A stretch of 64,000 nucleotides of DNA from assembly GCA_916610825.1 (NCBI GenBank), contig OU744448.1, forward strand, positions 2,467,501-2,531,500, given 5' to 3'. Within the stretch, counting starts at the first letter, position 1. Each line of letters begins with the position of its first letter. The position numbers and the translations under genes were made by a program. This DNA comes from Haliclystus octoradiatus. Its lineage: Eukaryota; Cnidaria; Staurozoa; Stauromedusae; Haliclystidae. Positions 1-64,000 of this stretch are shown piece by piece. The notes under the pieces were generated by a model. It was given only the letters and a program-made list of their open reading frames with translations, was not told where the DNA came from and ran no database searches.

Positions 1-30
1 TGAACTCCAGAACTGTTTTTCGCAAAGGGG
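1..30. repeat. GTTCATGAAC MITE, right end only
   Basis: TGAACTCCAGAACTGTTTTT then CGCAAAGGGG, the standard right terminus of the family, cut by the window edge. Confidence 0.75.
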
Positions 31-117
31 TTGACCTATTGGGGGGAATTTGAACAACATTCAACCAGACATCTGAGGTCTGAAGTCTGATGATTCTGCC
101 ATCTGAGCTATCCTCCC
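31..117 (-). repeat. SINE-1 head fragment (tRNA-like)
   Basis: Reverse complement reads GGAGGATAGCTCAGATGGCA ... GTTCAAATTCC, i.e. A and B boxes of the SINE-1 tRNA-like head. It abuts the end of a GTTCATGAAC MITE at 1-30. Confidence 0.65.
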
Positions 118-159
118 TACCATGTGGATCATGCATGTACATTTCCATAATTCACTTAC

Positions 160-404
160 ATTGTTATTGTCTTCAATTAAGCTTATATACTCCTCTTGTT
201 TTTCATTGTCATCAAACACAGGGACTTCACAATCAATCCCCATAGCATCAATTTCATTGCTTAATGAACTTGTTGATGATATTTGTTCATAACATTGACG
301 ATTTGGTAAACTCATTGGATCCATTAACACATCAAAAGGTACCATTGGGTGTTGATATGAACTGGGAAGATTAATATCCCACAGTTTTGGTTGACCAAAT
401 GTAC
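160..404 (-). CDS. WDR49-like exon 33 (last exon in window)
   Basis: Begins [13 protein letters not shown] after GT completes the Gly of [20 protein letters not shown] is a family signature after the final propeller; an acidic tail follows. Acceptor GACAG|GTACAT, donor AAT|GTAAGT at 158-159, so the gene continues leftward out of the window. Confidence 0.9.
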
Positions 405-3400
405 CTGTCAAAAGAAGATCATTGTTAAATGTTGAATGTGTATAATAGCTAGAGAGTTCACAGGAAATAGAAGTTCATTGAAGACTTATAAAACCTTTTA
501 TAAGGTGTTCAAGTAATGATCATAAGCAATTCATGCTATTCATCAATGGTTCATCATGGAGTTATGAACAGTTCATGAACTCAATGTCACAACGCGACTT
601 ATACCAATGTATATATAGTTGTAGTTGTGAGATAAAAGTAAGTAAACGAATAAATGATATACTATGAAGTTAAAGAACTTATTTAATATAACATTTATCT
701 AAAACACGACTGTTTGTTACTCAGCTATACAAAATCTAATCAAAACAATATTTCAACTGTTTTATAACTTATAACGATATCCGTTGTAATATTGATCTAG
801 ATGATCAATATTGTAAACAAACTTATTAACTATCATTAACTATTAACTATCATTAATTGTACTAGTGACATTCGTCCCTTCTTTAAAGAAGTATGCTTTA
901 TATAAAACTATAAAATATTTAACATATGAAACTTATCAAGCCACGTTATAGATTCTAAACAAAATATATTTAGCAATATATGATGTGGATTAATAATTTC
1001 TTAATAACTTAATTAATGATCACACATAAAATACTATTTGATGATAATTGATAAATCAATTTAAATTTTTAACATATATTATTTGCTTATAACAAATAAT
1101 CATAATGACCAATTGTAGTATTTCTCTGGTAAACAACCCTATCAACTTTTAACCATAAATCTATAAATTCCATACACTCTTAACCATAACAATGAAGCAG
1201 TACTGTGTAAACTCCATAATATACAATAGATATAAATTCTTTGGCAATCAAATATAAAATATCATAATTTTTTTTAAATATGTAATAAATCCAATGATCC
1301 AAATAAATAATATCTTTTAACATGATAGTGATAAAATCTTTGTAAAGATGTACTAAACCAGAATTATAAATAGCTTTTATTAAACCAAGATTGGCTGTGA
1401 AAATCTAGGAACCAAGTAATAATACGATGAATACGATGTAATATAGCAAGGGTAAGGCGTTGTTGAAGGCATCATGGGTAAATAAGATGGATATGGTGCA
1501 TACGTATGATGTAATACATTTGGATGTGCGTAAATGCTTTGAGGCGTCTGATGTAATTGAGTTGGATGAATATTGCAGATAGTTGGATTACCTAGCTCAT
1601 TATATGTAAACACTTGTCTAGGTCTTAATGTACGTCTAGGGCGGTTAGTGGACTGAGGTGAATTGTCTTCTTCTCTTTCCTCTGCTATTTCTTCTTCTTC
1701 TTCTTCTTCTTCTTCTTCTACTAATTCTTCTTCTTCCATTTCTCTGGGATGGGTATCTTCGAATACATCTTCTGGTTGCAATACTCCATAATCAATTGTA
1801 TCTGTACAATTTGGAGTTGCCGCATCATCATCTTGTTGATAAACAATTAATTCATCTGGTACTTCATCTTCATCTTCATCTTCGACATCAGCCAATTGTT
1901 CCCTATCTTCATTGTCATAAAAAATATTGTTTTGATGTCTGTTGTCTAGAGGTACATTCTGTTTTTTCGCATCAGCCTCTTTTGTACCCAGAACTTTGGA
2001 TTCCGAAGGTAATTGATCACATGGATACAGTAGATTGCGATGCAGTACCCTTTCTCTCCCAACTTGATCCTCACGACATACTTTATAAACAAGACCAGAA
2101 TCTCCAATGACAGAGATTACTTCATATACATGTGGTTCCCAATATGAGCGCAATTTGCCAGGGCCTGAATGTGGAGTAACATTTTTCACCAAAATTCTAT
2201 CTCCAGGCTCAAGTGATGCAGCTAGTCTACCACTGTTGCGACGATCTCTATCTTTGCTTTTTCTTGACGCTGTACGCTGTCCAGCTATTTGATATGCATC
2301 AGACATGGCAGACGCCCATGTTTTTACGTAATCTTTATACGACTTCGTCTTAGGCGTGTAAGTTGAAAATATCTCATCGATTGGTAGACGCGGCGATCTT
2401 CCAAACATCAAGAAATAAGGTGAATAATTGGTTATGCTATGTTGCGTACAATTGTAGGCATGAATCAGCTTATTTAAATGATCTTTCCAATGAGACTTTT
2501 GATTTTCTTCCAATGTTCGTAGCAAAGCAAGAATTGTCCCATTCATTCTCTCGCATTGGCCATTAGACTGTGGATGATAAGGTGTAGTCCGACATTTCTT
2601 AATGCCATACAACTTGTTTAGTTCTGCAAATAGAGAATTTTCAAACTCTTTTCCTTGGTCGTGTAATAGTTTCTGAGGAATGCCAAATCGTGGTACAAAC
2701 TCATTGTATAACTTCTGAGCAGCTGTCTTTGCAGATTTATTTCTGGTCGGATACGCTTGAAGAAAACGAGTAAAATGATCAACAATAGTGAGAATGTACT
2801 CATAGCCACCAGAACTAGTTTCGAGGTGTACAAAGTCTATGGAGATCAGTTCCAATGGAGCGGATGTTAAGATTGAATCAATGGGAGCAGGTCGTAATGC
2901 TGCTGGTCGACGTTGTTTGATACAGGTGCATACATTTGTAATATAATTCTCAATGTCGGAACTCATGTAAGGCCAGAAGAAGCGATCTCGGATTAAATTC
3001 AATGTTCGTTCAACACCTAGGTGTCCCATATCGTTATGTAGTTCGTGATACACAAATGGACGAAGAATCTCAGGAATAACAATTTGTGCTTTGGTACTTG
3101 TGCGGCGACAAAGCAGGCCACGCTCATCAATAAACAGAAGGTTCCATTCATGTAGAAGCTTCAAAGTAATTTTATTGTATTTTTTAATTTCTTCAGTTGA
3201 AGGTCTTTGGTCTTTTAGTAGATGTCCAAGGACGAGAGCAAGGGAGGAATCTTCTTGCTGACAGCGTTTAACATACAATAGATCATTGAGATTGCATCTT
3301 GTAGGACCAGAAGTTGGCTGAAGAGCATTTATCATGTACCATGCTTCGTCATCATTTGATTGTACAATATTACCTTGAAAGATTGCATTAAGCTCCAATC

Positions 3401-6400
3401 CATCAATAGTTGCATCATAGGAGTTCATAGATTGTTGAAGTTTTTCTGGATAACGTGATAAAAAATCGGCATCCACATTATGCTTTCCACTGCGGTAATG
3501 TATTGTAAACTTGAAATCAGCAAGTTCATTAACCCATCTTTGTCCTAGAGCTGAAAGCTTTGCAGTAGTTGTAACATAAGTGAGAGGGTTATTGTCAGTG
3601 AAAATTTTGAATGATGGAGAATAATACAGATACGAACGAAATTGTTCAGTTACAGCCCATTTTAAAGCCAGAAATTCGAGTTTAGAACTATGATAATTCC
3701 GCTCTGATCCTTGAAGTGAGCGACTGGCAAAAGCTACAACACGGAGCTTCTCATCTTGTTTTTGATATAGTATAGCACCTAAACCATGTTTGCTAGCATC
3801 AGTATGAACGATGAATGGCATAGAAAAGTCTGGGTAACATAATGTTGGTGCAGTTGTTATAGCTGTGACCAATGACTTGAGAGCATCTTGATGTTCTTTT
3901 AACCAGGTAATCAAGGCAGTAGATGGTAGTTGACCATTAAGATTTTTCTTTTTACTTTTCGTTTTTGTTGAGAATGATGGTTTATCAGATTTCCCAGTAT
4001 GATCAAGCAGATGATTCTCCAGTAAGTGATAAAGGGGTTTGGCATGACTTGCAAAATTGGGAACAAATCTACGGAAATAGCCAAGAAAACCAAGAACTTT
4101 TCGTAAATCACCAACAGTGTTTGGATGACTTTCCAATAATTTCGTTACAGCAACAACATTATCTGGATCTAAACAATATCCGTCAGGTGTTATCTTACGT
4201 CCAAGGTATTTTACTTCTTGCTTAAATAAGTTGCATTTTGATGCTTTCAGTTTGATGCCATGAGAGCGAAGGCGTTCGAAGACTTGCTGCAAATGCTTTA
4301 CATGCTCTTCGAATGAGTTAGAAAATACTAGAAGATCATCTAAATATGGTATGACAAAATCATCTCGCATTCCATCCAAACATTCTTCCATTAACCGTTG
4401 GAATTGTGCTGGTGCATTCATTAGACCAAAAGGGATGCGTACCCATTCGTATAGTCCCCAAGGTGTGCAAAATGCAGTCTTGTGTCTACTAGCTGGATGG
4501 ATGAATGCTTGGTGATAGGCTTGGCTTTGATCAAGTAAGCTAAACCAACATTTTCCTCCGAGGCTGTCCAAAGCTTCTTGTATACGCGGCAACGGATGAC
4601 TATCTTGAATCGTTTTGCTATTTAGTTGTCGAAAATCACAGCATAACCTGAGTTCTCCAGACTTTTTGCGAACTAGTACAATAGGAGATGAATATGCAGA
4701 ATTTGATTTGGTAATAAGTTGACGATTTAATAAGTCTTGAATATATGCTTTGACATCAGGATACAATGGACGTGGAATGGAATTGTAGCGTTTCTGAACA
4801 GGTACTTCATTATTCAAGGGAATTTTCATTTGAACTTCAGGTACACAGCCAATATCACCAGAATGCTTTGAAAATGTTTCTCTTTCATTGCTCAGCATGG
4901 TCTTTGCAATAGTATACTGTTCAGCTGTAAGGTGAGACAAATCAACTGGTGGTACTTCTTGTCTGGGTGTCTCATTTGTAGCAGTGGTATTGATGACTTG
5001 GTTATCACAAATTTGAATTGCAGAAGTCGTTGAAGACTGGAGACACACTGGTATTGGTGTAACTGATGAGATTACATGTAACGATCCAAGCTCAATACGT
5101 GGCGTCAAGTGAGCAGCAGATGATGATGTATTGGTGATTGGAATATCAATATGACATGATGTTCCTGCTGGTAAAGTTAATAATGTCTCTGAAATTTCGA
5201 GTGCAGCAGGCCATGGACTCATAACATTTGGCTCAAATATAACAGGTATTCTGACGTTGGAAGGACTTGTCTGTACAGAACACGTTAGTATGTAATTTTG
5301 ACCAGGATTGATTGTAGTAATATGATTGGGAGATCTTACATTGCATAATATATCAGTAACATCTGATTGAATCAAACTAATGACAGGCTGTACATCAGTG
5401 AGAAATGGCATGGCATTTTGTAAATTGATATCAGCAGGTCCGTATGTATTTCCTGGTTTCACTATCTCTTTGATTACATTATAGCCAAGAATTGGGTCTT
5501 GGAGCTGTTCTTGCGTTACTAAAAATGGTACCAAAATATTATTATTTGTACTCCAGTGTTTTAACTGAAATGAAAGTTCGATGTAACCTTTAAATGGAAT
5601 ATCAACACTGTTTGCAGATTTTAATACAAATTCCTGTTCTTCTTCAGGTAGTAGCTCTTTGATGTCTTTGATGGTCCAATCACGTAGATTATTATTTAAC
5701 CAATGTTCAGAGATGAGAGATACTTGGGCACCAGTATCGTACAGACACTTTGTTGCGGTGTTATCCAATAGACAAGATATGAGACATTTTTCACCAATAA
5801 GTTTTATCAATTTTGTTTTTGGTGAAGTACACATGGGATTCACATATAAATCATGGTTTGTAGATAAACATTCTGATTGTAACGTATGTATAGCATTACA
5901 TAGCACTTTATGCGTCGTCCAGTCTTTTGATTGACATTCAGTATTGCAATACTTAGTAACATGACAACCAGAACATTGCATCATTCTTGTACAAACAGCA
6001 TTACATAAATGACATACATTCACAGGGGACATTTCTTCTGTTGGACCTACTGACCGTCCCTGGTCTGCAGGCCGTTGAAGTTTTCCGACCTCTTTCTACA
6101 GTACCTTGCAATGTGATTGTCTCCTCCACATTTACGGCAATGAGGACATTTATCTAGGCCAGAGGTTAAACAGTTTTGGCAAACAGGTAATCGTGGTTGG
6201 CTGTTCTGAGGTCTCCCAATGGCATTGAGATCTGCCTGGATTTTATTAACATTACTCTTTAATTCATTTATCGAGGAAACTTGAATTTGCAAGGTTTTGA
6301 TTGCCTCAAGCAATGAAGACATGTCTGTATTTGAGGCTGATTCAGTTTGATCTGGTACTTTAACAGCATTAATTCTCTTTACGTGTTTCTGCTGTTGCCC

Positions 6401-9400
6401 AATTTTATTGTTTCTATTAGTTTCAGCTGCCATGATAGTTCGCATCTGAGTTATAAGAGTCACATCTGAAACTCCAGGCATTCGAAGAAATGGTCTAATT
6501 TGTATGCGTATATTTTCATACTCTTGCCGTATTCCACTTTCAATGGTGTCCATTGTCAGAGAATTCACTAAGTGATGATCACACTTCACACCACCTTCTT
6601 CCTCAGAGGCAAGGCATACTTTTGAACGCAATTCAAATGCTCTTAAAATAAATGCAAGAGGATCTTCATTTTCTTGTTGACGCATGCTGGTTAGTTCCTG
6701 GTAAAGTTCGATGGAAGATTTTTCTTGATAGTGTGATCGAACAATCTCCTTTAATCGTGGTAAAGTAATATCTGGTAATGTTTCTAAATATGAGCGTAGC
6801 TGTATTCCTGGTGTTATGGCACGAATTATAGCAGAAGTTACCTCACTATCAGTGTAACCACGTGCAAGTTGATCATTAATTTGGCGGATAAGGCCAACAT
6901 AACTCAGCTTATCTTTTTGACCTGGATGGCCAATCTGACCAGACAATTTACACAAGTTCTGTACACGGTTCAAACTATAAATAATAGGATTTGTTGATGA
7001 TGAACCAGTACTAGGAATTGAGTTAGGTAGTACGGTGGAAGTGGTAACTGTAGGTACAGGTGAATTGATGGATGACAGAATCGATTGGGTTGATAATGGT
7101 AATGATGAGGACAAAGGTAAAGCATCGGTAGACACAGTTATTGCAGTTATAGATGACTGAGCTACTGTTGTAATATTGACAGTTTCAGATGTAGCAACTG
7201 ATGAAACATTAGTGGTACTGGTTTGAGATACAAATTCATCCGTGATAATTTTGAGCAAGTTAATATAAGCTGTGTAACGCTCAAGTTCATTCAAAGTGTC
7301 AAAGTAACGTCGTAATAATTTTATTATGTATATTTTAGATTTTCCCTCCCAATTCTCAGTAGGAATATAGAGTCCCTCTGCTACTGTAGTTAATTCAGCA
7401 GTAGTTAATCTCAGAAAAGCGGTTTCAACTTCAATTTCAACGTCATCGATCGGAATAGCAGACGCCATCTTTAAATTATACAAAATATCCAGTTGCTAAT
7501 GGCGACAAGATGACAGGGCTGAGCTCCCTGTGGACACAGTGATATTGAATCTCAACAAAATGGCGAACGTAAAACGCAATATGTCAAGAAAACAACAGTT
7601 CAAGTTTTCAACAGTAAAAATAAAACGCTATTACAGACCACAATTCACAAATATATGAGAAGTGATGTCAACTAATAGACAAGTAAAAAATTGTTAATTA
7701 AATGGAGTTTAAAACAAGATAGATCTCACCGATCTTTGGTTGAATATACTTTGTTGTGTTGGTCGTTCGTCTCGTCTTTTCTCAGCGGTGAATAAAGTTC
7801 GATTAATCGGGCTCCAATTGTCACAACGCGACTTATACCAATGTATATATAGTTGTAGTTGTGAGATAAAAGTAAGTAAACGAATAAATGATATACTATG
7901 AAGTTAAAGAACTTATTTAATATAACATTTATCTAAAACACGACTGTTTGTTACTGTAGGAACCTTCCCGAACCCTCTTGACATTCTAGAACATAGGATA
8001 ACCTACATGACTCATATAATGACAACGCATGATCTATAATGACAACGCACAATCTAGAAGTTTCTAGCTTTCTTTTAAAACACTATAAATACAGCAAATG
8101 TAGAATATTATCTTATTATCTTTAAACTAACTTACTATCAACATATCAACTTGGAATTACTATTATTATTCATCAATATTTGGTTTTGCACATGAGAGGT
8201 TGATAATTATTACCAGGTTGCTTTTAAGCGATGTTTAAATTAATTAGATCTCATGTATGATTGAAGTATAGTTAATCAAAAATTAGATAGATATTTAATG
8301 AAACATGTATAGCACAGACATCTATGATGTCTATGTGCAGGTGGTGACTTCTCAAAGGTACACTTTCTGATCACGTAATACTCTAGACGTTTAGGAGCAC
8401 GCAATTGAATATCTGTAGCAAATTATTGATACGACAAAAGGTTATGCAAATTCAACATTTCACAACCTTCAAAAGGGACTGCCTAAAAGGGTGACCATGA
8501 CCATGACCGTGACCGGTCACGTATGTCTAAAAGGGTGACCGATCGTGACTTTTAGAAAAAGGCAAAAAGAAGATAGAAATAAGACATTGGGCATAACAAA
8601 CACAGCCTGGCCAATTTATATGGCTAAATGCAATCCAATTCTTTACTTGTTAAAGAAATTTAAGAGTTGATTTTGTCGTGTTGAGTCAATAACAAACTGG
8701 GAATTTCTGATAGGCGTCTAAACCGATGACTAACCCACGCTGTGACGGGACAATAGAAAGTATGCTTAGAAGTGACAAAGTTTCAAACTGCGAACGTTAA
8801 ACTTCAATGTTCAACGTTCGCACCTTCTTCTAAAAAAGTCCAAAACGAGACGGTAGTCTTGACGGCGGGCTAAACTTCAACGTTCACACCTCAAATTTCT
8901 AAAGTTCAACGTTCACACTTTTCTGCCTTGAAATTCACAACGAGGCACAGCAACAAGGGAACGAGTTTATTCATAAAAATCATTAATGAATAAATATGAT
9001 CGAAAGTGATCTGCGAAATAAAAACAGCGAAAATAAAATAAAATAATTTCAGCTTCAAATAGTCTGTAAAATAAAAATACTTCGCATATCACTATCAGTA
9101 AAGTATCGAACAAGAACAAGTGCTGTACAGGTGCAACTTGAGGTTCATTCCCGCTTAAAAATTCTAAGAAATAATGAACTTTAAAATAAACGTATTCGAA
9201 ATTATTTGAATATTATTAAGTTTCTTCAGGAATGACGTCATGATTTTCTCGAGAAAGGGACAACCTTTCCCTACAGCGGTTTTTCTTCAAGTTTAAAAAA
9301 TTAATACATGTGTGACATTGCGTGTATGTAGTTCCGACAGGGGTCTATATAGCACTCTTTCCCCTCCTTCTAGTCTCACTGGATTTCTGATAAAGAAACG

Positions 9401-12400
9401 TGCATGCTGGGCGTGTATATTTACCATTGAATTGTATATTGTAGATACAGTATACCATTACTTTCGATAGTTCTTGAATAAGTGGAAATTACTCTAAGCG
9501 TCTACTATATATATATATGTATCCACGAATTTGAGTGTATGGACCGATCTGTTGATTTAGCATGACTAATAAACTATAGGCAGTTATAAATTCTAATTGA
9601 TAATTTCATGCATACAACTAATCTGAAATTTGAGCTTACTAATCATTTTAAAAAACTACAATAATTTAATTGAAAAAACACTAATTAAGATGTATTTATT
9701 GTATAAATGAAACAAAGATTAGTCAAGTTTTACCGTGACTCTGAGTTTCGCGCTTGTACGCTCTCCAGACGGAATTTATTCTAATGTAAAACATAACCAG
9801 TAACTCTCTTTATATACATGTATGAAAAATTATATTATTGATTTACACTTAGCTATATTGTATTCAATGTATTTACTTTGTATGTGTTTCCTTAAAGTTT
9901 CGCAGGTAATATTTATTTTCGTGGTGGCACTTCTTATTTATTGTATGATTATGTATATACGGTAGTATAGTTCTAGATATCGGATTAAGCTTTTAAAAAA
10001 TACAAAGCATAATTCGGTATTTTGCCTACTAAAAACTGTTTAGTAAATGTTCTAAATCTACGGCCACTCCACGACCCATCGTAGTAATATATTACTCCAT
10101 CTTTCCTCAATACAGCTGTGAAATGCTTGCCTTCAAAGAGGGCGTTGCTGTTTCTGGCTCAAAACTATTGCCACTAAATAACGTTAACGATTTGGGTAAA
10201 TTCAGGATCGATGCTGGATCATTACAATTCAACTGGATAGGCAGGATCCATGCCTCCATGGATGATTTGCAGTAAAATAGCCATGAGTCAAATCCATTGG
10301 CAAATTGCAGTCTTTGCATGATGTAATTTTAAATCAGATTTCAAAGCATTCTCCATATCTTGCGAGGAACGACATCGTACATCGTCTGCTTCGACTGATA
10401 TAGCGAATGTTAGATCCAATTCTCGGGGGAGGGGGGGGGTAATTCCCACATGACTGCTAGACGCTCCACTCTTTTTAGTTCCATATTCCAGCTGAGAAAA
10501 TACTTCTTTGGGTATCGCGTTTCAAGTTTTTGAACTTTTGGGTATCCTATTTTTGACTTCTTCAAAATTTTTTGGGTATTATTTTAAAGTTTTGAAACTT
10601 TTTGGGTAGCATCAACATAGACTTCACTTTTTTCCAAAGTGGTACACCCCGTTCCGACTAAAGAGCTGGAGTTACTCCCCTCCGGATCCAAGTTCGAAGT
10701 GGAAGGACAGTCCCATATTTTAAAGTTAGAATTTTTCAGGGATAAAAGATATCATTATATACTGATGAGCCGTGCACTCTTCATACCGAATGGCAGGGGA
10801 CCTATGGTAGATCAATGGATTATTTTCAAAGCGAATAAGAAGAGTAATGTGACAGAAAAGGTAAATATTGAGTATACATTGTATCGCGACGGGAAAGTGA
10901 TCACCGATGATGATGGTAAAGATTGTAGTTTAATTGCTTCAAGTAGTGAAGGGGTGTACCACTGCCGCGTCTCGTGCAGGGATTCAACTTTGGAATCATC
11001 GAAAGTAACAGTTAGTTCAAGGACAATGAGACGTGTTCTATGTGTTTTCTTTTTTTTAACGTTGTAATATTAAATAATTCTTATATTTGGTTCATATATC
11101 TATAAACATGTTACTGTAAATTATGTGTCTTCAAATTTGTTATTTTCAGCCTATACCATAGGGGGACAGGGGGACTATAACACCCCCATTCGAGGATACC
11201 CAGTCGTGGACAGGCATACTTGAATTTAGGCACACTTGATGGCATTGACTGGTGCATATTTTTATTGAAAGTACAGTAAAATCAACAACTATCTTCAAAA
11301 CTTCGCGATGTTTTGCATCGTTATATTCATCCTAAAATGGCTCAAATTTTGACTCAAAATCTTTATTACGGGGCTATGACATCCCACAGCCTATTTTAAG
11401 AGAAGTACTCCCCGGGTACTGAGGTACTGACAGCATGACAAGTAAGTCTACTACAGTGTCAGTTAAACGTAATTGTAACCGGGTAATCGGGTATACTCTT
11501 ATAATAAACCGTCTGAAGAGCGTATTTACGCGATCGTATTTACTTATTACGTATTACGCGATTTACGTATTAAACTTGTGATCTTTGATCTATTAATTTA
11601 TACTGGGAAGCATTTACACGGAATAACATAATTAAGTTGATCAAATCGTTCTTCAAATATCTATACAGTAGTGTTATTTATAAATCATTCTTATTCAAGT
11701 CCTGAATAAATGATGATGATGATGATATTGCTCTGCTTTTTGATGTTTTGCTCATGCATTTTATTTACTAACAAATTAACATTCAATCGAGAATCAATCC
11801 TGAATGAATGAAATCAGCCACAGCTTTTAATTGAGATACATACATTTAATTTATCTGAAGCATACAGAGCACTTTCGCTAATACTTATTTCATTTTATTT
11901 TATTTTCGCTGTTTTTATTTCGCAGAGCACTTTCGATCATATTTATTCATTAATGATTTTTATGAATAAACTCGTTCCCTTGTTGCTGTGCCTCGTTGTG
12001 AATTTCAAGGCAGAAAAGTGTGAACGTTGAACTTTAGAAATTTGAGGTGTGAACGTTGAAGTTTAGCCCGCCGTCAAGACTACCGTCTCGTTTTGGACTT
12101 TTTTAGAAGAAGGTGCGAACGTTGAACATTGAAGTTTAACGTTCGCAGTTTGAAACTTTGTCACTTCTAAGCATACTTTCTATTGTCCCGTCACAGCGTG
12201 GGTTAGTCATCGGTTTAGACGCCTATCAGAAATTCCCAGTTTGTTATTGACTCAACACGACAAAATCAACTCTTGAATTTCTTTAACAAGTAAAGAATTG
12301 GATTGCATTTAGCCATATAAATTGGCCAGGCTGTGTTTGTTATGCCCAATGTCTTATTTCTATCTTCTTTTTGCCTTTTTCTAAAAGTCACGATCGGTCA

Positions 12401-15400
12401 CCCTTTTAGGCATACGTGACCGGTCACGGTCATAGTCATGGTCACCCTTTTAGGCAGTCCCCCTTCAAAATTCCCTTGTGAACATAGTTCATGATCAGTT
12501 CATCATGCCATTTAATGTCCATGAGCTTTTTTTTATTTTTTTTTTATCATTTTTCCACAAACCGGGTAAGCTTGTAGCTTTTTTTCACCGGGGTGGTTGG
12601 TAAATTTGTTAATATATTGAAGCTTGTGTGCGTTTAATAGCCGGATGCCCTTTCTGACGCCAACCTATAGTGCTCCGGACAGGGATTGAACCCGAGACCC
12701 TGCGGGCTGTGGTCCAATGCCCTAGCCACTACACCAAGGCCGCACTGTTCATTTACAGCGCAGGAGGTTCATAAAAAGTTCATGAATTCAAGAAACTTTT
12801 GCATAGGGATATTTCTTACCAATAAAATGGCCGTCAAAAGTGAACAGCCTTGCAGTATAATCAACTGCTGTTGTTATGATTACATTGTATTCGTTAGCGA
12901 ATTCCAATCTGAAATTAAAAAATTAAAACTCAATTTAATTGTTTGCTTGTTCGATTTAATTCACACATAATTTGAAAAGCTAAATATATACAAAAAATAG
13001 TTAAAACAAGAACAAATAAATTAATGACTGAAATTGATTATTCCCTTACAAATCTTTTGCAAATAAATATAACACACTTCTCTATGGTGGCCCAATGTTC
13101 TCATTTTTTTTTCTCATTATTTTATAGTATTTTTATTTCTCATTTTTGGTATTTTTATTTCTTATTTTCGCGGTGTCGCGGCTGAGATCTAAGGAGCGTT
13201 TAACATCATTGCTCTTAACGAAAAGAGCCACTCTTCTAGAAATAGATGAGTGGTACGGGTGCCTTCGGTAGGGCGACACCGTCCACATTACATTTTTTAT
13301 TTTATTTCTATTTCTATCGTTTTTTGTTGACATATACTATGAGAACGATGGGCCACCATACTTCTCAATTAAATTAAAGTACGCGCAAACAAATATAAAT
13401 GGCCGATAAGAGAAAGAATGATTTGAATAGGATATATTTGATTATGTAACAACGAAGAAGAATGAGTTCTCGCTTCTTCTTATACGATCTTGACACACTT
13501 TTTTGAATTTGCCCGTACTGACATCATTATATTTTTTGAAAATGACATCATTTGGGAAGCGTGCCATTCATTAACTGAGCCAATGTGAGTGGAGTTAAAC
13601 AGCTCAATGTTCCTAAATCATTCATGAGGGTTCATAAACAAAATGCTTAATTTTTTATAATCGTTCATTGTGTGCCTGCAGATCACTACAATTTGCTCTA
13701 CGTGTGTCGTGTTCGCAATCAACTGCGTCTACCACTATGAAAACAGTTCATGAACGCTACATCACCAAATTTTCATGAAAAACTCTATGGAAAACAGACT
13801 GCTTCACATTTAGGAACAGTTCAAGAGGTTTATGAACACAACAGGTATTTGCATACGGGTTATAGCACAGCACACAATCATTCAAATTACAACATTATAT
13901 CAATCATTTCTATCACATAAATTAATTGATTGTTCAGCTGACGATTGTACATTGTGATGATTTCTTAACAACCAAATCACAACCAAATGTTACATTGAAT
14001 ATATTCAAATTCATACTTACGATGTTATAATTTGGATATGGGCTCGCCATGAATGAATGACTACAACAAATCAACAAAAACAGATGTATATTTATTGGAC
14101 ACTCAGTCAGTCAACCAATCAGCTTGCTAGGAATCATTCCATTGTTATACCGTAGAATCTTCTTTGAATTATACAAGAATGTCACCTGCCTCTCACTACC
14201 AACACCAAAACAATCATAACACCATGAAAATGTAAAAAAGTGAAAACCACAATTTTTTTCAAGCCATGAAAAAGTTTGAAAAACATGAAAATATTTATAT
14301 TCGAAATATTAATATGTGAAAATGCCTTGAAAATGCAACGAAATTTTACAATTTTCAACATGGTTTTGGCTTCAATAGTGTCTAGTGATTAGTTAATACT
14401 GTACTTGACAATCCATTTGTTGGTCAGTATCTTCACAGTTTGATATACGACCTACTTTGAGGTGATTCTGGTTCTTTAACTGAAATTCCATATTCGCTGA
14501 TATCATAACAGTTTATGAAACCTAGAAGCAATTATCAAAATGTGAAAATTAGTTACACGGAGTGAAGATGAAGTGAAATATCCAAGTTGCTGATTGGTTA
14601 ATTGAAATGATAATCAATCATTTTTGTGATCCTGATTGTTGGCCGTCTTGGTGACTTTGTGAGTAGCTCATCAACTGTTCATAAAAGGTACATGAAGAAT
14701 GATCATGGAAAATAAATCATTTATTTTACATTAGCTTTATGAATTGTTTATGAACGGTTAAATAATTGTTTACATAATATGAAGAAGTTTAGGAGCCGCT
14801 CATGAAGTCATTCTTTTTCACAGGTGATGTCCTCTGGCACGTGCCTAATGGTTTTGTGGTGCCTCATCAGGAGGATTAGCTCGGATGGCAGAGCAACCGA
14901 ACTTAAAATCGTACCATAACTGATCGACTGTGGTTCAAATCCTTTGAAATTCAACTTAGCAAAGGATCCGGATGGAACGGTCCAGAGGAAATTGCAATAT
15001 TAGTAGATGTGGCACATCGTTGTGCATTGACAATTGTGGCATATAATAATAATATTGCATATACATTTTACAGTCATTTATGACTGAAAGTCACCCCTTA
15101 AGCACAAGCCCTTGTTTATTGGGGGACATTAACACATTTACATACAAATTATGCTACAAACAATTAACATGTGTGCACTGACGAGAAATTGAACCCTGGC
15201 CTCCCGCACAGAGTGCAGACACTCTGCCACTGAGCTACCAGTGCATCACATATTTACCATGAGATCTGTCGAATTTGATCTGCAAAGTTGCAGCTGAGAT
15301 CAGCAAAGAGCATTTAACGTTATTGAGCTTTAAGCAAAAAAGCCACTCCTCTAGAAATAGAGGGATGTACGAGTGCATTTGATAGGGCGAATACCGTCTC

Positions 15401-18400
15401 AATTACTACTACTACATCAGGGTGTCATACTTTCTATTGTAATATTGTCATGTTCTATTTAGAATCAGATGTTGCGTACCCAATGTATCACCAAGATATA
15501 ATTTCGTTCCTTCGGCATTGCTGACCATAGCACTGATGAGACCTTTGTTTGACTGGAAGAAGAACAATAACACAGTTCATCATTGGACTGTATAATTGTG
15601 CACTTGTGCTTATGAGGTCACACTCTCGGTTATTGATTAACTGTAAAATCTTACATAATTATTATTAGTTACGGAATCTTGACAATAACGATAAGTCTTC
15701 CATGGGGTCTTGTAAACGTTAATTAATCAGCCCTCTAGGCCTACCATTTCTGAAGCACAAATTTAAAAATCCAAATGGCTTAACATTGTTTCCAAACCCG
15801 TTTCATTTTAGACATGGGTTACTGACAGCCTGTATTTTCTTCGTCTTTGCAGACATACTTACTATATTTCGAAACATCATGAGACAATCAGTAAGCTAAA
15901 AATCACTCACCTCAGAGGCTCGTATTCTTAGCTTGAGTCTGTCTCCCAACAATCATAATGTAATCAACATGATTATAAAACATGATGTCTCACTCTTGAA
16001 AATTCTGGGATCTAGGAATCTTGTGATCTAATTATTAAAAAGTCCCACTTCAAAATTTGACAAAAAATTACTCAAATCAGAGGCTCAAATCTGAAGACAA
16101 ATATGTGATGGAAATGTTGTGAAAACAACATGAAAATGTAAAAGGTGAAAACCACAAATTCGTTAGGGGATGAAAAACCCATAACCATGAAAACATCCAT
16201 ATTCACAATATTAAAATGTGAAAACGACATAAAAACGTTGTGAATGCCTGTAAAACAGTTACATTTCCAATGCAAGTTTATCAAGAAATAGAAGACTTAA
16301 ATGTAGTATTGATAATTGCATCAGTAAAAATATAATAAAGATTAAATCCATCATTATTTACCCCTTTGAAACATGCCATTTCAATTTCTTTGTAAACATT
16401 CCAGAAGTGGATCATGCCTAATAAACAAATTTAGAAAACCAAAATAATGAAATCCAAAGGTTTATTGTGCTACAGTATTGAAACCTGTATACAACAGCCA
16501 ATTACTAGATGTTGAGAAATTGACAGCTTATAGAAATTAATCGCTTCCATTATGAAATTTCATAGTTACTTCCATCAATAATGTATGAAACATTCCTCTT
16601 TACATATAAGTTTTCCGAATTACAGTTAAGCCTGTTATAATGGCGACCTCTATAAAGCAGCCACCTGTCTACAGTGGTCACTCTCGTAATGTCTAAAATG
16701 GTACTTTCTATTGAATCAAACCTGTATATAAAGACCACCTGTCTTAAGTGGTCAATTTATCTACCTCTTGTAGCTGACTGTTATATACAGGTTTCACTGT
16801 ATATCATTATTATTGTAATAAGAGACAACAGATGAGGCAAGCCTTTTTTCGGTTACTCGGAGTTTCATGTGTTTAATAGCGATCTTCAAGATGGTAAGCC
16901 TCATCTTTAGTCTCTGATCATAATTCTCTGTTTCAACCAACATGTATCTGAGTTTACACTCACTATAATTATATTTTTTAATATATTATCATTATTATTG
17001 TTATCCTTATAATTATCAATTTTATTGTATTTCAACATAATTTCTCCTGTTAATTTCTTCAAATAACATTTTGTTATCGAGTATATATTATTTTATTTAC
17101 TAAAAATCATTAAATAAAAATATAAATAAACACATATGCCTCAATAAACAGGCAAATATTGCTTCTGGGGGTATCGCCAACCATGTAACAAAAAATTGTA
17201 ACTATAAACAGAAATTTACAAAAGTAAAATTCCAGGCAGTTAAAAAAATATGCCTATGACATGCAGGTGGCTTTTATATACAGAGTCAATTCAATAGAAA
17301 ATACTATGTTAGACATTGCAAGAGTGACCACTATAGACAGGTGACCGCTGTAGAGAGGTGACCGTTATAACAGGTCTCATGGTCTTGTTTGTTTTTGGAT
17401 TGTTCCAACAAAATATCACATAATACACATTCATAATTATCCATAAAAAAGATAGAAACTAAGGTTACCTTTAGGACCATTTGATATTAGTGATGATTTT
17501 GTTTTGTCGTCACTTCTTGCTGCTAAGAAAACCAATTTGTCAACAGCCAGTTTGCCTTCAACTAATCAATAAAAATAATTTAAAACTTAAATCAATAAAC
17601 TTTTACATCAGCATATCATTTCTTTAGCATGCAAAAGCATAATGTACAATAAGAACTGAAAACAGTTCAACGCTAAGTGTGAATCTGTAAATGGAATTAT
17701 TTTACATTATTTCCTATTTGGGGAACTATTCCATACCGTTTTGCATAAATCACATCAACTAAAAATAAATAATATTTGTTATTGCAGCAGACAACTACTT
17801 GTATCCAAGCAATTAGTCGCCACCTGAGCTACTGTTCAATGAACGAGGAACTGATTTTGCTCTTTTAGCTAAGTCAAAATAAGTTAAACAATACGGTGTC
17901 AAATTCATCACATGATAAACATCTGAGTGCTCAAACTACCGAAGAAATTGATTATGCCTTTCGCAAATATTATAGACACATCCGAGGCCATGTTTTCAAA
18001 ATGGCACATACGCAATTGAGAGATACATATAGAAGCAGAACATTTGTTATATATTTATATTAAAATAGAATAGTAGAAATATCAAGAACAACTCATGCGA
18101 AAAACAGTTCAGGAGTCCATGAACAGTTTATGAAAATTGGGGCCATTTGACGTTCATGAACCGCTCATGAACCGTTCACGAACTCTTGAACTGCTTTTCG
18201 CAGGAGAATACTTGGTAAATTTAATTTGATGAGCAATAGTCACATCAATCTGCCTTTAATCATCTGCAGATATCAATACCTTTGACGTTAAACTTGATAT
18301 CAACACAATATAAACGTTTGGTCCATCAATAACATTTTAACCTTACCAACATACATTTTATATCTTTGTTGTTGATGGATGTATTGAATACTGTTCATTA

Positions 18401-21400
18401 AACTCATTAAATCTATCTGAATGGATTATGTTTAAAAATGTAATTAATACAACCCTATCCCTATATCAGATTTGTACTTACATCTTTCATCTTCTGACGC
18501 AGATGATAACAAAAGAGATTTTAAACGACAGAATAAATGACCAGATACCATATTCCAAATTATGATCTACATAAAAAAGACATCGTACAATATTCTCTGC
18601 GAAAAAAGTCGATGAGTTCATGAACAGTTCATAAAGGTTAAGTGGATCAAATTTCATGAATTGTTTATGAACGCCCCTCCATAAAACAGTACAGGATTTC
18701 ATGAACATTAAAAGGCCCCAATTTCCATGAACAGTTCATATAAATTTGAGGCCATTTACGTTTATGAACTGTTCATGAGCTGTTCATGAACTCCTGGACT
18801 GCTTTTGGCAAGGACAGTTCATAAGAATTGGGGTCATTTAACATTCATGAACTGATCATAAACTGTTCATGAAATGATAGAACTCCTGAACTGTTTTTTT
18901 CACATGGGAATCTATGCGATACCATCCCTGCCAAAAATGTTCATGAGCTTTACAAGCATTCATGAAATGAATTGATTGGTAAAAGTTTGAATCAAATACA
19001 GTAAGAAATGACAGAGATGTCAATGTTTTAGCATGGCTATTCTGGTGCACATTCATTTTATTGAAACTCTCCCCTGTGAAAAACATTTCATGAGTTCACA
19101 AATAAACATAAAATTTTCCAAAAGTTCATGAACTGTTCAAGATCCCACAAGAAGATGTTTGTGAATTGTTCATGTACTTTGCTAGCCTGTGTACCAGCCC
19201 CGAGGTTTATTTCTAAAACCATAGGGTCTATGAATCTATGTGTGATTCTCAGCCCATTGAAAATAGCACCTATATAAATTTGGTAAATTATTCACACTTC
19301 AATTCACACACTGTCACAAAACATCAATTGTCATAAAATCACAACTCTTCGTCAGACACATCATAGTTATCAGCTGCGACAATGATCTTAATGATAAGAC
19401 AACGTAATGCATAAATTATATCCCAAACTCATGGGAACTTGTTCGGCTGAAATCACACATGAGTTCACAGACCCTATGGTTTCAGAAAAATCTAGGGGCT
19501 AGTACGCAGGCTAGAAATTTGCATGAAATGCTGATGAACTCATGGATATGTCAATGACGCTTTTACACTTTTGGGATGACAGCGTTTTTAATTGAAGGTT
19601 GGTGATTTGGCGTCATAACTCTTGACCAATCAGATTGGTCAAATTAATTTCTTTATTATGCAAAAAAAAATATGTTATACCTCTCCATCATAGCTAGATG
19701 TAGCTAATAAGTTTGGTGGACAAAATGCAACAGACAGAACATCTTCTTTATGACCATCAGTCTAAAAAACCAAGATAATAATCAATAGAAGTATGATCCA
19801 AGTAATTTCTTTTATCAAACGGAACTTATAATACAGTGTAACCCGCTTATGTGCACTTCGAATAAGAGAAATTCCCGCTTATCTGCAGCCTGGCATTGAA
19901 ACCCGTTAAACAATTTTCTGGTCAAGTCCAGGGTAAACAATTTCGAATAACTGCAAATTCGGATAAATGCAATGAAAACCGTTGGTAATTTGACTTGCAC
20001 TAAAGCGGGTTACACTGTACATATTGTATGCTAAAATATTTAAAGTATGTTTATGTTATTGATGTATTTTTACTTCTTTTACGAATAATTTAATCAATAA
20101 GTTAATTTAATCAATTAGCTTATTTAATCAATTAGCAAATTAATTGTATTTCATTGTAAAGTTTGTACTACTCAGTTTGAAATGCTGTTGTTATTATATA
20201 TTATAAAAGTAGATACATCACTATGTTTGTCAGATTCCTGAAAGTGTTATAAAGAGACAGGATTGTACACCTTAACTCAGCTTGTGTGTTTTCTGAGTGG
20301 TGCTTGGTTTTATTTGTGTCTTTCAACTTTAATCTTCTAAATAAACTTACACATATAATCAGAAATCCAATACTATAACGAGTAAATAGATAGTTCATGA
20401 GCTCAGCTAATGTTTTTGCTGGGTAGTAGACAATAGATGTCTGTATTATTTTACTTGCTGCATGAACCTAAATCTCACCTAGCAAAATTACTGTATTGTT
20501 TAATACACTACCAACACCGAAACCATGAAAACACCATGAAAATGTAAAAATGTGAAAGACACACATTTCTTAGGCCGTTTAAAAAGATTGAAAACCTTGA
20601 AAACATCCATCTAATGATATTAAAATGTAAAAATGCCATGAAAATACCATGAAACGCCATGAAGTTCCACGATTTTTATGGTTTGGTGTTACTAAGTGAT
20701 AAATAAATGACTTTACTGCTTTATGTACTTTATGTAACACTTACAATATCATCATTCCATCTTAGATGCGGTTTTTGAATATGATGAAAATCCAATTGGT
20801 CATCCTATTCAAAAAGAAGACGATTTGAAATCAGTAATTATCATTCCTCAATCTTTTACACTATAAACAGCAATAATTAACAGTTGTTGATCGATGAAAT
20901 GACAAAAACCGAGTGATAATGATTCACAGGTCCACCGAGATCATTGTTCTCTAATTCCTAAATAGCCTCAAATGAAATTAGAGAATACAACATACATTTG
21001 ATGATGATCTGATCATACAACAACAATTTTATCACTAAAACCTTAGCACTTCATTCTACTCAAAATTTATTATGATCAGATAATTGTCTATAAATATCTA
21101 TTATGCCGATAGCGATATTCTACATTCCTGAGAACAGCCTCTGCAAAAACAGTTCAGGAGTCCAGGAACAGTTCATGAACAGTTCATGAACATGGCTCCA
21201 ATTTTCCTGAAATGTTCATAAACTGTTCATGAACTGTTCATGAACAGTTCGTGAACCCTCACAGACAGTTCATGAACCCTCACAGACAGTTCATGAACAG
21301 TTTATAAACAGTTCATGAAAATTTGGGGCCGTTTTACGTTCATGAACTGTTCATGAACTGTTCATGACCTCCTAAACTGTTTTCGCAGGGGAGCTATTGT

Positions 21401-24400
21401 TTTAGTCAATGATTGACTTGTCAATTTTTGATCAACTAGCTATAACGTGAAATTTAATATACTTTAATGCATCAAGAACTCAATAATTTGTTGCGCATTT
21501 CCGCCATAACCATTTCAAAAAACAAAGTGGTCAATACAGCATTAGAATCGACCACTGCTTTTCCAATCAAGTTTCTTGATTTTGATATTGATCCTTTTGG
21601 TTGATGGCTCATCAGAGGTGTCTTAAACAATTTTTTACACTGACTTTTCAGGGTGACACAGACTAAAAATAATTTCAATTGCAGATTAACTTACAGAGAA
21701 TATGCTCACTCTTCGATCCCATCCAACTGAAACAATATACCTGGAATAAAATGGAATAATAAAACATGGTACTCTCAATAACCACTTTATACTGTTTAAT
21801 CCATCATGAAAAGTAATTTTCTTTTTGAAAGCATTCGTTGGTACAAACCTCACTGCATAAAACAGTTCATGAATTTTCCTTGAGGATTAAATGGCTCATT
21901 TCTTAAAAACCTGTCACGAGCTATTTATTAATATCTAGGAAGTTAATGTGAAGCAGGAAAACAGTCTATGCGTTGGAGTCGAACCCATGATCTCTCAATG
22001 AACCCACAAAATAATGTTTATGAGCCCACAACAAATAATTATGAAAAAAAATATGGATTTTTAAAATGGGCCAGTTCGTGAATTGTTTATAGACTTGTGC
22101 TTGTACTTTTCATGAATTTCATGAACCATCCAGGAAATGTCCATGAAGTTTGCAAACTGTTCATGAACTTGTGAATATTTTTTGAAGTGGCTGATATTTG
22201 AATGTCACCTTTTGTCTGTCTTGGCAAACGTGTTCAATTTCCTTGCCTAGCAATATTTTTTTCCCCAGCGAAATAATGTGTTGATATCACAAATTTCTCA
22301 TGAACCGTTCATGAATGTTAAATGGCCTGTTTTTCATGGACATTTTAATGAGCTGTTCATAAAAAGTTTGTGAACAGTTCATGAAAACTGGTTCATTCAA
22401 CATTCATGGACTATTCCATAGGGATACCTCTTATAATCCACAATGAAGTGGATTGCATTCCTTGATCTCTGGTAGTTATCTATCATAGAATATAATACAG
22501 TGTAACCCGCTTAAGTGCAATTCGGATAAGTGAAATTCCCGCTTATCTGCAACCTGAATCTGAAAACCTATAAACTATCTTCTGGTCAAATGTTTGCTTA
22601 GCAATTTCTGATAAGTGCAAATTCGGATAAATTGCAACTGAAGTCGTTGGCAATTCTTACTTTCACTTAAGCGAGGTTACACTATAAATAGCAAATAGAA
22701 GAAACAAAACTCACCTATTTTTATTTAACACAATATAAATTAAATCTGTTACTTCATATGATTTCTTATCTAAAAAAGAATCAACAAAGGATAATTTAGC
22801 ATTTTGAATTTCAAATTGTAAAGTATATCACGGGTATAAAACAATAGCAGTCATATCAAGCAATTTCTATGCAACTAGTAATGTCTTATGTGCGTTGCTG
22901 TGTTAATTTTGGCTGAATTAAAACTACCTTTGACATGAAATGGAATTAGCGAACACGTGAATGTTAATATCAAACAAGAGAAATGTGGCGTAACAAAGCA
23001 TGCCGTAGCATGGTGCTTTAAAAAAGCAAAACAAAAGCAGTATGTGAAACGACATTTCTTTTGATACGCAAAGCAAATGGAGCAATCATGAAAACAAAGC
23101 CCGTTCAGTACATTTACCCCTGCGAAAAAAATCCATGAGTTCATGAACAGTTTATGAACATTTTTCTGTGGGTTCATGAACAGTTCATGAACAGTCACAA
23201 AGAGTTCATGAACACTTCATGGACCGGTTCATGAACTGGTTCATGAACGTGAAATTTCCCAATAGTTCATGAACAGTTCATGAACTTCACGTTCATGAAC
23301 TCATGAACTTTTTTTCGCAGAGGAATTAATTGTATTTATCTATCAGATGATATGTTATTTGACTCGTTTGGTTTTAAGATGGCCGAGAAAAGTGTGAAAA
23401 TCCATCACAAACACTCATACACAAAGACAGTCGCATTTATAGGTATAAATTATTATAAGGGCGTGGAATATAAGCTTTGCAAAAATTATGTTGATTCTTG
23501 TGAAAATACTTCAATAATTACAGTTAAATATTTTATAATTAATATGGACATACAGTCGAACTCGGTTAATATCCCCTCGGTTAATATCCCACCTCGCTTA
23601 ATATCCCCATATTTCAAATACCACATTCTGTTTTCTATACAAACTCAACTAATATAAATCGGTTAATATCCCCTCGGTTAATATCCCATCTCGCTTAATA
23701 TCCCGCTTTTTCAAGCCCGTGTTGTTATGAAACTCGTTTAATGTCCTGTTTCTTTGAATTTAAAACAAATGATAGTCGCTTCATTGTTAGCGTTTACCTT
23801 TGTTGTGAAAATTATCATCACTTCGAAATTGATATCGGACATGACATCGACAACATTGATTGTTTTAAATAAGAATAAACATTTTAACACTTCGAAGAAA
23901 CATCTTTCTTTGTCTGTGTCTTGAATAAAACAGCTTTGAACATTACTTTACTCTAGGTTCCTTATTGCAGATGCGCCTCTGTTAATGACACACTTTAAAA
24001 ATTGGCTTCTATCAAACGAAAACGAACTGAGTTCACGCGGTTGTGATGTAGGTCACATGTACGAGTGTTATCAACGCATGCGTACTATATTTCATTGCAC
24101 GCTTCGTAGAATAACACAGGAAGAATTTCGTGATCAAGAAGAACAAACTGTACGAAACTTTTAATGTATCTGTGTTAATTGGACATATTTTGAAATCATT
24201 CTATGGTTATCTCTAGCATTTACTATTTTACTTATTTTGATTGAATAGCATTTGTTAACAATGAATGGAATTCCTTCGTTTTGACGAATTTCCTTTGTTT
24301 TTTCTCAAATCGAAGAATATCCCACCTCGGATGATGTCCCGCTTTTTGCTTGCACTGAACTGAATCCCCCCATATTAACCGAGTTCGACTGTATTAATTA

Positions 24401-27400
24401 TAAAATTGGAAATGAAAAATACACTCTGTTGGATCATTCTGGGTGTTATTCCTAAGCAACCTTCACGTTTATTAGCTACAAGAACAAGGGTCGTCATTAA
24501 TTTTAAATTCTGTAGTAATTTTCCGTATCCTGCCATTTAAACTACATGACCAATTGTATGACATGACTTTATACACAGGATTAATTTGAAAGAAAATACT
24601 ATTTTAGACATTGCAAGGATGACTGTTATAGACAGAATGTTGATACATAATGCTGAGGTGACTATGACAGGTTTGGCAGTTCTGAATATGGAGAAATATC
24701 AATGATTTACCTTTTTCTAATGTTTGTAAGCAATGAGCGTTATTATAATTCCATATTTTTAGGTTTCCGTCACGTGATCCAGTTACAAGCCTATGATAGA
24801 TAAGAAAACAATAGTTTAGTTGCAACATCAAATTTAAACATGAATAAACATCTTAAACAAGGTGGAAAATCAATTACTGATAGTAGGATTTTACAAAACC
24901 TATGAAAACCAAATTCAAGACGTAAAAACTAATCTTTCATTAATCTACATTTCCTATCGATATTGTAATTGAGTTTGTAACGTAGTGTGTAAATGTATTA
25001 TGTAACTATAATACCATCGACTACGTGCACTATTTTTTTAATTTATTTTTTATTTGAAATAAAGATACATATATGATGTCTTGCACATCACAAAGCCTCA
25101 TCTACTTCGAATGATTTGTAAGCACAATTCCAATATCGTGTCTCTAATTACCTTCTCTCAGTAGAATCAAAACTCATGCAAGTTATAGCATTTTCATTGT
25201 GCCCGTTTGAGAACTCAAAGATGGCAGTCCCAGTAGCTAAATCCCAGACACGAACAACCTAAAATTTAAAAACAGTATAGGCCTATAAGAAGGTTGAAAA
25301 CTTGTGAAAACTAGAATAGAGAGAATGTCACTAGCCCTATGAAAACAGTTATTAAAAAGTCAATGAAAATTAAGTAACTCAGCGTTCGTGTAGGCAGGAG
25401 GTTCACGAACAGTTCATGAATACACAATACTTTATAGCTATGTAATACATGTAATACATATGAAATCTGCATAAAGATCATATACTGACCGATTTTTCTG
25501 ACGCAGTAACAACATGACCAAAACTATTATTGAATTTAGCGCAAAGAACAGCCTCCTTGTGAGTTGTTGTGAGTTGCATAGATAAAGGTCTGAAAGAAAA
25601 TAGTAAAGGTAACCATCAACGGTGACTTACTTAATTGATTGAGTTCTAGTACGACTCCCATGCGTAAAATGGCACACTAGTTGTTGAACTTTTTATTGAT
25701 AGTTCATAAACCAAAATTCATTTTGGCATCTTCTGCAATTGGCAAGCACGTAAAAATACATAATCAAATCATTGATGAAGTACCCCCGCGAAAAACAGTT
25801 CAGGAGTTCATGAACAGTTCATGAACAGTCCATGAACGTTAAAGGGCTCCAATTTTCCTGAAATGTTCATGAACCCTCACAGACAGTTTATGAACAGTTC
25901 ATGAACAGTTCATGAAAAGTTCATGAAAATTTGGGGCCATTTACCGTACATGAACGCAGGGGTAGTCAGTCAATTTCAAGTACTGCACCACTGTGTGACA
26001 AACCAGACTACCTCGTATATGAAATCATAAGAGAGTTGAAACCCATTCAACGTTCTCAGGCGGATTCAATCCGCTTTGTATTATTCTGAATTTAATTTCA
26101 AAAGAATATCAAATACAATAATTATATTATAAATTTGTAGAATATTTAAAAATATTTTTACTCTTGAAAATGAATATAAAAGAAATTTGAAATGTTGACA
26201 ATCAAAATAAAATTAGAAAACTGATTTCACTGACATTTATTAAACATTGCTGATATTCAATATGTTTGAAATGTCGCGCGTGGCAAAAAATCAAACAGAA
26301 CCGGGTTTCATGATTCCATCTGAACCGCGCGAAAAAATGTTTTACTTTTCACAAGAAAGAAAGTTTGCTTGTTTGATAATCTAAGCCCCGGAAATTTTTC
26401 CGCATCGAAACGAGATGATCTTAAAATAGCTTTTGAGGCCTATCCTCAGTGATTTTGCCGTGGCAAAACAGATCAAAATGTTTGGAAATGATCGATATTG
26501 GGTCAACAAAGATAGACTTTTGAGGATGTTATTGATGTCAGACAAAGACGTCGTTTTTAAATTTGAATTATTCAATGCTTGAGAATGTTAAATACATTTT
26601 ATTTGGTTGATTTTCACAAAAGTAAGATAATATTATGGCCTGTTTAAAACTCTCAAAAACACAAATCTGAGTTGACTATCTTGGTTCTATTATAATATCT
26701 TGGTAAAAAGTATACTACCTGAGTATTTCAAGTTCATGAATTTTGAAAGATGCACTTTGAAGTCAAAATGCGTTCTTTAAAATCATGGTACAGTCGAACT
26801 TGTTTAATATTCCCGCTCTGGTACAGATGAAAAGTGGGACATAAAGCAAGGTGGGATATTAAGCGATGTAGGAGTATGAGAGTTTGTATGGAGAATGGAA
26901 AATAGAAATCAGTTTTATGTGGGGATATTAAGCAAGATGGGATATTAAAAGAGGGGATATTAACAGAGGGGATATTAACAGAGTTCGACTGTATAGCAAA
27001 TATCAATCTTCAAAACAAGTTTAGTCAGATCATCAATTTCTCTTCATCAGACAGCTAGCTTGTAAAAACAGAATTCATGAATCTCCCCTAGACTGGTCCA
27101 AACAAAATAAAAGTTTGAAAGTTGAATTGCATTCTCAATTTATTCATAAGTTCAAATTTTGACTTCAAAAAAATATTGGGAAATGGGCGCTCAATGCCCC
27201 TCCAAATCAATACACAAAGTCAAACGCTCCAAAATTAAAAAAAAAAATGTAATTAAATCTCAGTAAAGTATTTTTGAATAATTTCTTACGTCTATGAAGG
27301 TAACAATCTCAGAAATATTACTGTGGCATTTAAAAGTCTATTGGATGAGAATCTATACTCAAAACATGTGTTTCAAAGTGATGCACATAGACATAAAAAG

Positions 27401-30400
27401 TTATTCAAAACTACTTTACCGAGATTTAAGTATATTTTATTGAAATTTGGAAGCGTTTTTCCCATTGACTTTGGGTATTAATTTGGAGGGGCATTGTGCG
27501 CCCATTTTCAAATATCTTTTTAAACTAAAATTTTTCACTTATGATTCTTACCCATAAGAAAAATAAACTCGAAAATGAAATTCAACTTTCAAACTTTCAT
27601 TTTGTTTGGACCAGTCTAATCCATCTTGTTGTAAATTATGATAATTTGTATTATATGATCCCTGCAAAGACATGCTGCCCGGCCATAATGGCACTCTGTT
27701 GTTGAATTGCTAAGAGAACTGAACATTACAGTTTTGTCTTGAGATATGCTTGTTGTTGGTTGATTCCTACAAAGTTTTACACTCCCCTGATATAAAGCTC
27801 AATTGTATGTTCAATTACTCTACATCTGATAGCTGGATGTTGTACACAGATTTTCAAAATACAGCAAAGCCTGTATATAATAACCAGCGATGAGAGGTAG
27901 AAAAATTGACCACTATACACTACTGACACAAAAACCATGAAAAATAATGTGGAATTTCACGGTGTTTTCATAGCATTTTCACATTTTAATATCGCGAACA
28001 TGAATGTTTTTATTTTTTATAGCCTAGAAAATTTGTGGTTTACATTTTAATGGTGTTTTCACACGACACTATCATGGCATCTTCATGGTTTTGATGTTTT
28101 CAGTGATATACATGTAGCCTTTAACAGAGCATACTATGTCAGACATTACAAGAATGACCACTCCCCTGCGAAAACAGTTCAGGAGTTCATGAAAAGTTCA
28201 TGAACAGTTCATAAAAGTAATGTGGACGGTGTCGCCCTACCGAAGGCACCCGTACCACTCCTCTATTTCTAGAAGAGTGGCTCTTTTCGCTAAGAGCAAT
28301 GATGTTAAACGCTCCTTAGATCTCAGCCGCGACACTGCAGATCAATTTCAACAGATTTCATGGCAGATAGATTTCTTGATTGTCAATGCGCAACGATGCG
28401 CCGCAGCTAATCACAATGCAATTCCTTCTGAACCATTCCATCCGCCATCCTTAGATGGTACTCATTTGATGTTTCAGATAAAGTCAAGGCTGAGTTGACC
28501 TGAGGGGGATTTGAACCACAGTCGATGAGATATGATACGATCTGAAGTTCAGTTGCTCTGCCAACTGAGCTAATCACCCCTTATTACAGTTCATGAACGT
28601 TAAATGGCCCCAAACTTTCATGAACTGTTCATGAACTGTTCATGAATTGTTCATAAACTGTCTGTGAGGGTTCATGAACTGTTCCTTAATTGTTCATGAA
28701 CTGTCTGTGAGGGTTCATGAACTGTTCATGAACTGTTCATGAACTCCTGAACTGTTTTTTGCAGGGGCTATGACCAGGTGGTTGTTGGATAAGACGTGAA
28801 TGTTATAACAAGTTTGACTGTATGTAATATTTAGGCCTACCTGTTTTTCAGACTCAACATATTGATGTGATCAGTTGCAATAGCTAAAGCTCTTGAGACA
28901 GGATTATAATGAACCGATAGTAAGTCCCCTCTGATTCTGTGTGCTTTAGGACGAACAGTCAATAAACACGATTGATCATGGAGATCCCAAACCTAAAAGA
29001 TAATATATTTGATAAAGTGGATTTTGAAATATAACATCATAATCAAATATATTCTAAGCAGTAAGTAGATAGTGGATAGTAAGTGGATTCTGTTTAAGTT
29101 AAATTTTAATTATTTTATATTATTTTAGAAACTTTTGTAACGTATTTCTTTATTATATGTATCTTTAATTGACTTTATTGTGTATTTTCGTCATTTCCCC
29201 AAATTATAAATAAACTTGATTCTGAAAATTTTTTATTTAAGAAAAGCGCTTACCACACGCTTGAAAATGTTTGTATTCATATTGTTTACTCACAAAAATA
29301 GGAAGACACTTGAAAAGAAAATGTTGAAAGCACTCGGCAGGTGTGTGGTAATCTTTAGTGTTGCTCGAATAGTAGGCAACAATGTTGTAGTATGGATTTA
29401 GCAGTTGCTACAAAATTTGGTCAAAGAGCATGAAGAACTTTATATTCTGTCATTTCCAATTGAATTCATCTCAAGCTTGGGTAAATTGAATTAAAAAATA
29501 TAATGATTGCATAATAAAATTGTCGATACCTTAATGACTTTGTCATTTGAAATACTAAATATTCGATTATCTTCTGCCACAATGAAAATATAGAAAATAG
29601 GCATTGTATGGCCACGGAGAATTCCAATTGGCTTACTAAAAATAATAACAACAGTATAGATGATCACTTCACTTGTATTATCTCTATATTAATAGTAGTG
29701 TCTGTTTGTAGATAAGTGATTAAATATACAGTATTTAATAAAACATTATATAAACTGCAGTAGATTGCATAGAAAACTGTATTAGTGTTGACTACTATAG
29801 ACATGTGATCCTGTTAGAGGCTAAACTTAATACAATAGGCCTACAGAATAGTCCATGGATGCTCAAAATTTCATGAACTTAGTTATGTTTTCACAGATGT
29901 GTTTATTCTCACCTCGGAACATATGGATCCCAAAGTCTAACAAGACGATCCATTCCTACAAGATTAAAAATAGGATGATAGTCACTAATGCGAAAAACAG
30001 TTCAGGAGTTCATGAACAGTTCATGAACGCAAAATGGGTCCAAATTTTCATGAACTGTCCGCGAGTGTTCATGAACTATTCATGAACTCCTGCACTGTTT
30101 TTCACAGGGGCAATGCTTGAATGTGTTGAGATTACTTGCAGTAAAGAAAATGTTCCGTAAGACGTCAACATTGGTATTGGTTGATTTATAATTTTTAAAT
30201 TTACTGCATTTCAGGTAGTGCCATATGACTTATAATATCAGCAATTCGTGAACAGTTCATAAAATTAGTTAATCAATAACGATTGTTAATGGAAAGTTCA
30301 CAATGTTTAATAATTCAATTTTTAATGGTTCATGAAATACATTGCATTAGTGATATATAAACAGTTCATGGAATTACTCAATTATTTTTCACAGAAGAAA

Positions 30401-33400
30401 ATATCAGATGATAACAAGGGGTCTTTGTGTAGTGGCTAGAACGTTGGACCAATAGCCAACAAGGTCTTAGGTTCAATTCTTGACTGAAGCATTATTGGTT
30501 GGCATCAAGAAGTCCATCCAACCATTAAAACTCACACACGATTCTAAAAACATTAACAAACTAGCCAACCACCCCAATGAAAAAAGTGAATACGCTCCTG
30601 TGAAAAACAGTTCAAGAGTTCATGAACAGTTCATGAATGTTAAATGGCCAAAATTTTCATGAAATATTCATAAACTGTTCATCAACTGCTCATGAACAGT
30701 TCATGAACCTTCACGGACAGTCCATGAATGTTAAATGGCCCAAATTTTCATGAAATATTCATAAACTGTGTATCAACTGCTCATGAACAGCCCCTGCGAA
30801 AAAGTTCATGAACGTTCATGAACTTTCATGAACTTTCATGAACTGAGTTCATGAACGTTCATGAACTAGTTCATCAACGTTAAATGGCACAGAGTTCATG
30901 AACGTTCATGAACTCAAGTTCATGAAAGTTCAACAAAGTTAATGAACTGGTTCATCAAAGTTCATGAACTAGTTCATGAAAGTTCAACAAAGTTAATGAA
31001 CTGGTTCATCAAAGTTCATGAACTAGTTCAGCAAAGTTCATGAATTAGTTCATCAAATTTCATAAACTAGTTCATCAAAGTTCATGAACGTTCATGAACA
31101 AGTTCATCAAAGTTCATGAAGCAGTTCATCAAAGTTCATGAAATCCGTCCATCAAATTTCATCAAAGTTCATGAACGTTCATGAACTGTATAGTAAATAA
31201 CAGATTAAAACAAGAATAGGAAAAAGCAACTTTGAATGTTTGAACATTTAATTCACAAAAAATTGTAAAATGTGATATAGTAAGAGGAAATGAATACATT
31301 CAAACAAATAAAATATATGATATAGAAATTTAGGAATTAGGATAGCTTGTTAAAATATCAAAGATTGTTTGAAGCCGATTGATACTTTAAATATGTCTAA
31401 AGTCAAATTAATTCTGCTCATTGAAGCCTAAAGCATATCAACTTCTGAAAGTGTGCTGACCTTGAATGTCTTTTGCTTTGAACGGATTTTTCTTGTTATG
31501 GAGCATGATTTAACTTTCTATTCTGTGTACATATCTCTCTAAGTCTTCAAATCATAATGTGATGTCTTACCTTTTAAATGTATAGTTGTATGAGTATCTT
31601 ACTATATTAAGGGTAAATTGGTTCTCTGTTGGGATATTCTTTTCTTGCCATGATTCATTTCAAAACTTATTTTATCATGTAATGATATTTTGCACCTACT
31701 TTAAGAAGTGCTTTTAATAATAATGATAATTAATATTAATGTCAACCTTTGGATTGTATATGTTCAAGAGCTTGAAGTTATGACATGTCCAGTGTTTGAA
31801 TTGAAAATAGCAAGCAACGCAAATAATTATACATTGAACTTCTTTATGTAGTTTTGTTGTGGGGGTAAATAAAAGTCTTGCAAAGCTTTGCATCTCTGAT
31901 TTATCTTTTTGTGTATAATTAAAAGGAAATATAAAATCTGGCCTCACATTCTTTGCATGGTATTCAATGTATACACCAACACCAGATATGAGCAACCAAA
32001 CAACCATGTAGGGAGTAGGTCTACTGTAGTAAATTCTGTTTGAGTTTTGAAAACCACAGTTTCATCTAATTAGTATTCCAAAATCAAGCTTTAGTTTCAC
32101 TTGGAAATCATCTTTTCAATCATGTTGAAGCCATATATTTTTATGTAAAACTTTGTAGAATATCTATCCATCAGCTAAATTCTTCATATTACTGAATTAA
32201 ACTCATTTTTCAAGTTTTCTATCTTTCTCTGGCTCAAGTAAACAAGCAGCAAAAGTAAGGAATGATATAATTACTAACTGACTTCATAAGCCAGTTTTCA
32301 TTTGAATAACAATAGCTAGTACCCAGGTCCAAGCACCTAGTATACATATAGACAGCTTATCACCTTACTATCAGCATGAGATGACAGCATGAGCTCAGCA
32401 TGAATTTATTAGCTTCTCACTCAGACACCCACTTAGCATTTCCTGTTTGTGAGATTTGTCATCAAAAACTTACTTCTTCACACATTGGCTATTGATGCTT
32501 CAGTTTGTTTCTTTTGATATTTTAGCTCGGGTTATCAATTTATTTAAATATACAGGATAATCAACACACAAGAAGGGCCTGCTCTCTATTGTGTGTATAA
32601 TTAAAAATAAATTGAATTTTAATCAATTAAACTATTTATTCCATTAAAATTTAGATAGCCTAGTCACAGCACAGGATGTTTTAGGATATATTAAAGACAA
32701 TGTTAACATTATAATAAAAGTACAATCAAACTAACACATTAATGCATCAGACATGAAACAACAAACTTGAACAAGAACATTATCATTTCTGATGGATAAA
32801 ACTCAGAAAAAAGTTAGCTGTAGATTTTACAACTAACTAACTTATAGACATTGTAATTAATTAACTTAAGTACATACATTGTCTTGACAAATGAAGACAC
32901 ATGTGTGTCTTCTGTCTTCTCCTAAACAATCTATCAGGAGGAGGGGGTCCTGGGAACCTGGTTCATTGAAGGCTAGCACAAAATCAGTAGGTTTTCAAAT
33001 ATAAGATTTACTTTTCAACATTATTATTCATAGGCTTCACATTCATTTTGTATAAATATTTTGAAAACCCTAAAAGTGGAAAGTTTCCTATCTTATCTGG
33101 AATTTCTGATTCCATTAATAATGCAAACATTTTGTGACACCCTGCCCTTAAGGCATTGTCTATTTGTCATTAGTTGAGATCAATAATTTGCTACTAGATT
33201 TTATTGGCATTACTTATATACTGCCCTGATCACTAGGCAATAAGCTCCAAAATTGTTGACATGGTACCAGAAATGCGGCCAATTAGACCTGCATTGATTT
33301 ATGTTTTCCTGCTAAAATAGCCCTTACAATTGTGTGTTAATACAGTTTCACACTTACTGTATCTAGTTGAGCTTTATTATGTATTTTGATCAGAATGTTT

Positions 33401-36400
33401 TTTTTATCATGAAGTTTCATAATAGGATTTCTGTTTCATTAATTCAGAATTAATGTCCATGAACTTCTACTACTGATAGGGTTTACGAGAAATGACTGCA
33501 AAGAATGAACATTGATTGAAGTTTATGAACGTTCATGAACTTGGAATAGTTCATGGACTTTGAATACTGGTTAATAAACTTGGAATGTGGTTGTTGAATG
33601 ATGACTTTTAGTTCATCAAAGTTCATGAACCTTCATGAACTCTGTGGGTCCATGAACTATTTGTTTACAAACTGCTATGATTAGTTCATGAACATTCATG
33701 AACTTGAATAAAAGTTCAAGTCTGTTCATGAACTTTCATGAACTTTGATGAATTTGGAAAACTAGTTCATGAACGTTCATGAACTTTTATGAACTTGGAC
33801 AACTAGTTCATAAACTTTGAGTGTAGTTCATGAATGGTGACTTTGAGTTCATCAAAGTTCATGAACGTTCATGAACTGTAAGAGTTAGTGAACCATATTT
33901 TTATGAACTATTCCTTAGACTTCATGAACTGTTCATCAAAGTTCATGAACTGTTCATCAAAGTTCATGAACGTTCATAAAAGTTCATGAACGTTCATGAA
34001 CTTTTATGAACTTTCATGAACTTGTTTCGCAGGGGAGTAGATGAACCTTCACGGATAGTTCATAAACAGTTCATGAAAATTTTGGGCCATTTGAGTTATT
34101 CATGAACTGTTCATGAACTTGTTTTTCGCATGGGAGCTTACCCGGATTGTGGCAAAATGATCATTCCAACATAAAGAGTGCCTTGTACTTACCACCAGTT
34201 GCAATCATGTTCTTCTCTTTACAAAAGTCAAATGTCTTCACACCCTTGTATATTTTGAAAACAGTTTCATCACACTCGTATCTTCTTCTTTGCATTTGAA
34301 GAGGTACACTGTGTCCAATCTTTTTATTAAGACCCAATTGATTGTGTTTTAAGTCACCAATGTTAGCATATGTGCTACTTGTTGTTGGACCTACGCAACA
34401 GATAAAAACTTGATCATTTATAGCAGGTAAACCTTGATGAAGCACAGCAGTTCTTGCTTAGACACTTTTTTAAATGGGTACATGCAAAAACAAGTTACTA
34501 ATTTTCTGATCAAACAAGTGATTAATCATTTTGGAATTTATTGAACTCAACAGGATAAATCAACTCAAACAAAAATCAAATACTGTTTCAAAATTACAAC
34601 ATCTACAAGTCTGAAGTTATTTAATTATGATAATTTACAGTTATGGATTCGAAGAAGATAATCCTGCTGATATGATAAATATGTGCTAGAAAGTGTTAAA
34701 ATGAAAAGTTACAACATTGAAGGTATATAGCTAATTTTGGAATGTGTTATACTATAAGAGTAGCTATTGCAGAATCAATATGGACAGTTAAATATTTAAT
34801 TTAAAAAAGTGAAATAATTCTGACTTTTATTTTGCCTGTAGCAATTAAATCCTACAATGTTGGCTGAAAATCAAGGTCAAACACTCTTTTGATGAATAAG
34901 ATCGTTCCACTTTTGATTTCATTGAATCACCAAAATACCATGTTCGAGGTTAATTTTTACGGGAAAGAGTTTTGCAATGCAAAAAAACAACAGTTACACG
35001 TAAAGACAAAAAAAATTCTATCCACATCGGTTGTGTCCTAGAAGCGATATAAACAGTACAAGAGATATTTTCAGTTATCAATTTGTTTGAAATTACAGTA
35101 ATACAATGAAACCTGCATATAATAGCGCCAGCTATAGGAAATTAATAAATTAGCCATTATATGCAGGTGGCTTTAAATACATGGTTGATTCTTTAGAAAA
35201 TACTATTTTAGACATATCTGGAGTGACCACTATAAAGACGTGGTCTTTATACAGAGGTGGCCGCTATAACAGGTTTTACTGTATAAAACAGTAAATGATG
35301 TGAAAACTAATTTCAAGATAATAATTACCAGTTACACTTAATCGTATGCAAATTTATGCCAAATTATAACCCAACAATTGAAACATACCTATGACTAATG
35401 AATAATTAGGATCACTTGATGATGATATCACTGATCTGATTGAGTCATAATATTTGAGCTGAAAAATATTAATCACAGATTAGAAAATATAAAATAGTTA
35501 ATAATCGACACAATAGTAGAGGCTGTAACTATCTCCATAGGTTTAAATATAATAGATTAGGATATATTAAGTACATCTTATATAAGGGTACTTAGCATTA
35601 AATAATATTGTCAAATGATTGAATGATTCATAGAAAAATGATAGGCACATTCACTGTAGTAAAGTAATGTAGACCGTGTCGCCCTACCGAAGGCACCCGT
35701 ACCACTCCTCTATTTATAGATGAGTGCCTTTTTTCGCTGAGAGCAATGATTTTACACACACTCTTTGTTGATCTCAGCCGCGACACTGCAGATCAATTTC
35801 AACAGATTTCATGGCAGATAGGTCTTGATTGTCAATGCGCAACGATGCAACGCAGCTACTCACAATGCAATTCCCTCTGGACCATTCTGTCCGCCATCTT
35901 CAGATGGTACTCATTTGATGTTTCAGTTAAAGTCAAGGCTGAGTTGACCTTCAGGGTATTTGAGCCACAGTCGATCAAATATGATCCGATCTGAAGTTCG
36001 GTTGCTCTGCCGTCTGAGCTAATCCTCCCTGTCTAACATTGACTGTACAAGAAATATAGATAGAAACATGCTAAGTTTGAGCAAGCTTATAGAAACTAAT
36101 AGGTAACATCCCCTGAGAACACATATGTTGAATTCATGAACAGTTTATGAACTGTTTCTGAGATAGTCCATGAAAAATAAATGGTCCACTTTCCATGAAC
36201 TGAATTTTCATGAATTGACAATGAACAGTTCCTGAAATAGTCCATGAACAATAAATGGTCCAATTTTCATGAACTGAATTTTCATGAATTGACAATGAAC
36301 AGTTCCTGAAATAGTTCATGAACAATAAATGGCCCAATTTTCATGAACTGAATTTTCATGAATTGACAATGAACAGTTCCTGAAATAGTTCATGAACAAT

Positions 36401-39400
36401 AAATGGTCCAATTTTCATGAACTGAATTTTCACGAACCGACAATGAATAGTTCCTGAAATAGTTCATGAACAATAAATAGTCCAATTTTCATGAACTGAA
36501 TTTTCATGAATTGACAATGAACAGTTGATGAAATTGGATTATTTAACGTTCATGTTTTCATAGGGTAGATCAAATGATCAATAAACATTACAAAATTCTA
36601 AGCGCCACAAACCTCTTGTATCCAATCATCGTGAACTTTCCATCTGAAATATAAATGTTTCATTTATAAGGCATATAGATACCTCAGAGATGATTGACTA
36701 GAAGTTTGGAAAGTGTGCCACGGAGGAGGAGTTTAATGATAAAGAACTACCTTGTTTTTGTTTGGGTATTAGTATTACGCTAGCTCAGTGGCAGGGTAAC
36801 ACACCCTGTGCGGGAGACCGGGGTTTGATTCCTCGTCAGTGCACACATGTCGTTAGTAATTATTTGTATATGTAAATTTGTTGATGTCCCCCAATAAACA
36901 AGCACTTGTGCTTACGGGGTAATAAAAAAGTAATGTAGACGGTGTCGCCCTACCGAAGGCACCCGTACCACTCCTCTATTTCTAGATGAGTGGCTTTTTT
37001 TGCTAAGAGCAATGATTTTAAGTGCTCTTTGTTGATCTCAGCCGCGACTCTGCAGATCAATTTCAACAGATTTCATGGCAGATAGGTCTCGATTGTCAAT
37101 GCGCAACGATGCGCCGCAGCTACTCACAATGCAATTCCCTCTGGACCATTCCATCCGCCATCCTCAGATGGTACTCATTTGATGTTTCAGATAAAGTCAA
37201 GGCTGAGTTGACCTGAGGGGGATTTGAACCACAGTCGATCAGAAATGATTCGATCTGATGTTCAGTTGCTCTGCCAACTGAGCTAATCCGTCCTTACGGG
37301 GTGACTCCTGGTCAGTGATTGGATGTAAAATGCAATATTATATAGCAAGGTAGCTATAATTATATTTATATCAATCGAAAGTGATCAACTGATTGGTTAA
37401 TAGAAATTTGCAGATTCATTGCGTCCGATACTGCGAAGTAATAAGTTATGACCTATTAACAGAGCATAATTAATCATATATGTGATTAAAATAAACTTTG
37501 CCTAGTTACAGATAACCCAGGAAATGACGGCATAAGCTATTTTACAGGAGTTGTTCATCATCATCATCATTTATTCAGAACTTTTTGAGTTAAATATTTA
37601 TAAAAAATTTTATAATGAGTTTTATGACAATTATACTATTAATATTAATTTTAAATAAAAATTAAAATGGAAAAATGCTGAAAATAATATAAAAGAACAA
37701 AACGGCATTATAAGTCCCTTAGGCTAATTTATTCACTCCTTCTATTGATTGATGCATTTTAATAAATTTTTATCAAATTACTGTTTATTCAAAATAATAT
37801 TGCAATGAACGCTCTAATTAATTAACAATAGAAAAACGTGACATGTCTGCTGAACTCTCATGAAAACAGTTTATTCATTTCATTGTTCATGAAAAGGTTT
37901 GTAGAAACACAGGCGATATGAAGCTCATGAACTGTTCATGAATGGTTCATTGTGGATTCTGTTTATAACATGTTCATGGACAGATAATGAATGTTAATAA
38001 GTTATGCGTTGTTAATTTGGGATATATCAATAGGAAATTCAATTTGAGATATCTCAGACGTACCCCTATTACCAGGTGATGGCTATATTGATAGGGGACT
38101 GTTAGAGCGTTTAATCAGAACCATGTTATGAATAAGCGCTTATCACTTACCGCAGAAACTTCACATAGGCATGTGATGTCAAGCTGAAATTTAAGAAGAA
38201 ACAAGAATTGAGATAAATTTCTAATAAATTGCTCATTATAATATGATGTGTTCCCCAGTGAAAACATCCATGACTTTATGAACAGTTCAGAAATTTTCTT
38301 GTGGGTTCATGAACAGTTCATGAACAGTCACGAGAGTCCATAACAGTTCATGAACAATGAATTAATTTTGGTGTGGGTTCATGAACAATTCATGAACAGT
38401 TCATGAACACTTCATGAGCCGGTTCATGAACTCATGAACTTTTTTCCACAGGGGTTGTATTTAATGATCCAAGCACTACTGGTATCATCAATTGAACTTG
38501 GAAAACTCTCCTCTTCTGTCTATGCTATGGCTCATCAACCTCAGATGTCGTTTTTACAACAGGTCAAGAAATAATAGTAGTATGCTCCACAACCCTGCAT
38601 GACATTCTTCACAGGCAACAGAAGGAGTAATTCCGTCTAGGTTTCATATTTTAGTGATGTTTTGTATTGTCCTAGTCGATAGATTATTAGTCAGCTATGT
38701 ATGCCGTGATTTGTGCAGTTTTTTGTGTAGAAAATTTATTAGATGATAGAGAGATGTCACATTCTAGAGTAATAATTGAGACGGTATCACCCTATCAAAG
38801 ACATTTTATCACTCCTCTATTTTTAGAGGAGTTGGCTGTTTCTTATTCATCCCAGCCGCGGCAATTCAATTTCAAAGATCAATTTCAACATTTTCCATGG
38901 CAGATATGCGTCGATTGTCAACATTCCTGTAACGTGACTGTCTATACTATTGTGATTCGTACTACCTCTCAACACTGATACTGGCCACTCCGTCAAGTCT
39001 TGGCATTTTCTTCCATGTCCTAAAAATCATCAATGAAAGGAATTACATTGTCATTAAATACAAACAAACAAACAAACAAACAAACAAACAAACAAGCAAA
39101 CAACTAACAAACAAAAGTAGGGGAGAGCGGGGTGAATTGGAACAAATTTTCTTAAAAAAATTATTGCTCCAAAACGGCTCACGCAAAACTCACAATTTTG
39201 GTATCGATTTGTAGGAAATTGTCTGAAGTTTATAATGCAAAATACCTGAATATTGTCAAATCAAAGTTGAAACAATGTTTAAAGGAAGAATGACATTTTT
39301 TCAAAACCGCGATTTTGCGAAAATGTGGGGTGAAACGGAATGACCACAAATTTACCATTATTTCATCGAATTTGTTCAAATAAATTGAGTATCATAGCTA

Positions 39401-42400
39401 TTGAGCCTTTAAAAATTGATATCAACAATAATAAATTAGATAGATAAAGAAACTTACTTCCAAATATAAATTTATAAGATTATTATTTTCCATTCAAAAA
39501 AATGCGTCTCCGTAAAACACGATAACATTTTCCCGTACTAGTATAATTTTTCAAATTTCAGTTATAATTGAGAGAATATGAGTAAGGTTAATCATTCAAA
39601 TGGGTTTTAATTAGATTTAACCAATATAATATGAATAAAACAATATTTAATTTCATGCAGTCCTTCGACAAAGTCGCTTTCCTTCCGAAGGTGTCAAATT
39701 CAAAGAAACCGCTCATGCAAATGTTTTGTTTACATTATAATTCACACTGATTCACGAAGGAAATAATAAGTCAAAACAAGACAATACAAACTCATTAATT
39801 TTACATTGAAAATAAAACAACAAAAAGATCAATGGTTCAGAGAAATAATACAAGGCTATTAATACTAATGAAAAGAGGCAATTGAACCAATTTAAAGGAT
39901 TAATTTGAATGATTTCTTCTTGGTGTGAAATCAAAGGCGGAGCAACAACAAAGCAAAGCAGTGTGAAGCCAGACTGTGATTGAAATGTTTCCCGCCGTGT
40001 TCCATTCAACCCCATCGTGAATCTTGCAACATAAACACTATTTACTAGAAAGTTTGTTGGAAAAGACAAAAATGACAACTGCCTACGTCATAACACGGAA
40101 ATTCTCTACACAATGGTATGCAATAACACCTGATGCGTGAAGAAATGAAAATAAAATCAAACGCGATGTGAAAAGCGAATGACTTGCATCGCGCGTACAA
40201 ATTTTCAAAGGCTTATAATATTTTATTTACTTTATGTATCGAAATGAAACTTTACACAATGTTTAGACTATATAAGAACAATGTTCTGCAGCAATTTTGT
40301 AATTTTTGAGTCTTTAGAAGTTGTGTATTCCGATTCACCCCCGTTCCATTTCACCCCGCTCTCCCCGTAATTATATTAAAATCATATTTCTCAAGCGTCA
40401 AAGAATTTGTGATTGTGGAAATGACTTAAGTTTTCAATAAGTGGAGGGGATAAATTCTGTTATCATTCAATTCCTACATTTCATGAACGTTTCATGAACT
40501 GATGTTGCTGTAGGTGTTCATGAGCACTTCATGAACTCAGCAAATATTTTCACAGGAGTTAAATGATGAACCATAGAAATAATTCTTAATAAACAAATCA
40601 TTTAATCTTATTGTTTCCCCTGTGAAGAAAGCCCATGAGTTCATGAACATGAAATTGCTCAAAAGTTCATGAAGTGTTAATGAACTTTCAAGCATTTTCC
40701 CGTTCATGAATCAGTTTATAAACTGGATCATGAACTGTTCATGAACCTACACAAAATTTTCATGAACTAAAGTTCATGAAGTGTGTTCATGAACTTTTAA
40801 GCACTTTCACTCTCATGAACTGGTACATAAACAAGTTCATAAACTGTTAATGAGCCTGCACAAATTTTTCATGAACGGTATGTGAATGTTCATAAACTGT
40901 TCATGAAAACACATAAAATGTTCATCAACTGTACATGAATGTTAATAGACTGTTCATGAACCTACACAAATGTTCATGAACTGTGCGTCAATGTACATAA
41001 ACTGCTAATATTCATAGGGGTTAATACTTAACAGACATATAGAAGATAATGACATAGTGTAGTATTACCTTAATACCTCACCAACATTATGCATCATAAA
41101 TATTCCAATTGAACCCTAAAAATTTTATGTAAAACACCAAAAAGACTAAATATGCTACTGTGAAAGACATGGAAATAAAAATAAAAAGGTATCGTCCTAA
41201 CGATACCCCTAATAACACTACAAGAGACATGTTTCTATGAAAGATACACAAGTTTTAAATATGCCCAATTAGCAATGATCAGATGTGAACCATTCAAGAA
41301 TATTAGTCAAGTTCATGTAATGTTGAGTACCAAACATTGAGTTTCGTCACATCAAAGTAAGGGGGACTTAAGGCCTCAATTGCAGACTTTCGCATTTATA
41401 GGTAACATACCTCACTATCTCCATAAATAATTATACATTCATCTTGTCCTGGGGCACTGAAAATACAATAAAAAAGTTTTGAAAAGTTGATAAGTGTGCA
41501 CTTCAGTGTGAACTAGTAGCTCAATTGACTGGCTCCAAGTCCCGCTTACTTTGACGTGCCGAGATTTGATGGTTGGTAAGCGGGACTTGTGTCCTTTGTC
41601 AAGTGTTGGGCAGGATTCTGTCCAACGCCAGCTTGTCTGATCTCATTGTTTTCGTAAATTTTCAAGTCTTTGAAAGATGAAATAATCGGGGGTTCACATG
41701 GCGTCAAGTTATGGATAAAAACATTAAATTTATAGAGTTTATGCAATTTCTTTTTAATACTTACTTGATATTTGATCAAACTCATTAATATGTTAACTAC
41801 AGGAATAAATCTATGGCTTTCCTCGCCACCACAACGGTCATTCAAAACTGAGAAAGTTTGCAGCATTTTAAAGAGCAACGACTTGCCAGAATCAGTTTGT
41901 TGAAGCAAGAACAACAGCATATTTTCTAGTTATAATATTTTCGACAGCTCTAAAGATTTAACTGATGATCATGAATCCAAATTTAGTTCGTTTAAATCAT
42001 GCTTAAATTGCACGCCATGTTTGCAAAAACGAACTTGGAATGAAGACCATCCCCTGGACAACTTCAAAATATTTTACGTCATCTCGCATGATTTGATGCG
42101 TTTCTTTTGTCTTGGAAAACAATAGAATGTGCAAAGGACACAAGTCTCACTTACCAACATATCAAAATCATCATGAAAACAAGTGAGACTTGGAGCAAGT
42201 CAAGTGGCTCAATTGTTGAGTGTCTGCACTCTATGCTGGTGGCCGGGGTTCGATTCCTTGTTGGTGCACATATGCATTTTCGTAATTATCAATTGTAATC
42301 TCATCTTATTGTTAGTACAAAGTATACATCTTATGATCGAATTAAGGATTATTATTATCATTATATTAATAAATTAAAAACAAAAAATTGAATGTATACC

Positions 42401-45400
42401 AGATACACACATCTATATGAAAGTGCTCTCAATGTTAGGTTAAACAGAGCAGAAATATAGAACAGGGAACAAAGATGAAACCTTTTCGTTATTCAGAGTT
42501 TCGAAATGTAAAAATCTGAGTAACAGATAATGCTTCTACCTCATCTTAATAACAATATTATATTAAATTAATTTAGATCGGCCTTGAATATGAATGCGCA
42601 GCTATACACAGCAGCTAGTCACAATGCAATTCCCTTTGCCATTCCATCTACCATTCGTTGATGGTATTCATTTGATGTGTTAGATAAAGTTAATGCTGAG
42701 TTGACCTTCGTGGGATTTGAAACACATTCAGATATGATCAAATGCAGATCTAAAGCATGGTTGCTCTGCCAACTAAACTGTCCTAAAGGTTAATGTAATT
42801 GAATATTGTATGTTACACGACTGTTGAAGTGACCTCATGAGACAGGTGGCCTATGAATGCAGCTGATTTAATGATATTACGTTATGACTGACTCACCAAT
42901 AATCCAAACGAAGTGGTACAGTTTCTAACCCAGTTATCTGACAATACGGTTCAAACGTTGATAACTCATAAAATTGAATTTCACGATCTCTACATTTAAG
43001 CAACAAGAGATTCAAAATTATAAAAAGGACTTGACAACAAAACCGTTTATAAGGTTTCAAAGACAGGTTGCAGATAAGTAGAATTGATTTCACTTATCAA
43101 ATATGTCACTTGTATGGGCTATACAGTATAGCAAATTATATATGGAGTAGATACAATAAACTCCACTGTTCTATCAAATAACTCTAACAACATAATATTA
43201 CATTCACATAATATTATAGAACTCCAGGCAAGTAGCTCTACATGGAAACTACGATCTTACAGATTATACAATGACAATCCAACATGGACATAATAAAATG
43301 AAGCATGGATTTATCTATTTGACAATTAGACACTCTGAACAAATTGTATACCGTCAAATACTCAATGCCTGGTTGAAAACAGAAGCCTACATACAATATT
43401 TTCCACAGAAATATGCTTCTTACACACTATCTAGATGTAGAAAAAGATTACGAAGTAGGTCAAACATGTTTGTCCGTAAAACGAACATCATACAATGAAT
43501 TCACTGCCCATGAATGCACATCACATGATAGAAATGATAGCATAAAATGATCTCAAGATCTACTCGTGCGGCCTTGGTGTAGTGGTTAGAGCATTGGACC
43601 ACAGCCCGCAGGGTCTCGGGTTCAATCCCTGGCCGGAGCACTATAGGTTGGCGTCAGGAAGGGCATCCAGCTATAAACGCACACAAGCTTCAAAATACTA
43701 ACCAATTTAACCAACCACCCCGGTGAAAAAGCTGCAAGCTTACCCGGTTTGTGGATAAATGATAAATCCAAAAAAAAAAAGAAAAAAAAAAATGCGTAAA
43801 ACATTTCAGGAGTTCATGAACAGTTCATAAACATGAAAGTGAAATGACCCAGATTTTCATGAACCGTTTCTGAAGTCACGAACTATTTTTCACATGGGGT
43901 ACACTTGAATAACTGAAGCATTAACAAAAGAGATGCATACCCCGTAGCTGTAATAAATTTATTGTAATGAGGCATCAGCACAAAATCTGTTATCCATTTT
44001 GATTTTTTTGTACCACTTTCAATCTGTAAGAAACAATGTTGAGAGAGTGAAATGTCAACAAATCACAAGATATAAAAAGCAAGTTTGTTCTCTTGTTGAA
44101 TAATGTAATGAATTTTGATGTTAAAATTTCACCTGTTTAACCCGTTTGAATGTCATCCTGTCTGACCAGAATGATACCATACCATCCTAAACATTAAATA
44201 TAAAATGATTATGAAATGAAATAAGCCGACAGAAATAAGTAAATAAAATAATTGTAAGGAATAATTGTGATAAGATTTGTATCTAATACCTTGCATATAT
44301 TTAAATTTACAAATTAACATGATAATTTCAAGGGGTAAAGGGTTCAAGAAATGTTCATGAAAAAATGTGAGTAAATCAAGAATCACAAACATTAAAAATG
44401 TTCACGAGCTGCATTTTTTAAGGTTGCAGATACCAACTCAATCTGTTTTCCCAAGTGGGTGAAGGGGGGTAAAGACAAAGTATTGCAAAACAAAATAAAT
44501 TTCTGATAATACTTAAATGTTGCTAAGAAAGACTAGCATCTTGGATATTTCTAGTCCGATGAGGCATACTGTTTAAGCTACAAAATATGTATATATAATA
44601 GCTAGCAGGACATTAGCAAAAATGCGTGGCTTAGCTAGCAAATTCCAATCAAGAATGAATTAGATAATTTCTTACCATCTGACTAATTTAACTTCCATGT
44701 GATGGCTTCCTTATAAGGTCATCACGTGCACTCCCTCGGAAAAGCATGTGTTCAACAAGAAGAGGCAATTGCCGCATCAACCCAATGTGCTGTTTGCGTA
44801 TGTGAAGAATCTGTGTGCACGCTACCTGGTCCTAGCTCTCGTAACCCAGGTTACTTACTGAACTGTGTGTGCCCTGGAGGCAATGACTGTGTGCCGTCAC
44901 AATGGATCTAGTTAACTCAGCCTAATTAAAAGTAGCCCCTTTAACGCTCATGAAATAGTTCATGCATGAACTGTTTATAAGGTGTACATGAACTGTTCAT
45001 AAAAGTTTGTAATGCTCAAAAACTGTTCATGAAATAGTTCATGAACCGTTTAAAAGGTGTTCATGGACTGTTCATAAATTTTGTGAAGTTCATGAACTGT
45101 TTGTCAGTAATTAGCTGAAAAGAACAAATAAGAAATATTTTCGAACGTTAAATCGTTCAATTTTTTTAAACTGCTAGAAAACTATTTATAAATAGTTTCT
45201 GGACTGTTCTCAGACTTTTTATGAAACGCCCATGGCTATTTGTAAAATTCATGAATTTTCATATAGTTCATGAACAGTTTATGAACTCCGTAAATTTGTT
45301 CCCAGGCAATCCATTACCGTAATATACTATATGCCTGATCACATACCTGACTGACGGTTAAATAATTATTATCACTTGTGTGACATGTTCTCAAGATTGC

Positions 45401-48400
45401 TTCTCTGTGAGGCGAATGTTCAATTATTGCTGGCAAACGGAATGCAGTCTATCAAATATAAATTAGACAGAAATCGCAATAAGTAACAAAATCCAAATGC
45501 AGGATTCTCCTAAATCATAATCCTAAACAAATAGTTGAGAATAAATGTATTATTTGACAAAATTTCTAGGTCATCTGATACTTAATGCTCAAACTTAATT
45601 ATGATTTCTTGTTTTGATTAAATTTTAATGTAAACAGATCAAAAATCCAATTTATATTTTATGGTTGATGGTCAAAGCCTTCTTATCATTTTGAGGAAAT
45701 GCTGCATGTGAGCTTCATGGTCTTTGATTTTTTTGTTCTCCCAAGATTTTGTTCTCTCAAATGCAAAACAAAATTGCGAACCTTACGGGCCGTGGTCCAA
45801 CGCCCTAGCCACTACACCAAGGCCGCAGAGGCAAGATAGGCAACACATAGGCAAGCCCCTGCGAAAAACAGTTCAGGAGTTCATGAACAGTTCATGAACA
45901 GTTCATGAACGTTAAGTGGCTCCAATTTTCCTGAACTGTTTATGAATTGTTCATGAACAGTTCATGAACCCTCACAGACAGTTCATGAACAGTTCATGAA
46001 AATTTGAGGCCATTTAACGTTCATTAACTGTTCATGAACTGTTCATGAACTCCTGAACTGGTTTCACAGGGGAGATTGCAGATAAGCAGGGATTACCCTT
46101 ATACGAGTTTCACTTAAGCAGGTAACACTATAACAAACTAAAGGTTATTCATATTGGCATGTCGGGCCATTTAATGTCAAAGAACAGGGTTTGGCAGAAG
46201 TTACTAAATTAGTAAATCTGAATCGAACAAAAATATTTGAGAAACTCTCTTGTGAAGAAATTTACTCAGTTCATAAACTATTCATGAACCGTTTGTGAGC
46301 ATTTTAACTCTACAAACATTCACTAACTATTCATCAAAACAGTATTTAAACAGCTCACATGAACCATTGATGAACATTTTATGAACTGTTCGTGAACACT
46401 TTGTAAACAGTTCAAAAAGCATTCATGAAAGCTTATGGACAGTTTATTAATTTTGAATGGCCTGTTATTCATAAAGTATTCATGAACTATTTTCACAGGG
46501 TTGTGGTTCTATTTGAAACTTCAATCAAAGCTATTCAATGTTTCGTCCTTACGACTGTTCTTTGTTTTCTAATGAGTACGGGCAGAGTCAAATACAGTGA
46601 AGACTCAAACAAACACAATCCATATACATTAATCGTAGGCTACATATAATTCCCACAATTGAAATAATACCAAGTTACTGTAATGTTGATTATAATTGTC
46701 CAAGTCTAAGTGGTTTTGAACGTTATTCCCATACTGAATAATAATAGGAAACAGCGTGTTATTTATACTAATTTACTACATGATTAAGCATAATCTATAA
46801 TTACTTACGTTTGATGGTCTCAGCAAAACATTAATATACACATTTACATCATTTTCTATAAGTATACAATATAAATAGTTTACATTGGCATTTTTCTAAT
46901 TATACAACTTCACGCAATGCTCTATTTTTAACTAAATAACTATGATGTCATGCTTTATTTATCTATTCATTGAACACCCTTAACAATTTATCTAAACAAT
47001 AATTTATATGGAAATACATCTAATTACTTAATCAAAACATTCAACACTGACCTCTCTCGAACGGGAATAAGATTCTTCTTTCTCTGTATATTCAAGTTGC
47101 ATGTATGTACAAAACTCATCCTGAAATGAGATTACAGAAACAGAAATTACCCCTGCAAAAAACAGTTCAGGAATTCATGAACAGCTCATTAACAATTTAT
47201 GAACGTTAAATGGCCCCACATTTCATGAACTGTTCATGAACTTCTTAATTGTTTTTTGCAAGGGTAGTGTCAATAAGATTGAATTATGAAATTGCTTATG
47301 GTGATACAATCTTCCTGTGTATTAGAGATTATTATCTTTGACAAATACATTTTATGTTGTCTGGTCATTCCTGCAAGTAATGTGAAATCTTCTAGCATGA
47401 ACAATCCTAATAAGAGCAGCAGTTATTTACGAAAAACTGACGCATGGCTTGGATGATATCACTAGCACATGGGTGGTGTGTTAGCTTGACAGTGTCTAAT
47501 TAGATTATTGAAGTTTGGGGAAATTGTTATGATTTCATCTTAATTATGACGTTGATATTCAGATTAATTTTCAATGGTGCTTACCCAGTTAATTTCTCCA
47601 TCGGAAGAAGCATCAATTTTCATGAATAATGCCGTCATTTGATCTTCAGTCTTGAAATTATCACATAAAATAGCAAATTCAGATTCAATTAATAACACAA
47701 AGCCTTTTCTGTTTAATATATTAGTTAAAGATAGAAAGATCAACGATAAATTGAACAGTCCATGAACCCAGCAAATGTTTTTGCAGGCGTTTTGTGATTT
47801 TTGCAACATGAGAAACATGTTGATGGAAGATCTTGTCTTGTTAAACAATGTTAACCTCTCTCTTTAATCTAATACTTGGCTTGCTGGGTCACAAGGAGGA
47901 GGTGTCTACATTTCCAATACCAAAACCATGAAAGTGTCATGAAAGTGTTAGTGAAAACATCATATCATGTAAAAAGTGGAAACGATAAATTTTTTAAACC
48001 ATGAAAAGTCTAAAACAATGAAAACATCTATATTCAAGATATCAAAATGTTAAAATGCCATGAAAACACCATGACATTTCGCACATTTTTTGGTTTTTGG
48101 TGTCAGCATTGATAATACCTCTGCAAAAAATATCCATGAGTTCATGAACAGTTCATGAACTTCATGAAAAGTTCATGCACAGTTTATGAACAATTCATGA
48201 AAATCAAGAACAGTTCATGAACATTTTTTTGTTGGTTCATGAACAGTTCATAAACAGTCACAAAGAGTTCATGAACACTTCATGAACCGGCTCATGAGCT
48301 GGTTCATGAACGTGAAATTGCCCAAAAGTTCATGAACAGTTCATGAACATTTTTCGCTGGGGTAGGTATGCATAGAGGCAGAAAGGAGCATACTTAGGAT

Positions 48401-50491
48401 ATTAAAATTGATATCTTACCGCAGCTTTTAAACCAAGGAAATGCTTAAACACCGTTTTGAATTCTTCTATGTCAAGTGTTCCGCTCCCATCAGCATCAGC
48501 TTCCTCGAAATGAAATAATTCAAAATAAAAGTTAAGTTAAATCAAATCTTTGTGTGGAGAAAATGATGGAATAAAAAGAGGGAAATTGAGGTTCATTATG
48601 AAAAGATCGCCTTAAAATAAATGATTGATTACAGCTGATGTATAATTTGCTTAAAAAATTGATTGGTCAAAGTTAGCATATCGTTGGAAACAGTTCATAC
48701 TGTCACACATTTATTTTTGTGACCTCACCCTTGCGAAAAACAGTTCAGGAGTTCATGAACAGTTCTGAACAGTTCATGAACGTTAAATGGCTCCAATTTT
48801 CCTGAACTGTTCATGAACAATTCATGAACCCTCACAGACAGTTCATGGATAGCTCATGAACAGTTCATGAAAATTTGGGGCCATATAAGGTTCATGAACT
48901 GTTCATGAACTCCTGAACTGTTTTCGCAGGGGCACATATAAATTTTTTTCTCAGACTACATACAAAAAAATGATTATGAATAGTGACGTCACAAAAATAA
49001 ATGCGCAATCGGATAAAATTCCTATGTCTTTTCTTGTGAATTTGATGTCGAAAATGAAAGCCATATAAATAATTCAGTTAAAACAGATAATGGAGTAAAA
49101 AAATCGAATCCGGTCCCAGCACGACTAGAAAACAGCGATTCTATTGATTTACAGTAGAACTCAAGTATCTTGCTTGAGAAATGACTGAAAAAACACAAGT
49201 TGCAGATATCCCCATTTAAATTATATATAATAGGGTACGAGAGGGAATACAGTCCCCTTGTTGGGAAATAAAGTTTTTTTGACTGTTGACTCACAAACAA
49301 AAATCCATTTTTGCCCCATTAATATCACCACTGTTAATATCACGATTCGCTTAATACCACTAATTGTTGAAAACTAGTTTCTATCAAATTCAATTATTTC
49401 AATCAGGTTAACACGACAACCCACTTATTATCGTGATTTCCGGCTGCATCAAGGCAGTGATATTAGAGAGGTTACACTGTGACACAAAATTACTTGACAT
49501 GTCATCTTAGTGACTAGTGTTCATGATGTGCCAAAATAAGATGTTGTAAATTCCTTGTCTCCCTGGCCATGAGTATCCCTCTACTTTTAATTGTTTATCT
49601 TTTTATTTTATGGTGCGGTATTGATTATTTACATAAATCTAGTTTACCTCAAATGCTTGCTTCATTTTGTATAGATGTTCTAATGTTATTGTCTCTTCAA
49701 TCTGCATTGAAAATTTTTAATAAAAATGTTATCACTAAAAACTTTATCAAAGATAAATACAGTGATGGATCATGGGGGTATATCTATTTATATGACTATT
49801 TTGAGCAGTTGAGCAGAATGCAATGCATTGTTGTTATGTGTGGGAGTTAAGGCTTTCTGGTGAGTGAGTGTGAGAAGCCAACTAGACTATAGCAACTAGC
49901 AAATTAATACCTCAATCTATTTGAATGAATACACCGTTTTTTATAATTATTTTCTTCAGTTTTATAAAAGGTGTAGGCCCTGGGACGCCAAACGGTCAAC
50001 ATAGGCCTTTGTTTTGTACAGAAAATACATTTTGTCTTACTATGATTTAAACATTTTGTTTAGTATGATCCAAAAATTTGCCCAATAATGTAGACATTTT
50101 GTTCTTAAATTAGTACTTCCGATTTTTTACTGCATACCTTCACTGCGCGATCCTTGGAAGACGTTGTTTCTGGCCTTTGTGAATATCTTTCCCGCATTCC
50201 ATTGAGGTTTTCTGTAGCTCCAAGAGTTGCCCTCCGACCACGGTTTATTGTAATTTCTAATGGGTCTACTCCTCCATGTACTTGCCTACCATGAAACCTC
50301 CCTTTCCCATATGCTGAGCCAGACAGTTTCTTATGCGATGTAAGATAAGTTGGATCTAAGCCACAATTTTCTCGCATGGGTACAGTTTTTGGCCTGTAAG
50401 TTTCTTCTAGAAAATGCTTCATTCGTGCACTTTCAAGCTTCCCAGAAGCACTGTTTGGTCGTCTCTTCATTGCTTTAACACTTGGAAACAT
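160..50491 (-). CDS. EF-hand/WD40 repeat protein, WDR49/WDR64/EFCAB8 family (whole gene span, 3' partial)
   Basis: Thirty-three exons, listed separately, join in one frame to give 987 codons with no stop. Residues 1-118 are basic and Ser-rich. Two EF-hands follow at about 141-152 and 177-188, both with canonical Ca-binding loops ([12 protein letters not shown] and [12 protein letters not shown]). From about residue 210 the protein is WD40-like, with blade ends such as VRLWD, VRVWD, LKIWN, IIIWN and IHFWN; there are at least eleven, so probably two beta-propellers. Relatives are axonemal or testis-enriched proteins with an EF-hand pair followed by WD repeats; a ciliary scaffold role is inferred from the family and from the X-box upstream. 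The last exon ends at a donor at 158-159, so the C-terminus lies outside the window. Introns are packed with transposons, including a Gypsy element and a 4-kb DNA element in the last one. I cannot say which vertebrate paralogue is closest. Confidence 0.9.
470..584. repeat. GTTCATGAAC MITE remnant beside the Gypsy element
   Basis: Degenerate decamers such as AGTTCATTG, GTTCATCATGG, and CAGTTCATGAACTCAA ending exactly at the 3' LTR; the Gypsy element probably inserted into this MITE. Confidence 0.55.
585..870 (-). repeat. 3' LTR (complete, 286 bp)
   Basis: Bounded by TGTCAC and GTGACA, i.e. TG...CA ends with 6-bp inverted termini. On the minus strand it is preceded by a purine-rich stretch AAAGAAGGGA (877-886), the likely polypurine tract. 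Confidence 0.8.
1380..6032 (-). CDS. pol: Gypsy Pol polyprotein with N-terminal MYND zinc finger
   Basis: 1550 residues, uninterrupted. Order: MYND-type zinc finger (ligands C7, C10, C20, C23, C29, C33, H41, C45); aspartic protease with DTGA at about 99; a long linker; reverse transcriptase with [12 protein letters not shown] and YLDD at about 563; RNase H with [10 protein letters not shown] at about 742; integrase with an HHCC finger (HLGVERT region, about 1000) and a D,D,E core (SIDF about 1060, HDQGKEF about 1122, QCERMN about 1159); a C-terminal module with PGDRILVKN; then a very acidic Glu run and a Tyr/Pro-rich tail. All catalytic residues I can check are present. The MYND finger is the odd part, as Gypsy pol normally starts at the protease. 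The first ATG is 14 nt beyond the gag stop. Confidence 0.95.
6047..7483 (-). CDS. gag: Retrotransposon Gag
   Basis: 478 residues. Near the N-terminus [13 protein letters not shown]...[11 protein letters not shown] looks SAP-like. A Ser/Thr-rich spacer (about 95-170) precedes a capsid-like helical region (about 190-340) with [16 protein letters not shown], as in retrotransposon gag domains. The C-terminus carries a CCHC knuckle, [14 protein letters not shown] (C-x2-C-x4-H-x4-C), preceded by two CxxC pairs (CQNC, CPHC). It should form the particle that packages element RNA. The pol frame is -1 relative to gag and is open across the last roughly 60 nt of gag, so -1 frameshifting or re-initiation are both possible. 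Confidence 0.9.
7484..7798 (-). other. Gypsy 5' leader
   Basis: Untranslated region between the primer binding site and the gag start; no ORF of note. Confidence 0.6.
7799..7816 (-). promoter_or_regulatory. Primer binding site of the Gypsy element
   Basis: TGGAGCCCGATTAATCG on the minus strand, two bases inside the 5' LTR. TGG pairs with a tRNA CCA end; the tRNA was not identified. Confidence 0.65.
7819..7955 (-). repeat. 5' LTR, truncated to 137 bp
   Basis: Matches 585-721. The part corresponding to 722-870 is absent; sequence changes abruptly at 7956 to TGTAGGAACC. The internal end is canonical: CA, two bases, then a primer binding site. Confidence 0.85.
7956..8466. other. Unassigned AT-rich stretch, possible LTR fragment
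   Basis: Begins TGTAGGAACCTTCCC at the break in the Gypsy 5' LTR and has a TATAAATA at about 8085 and a short repeat of ATGACAACGCA. This looks like part of another LTR but no partner copy, coding sequence or end was found. Confidence 0.3.
8475..9044 (+). repeat. Left terminal inverted repeat of the 4-kb element
   Basis: Contains tandem-like pieces AAAAGGGTGACC at its tip and AACGTTCACAC motifs inward. Pairs with 11892-12461. Confidence 0.9.
9978..10430 (-). pseudogene. Coding-like remnant in the 4-kb element
   Basis: Minus-strand frames with protein-like composition: [20 protein letters not shown] with [15 protein letters not shown] at about 10020-10155, and in another frame [20 protein letters not shown] at about 10200-10300. 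Frames do not join without a splice or shift. Probably an eroded or intron-split element gene; family not assigned. Confidence 0.35.
10639..11067 (+). CDS. Ig-like domain ORF inside the 4-kb element
   Basis: About 142 codons open. The C-terminal half, [18 protein letters not shown] then [11 protein letters not shown] and SSKVTVSS, has the spacing of an Ig fold (Y-x-C near the end). The N-terminal half, [18 protein letters not shown], resembles the end of a preceding I-set Ig domain. TTTTTTCCAAAG just upstream looks like a splice acceptor, so the ORF may be an internal exon instead of a whole gene. Origin could be a captured host exon or element-encoded; function unknown. Confidence 0.45.
   Translation: MVHPVPTKELELLPSGSKFEVEGQSHILKLEFFRDKRYHYILMSRALFIPNGRGPMVDQWIIFKANKKSNVTEKVNIEYTLYRDGKVITDDDGKDCSLIASSSEGVYHCRVSCRDSTLESSKVTVSSRTMRRVLCVFFFLTL
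11892..12461 (-). repeat. Right terminal inverted repeat of the 4-kb element
   Basis: Reverse complement of 8475-9044. Differences noticed: a C/T at the CATGAC repeat, TCT/CCT in GTATGTCT, TTT/TTC near AAATTTAAG and GAT/GCT near GTGATCTGCG. Confidence 0.9.
12527..12745 (-). repeat. SINE-3 (tRNA-derived), full copy
   Basis: Minus strand: GCGGCCTTGGTGTAGTGG (A box), GGGTTCAATCCCTGTCC (B box), then the tail ending in a poly(A) tract (seen as T-runs at 12527-12545). Near-identical to 43566-43791. Confidence 0.85.
12820..12908 (-). CDS. WDR49-like exon 32
   Basis: [20 protein letters not shown] followed by LFTFDGHFI. It is the last exon before the 12.4-kb transposon-filled intron. Acceptor TTTCAG|ATTGG, donor TTG|GTAAGA. 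Confidence 0.92.
13083..13360. mobile_element. MITE with TATGGTGGCCCA ends, carrying a SINE-1 insert
   Basis: Inverted ends TATGGTGGCCCA(N)3TTCTCA; flanked by CTTCTC on both sides (13077-13082, 13361-13366). A SINE-1 piece occupies 13168-13292. Confidence 0.75.
13168..13292 (+). repeat. SINE-1, 3' half
   Basis: GGTGTCGCGGCTGAGATC through AGAAATAGATGAGTGGTACG to GGGCGACACCGTCCACATTA, the conserved non-tRNA body of SINE-1. Confidence 0.8.
13605..13840. repeat. Degenerate GTTCATGAAC MITE
   Basis: Scattered GGTTCATAAAC, CAGTTCATGAAC and TTTCATGAAA motifs; no clear ends. Confidence 0.45.
14021..14060 (-). CDS. WDR49-like exon 31 (40-bp micro-exon)
   Basis: [12 protein letters not shown]; the WRAH motif is characteristic of this family just before the last blade. 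Acceptor TTGTAG|TCATT, donor ATC|GTAAGT. Confidence 0.87.
14196..14378. repeat. ACCATGAAAA MITE copy
   Basis: ACTACCAACACCAAAAC at one end and CAACATGGTTTTGGCTTC at the other, with AAAACATGAAAATATT inside. Same family as 20509-20698. Confidence 0.6.
14456..14521 (-). CDS. WDR49-like exon 30
   Basis: [20 protein letters not shown]. Donor CAAA|GTAGGT was preferred over an alternative 4 bases downstream because it keeps phase with exon 31. Acceptor TTCTAG|GTTTC. Confidence 0.85.
14660..14810. repeat. Degenerate GTTCATGAAC MITE
   Basis: Includes ACTGTTCATAAAAGG and AGCCGCTCATGAAGTC. Confidence 0.4.
14870..15415 (+). repeat. SINE-1 split by a SINE-2 insertion
   Basis: Head GAGGATTAGCTCGGATGGCA, B box GGTTCAAATCC, then body resumes at about 15252 with GTTGCAGCTGAGATCAGC to GGGCGAATACCGTCTC. 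SINE-2 occupies about 15048-15250 in between. Confidence 0.8.
15048..15250 (-). repeat. SINE-2 (tRNA-derived) within SINE-1
   Basis: Minus strand GCACTGGTAGCTCAGTGGCA (A box), GGGTTCAATTTCTCG (B box), then CCCCCAATAAACAAGGGCTT and GGGGTGACTTTCAG at the 3' end. Confidence 0.8.
15480..15552 (-). CDS. WDR49-like exon 29
   Basis: [20 protein letters not shown] then GDTL. Acceptor TTCCAG|TCAAAC, donor TGG|GTACGC. Confidence 0.9.
16104..16252. repeat. ACCATGAAAA MITE copy (partial)
   Basis: AACATGAAAATGTAAAAGG ... ATAACCATGAAAACATCCA ... TATTAAAATGTGAAAACG as in the other copies; ends eroded. Confidence 0.55.
16362..16417 (-). CDS. WDR49-like exon 28
   Basis: [18 protein letters not shown], a WD blade end. 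Acceptor TATTAG|GCATG, donor GGG|GTAAAT, phase 1 to 0. Confidence 0.9.
16623..16799. mobile_element. Tc1/pogo-like MITE, AACCTGT type
   Basis: 177 bp, ends CAGTTAAGCCTGTTATA and TATACAGGTTTCACTG flanked by TA. Whole element nearly palindromic (GACCACCTGTCTTAAGTGGT inside). Confidence 0.75.
17267..17378. repeat. AACCTGT-type MITE, half copy
   Basis: GTGGCTTTTATATACAGAGT to CGTTATAACAGGTCTCA, one arm and centre of the 16623-16799 element. Confidence 0.65.
17469..17561 (-). CDS. WDR49-like exon 27
   Basis: [14 protein letters not shown] to SLISNGPK, phase 1 to 1. Acceptor GATTAG|TTGAAG; a second AG six bases downstream would also keep frame, so the first two residues are uncertain. Donor AAG|GTAACC. 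Confidence 0.85.
18092..18206. repeat. GTTCATGAAC MITE, short copy
   Basis: Ends CTCATGCG and CGCAGGAG; flanking dinucleotide AA on both sides. Confidence 0.85.
18482..18566 (-). CDS. WDR49-like exon 26
   Basis: [17 protein letters not shown] then [18 protein letters not shown] spans the junction. Phase 0 to 1. Acceptor TGTAG|ATCAT, donor GAT|GTAAGT. Confidence 0.92.
18595..18890. repeat. GTTCATGAAC MITE remnants, overlapping
   Basis: At least two eroded copies; motifs GAACAGTTCATAAA, GTTCATGAGCTGTTCATGAA and a CTGAACTGTTTTTTTCAC end. Confidence 0.6.
19065..19180. repeat. GTTCATGAAC MITE remnant
   Basis: CCCCTGTGAAAAACATTTCA at the left is a recognisable terminus; right end eroded. Confidence 0.55.
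19182..19514. mobile_element. MITE with CTAGCCTG ends
   Basis: About 333 bp. Inverted arms: CTAGCCTGTGTACCAGCCCC with AACCATAGGGTCTATGAA, versus CTATGGTTTCAG with GGGGCTAGTACGCAGGCTAG. Confidence 0.7.
19681..19761 (-). CDS. WDR49-like exon 25
   Basis: [20 protein letters not shown] and SYDGE: GH and D positions of a WD repeat. Acceptor TTTAG|ACTG, donor GAG|GTATAA. Confidence 0.93.
19834..20017. mobile_element. Tc1/pogo-like MITE, GTGTAACCCGCTTA type
   Basis: 184 bp, ends CAGTGTAACCCGCTTA and TAAAGCGGGTTACACTG, flanked by TA. Confidence 0.8.
20509..20698. repeat. ACCATGAAAA MITE copy
   Basis: Left CCAACACCGAAACCATGAAA, right TTTTTATGGTTTGGTGTTA; internal CCATGAAAATACCATGAAAC. Confidence 0.7.
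20745..20804 (-). CDS. WDR49-like exon 24
   Basis: [20 protein letters not shown], the loop before the next blade. Acceptor GAATAG|GATG, donor ATT|GTAAGT, phase 0 to 0. Confidence 0.85.
21138..21391. repeat. GTTCATGAAC MITE, full copy
   Basis: Ends CCTCTGC and CGCAGGGG; flanked by AG twice. Contains two CCCTCACAGACAG units and about a dozen decamers. Confidence 0.9.
21695..21740 (-). CDS. WDR49-like exon 23
   Basis: [15 protein letters not shown], a WD blade end conserved in this family (VGWDRR). Acceptor TTCCAG|GTAT, donor TCT|GTAAGT. Confidence 0.92.
21845..22430. repeat. Diverged GTTCATGAAC MITE cluster
   Basis: Several eroded copies; recognisable GTTCATGAACTTGTGAA, CATGAACCGTTCATGAATG and CAGTTCATGAAAACTGG. 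Confidence 0.5.
22498..22684. mobile_element. GTGTAACCCGCTTA-type MITE, second copy
   Basis: CAGTGTAACCCGCTTAAG to CTTAAGCGAGGTTACACT, TA at both sides; about 187 bp. Confidence 0.75.
22715..22769 (-). CDS. WDR49-like exon 22
   Basis: [17 protein letters not shown]. It bridges exons 21 and 23 in phase (1 to 2). Acceptor TTTTTAG|ATAAG, donor TAG|GTGAGT. Confidence 0.85.
23117..23323. repeat. GTTCATGAAC MITE, subfamily B
   Basis: CCCCTGCG ... CGCAGAGG. Interior differs from the main type: TTTTCTGTGGGTTCATGAAC, CAGTCACAAAGAGTTC, ACCGGTTCATGAACTGG. Flanks TA/AA, so one base of the duplication has changed. Confidence 0.8.
23553..24391. mobile_element. Tc1/pogo-like element with CAGTCGAACTCGGTTAATA ends
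   Basis: 839 bp, TA duplication. Subterminal repeats of CGGTTAATATCCC and CTCGCTTAATATCCC. No transposase ORF seen. Confidence 0.8.
24590..24672. repeat. AACCTGT-type MITE fragment
   Basis: AAAATACTATTTTAGACATT and GACTGTTATAGACAG match the centre of 16623-16799; right half TGACTATGACAGGTTTGG. Confidence 0.5.
24711..24790 (-). CDS. WDR49-like exon 21
   Basis: [17 protein letters not shown], a textbook WD blade end, phase 2 to 1. Acceptor CATAG|GCTTG, donor AAG|GTAAAT. Confidence 0.93.
25152..25258 (-). CDS. WDR49-like exon 20
   Basis: [20 protein letters not shown], a complete WD end plus the GH of the next repeat, then [12 protein letters not shown]. Acceptor TTTTAG|GTTG, donor AAG|GTAATT. 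Confidence 0.93.
25490..25589 (-). CDS. WDR49-like exon 19
   Basis: [16 protein letters not shown], then VVTASEKS, a WD blade interior. Acceptor TTTCAG|ACC, donor TCG|GTCAGT. Confidence 0.92.
25783..25962. repeat. GTTCATGAAC MITE, full copy
   Basis: CCCCCGCGAAAAACAG left end; right end CGCAGGGG directly after a shortened arm; TA duplicated. Confidence 0.85.
26791..26991. mobile_element. Short CAGTCGAACT MITE
   Basis: 201 bp; CAGTCGAACTTGTTTAATA and GAGTTCGACTG ends with TA duplications; related by its ends to 23553-24391. Confidence 0.8.
27091..27616. mobile_element. 530-bp MITE with GACTGGTCCAAACAAAAT ends
   Basis: Long imperfect inverted arms (GACTGGTCCAAACAAAAT, AAAGTTTGAAAGTTGAAT; then TGGGCGC...GCCCCTCCAAAT) meet near 27330; flanked by TA. 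Confidence 0.8.
27909..28110. repeat. ACCATGAAAA MITE copy
   Basis: TACTGACACAAAAACCATGA to TTCATGGTTTTGATGTTTTC; nested in the element above. Confidence 0.7.
28163..28767. repeat. GTTCATGAAC MITE carrying a SINE-1
   Basis: CCCCTGCG ... TGCAGGGG with CT duplicated. Interrupted at 28213-28585 by SINE-1. Confidence 0.9.
28213..28585 (-). repeat. SINE-1, full copy inside a MITE
   Basis: Flanked by ACAGTTCAT at 28204-28212 and 28586-28594. Minus strand: head GGGGTGATTAGCTCAGTTGG, B box GGTTCAAATCC, body with GCGGCTGAGATC and GAGTGGTACGGGTGCCTTCG, tail GTCCACATTAC. Confidence 0.9.
28841..28992 (-). CDS. WDR49-like exon 18
   Basis: Begins [13 protein letters not shown], so [11 protein letters not shown] spans the junction. 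Ends near INMLSLKN in phase 2. Acceptor TTTAG|GTTTG, donor CAG|GTAGGC. Confidence 0.92.
29530..29635 (-). CDS. WDR49-like exon 17
   Basis: [17 protein letters not shown] then [16 protein letters not shown]: a GH dipeptide and the structural Asp of a WD repeat. Acceptor TTTAG|TAAGC, donor AAG|GTATCG. Confidence 0.92.
29913..29955 (-). CDS. WDR49-like exon 16 (WD blade end)
   Basis: [13 protein letters not shown], with the Trp-Asp dipeptide. With the flanking exons it reads [12 protein letters not shown]. Acceptor TGTAG|GAATG, donor GAG|GTGAGA. Confidence 0.92.
29985..30110. repeat. GTTCATGAAC MITE, short copy
   Basis: Ends CTAATGCG and CACAGGGG; CA on both flanks. Confidence 0.85.
30412..30590 (+). 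repeat. SINE-3, diverged copy
   Basis: GGTCTTTGTGTAGTGGCTAG, B box GGTTCAATTC, then TTGGCATCAAGAAGTCCATC and CCAACCACCCCAATGAAAAA. Confidence 0.75.
30595..34134. repeat. GTTCATGAAC MITE split by a 3.2-kb relative
   Basis: Left part 30595-30790 (CTCCTGTGAAAAACAG...), right part 34036-34134 (...GTTTTTCGCATGGG). Joined, they make an ordinary copy of the family. Confidence 0.7.
30791..34035. mobile_element. Long (3245-bp) member of the GTTCATGAAC family
   Basis: CCCCTGCG at 30791 and CGCAGGGG at 34028-34035, AG duplicated at 30789-30790 and 34036-34037. About 400 bp of decamer arrays (GTTCATGAACG, AGTTCATCAAAGTTCATGAA) lie inside the left end and about 550 bp inside the right end. The 2.3-kb core (31200-33480) is AT-rich and has no ORF that I can defend; the longest is about 97 codons. 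Confidence 0.8.
34193..34390 (-). CDS. WDR49-like exon 15
   Basis: Sixty-five codons including [20 protein letters not shown] and [12 protein letters not shown], the typical run into a new propeller blade. Acceptor TGCGTAG|GTCC, donor GGTG|GTAAGT. Confidence 0.9.
35104..35281. mobile_element. AACCTGT-type MITE, full copy
   Basis: 178 bp, CAATGAAACCTGCATATAAT to TATAACAGGTTTTACTG, TA on both sides. Confidence 0.75.
35389..35458 (-). CDS. WDR49-like exon 14
   Basis: [20 protein letters not shown] and on to LVI, phase 0 to 1. Acceptor TTTCAG|CTCAA, donor TAG|GTATGT. Confidence 0.88.
35659..36030 (-). repeat. SINE-1, full copy
   Basis: Minus strand AGGATTAGCTCAGACGGCAG head, body GCGGCTGAGATCAACAAAG, tail GGGCGACACGGTCTACATTA. 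Confidence 0.85.
36123..36555. repeat. 74-bp tandem array of GTTCATGAAC-type sequence
   Basis: GTTCCTGAAATAG recurs at 36228, 36302, 36376 and 36450, an exact 74-bp period; about five units, each with TTTTCATGAACTGAATTTTC. Confidence 0.85.
36613..36643 (-). CDS. WDR49-like exon 13 (31-bp micro-exon)
   Basis: [10 protein letters not shown] after one completing base. Acceptor TTTCAG|ATGG, donor [18 protein letters not shown] fits the H-x-DW-I motif that precedes a blade in this family. Confidence 0.8.
36775..37313 (+). repeat. SINE-2 split by a SINE-1
   Basis: GCTAGCTCAGTGGCAGGGTA, B box GGGTTTGATTCC, then CCCCCAATAAACAAGC; resumes at 37293 with GGGGTGACTCCTGGTCAG. Confidence 0.85.
36921..37292 (-). 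repeat. SINE-1 inserted in SINE-2
   Basis: 10-bp duplications CTTACGGGGT at 36911-36920 and 37293-37302 define the insertion exactly. Confidence 0.92.
37855..37985. repeat. Degenerate GTTCATGAAC MITE
   Basis: CTCATGAACTGTTCATGAAT and surrounding half-motifs. Confidence 0.4.
38151..38183 (-). CDS. WDR49-like exon 12 (33-bp micro-exon)
   Basis: [10 protein letters not shown] between one completing base and two leftover bases. Acceptor TTTCAG|CTTG, donor GCG|GTAAGT. Only phase continuity and family resemblance support so short an exon. Confidence 0.78.
38253..38454. repeat. GTTCATGAAC MITE, subfamily B
   Basis: CCCCAGTG ... CACAGGGG with TT on both flanks; interior TGTGGGTTCATGAAC and ACTTCATGAGCCGGTTC as in 23117-23323. 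Confidence 0.85.
38775..38935 (-). repeat. SINE-1 body fragment
   Basis: Matches the region from the ACACCGTC end to the CATGGCAGAT section, with several changes. Confidence 0.65.
39058..39113 (+). repeat. (CAAA)n microsatellite
   Basis: About twelve CAAA units immediately left of the GGGGAGAGC element. Confidence 0.9.
39120..40366. mobile_element. 1.25-kb DNA element with GGGGAGAGCGGGGTGAA ends
   Basis: Perfect 17-bp termini plus imperfect extension (TTGGAAC / ATGGAAC); GTA duplicated at 39117-39119 and 40367-40369. Only a 108-codon minus-strand ORF, without family resemblance; probably non-autonomous. Confidence 0.85.
40480..41010. repeat. Diverged GTTCATGAAC cluster
   Basis: Irregular run of TTCATGAACTG, CTACACAAATGTTC and TTTTCACAGG ends; at least two old copies. 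Confidence 0.55.
41069..41115 (-). CDS. WDR49-like exon 11
   Basis: [15 protein letters not shown], ending in phase 2. Acceptor TTTAG|GGTTC, donor AAG|GTAATA. Confidence 0.82.
41411..41456 (-). CDS. WDR49-like exon 10
   Basis: Fifteen codons plus one completing base, [15 protein letters not shown], a beta-strand hairpin of a WD blade. Acceptor TTCAG|TGCCC, donor GAG|GTATGT. Confidence 0.85.
41523..42215. mobile_element. Possible foldback element with internal hairpins
   Basis: Arms 41523-41605 and 42130-42215 are inverted copies (CCAAGTCCCGCTTAC ... AAAGGACACAAGTC). The left arm itself contains a perfect 14-bp stem, CAAGTCCCGCTTAC with its complement, at 41536-41589. Confidence 0.5.
42203..42300 (+). 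repeat. SINE-2 head fragment
   Basis: GTGGCTCAATTGTTGAGTGT (A-box region), GGGGTTCGATTCCTTG (B box), TGGTGCACATATGC. Confidence 0.6.
42575..42789 (-). repeat. SINE-1 partial copy (head half)
   Basis: ATGCGCAGCTATAC, then GATAAAGTTAATGCTGAGTT and GTTGCTCTGCCAACT; B box is degenerate. Confidence 0.7.
42897..42989 (-). CDS. WDR49-like exon 9
   Basis: Contains the blade end [11 protein letters not shown] and then [11 protein letters not shown]. Acceptor TGTAG|AGATCG, donor TTG|GTGAGT. It takes one base to finish a Gly codon and ends in phase 2. Confidence 0.88.
43566..43791 (+). repeat. SINE-3, full copy with A-rich tail
   Basis: GCGGCCTTGGTGTAGTGGTT (A box), GGGTTCAATCCCTGG (B box), GGTTGGCGTCAGGAAGGGC, tail of two A-runs at 43770-43791. 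Confidence 0.9.
43792..43898. repeat. GTTCATGAAC MITE abutting SINE-3
   Basis: ATGCGTAAAACATTTCAGGA left, TATTTTTCACATGGGG right; flanking dinucleotide obscured by the A-tail. Confidence 0.6.
43941..44023 (-). CDS. WDR49-like exon 8
   Basis: Codons 262-288 plus two bases: strand sequence [19 protein letters not shown]. Acceptor TACAG|ATTG, donor GGG|GTATGC; phase 0 to 2. Confidence 0.88.
44133..44186 (-). CDS. WDR49-like exon 7 (WD blade end)
   Basis: Codons 244-261, [18 protein letters not shown], a classic blade end (DGxVxFW). Acceptor TTTAG|GATGG, donor CAG|GTGAAA. Confidence 0.9.
44726..44911 (+). other. Cys-rich 61-codon ORF, unassigned
   Basis: In an intron, on the strand opposite the host gene. 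Cysteines cluster as [13 protein letters not shown] and [10 protein letters not shown]. It looks less AT-rich than its surroundings. No signal peptide or known family; it may be an exon relic or chance. Confidence 0.2.
44935..45305. repeat. Diverged GTTCATGAAC cluster
   Basis: CATGAAATAGTTCATG units repeat twice (44948 and 45028 regions), plus AGTTCATGAACAGTTTATG. Confidence 0.55.
45347..45448 (-). CDS. WDR49-like exon 6
   Basis: Codons 210-243: linker [16 protein letters not shown] and the first beta-strand of the propeller region, NYLTVSQ. Acceptor GATAG|ACTGC, donor CAG|GTATGT. Confidence 0.88.
45778..45828 (-). repeat. SINE-3 head fragment
   Basis: Reverse complement: GCGGCCTTGGTGTAGTGGCT then GGCGTTGGACCACGG. 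Confidence 0.75.
45856..46072. repeat. GTTCATGAAC MITE, full type copy
   Basis: CCCCTGCGAAAAACAG ... CACAGGGG; AG on both flanks. Contains central CCCTCACAGACAG. Confidence 0.92.
46255..46495. repeat. Degenerate GTTCATGAAC MITE
   Basis: TTCATAAACTATTCATGAAC, ATGAACTGTTCGTGAAC and a TATTTTCACAGGG end. Confidence 0.5.
47052..47120 (-). CDS. WDR49-like exon 5
   Basis: Codons 187-209, beginning [11 protein letters not shown], which completes the second EF-hand and its exiting helix. Acceptor TTTCAG|GATGAG, donor GAG|GTCAGT. Confidence 0.9.
47150..47264. repeat. GTTCATGAAC MITE, minimal copy
   Basis: CCCCTGCA ... TGCAAGGG, TA duplicated; about 115 bp. Confidence 0.85.
47585..47650 (-). CDS. WDR49-like exon 4 (EF-hand 2 loop)
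   Basis: Codons 165-186, including [15 protein letters not shown], most of the second EF-hand loop. Acceptor TTTCAAG|ACTG was chosen because it keeps phase 0; donor TGG|GTAAGC. Confidence 0.88.
47918..48110. repeat. ACCATGAAAA MITE copy
   Basis: CAATACCAAAACCATGAAAG to TTTTGGTTTTTGGTGTCAGC. Confidence 0.65.
48118..48362. repeat. GTTCATGAAC MITE, subfamily B
   Basis: CCTCTGC ... CGCTGGGG, TA duplicated; CAGTCACAAAGAGTTC in the centre. Confidence 0.85.
48420..48503 (-). CDS. WDR49-like exon 3 (EF-hand 1 loop)
   Basis: Codons 137-164. The loop [12 protein letters not shown] has acidic or oxygen ligands at positions 1, 3, 5, 7, 9 and 12. Acceptor TTCGAG|GAAGCTG, donor GCG|GTAAGA, phase 0 to 0. 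Confidence 0.9.
48728..48932. repeat. GTTCATGAAC MITE, full type copy
   Basis: CCCTTGCG ... CGCAGGGG, CA duplicated. Confidence 0.9.
49330..49483. repeat. Remnant of a Tc1/pogo-like MITE
   Basis: CTGTTAATATCACGATTCGC left, GTGATATTAGAGAGG then TTACACTGTG right; arms only partly complementary. Confidence 0.4.
49648..49701 (-). CDS. WDR49-like exon 2
   Basis: Eighteen codons (119-136) ending in KMKQAFE, the entering helix of EF-hand 1. The acceptor is TGCAG|ATTGAAG and the donor is GAG|GTAAAC. It was found by looking for the helix that should precede exon 3; phase is 0 on both sides. Confidence 0.8.
50138..50491 (-). CDS. WDR49-like exon 1 (start codon)
   Basis: Residues 1-118, starting [19 protein letters not shown] basic region without a recognised domain. 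The ATG at 50489-50491 is the first in frame and lies about 150 bp below the X-box. The exon ends AAG|GTATGC in phase 0. Confidence 0.85.
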
Positions 50492-50642
50492 TTTGCTAAT
50501 AAATTTATAATTTAGTATGACAAAGTCGGCAAGTTTGTTCGCCTTGAAGTTGTTGTTTTCAAGGCATGCACGAGGTGTTTAGGAAGCCATGTTGGTTGGT
50601 TGATTGTCTGCAGAATTGACGGATCCTTTGATTGGTCGATTG

Positions 50643-50655
50643 GTTGCTAGGCAAT
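50643..50655. promoter_or_regulatory. RFX X-box-like site upstream of the EF-hand/WD40 gene
   Basis: GTTGCT-A-GGCAAT, two inverted RFX half-sites with a 1-bp spacer, matching the X-box consensus GTNRCC(N0-3)RGYAAC with about one deviation. It lies 152 bp upstream of the ATG. RFX factors drive ciliary genes, which fits the expected role of the gene. A CRE-like TGACGTAA follows at 50660-50667. Confidence 0.6.
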
Positions 50656-51526
50656 CTTATGACGTAAGCATGGAAGAAAAGATCGAATAAACCATAAACT
50701 TTCTATAACAATTATTATTTAAATACATCTGTCATAATATGTCATTTTGGATAAAATGATATCGAATACATGGACTGTTGATTTGAAAATAAAACAGGTT
50801 TTGGTCAAATAGAGGTTACAAAGATATGAAGGAAAGGAAACGAAGCTTGTTGACTATCTGTTAGTTTAATAACTGGGACGAAGCAAAAGAGTTTTTGTAA
50901 AACGTAAAATATCCTACTTATGATCTATAGAAGAGGTATAAACTGCTTGATTAATCATTAATAAGCGAACCCAATCCAATAATCAATATCAATCTGTTGA
51001 AACAACTAACCAGGCACTGCTATTGTTCTCCCTACATGGAATGTGGTATCACAGCTTGAAGCAGACTAGAAGGGCTTCGATATTTGCGGTCAAATTCCTA
51101 TTAACTAAAAAGCATATAAATCGAACAAGAATATAATTTACACTATCAAAATTATGTGATGCTACGGTAAAAAAATTAGGAATCAAAATATATCAAAATA
51201 TTTCCAGAATCGACCGAAATGAGGTCTTGAATGTCATAACAGTATTCCAGAAATAGCAAGTTTTTCTATGGAAAAATTGAGAGGTTGCCGCTTGCGTCAA
51301 GCTGTGCTTGATATTTAGATCGTGTGACCATGCTTGGTGAATTATCTGCAACTTGTAGATGATAATACAATGGCATCAAAAGCATCAAAAAGAATACCAA
51401 ACCTACACCACCATATAAGTAAATGTATTGAGCTCACAAACTATTTGTGAACCTAAAGAGCTATTCACGAGTGGTTTATGAATTTTATATGAACATCCAT
51501 AAACGTTATAAACAGTTCATGAACCA

Positions 51527-51835
51527 TTCATGAACATTCAATCACCCATTGCAAAAAACAGTTCAGAAATTCATAAACAATTCATGAACGTTAAATTGCC
51601 CCAGATTTCATGAACTTTTCATGAACCATTCATGAACAGTCAATCACCCAATGCAAAAAACAGTTCAGAAATTCATAAACAGTTCATGAACGTTAAATTG
51701 CCCCAGATTTCATGAACTTTCCATGAACTGTCCGTGAAGGTTCATGAACAGTTTATGCATAGTTCATGAAAATTGGGGCCATTCACCGTTCATGAACTGT
51801 TAATGAACTCCTGAACTTTTTTGGCATGAGCAGCA
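51527..51835. repeat. GTTCATGAAC MITE with 108-bp tandem duplication
   Basis: CAGTTCAGAAATTCATAAAC followed by TTAAATTGCCCCAGATTTC occurs twice, about 108 bp apart; right end TGAACTTTTTTGGCATGAGC. Confidence 0.75.
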
Positions 51836-52201
51836 GTTACTGATTTATTCTTAAAAATTAAATGGCCTGGTTTTCCCGTGCCTTCTCATTAACTGATCAT
51901 GAGAATTTGGCAATTTAAAGTCAGTCAACTGTTTTCATAGGGTAAGGGTCTCAAAAGGAAACTAATTTTCCCTACTTTGATAAATGTAATTCACAATATA
52001 TTTAAAATCGCATTGCAACATATAATTGAATCATGTTGAATAAATATAAAAATAATTACAATAAATCTAGAAATTGATATAGTTAAAATTAAAACTTAAA
52101 ATAATTGAGCTTTCAAAAAAGTTAATACATGATATAAAATCTTGATTTACAATACCGCACTTAAATGTTTTGAAAACATATCTAATAGTTACATAGTAAT
52201 A

Positions 52202-52207
52202 TTTAAT
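52202..52207 (-). terminator. MANBA: Possible poly(A) signal of beta-mannosidase
   Basis: ATTAAA on the minus strand about 52 nt after the stop codon. A canonical AATAAA lies farther down at 51844-51849. AT-rich context makes both weak evidence. Confidence 0.3.
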
Positions 52208-52258
52208 TGAATGTGTTTCGCTTAGAAATATAACAAGCAACTTTCTAGAATCAAACAT

Positions 52259-52342
52259 TCATTTCACTGAATGAAGACTTTTGATTGATAAAGATGTCTC
52301 CAATTCTTTTGCTGTAATATCAGTCATACTGTAAAATTCAAC
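52259..52342 (-). CDS. MANBA: Beta-mannosidase last exon with stop
   Basis: [20 protein letters not shown] then KSLHSVK and TGA at 52259-52261. Acceptor TTTTCAG|GTTG. Confidence 0.9.
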   Translation of the reverse strand, partial: VEFYSMTDITAKELETSLSIKSLHSVK

Positions 52343-55300
52343 CTGAAAAAAAATAATTGAGACAAATGCGCTGATGGACATTTTAACTTACCCCTGCGAA
52401 AAACAGTTCAGGAGTTCATGAACAGTTCATGAACAGTTCATGAACGTTACATGGCTCCAATTTTCCTGAACTGTTCACGAACTGTTCGTGAACAGTTCAT
52501 GACTCCTGAACTGTTTTTGCAGGGGTAGATATTGCGAAGACAAAACATTAAATAAATAAAAGTTTACTAGTAGTTTCAAAATTGAGAACGCCCAAGACAG
52601 TAAAATCCAGTTTTCATCACAAACAAAACATTGGGATCTAGCATCGATATCAATAGGGTTTTCCGTTTTTCCGAAGTAACTGTTCTGAAAACTCAAACAG
52701 TACCACAGTCCATCACCAGTAAAATTTCACAATGATGTATTCATAAAGGATTCATGAAAATCAGGGGTAGAAAATGTTGGGATCATTGGGATCGGCAGTC
52801 GCAGGCACGATTATTGAACAATAGAATTACTGCAGGCACATTGCTCTAAAATATAAAAGTATTCTTATGAAACTAATTAATTACCTAATTAATTAATTAA
52901 TGTATAAATAAGGTCAATTTAAATTGCCTGACCAGAACAATTTCCGCTAAAATATTTGAAGGCACTTTTAAGGCAAAATTAATGTTTTTGACCACTGTGA
53001 AAATAGACCGTCTAATTTTATGTTCATCGGATTTTGTGAACAGATTATGAACTAATGCCAAATCTGTTTATAGACGTGACCTCTATATAACAACCAACTC
53101 TTACTATGGATTTAAACTCAAATACAGAGCATGAAATCATGACATGCCAGGCTTGCATTGTGGGCAAACATTTTTGATATATTTTGTAATCTTTTTCTAG
53201 ATGAAAGATATTGTCTAAGAAACATGTTTCTGTGAAAAAATATTAAATGAATCACACCAAAACAATGACAAAAAGTTTGAAATTTGAGCAACATAATCAT
53301 GATATTTTCACATTTTAATATGGTGAATATGGATGTTTTTATAATTTTCAATATTTTTCATGTGGTTCAAAATTTTTGTGGTTACCATTGTTGTACATTT
53401 CCATGATGTTTTCGATGTTTCACAACACAATCATGGTTTTGGTGTCGGTAATGAGCCAGATGTTTTTAACAGCATTGAGTAGATGATGATAGATAATTCG
53501 GTCAGAGTGTAAAATTTTTAAATAGATAAATCCATGCCGCTATAAATTTCCATATATTGTTGCGCATGTTGTATCCAAGAGCTTTGATTAACAGAAAAAG
53601 TTGCCCTAATAGATTTTTCTACAGTAATATTAGCTCAGCAGGCAGGGTCTATATTATTATAATTATAGAGCAAAAATACTGTGTCCATTATTTAATCTGG
53701 AAAGAAGAAGGAACTAGAACATTTATCATATTCTACTCAATTATTTCATCTAAATTGTACAATATAGACTAACCTCCTTCTTGGATGTAAACATTAAGAA
53801 TCCATTATTAGAAAAATGGCCATCATACTTTGTTTCTAGCCATACGAATGCAGCAGGGTTTGATGCGCTTACTACTATTCCAAAATGACGAAGGTTATAC
53901 ACATGGACATTTTTAACCTAGATATTGCAAAAGAAAAAACATTAAATAAATAAAAGTTTACTAGTAGTTTTAAAATTGAGAACGCCCAAGACAGTAAAAT
54001 CCAGTTTACATCACAAAAAAACATTGTGATCTAGCATCGCAATCAGAAGCGTTTTTCAGAAGTAATAATATCTAAATAATTTCCACTCAATTTTGCTTTA
54101 CAAACATTACAAACTTCTGATTTTTGGTCACTTTTAGCTCAGAAATCTGGGATTCGAGATCCCAACTTTTGCTGTTACTTGCTTATTTGAGGACACTTTG
54201 ATTAAGTTTCACTGTACACAGTGACACACCTTGAACTGAGGGTCTTTAAGTCCAACAATTTCATTAAATGGTGTCAAAATCATAGGAGATGGTTCCACAG
54301 GAAGCTTCAAAGTTGATTCTGCCACCATGGGAACAGCAAAGATTTCTTCTAATTTTTCACCAAATTGACTACCGTCAAGACTGATGAGGAATTTCTATGG
54401 AAAAACAACATTGCCACAATGAAAAAAAAAATCATACCAAACGAAATGAACATTTCATGAACTCCTAACCTGTTTTTCGCCGGGGATAGCTTGAGACATT
54501 AAGTCAAGACAATAGGATCTCCAAGGTTTCAAGACTGTTGCAATAAAAACTTTTGTTTTAAAGATGTTTTACTTTACATAATCAAGATAATTATATTAAC
54601 AAAAGAAAATCTATCAGCAATATTATATAAAAACTAGCAATGAGTGTGGTCCATAATGGACCTTCTATGATAAAACTTTCAGATCACTTATAATTAAACA
54701 ATTAACTAAGCTGACTATCGCTGTATAATACGGAGTATGAACTCTGGAGGAGAACATGAGACACAATACGCATTGAAACGGTGTAGCATTAATCAATACA
54801 TCTTAATCATTCCTTTAATAAAAATTTAATTTATTTCACATCAATTGAGTCGATTGAAATGTATAATTTAACGTAGCTATATCTACATAGAAAAAACTTT
54901 ATTTTATGTGCTGAAAGGAAACCAGAACACATTAATTATTATAAATTACAAATATTCAGTCAAATTTCGAAATATGAAACTATCCATAAAAAATCACTTC
55001 AAATCCGATCCGATCCGAAGACCTAAAATATTAACCCGAATCTGACCCGATACGATCGGATCGCGTTCGGTTCGAATTCATAAATCTTTATTGCAATATT
55101 TACAACACTAATGTGGTGTTCACAAAATAACGCCGTCAAATTGTGGCCGGTCAAACTAGTGGCATTGCATGCAATATGTTCAATATTAAATTGATTTAGC
55201 TTCGACAAGACACATGGTCCACTGATTTCTGTTATTAACATGATCAATAGACATCCTTTGTTAATTAACATTGATTTACTGATTCATATTAAAAAGAATA

Positions 55301-58300
55301 AGAAAAATCGTTGATAAAAATTTGCCAAACGGCGGATTTGAACAGACGACCCTGATATTGTGATATCAGAGCATTAACCAATGAGCCACCGCCTTACTTA
55401 CCATTGTACGCGCTTTGACTGTACTAATCAACAAACCTACTACTTCGACAACGTATTATTGAACAAGGCGACAGCACGTGTATTGAATTTCAAATTATAT
55501 ATATATATAATCTGAAAATATTATGATATGATAGTATATGAGCCTATATATTTTTGATCTTTGCAATCTCAGCAAGTAGGCCTGTGATTTTCATGGCAGT
55601 CTATCAAAATACTAAGAGATCGTTGAAAATAAAATTTTATAAGTAAAAAAAAGATCTGAAAAATTCACCTGATAGTGCTTCTTGTTATCAAATTTTCCAG
55701 AATAATAGCATCAACATTCTTTTAAAAGGAAATAAAATTCTATAATAAATCGCTATACTAATTCGATATTGATATTATGTTACATCTTGTTGTCAATATT
55801 TCTACGCGATATTTATAATACATTACAGATGTCGAATGAAAGAAAAGGCGATTATGAATGAATTAGTTATTTTGATAGAAAAACGAAAACAACTCATTTT
55901 GCCAGATTCGTGATATGCATATTTATTCAGAATTTATTGAAACGGACGCGATGGTTTATAGAGTGGAAATGTTTAGTGCAGCTTCAAAGATATAAAATAC
56001 CACAACCCAACCGATGGTAGTATTTAAATGCTGATGTTATGATGTCTGACGAAAAGGATAAATTACTATGTAGAAAATGAATCTACTTTACCATGCATTT
56101 GATCACGATATGAAATGATCATTTTTGTCAGAATTATTTCGAATAAAAGACAATCTTTATTTTATTCTTATCGGTCGTACATTCTCATTCGATAAAATAT
56201 GGTTGTTAACTTTTATTGATTGGTGTATTAACTTAGAGAACCCGCTATTATGTATTTAAATGTTGTTCGGAGATTATGCCGCTCGTATAGTTTTTATTTG
56301 GATCTCATTTGGAAAATGGTAAGTTGTATTTAATAAATATTGTTTGCTATGATCAATTATTTCATGCAACCTTTTTCGCTTTCTATTTTTGTAACACAAG
56401 GTTTGTTAATCTCATCCAAACTGTATTAACTATTTAAAAATGTTTTTGAATTATGATTTTGTGCTTTTAAATTCAAAGCGAAATTTTGAACAATGAAAAT
56501 ATTATAATTATTATTATTTATCACAAATCATACGCTCAATTCAATTTAACTTTGTTGAATTTGATATACCTGAAATTAACTTTATTAAATGTTGATCAAC
56601 GATAATAACAAGACACCGCTATTTTTATTCTCGAAACTGTAGTAACATATTGTGTCTTATTCTTATAGCAAGTCAACAAAATGAAATTTTAATTTTAATC
56701 GATGCTTACAATTTCTTCGTTAATTATGGAAGCAAAATCTGAAAATAAAAGCCTGCCTGCTCAAACCAAATGATTCATATTTTTATATTAAATAATAAAA
56801 TATAGAAATACTTTTGTGCAATGCCTTGATTAATTCTAAACTCTATAATTTTAGGCTGTAGACAGATAATCTCTTCGAACTTTGAATATTTTTCGAATTA
56901 GTCGAACGCCAACGTCATTTTGAAAATTCTTGTAAGTTAATTTGTTTTTATGCCCGCGATAGATTGTTCAGTTCAAAACAGATTGTTTGCTCAGTGTTCT
57001 CACAAATTTTATATCAAAATAGCCTTTTTAAAAGTGAAATGTTTCATATCTCGATTTTGAGAAAAGTAATGAACGGCATTTTGTTTCATTAATAAATTAA
57101 ATTAAGACCTAGAGTCTCTTTAATTTTCATAGCGTTTGTGCCGCGCTATATGTATTGCTGATATCAACACTACATGAAATAGGTTTACGTTTCTTTGATT
57201 TCAAAAAAATATTTCGTTTGGCCTAGTTATACTGGTAATTCAATGTAATTCAGTATTTCGTATTGTTTTAATTATCATAAAACTGATTCAGTTTCAAGTT
57301 TCACGTGTTCAAACAATTTACACGCAGCTTTCAAATTCAAAGCAAAATATTTTTGTTCTGGAGATTTCAATTTGAATTCGATTTGGCTGCCCGCTAGATT
57401 ATCGACCTATGAAATTTTTCAAAATCTCTGAATTTTTTAATGCAAGGATATCAAATAAAATATCAGATGAAGTATATTATTTTAAAACAACGTCATAGAC
57501 CCATACTTTTCATACAACAAATTTGTTACTGTACACGGTTATCTCGACACAAATGTTTGCATAATTTCCCGACAACGGATTATCCGTATTATATTGCCAG
57601 TAAGACGTACATAAGTCGCGGACAGACACAGAAATATCGAAATATAGAAATATAGAAATATTGTGATATATAAACAGACAGTATTATTAATATAAGTAGA
57701 TAAGTAGATATAAAAATAGATGGAGAAAATATCAAGAAGACAACGAAATACAAAGAGATTATTCTTGCATCTTATTAAAGTCTCTAAATTATGAACACAT
57801 ATTTAAATAAACTTGTTGTAATGGATTCGAAATAGTTCTCCTATTGCAGCTGTTCTTAAATTATTCATGATTCATATGATTAGGCCTGCTCAATTTACAT
57901 GGATGAATAATAAAACAGTTATCAAACCCCAAAAATATATACTTACAGACGAAAGTTGTGGAATAGAAAATGGAATTTTGATTGAATGAATTATTTCGAA
58001 TGATGACCATTTAAATATCGATAAATCAATAATACCAGATACATCCTGTGAAGATGAAATTACATCAGATGTTAAGATTCATCTAATTTTGAGAAAAACA
58101 GACAAAACAATTCCTTTATAATAATAACAATGAGATTGGTCAAACACCTACGAAAACATTAGTTGAGTTCATGAACTCTTTATAAACTTCAAGAACTGTT
58201 CATGAATCTCCTGAAGTGTTCATGAACTTTAAATACTAACTTTCATGAACTGTGCATGAACACCTATAAACAGTTAAATAAAAAGTTCATGAAAGTTTAA

Positions 58301-61300
58301 CAGTCTATTTTCATGAACACCTTATAAATAGTTAAATAAACAGTTCATGAAAGTTAAATGGTCTATTTTCACAAGCACCTTATAAGCAGTTAAATAAACA
58401 GTTCATGAAAGTAAAATGGTCTATTTTCATGAACACCTTATAAGCAGTTAAATAAACAGTTCATGAAAGTTTAACAGTCTATTTTCATGAACACCTTATA
58501 AACAGTAAAATAAACAGTTCATGGAAGTTAAACGGCCTAATTTTAAAGAACTGTTTTCACAAGGGGCATTGAAGGTGTCAGTTGAATCAGATAATTTTTT
58601 TAAATTAACTACTGATACCAAAAATATGTAATTTGTATCCAATCTGATCCAAAATAGAGGGTGATTGATAAAGATTGTGCACATCCCCTGCGAAAAACAG
58701 TTCAGGAGTTCATGAACAGTTCATGAACAGTTCATGAACGTTAAATGGCATCAATTTTCATGAACAGTTCATGAACTGTTCATGAACACTCACGGACAGT
58801 TCATGAACAGTTCATGAAAATTTGGGGCTATTTAACGTTCATGCACTGTTCATGAACTGTTCATGAATTGTTCATGAACTCCTGAACTGTTTTACGCATG
58901 GGATGTTTTTCATAATCATAATGAATATAATGTCAATTAAATCATGTGATAAATGTCATTAACTACGGTGATCATAACTGCAACAACAATATAAACAATT
59001 TTTCAAAATTCGATGTAATCTGATATAATCGAATCTTATCCAATCAGAAAATTGAAATTCAATCCCAACATCAAGAAGCAGACAGCAGTGATCGGATTCT
59101 ACGTCAAACAAACCTGCATCATATCAGAAACAACGTAAATCATATATCTCCCAGATGTAAAATCTTTATATGTTGAAATAATAAACGGTTGAAAGAAATT
59201 CTTTACAAAATAATGAAGCATTTTCCATCGTCCTCCATATTCGATCGACGCCCATGATTGTCCTTGCCAAATGTCATTTAATTGCCAATACATTGCACCC
59301 ATTGTATGCCCACTGCCATTAACGATATAGCTTTGGGCTCTACGATAATGCTCACTTTCAGATTGAACGCATATAGCTTGAACAATTTGCGATAAATATA
59401 TCATATCTTTGAATGCTTCTTGTGTGTATGGGTGTATTGGTAACTTGAAATGAGTTTTGATCATGTTAAACATTTCCATTGTACCGTTTTCATGGTGTTG
59501 TCTATGTTCTATTAATGGACTATTCCAAAACCAATCGGATTCAATCGATATCTTTGTTAACGATTCAAATGATGGTAGAGATTGATATCCGTATTCTGAT
59601 GCAAAACGAGGCATTACGTAGATACTAGTATTAAGACAATTGTTTAGATAATCATAAGGATGCACATCGCCATATTGTGGGCTAGTTGGATCAGTTCCTA
59701 TCCCGCCTTCTTTTTCTGTTTCAGCCCCATTTGAGGGTGACGATAATATAAATGGTCGACTTGGATCTAAACTACTAACTGCAGGTTTTATAACATCAAC
59801 ATATAAATTTAAATAATCTTCTCGATATTGCTTGTTGTCTATATTTGTTCCATACCAATTACCAACGAGTGCAACCTCATTTTCATTGTTACCACTCCAA
59901 CACAGAAGTGAGGCATGATGTTGTAGTCGTTGCACCTGATAAATGACCTGAAAAAGGTGAAGCAGCATCAAATTGATTAAAAGGGTTAATTTAGAATCTC
60001 TCACACCAGACAGCATTTGTAGTTTGTGAACAAGAAATTGCACACATTCCCACTAAAATTTCCCGAAATATTCAATAATAAACAGTCTATTGATTATGTG
60101 CAAGGTAAACATCAGCTGATGCAGCCTCGCCCCATTCATGTATTTGATTGTTGCTGTCCTCATTGTTTATGTTCAACAGTGAAGAAGAGTAGCCTACAGA
60201 ATACAGATAATACAGAAAGTCTTCCGGAATAGTCCATTACTGCTGCTATTATTATTTTCTTTTATATCATACTCCACGCTCAGTTAAATGATTGTCCAGT
60301 AGAATTATTTTCTGCACATAGAAGCCCAGAGCGTTGCATGACAGCGCAACGATATTATTTCGACCAAAGCGTAGGCCTATAATTATTTGCTGATTTTCTG
60401 CAGGAAAGGTGCTTATCAAGAGATGGGCATTTTTGAAATGAGAATTTGTATCTTGGCCTGCTTGTTTGAAATAAACTATAAACTATAAAACAATTACTGG
60501 GGTCGAGGAGCTTCCAACCAAAAGTTTCCAACGTTCTTGCTCACATTATGGTCTACCTTAATTTCGTTTCCTAAACAATTACTTTCTGTTACGAAATGAA
60601 TTATTGCACATATGAAAAACACAAGCATCACGATTAATTTGTTTTGCTTTAATAAATGTATTTCAATCATTTTATCAAAAGCTCAAATCTAACAATTGAG
60701 AATAGAGGCGACATCTTAAATAAAATTAGGAAAGGCTGATGTCATCAATCAGCATCAAAGCATGCGGGTGCTCTGTATGAATAAATACGTAAACTTTCTA
60801 CCTGACCTTTCCAACGTTCAAACTATTTTCACATCGCTAAAATTTAGCGAAAAACATAAAAAAATACCTCAATTTTCTTCAGAATTTTGGCCAGCTTTTT
60901 CGGAAACGTAGTTGCCACGTAATGGGGTTTTGTCATAACATTTGTTGTACATTATAAAAATTTTCATAATTTCATAACATTAATTTCACATGAATGACTC
61001 AAAATAAAACACACCAAATTTTAGATGAAGAAAATATTGTTCATAATATATATATCAATATTCCTTTCCGCATACCTCCTTTTTCACTGTTGCGAGGAAG
61101 TGTTCATCGGTTGGATACATTGAACATGCGAACATGAAATCTTGCCAAATTAAGATACCTAATTCATCCGCAATGTTATAAAAATCGTCATTTTCATAAA
61201 TCCCTCCACCCCAAACACGTAAAACATTGATGTTGACTTCTTTTGAAGATTGTAGTAAATATTGTATGTAATCTTCTGTTACCCTCTCTTTAAATGCATC

Positions 61301-63485
61301 TGGAATAAATAGATTAATCGTCAAGTTGCCGTGTCTGTCATGAAACCGCACGTAATCATTGGAAAATTATTTTCTACAAAACATAACATCTTGAGTACAT
61401 GAAATGTTCATAAACGCTAAATCGTCTGTTTGCATAAACCTTTCATGAGCTATTCAATTAAAAGGAAAGCCATTTAATGTTCAGGTATTATTTCAGTGTC
61501 AGTGTGTCAAGAAAAATTAATGTGCTGTCAATCCATCAATTTCAGAGAATATTTTACAATTCATGAACAGTTGATGAAAAGATGGACAAAATACAATCAG
61601 CTATTTATAAACTGTGCATGAAATTCATGAACCGATTTTATAGCATTATGAATATCTTTTTGTGGGTTCATTAACATTCCATGAACGCTCCACGAATGTG
61701 TGATTGCCTAAGAGCTCATGAACAGTTCAGGAAAAATCCCCAAACTTCATGAACATCTTCTTGTGGGTTCATGAACAGTTTATGAACTGGATAATCAATG
61801 TGGAATTGCCCAAACGTTCATGAACAAATCATGAACATATTCTTGTGGGTTCATGAACAGTTCATGAACTGGTTAATACACGTGGAATTGTCCAAACATT
61901 CATGAACTCATGAACTTTTTTCACATGGTTAATTACAATAGTGATCAATTAAGATCGTCATTGCTATGTTACTTTTTATTAAATTATCATTATTTTAGGG
62001 GTAAGCATAGTAGCTATACTTGTGAAAGTGTTGTGCTACCTGCATGTATTTCAATCTTTTTAAAATATGCGAATAAATTCTATTCTATTCTATTCTAATC
62101 GCAATAGGATTATATAATATTATAATAATAAATGTTTGAGCTGATTTTGCTGCATGTTAAATCCATACCTGCTGGTATCCAGTTTGATCCTTTAAGAAAC
62201 ATTGCTAATCCATTAATTTTAAAATAAAAAGACAAACCTACAAAGAAGTATATGCAAATAAATTGTGATTTATTGTTTATTGTGATTTATTTATGTATTA
62301 TTTGTTATTTTGTTTGTTGCTTGCAAGGGGTATTAGGGGCCATCCATAAAGCATTTACTCAGTAAATTTTCCAAAATTCAACAACTCTTCCCCTGTATAC
62401 GCAGCTGTAGCCTACGCGTTAAGATTACCCCCTTCGGCACAAGCACTGACAATTTGGCACCCCCCACTCCATGTTTACGATGCCTTTGTTGTTTCTAAAA
62501 GTAGACGGGTGCAATCTTCTTTATAAAAAAGCAAAAATTTTGCTGTAAATAATTAATGAATTTGTAGTTCAACTGCAATAAATATCGTTTTAATCATCAA
62601 TACACTGATAATTAACAGCATCATAATCTTATAAAAGTCAACAGAAACAGTCAAGTTGCGTACATACTTTGATGATTGACACCCCCCCCCCCACTCTTGC
62701 CCATGTATGCAGCTGTGGACCTTTGGGATGGCCCCCTCCTCCTTAACTGATTACGTGATTTATGGATTGACCCTCAGCTCATTGTAATTAGAAATTAAAG
62801 CAATTAAAACTAGTCTATATATTGTTCTGTTTTAGGCTACATAGGCTACACATCGCATCAGTACGAGTTCTTAGTAAAGTGGTTAGGGATATGGATGTCA
62901 ACCCGCAGGGTTTAAGGTTCAATCATTGACAGAAGCACTTTTGGTTTGGCGTCAAACCATGAAAATGCCATGAAACTGTTGTGAAAACACCATGAAAGTG
63001 AAAGCACAAATTTTGTAAGCCATAAAACCATGAAAACATCCATATTCACAATATCAAAATGTGAAAATGCTATGTAAACGCAATGAAATTTCACGATTTT
63101 TTCATCATTTTAGGGTCAGTGGTGTACATGCAACTACATCGGTGAAAAAAAGCTACTAAGCTTACACGGTTTTTGGAAAAATAATGGATCCACAAACGAT
63201 GTGAATAAATAAATCTAGAATAGAAAGAAGTTCATACCTACAGTTACGGTAAAAACTAAAAACGACAATTATATAAGACATACATTAGGTAAATCTGCAA
63301 ATGACAGATGACCTGAAATGTGATCACAAGTATCGGTAAGTATTCCAAACAAAATAGACATTGCCAACTTTCTGTAATTTACCTTCAGAATCTTGGATAG
63401 GTTCTTGTATTAACTCAACTGTACGAAAACCAAATCGAATTGATTTTTCTGCAACTATCGATGATTGATCATGAAGATATGAAGC
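52259..63485 (-). CDS. MANBA: Beta-mannosidase (GH2), 5' partial gene span
   Basis: Eight exons, listed separately, give 573 codons plus stop. The enzyme removes terminal beta-linked mannose from N-glycan fragments in the lysosome. Visible family landmarks are [10 protein letters not shown] at the Ig-like to barrel junction, [43 protein letters not shown] (the NE acid/base pair), [10 protein letters not shown] (the nucleophile Glu) and [12 protein letters not shown] with [16 protein letters not shown]. After the barrel come the C-terminal beta-sandwich exons. Human MANBA has 879 residues, so roughly the first third lies to the right of the window. All active-site motifs that fall in the window are intact, so this is probably a working gene. 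It lies head to tail with the EF-hand/WD40 gene, with 1.77 kb between stop and start codons. Confidence 0.95.
52391..52525. repeat. GTTCATGAAC MITE, short copy
   Basis: CCCCTGCG ... TGCAGGGG, TA duplicated; lies in the last beta-mannosidase intron. Confidence 0.9.
52535..52685. repeat. Duplicated intron segment, copy 1
   Basis: CATTAAATAAATAAAAGTTT, ACGCCCAAGACAGTAAAATC and GATCTAGCATCG recur at 53930-54070. Confidence 0.85.
53225..53450. repeat. ACCATGAAAA MITE copy
   Basis: Mostly the reverse orientation: TTTCACATTTTAATATGGTG ... AATCATGGTTTTGGTGTCGG. Confidence 0.6.
53774..53917 (-). CDS. MANBA: Beta-mannosidase exon g
   Basis: Forty-eight codons, with [18 protein letters not shown] and [11 protein letters not shown], the conserved C-terminal strands. 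Acceptor TCTAG|GTTAA, donor GAG|GTTAGT. Confidence 0.9.
53930..54070. repeat. Duplicated intron segment, copy 2
   Basis: Direct copy of 52535-52685; the pair flanks the exon at 53774-53917. Confidence 0.85.
54230..54394 (-). CDS. MANBA: Beta-mannosidase exon f
   Basis: [19 protein letters not shown], then [12 protein letters not shown]. Phase 0 both ends. Acceptor CCATAG|AAATT, donor AAG|GTGTGT. Confidence 0.82.
55325..55398 (-). repeat. tRNA-like sequence (pseudogene or SINE head)
   Basis: Minus strand GGCGGTGGCTCATTGGTTAA ... CTGTTCAAATCCGCCG with recognisable A and B boxes. The anticodon arm is an over-long palindrome (TGATATCACAATATCA) with no proper 7-nt loop, so a working tRNA is unlikely. 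Confidence 0.45.
55399..57946. other. MANBA: Beta-mannosidase intron without recognisable features
   Basis: AT-rich, with a short (AT)n run at about 55498-55510 and simple AAATATAGAAAT repeats at 57630-57660. I see no exon, RNA gene or transposon ends here. Confidence 0.55.
57947..58045 (-). CDS. MANBA: Beta-mannosidase exon e
   Basis: [20 protein letters not shown], a beta-sandwich strand set after the barrel. Acceptor TTCACAG|GATG, donor TCT|GTAAGT. Confidence 0.85.
58150..58565. repeat. 58-bp tandem array of GTTCATGAAC-type sequence
   Basis: GTTAAATAAACAGTTCATG recurs at 58273, 58331, 58389, 58447 and 58505 (last copy altered), an exact 58-bp period. Confidence 0.88.
58685..58902. repeat. 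GTTCATGAAC MITE, full type copy
   Basis: CCCCTGCG ... CGCATGGG, AT duplicated. Closest to the family consensus. Confidence 0.92.
59114..59947 (-). CDS. MANBA: Beta-mannosidase exon d (catalytic)
   Basis: A single 278-codon exon with both catalytic glutamates: the NE of [10 protein letters not shown] and the Glu of RFASEYGYQ. It ends in the strands after [15 protein letters not shown]. Acceptor TTTCAG|GTCAT, donor CAG|GTTTGT, phase 0 to 0. Confidence 0.95.
59948..61075. other. MANBA: Beta-mannosidase intron, nothing recognised
   Basis: AT-rich; no repeat ends, exon or RNA gene seen. Confidence 0.5.
61076..61299 (-). CDS. MANBA: Beta-mannosidase exon c
   Basis: Seventy-four codons: [52 protein letters not shown]. 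Acceptor TTCCAG|ATGC, donor GAG|GTATGC. Confidence 0.95.
61385..61925. repeat. GTTCATGAAC cluster, subfamily B type
   Basis: TCTTGTGGGTTCATGAACAG occurs twice about 91 bp apart (near 61760 and 61851), followed by ATTGTCCAAACATTC and a TTTTTTCACATGG end; left part eroded. Confidence 0.6.
62076..62098 (+). repeat. (TTCTA)n microsatellite
   Basis: Four to five TTCTA units. Confidence 0.8.
62169..62237 (-). CDS. MANBA: Beta-mannosidase exon b
   Basis: [20 protein letters not shown] then PA, the entry into the TIM barrel. Acceptor TTGTAG|GTTTG, donor GCAG|GTATGG. Confidence 0.93.
62868..63190 (+). repeat. SINE-3 split by an ACCATGAAAA MITE
   Basis: TAGTAAAGTGGTTAGGG and GGTTCAATCATTG head, TTTGGCGTCA, then the MITE (62952-63117), then GGTGAAAAAAAGCTAC and ACACGGTTTTTGG of the SINE tail. 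Part of the SINE middle is missing. Confidence 0.65.
63383..63485 (-). CDS. MANBA: Beta-mannosidase exon a (first in window)
   Basis: [20 protein letters not shown] then [20 protein letters not shown] is a GH2 mannosidase signature. Acceptor TTAAG|GCTTC, donor GAAG|GTAAAT, phase 0 to 1. Confidence 0.88.
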
Positions 63486-64000
63486 CTTAAGAATAAGAAA
63501 TATCAATTTGGAAGAAAAATTTTGTCCAAGTTAAGCAAATAACGGATCCATTTTTCACAGGTCAGACTGTCTCAAAAGGTTAGACTAAAATTGCACTGAT
63601 ATAGTCTTAAGGCTTGGGAATCATACTGATTAGGCAATCAGAGTCAAAATCACACCAGGAATCATAGTCATCAATCGAACATGTCCGCATTTTAATTCTT
63701 ATTAAAATATATCCAAATATTCAATATTACACATTCAATTTGAAATGTTTTAATAAATATAGCTGACATTTTGTAGACGCTATTGGTTATTAAGGTATTT
63801 CTGTAGTTACTATATTTATAATCCTTTGGAAATGGTTATTTTTGACACGCTGGAGTCGTTAAATGAAGTCGTTATCAAATTAGTCATTTGCAATCATGCT
63901 TAAGTAACAGCATCACATATAAGCTACGCTATACATTTATAGGCTACATTTATCTCGTTCATGTTCATAGTGTCAATGAAATCATAGAAGTCAACATAAA
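63486..64000. other. MANBA: Right edge: beta-mannosidase intron
   Basis: No exon or repeat recognised; upstream exons of the gene must lie to the right. Confidence 0.5.

Follow-up and report, generated by a model that had tools for sequence, protein, structure and literature searches.

In the strict sense, CACTA elements have terminal inverted repeats (TIRs) that start with CACTA and generate 3-bp target site duplications (TSDs), and in the wider CACTA superfamily the TIRs adjoin repeated subterminal motifs. MITEs are short, TIR-bounded, TSD-flanked, non-coding and present in high copy number, and Tc1/mariner elements duplicate TA only. Closest to the elements treated here are the TRC elements of animals: the relevant sections of PMC1636069 describe CCC-initiated TIRs and 2-bp direct repeats for SmTRC1 of Schistosoma and for TRC elements of Tribolium and Aedes, with 2-bp direct repeats adjoining the TIRs in 7 of 14 SmTRC1 copies. 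The sections of PMC4298943 on Hydra Spongebob (EnSpm-4N1_HM) give CCC termini and a 2-bp TSD, and Plavaka A, described from fungi in those of PMC12730594, is CACTA-related with a 2-bp TSD and TGT..ACA termini.

We analysed a 64,000-nucleotide stretch of Haliclystus octoradiatus DNA (the window) that carries members of a family of MITEs of ~85-605 bp and a 3.2-kb relative, with CCCC...GGGG-type TIRs. We consider these to be non-autonomous cut-and-paste DNA transposons, most likely from TRC, the CACTA/EnSpm branch with CCC ends (rough probability 0.6). According to the preliminary description of this DNA, the ends pointed to no nameable superfamily. We disagree, because the CCC ends, the variable 2-bp duplications and the subterminal arrays fit animal TRC elements, for which CCC termini and 2-bp duplications had already been reported. 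Two TRC hallmarks, a CCC-starting TIR and a 2-bp target duplication, are found here; a third, a Transposase_21 (PF02992) gene within the element or in an autonomous partner sharing its ends, was not found among the 20 of 36 match regions read. With CCCC-type ends and 2-bp TSDs the elements fall outside CACTA in the strict sense, and with TA at just 9 of 31 target sites they fall outside Tc1/mariner. They conform to the description of MITEs, coding content having been examined for the 3.2-kb form only. Most likely, then, the family is new and non-autonomous but known in kind, belonging to a little-studied CACTA branch.

Ends and target site duplications

The copies in the window, the subterminal arrays of the long element and two paralogous empty sites are as follows.

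18092..18206, strand., MITE copy of 115 bp, TSD AA
21138..21391, strand., MITE copy of 254 bp, TSD AG
23117..23323, strand., MITE copy of 207 bp, flanks TA/AA with one mismatch
25783..25962, strand., MITE copy of 180 bp, TSD TA
28163..28767, strand., copy of 605 bp, TSD CT
29985..30110, strand., MITE copy of 126 bp, TSD CA
30655..30728, strand., paralogous uninterrupted sequence used as empty site of the 30791 element, AG present once
30791..34035, strand +, non-autonomous element of the same kind, 3,245 bp, TSD AG
30791..31190, strand., left-hand array of subterminal GTTCATGAAC-type palindromes in the 3.2-kb element
33480..34035, strand., right-hand subterminal array, 3.2-kb element
38253..38454, strand., MITE copy of 202 bp, TSD TT
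40617..41020, strand., diverged copy of 404 bp, absent from the preliminary description, TSD TT
45856..46072, strand., MITE copy of 217 bp, TSD AG
47150..47264, strand., MITE copy of 115 bp, TSD TA
48118..48362, strand., MITE copy of 245 bp, TSD TA
48728..48932, strand., MITE copy of 205 bp, TSD CA
52391..52525, strand., MITE copy of 135 bp, TSD TA; its empty site is the paralogous sequence at 53903..53979
53903..53979, strand., paralogous empty site matching the 52391 copy, TA present once
58685..58902, strand., MITE copy of 218 bp, TSD AT

All 14 copies named in the preliminary description were present in the window, and 13 of them were flanked by identical dinucleotides; the one-base difference that it had recorded for the remaining copy, at 23117, was also there. 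The 16-mer terminus stood at 12 of the 14 starts with up to 4 substitutions, and the starts at 21138 and 38253 matched its first 12 bases with up to 3 mismatches. In 13 of the 14 (12 short elements and the 3,245-bp element at 30791) the right end was an inverted repeat of the left, and the dinucleotide of the left flank recurred directly after it; at the composition of the window, chance agreement is 0.078 per copy, giving p ~5e-14. Inverted-repeat arms reached ~111 bp at 89% in the copy at 21138..21391 and ~95 bp at 93% in that at 58685..58902.

We then paired ends automatically in the window and the fetched loci (317,029 bases; L009-L020 were left out as contained in L021-L040, and L001-L008 had been fetched via the exact terminus), accepting ends with up to 3 mismatches in 12 bases that lay 60-700 bp apart and enclosed at least one GTTCATGAAC-like word. 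The flanks of the resulting 38 pairs agreed over 2 bp in 22 cases, over 3 bp in none and over 4 bp in one, while 12 shifted-boundary controls gave dinucleotide agreement in 0-3 of 38; the 16 pairs without agreement count against the reading, though diverged or mispaired ends may account for them. Among the 22 dinucleotide-matched short elements, CCC started 16 left ends and GGG closed 19 right ends. Across the 262-Mb genome the exact 16-mer occurred 797 + 715 times and the same 16-mer read backwards 0 times. The base following the exact terminus was other than T at only 60 of the 1,512 sites; these were scattered over contigs and substitution-like, and a subfamily with the exact terminus and other subterminal sequence was rejected.

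At both paralogous empty sites in the window, for the 30791 and 52391 insertions, the dinucleotide was present once, and the 2-bp repeats are therefore true target duplications. Boundary statistics, copies elsewhere in the genome and these two sites thus uphold the earlier view that the family is dispersed, palindrome-built and non-autonomous and that its 2-bp target duplications are real and variable, and the check on empty sites that it had proposed, carried out on paralogous sites within the window, gave a single dinucleotide at 2 of 2. Its further claim of insertion without sequence preference is only partly upheld, given an excess of TA (9 of 31 target sites, where TA makes up 8.2% of the dinucleotides in the window; p = 6e-4) and a weak AC[TA]GT palindrome preference in the flanks of the 31 sites, seen in a post-hoc test. 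AT accounted for 4 of the 31.

Subterminal palindrome arrays

The GTTCATGAAC palindrome occurred 127 times in the window compared with 0.14 expected from dinucleotide content, and 101 of the 127 fell within the 15 listed elements, which thereby carry repeated subterminal motifs of the sort general in the CACTA superfamily. Neighbouring exact copies less than 40 bp apart were most commonly spaced by 11 bp (23 cases) and next by 10 bp (8 cases). This phasing yields a testable prediction on end recognition. A transposase acting in trans, alone or together with a helper protein, would bind helically phased palindromes close to each end, pair the ends and cleave at the outer C; it would then cut loosely AC[TA]GT-like sites with a stagger of 2 bp and insert the element there, and gap repair would produce the target duplication. 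Array slippage or unequal exchange would account for the variation in length.

The 3.2-kb element

The element at 30791..34035 interrupts a MITE-like sequence at 30595-34134 that is itself flanked by the non-matching CG/AG. Its interior scored at 40 places genome-wide, window included, at 95-100% identity (from 342 first-look candidates), and 35 of the 40 spanned 2,249 or all 2,251 query bases. Ten copies elsewhere were tried, of which two had unresolvable ends (L060, L061) and two were ambiguous from a G run (L062, L063). All 8 resolved copies started CCCC and had a 2-bp TSD, with differing flanks; in 3 of the 8 the left view was limited to the first four terminal bases, and in one the TSD was CC within a C run and hence little informative. 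Because of the 40 places at 95-100% identity and the 2-bp TSDs in 8/8 copies, the 3.2-kb form has probably moved recently.

Five frames of the 3.2-kb element, out of 32 of at least 30 aa, were scanned and gave 0 Pfam matches. Termini of the 3.2-kb type formed 49 left/right pairs, 36 of them spaced 3,137-3,250 bp apart. The longest pair, at 5,696 bp, was rejected as an autonomous partner: the 801 bp read contained a Gypsy-like gag frame, and a transposase was not seen in them. The second end of another long copy (L008) did not resolve.

Transposase candidates and alternative explanations

Three transposase models were searched (PF02992, PF13359 and PF18759). Transposase_21 (PF02992) gave 36 matches genome-wide, and 20 match regions were fetched; among these 20 of 36 regions we found neither a CCCC-ended element with a transposase nor the transposase ORF bounded by the family's ends that the preliminary description had suggested looking for, and this counts against the TRC placement. 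The regions did reveal resident CACTA families A-E, all five starts of which read CACTA, and 3-bp duplications were present in 9 of the 11 copies of families A, B, C and E with both ends readable. Several candidates for an autonomous partner were set aside: family D, which starts CACTACGAAATG and whose right end was not found; L033 of family E, which ends CACTATGAAC and has a 3-bp TSD; and L036, for which no ends were obtained. The CCCCTGCTGAAA words of family A were rejected as matching ends, since the true CACTA ends lie ~65 bp further out. Two diverged CACTA-like exons were unlike a dispersed family, one (L082) having its three near copies together at C11:9.56 Mb, and the other (L081) two, both at C7:19.98 Mb, with 33-aa end pieces at seven other places at 67-85% identity.

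That the resident CACTA-ended families mobilise the CCCC elements in trans is improbable. They are multi-copy, with most aligned within-family pieces above 85% identity, and have long open frames, but their termini differ (CACTATGAG, CACTATGAATAA, CACTACCAACCG, CACTACGAAATG, CACTATGAAC), as do, judged by eye, their subterminal words, and their 3-bp duplications contrast with the 2 bp at the CCCC elements, where the 3-bp agreement predicted under such mobilisation appeared in 0 of 38 automatic pairs. An ISL2EU/Harbinger-type (DDE_Tnp_4) mobiliser seems more improbable still. DDE_Tnp_4 genes are abundant (of 414 candidates, 150 were scored as matches, and many 525-aa frames had equal scores), and ISL2EU does duplicate 2 bp in the sections of PMC4482050 concerned. 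The same sections restrict these duplications to AT in A|AT|T, for which reason we disfavour this source (AT was 4 of 31 here), and have PIF/Harbinger TIRs mostly beginning with A or G; moreover, CGCAGGGG, CCCCTGCG and GTTCATGAAC were absent, at up to 1 mismatch, from 610 bp read downstream of a single 525-aa copy.

Mobilisation by an undescribed lineage outside CACTA, making variable 2-bp duplications and binding palindromes phased at 11 bp, is unlikely but has a better claim. The lack of a cognate in the readable Transposase_21 families A-E and the poor fit of DDE_Tnp_4/ISL2EU speak for it, and so, weakly, does Plavaka PF18759, which had no match in the genome where controls were likewise silent. 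Against it, CCC ends with 2-bp duplications are already documented for CACTA in the accounts consulted of TRC elements (PMC1636069) and Hydra Spongebob (PMC4298943), and the Transposase_21 regions read numbered 20 of 36, the diverged CACTA-like exons lying outside that set. The narrower form of this proposal, a lineage outside the CACTA/TRC, ISL2EU and Plavaka models that cuts with a 2-bp stagger at AC[TA]GT and recognises phased GTTCATGAAC, we hold to be slightly more doubtful. A non-transposon origin, in which palindromic satellite-like arrays acquired matching flanks by chance or local duplication, is scarcely credible: the interiors are indeed repeats of a short palindrome, but the copies are dispersed, with differing flanks and exact dinucleotide agreement, and the shifted-boundary control and the paralogous empty sites refute it.

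Comparison with described systems

Judged merely as a transposon family, the CCCC elements, which we place most probably in the TRC branch, are ordinary. Their interest is that one genome holds a CCC-ended family with clear boundaries, 2-bp duplications and probably recent activity, and beside it readable CACTA-ended families with 3-bp duplications; once the mobilising enzyme is found, the two could be compared directly to ask how CACTA-like transposases set the length of their stagger and choose their targets. Within the same genome, families A-E, which collectively bear CACTA-type transposase genes, resemble the CCCC elements in having inverted-repeat ends and repeated subterminal words (read by eye), and differ in ending in CACTA and in having TSDs of mostly 3 bp.

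Four terminus and array strings had no match in the published text of the one literature collection searched, and the parts consulted of PMC9179366 and PMC10045372 offered no further candidate with 2-bp duplications. Coral CCC-ended MITEs were dismissed as unlike the present family, since the pertinent part of PMC2872659 gives them TTAA duplications (piggyBac). ISL2EU (PHIS) shares the 2-bp duplication, yet only as AT in A|AT|T (PMC4482050, in part). Plavaka A shares the relation to CACTA and the 2-bp TSD, but its TGT..ACA termini are unlike the CCC found here (PMC12730594, in part). Hydra Spongebob agrees in CCC and the 2-bp TSD and differs in its TIR, CCCAGCCAACATTGAC; in the sections of PMC4298943 consulted, palindrome arrays, present here, go unmentioned for Spongebob, and the ends of its short relatives in insects are not determined. 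SmTRC1 encodes a Transposase_21 protein, whereas none was found within the elements here, and the published TRC ends (CCCTAGTAG, CCCAGTCAAC, CCCAGCCAAC) have little in common with CCCCTGCGAAAA beyond CCC. What the TRC elements of Schistosoma (SmTRC1), Tribolium and Aedes do share with this family, in the account consulted, is the combination of a CCC-starting TIR with 2-bp direct repeats.

Element boundaries and target duplication

Within the 262-Mb genome (33 contigs), the 16-mer terminus was recovered within 4 substitutions at 12 of the 14 element starts named for the window in the preliminary description, and the remaining two matched its first 12 bases with ≤3 mismatches. Once each start was paired with its right end, 13 of the 14 copies carried the identical flanking dinucleotides ascribed to them, and the copy at 23117 showed the reported one-base difference (TA/AA). 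The copy at 30791 was likewise bounded by a target duplication (TSD), as described, but its size was unlike that of the others (3,245 bp, right end at 34035). The best inverted-repeat alignment spanned 40-114 columns in 15 window elements and began at the very ends in 11 of them.

A pair search under a single rule over 317,029 bases (fetched loci L009-L020 being left out because they are contained in L021-L040, and L001-L008, retrieved via exact termini, being no random sample of copies) gave flank agreement over 2 bp in 22 of 38 end-pairs, with 16 lacking it, over 3 bp in 0 of 38 and over 4 bp in one. At 0.078 expected agreements per pair, 22/38 corresponds to p ~3e-15. With control boundaries offset by -6 to +6 bases at each end, only 0-3 of 38 pairs agreed, so the boundaries are real, as had been asserted.

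The joined flanks of the 52391 copy aligned with window 53903-53979, where TA occurs once, and those of the 30791 copy with 30655-30728, an uninterrupted part of the MITE-like sequence in which that copy sits, with one AG. Both empty sites are paralogous rather than orthologous; because each carries the dinucleotide once, they settle the flanking repeats as the proposed 2-bp target duplication. The window elements are a real non-autonomous DNA transposon family that has probably been active recently.

Duplication had been described as free of sequence preference. Nine different dinucleotides at 31 target sites (TA 9, AA 4, TT 4, AT 4, AG 3, TG 3, CA 2, CT 1, CC 1) bear this out in part, but TA exceeded its window frequency (p = 6e-4) and a weak palindromic context, AC[TA]GT, surrounded the sites, both being post-hoc observations; the two positions before the dinucleotide were A in 48% and C in 42% (symmetrised). 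Neighbouring GTTCATGAAC copies were most often spaced 11 or 10 bp apart, about one helical turn. CACTA ends carry arrays of transposase-binding repeats, which the GTTCATGAAC arrays resemble, and the latter may likewise bind transposase.

The 3.2-kb form

The 2,251-bp interior of the 30791 copy gave 342 candidates at first look, of which 40 places, the window's included, were scored at 95-100% identity, 35 of them spanning the full query or missing only two bases. Exact termini (65 left, 72 right) formed 49 pairs genome-wide, 36 spaced 3,137-3,250 bp. Ends were fetched for ten copies (one not reached, one blurred by a G run); all eight resolved copies had identical dinucleotides (AA, TA, AA, CC within a C run, AA, AT, TA, AT) and flanks that differed among them. 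This form probably moved recently. Its longest interior frame is 115 aa, and five scanned frames (32 listed) had no Pfam match.

Three copies lay within about 14-22 kb of a match resembling the transposase of CACTA family C, in differing order:
C1:25.81-25.83 Mb, 3.2-kb copy near family C-like transposase
C4:22.92-22.94 Mb, the same
C14:0.378-0.399 Mb, the same
Judged informally, this closeness exceeds chance expectation, perhaps because the regions are TE-rich.

Other features

1380-7495, minus strand, Gypsy-like LTR-type retrotransposon frames
15173-15244, minus strand, tRNA-Arg (TCT) gene
59099-60052, minus strand, 317-aa frame

The 1,571-aa Gypsy-like frame encodes reverse transcriptase, RNase H, integrase and, near its start, a MYND finger, to our knowledge unusual in a Gypsy polyprotein; an adjoining 482-aa frame looks gag-like by eye. 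The 317-aa frame matched glycoside hydrolase family 2 below the family cut-off and, by eye, is perhaps a beta-mannosidase exon. Elsewhere, adjacent reverse transcriptase-like and recombinase-like frames (L021:1220-3947, plus strand) are by eye reminiscent of a DIRS/Ngaro-type element.

Candidate transposases and classification

Transposase_21 (PF02992) had 36 genomic matches. In the 20 regions fetched, families A to E start with CACTA and no CCCC ends were seen. Sixteen sequences (excluding L026, L029, L034 and L036) were tested for ends: 11 had both and five, including both D copies, wanted a readable end. Nine of the 11 showed 3-bp duplications (A 4/5, B 2/3, C 2/2, E 1/1). A protein search for further CACTA-like transposases returned diverged fragments and local duplicates of exons, mostly open in frame and possibly old elements or host-adopted genes:
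C11:9560951-9565804, local duplicates
C7:19981041-19987989, local duplicates
Plavaka had no match in the genome search, a weak result since controls were equally without match.

A Harbinger/ISL2EU-type mobiliser of the CCCC elements would fit the abundance of DDE_Tnp_4, with 150 scored matches among 414 candidates (e.g. C6:9834102-9834608). A dozen frames of 525 aa score equally and suggest a recently active family of this kind, and a 101-bp stretch upstream, identical in two copies, resembles a THAP domain. However, the 610 bp beside one DDE_Tnp_4 copy held no end motifs of the CCCC elements, and ISL2EU, the 2-bp-duplicating group, has AT as its sole TSD (PMC4482050); we regard this source as very improbable. 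A new transposase lineage is also unlikely, if less so.

The mobiliser had been held to fit no superfamily nameable from the ends, a view that two papers do not support: the CACTA-related TRC elements of animals (DeMarco et al. 2006; PMC1636069) have CCC ends and 2-bp direct repeats, as does Hydra Spongebob (PMC4298943). The window family shows both structural features, the CCC end and the 2-bp duplication, and in these it works like the TRC elements and Spongebob; as a candidate assignment, it most likely belongs to the TRC branch of CACTA.
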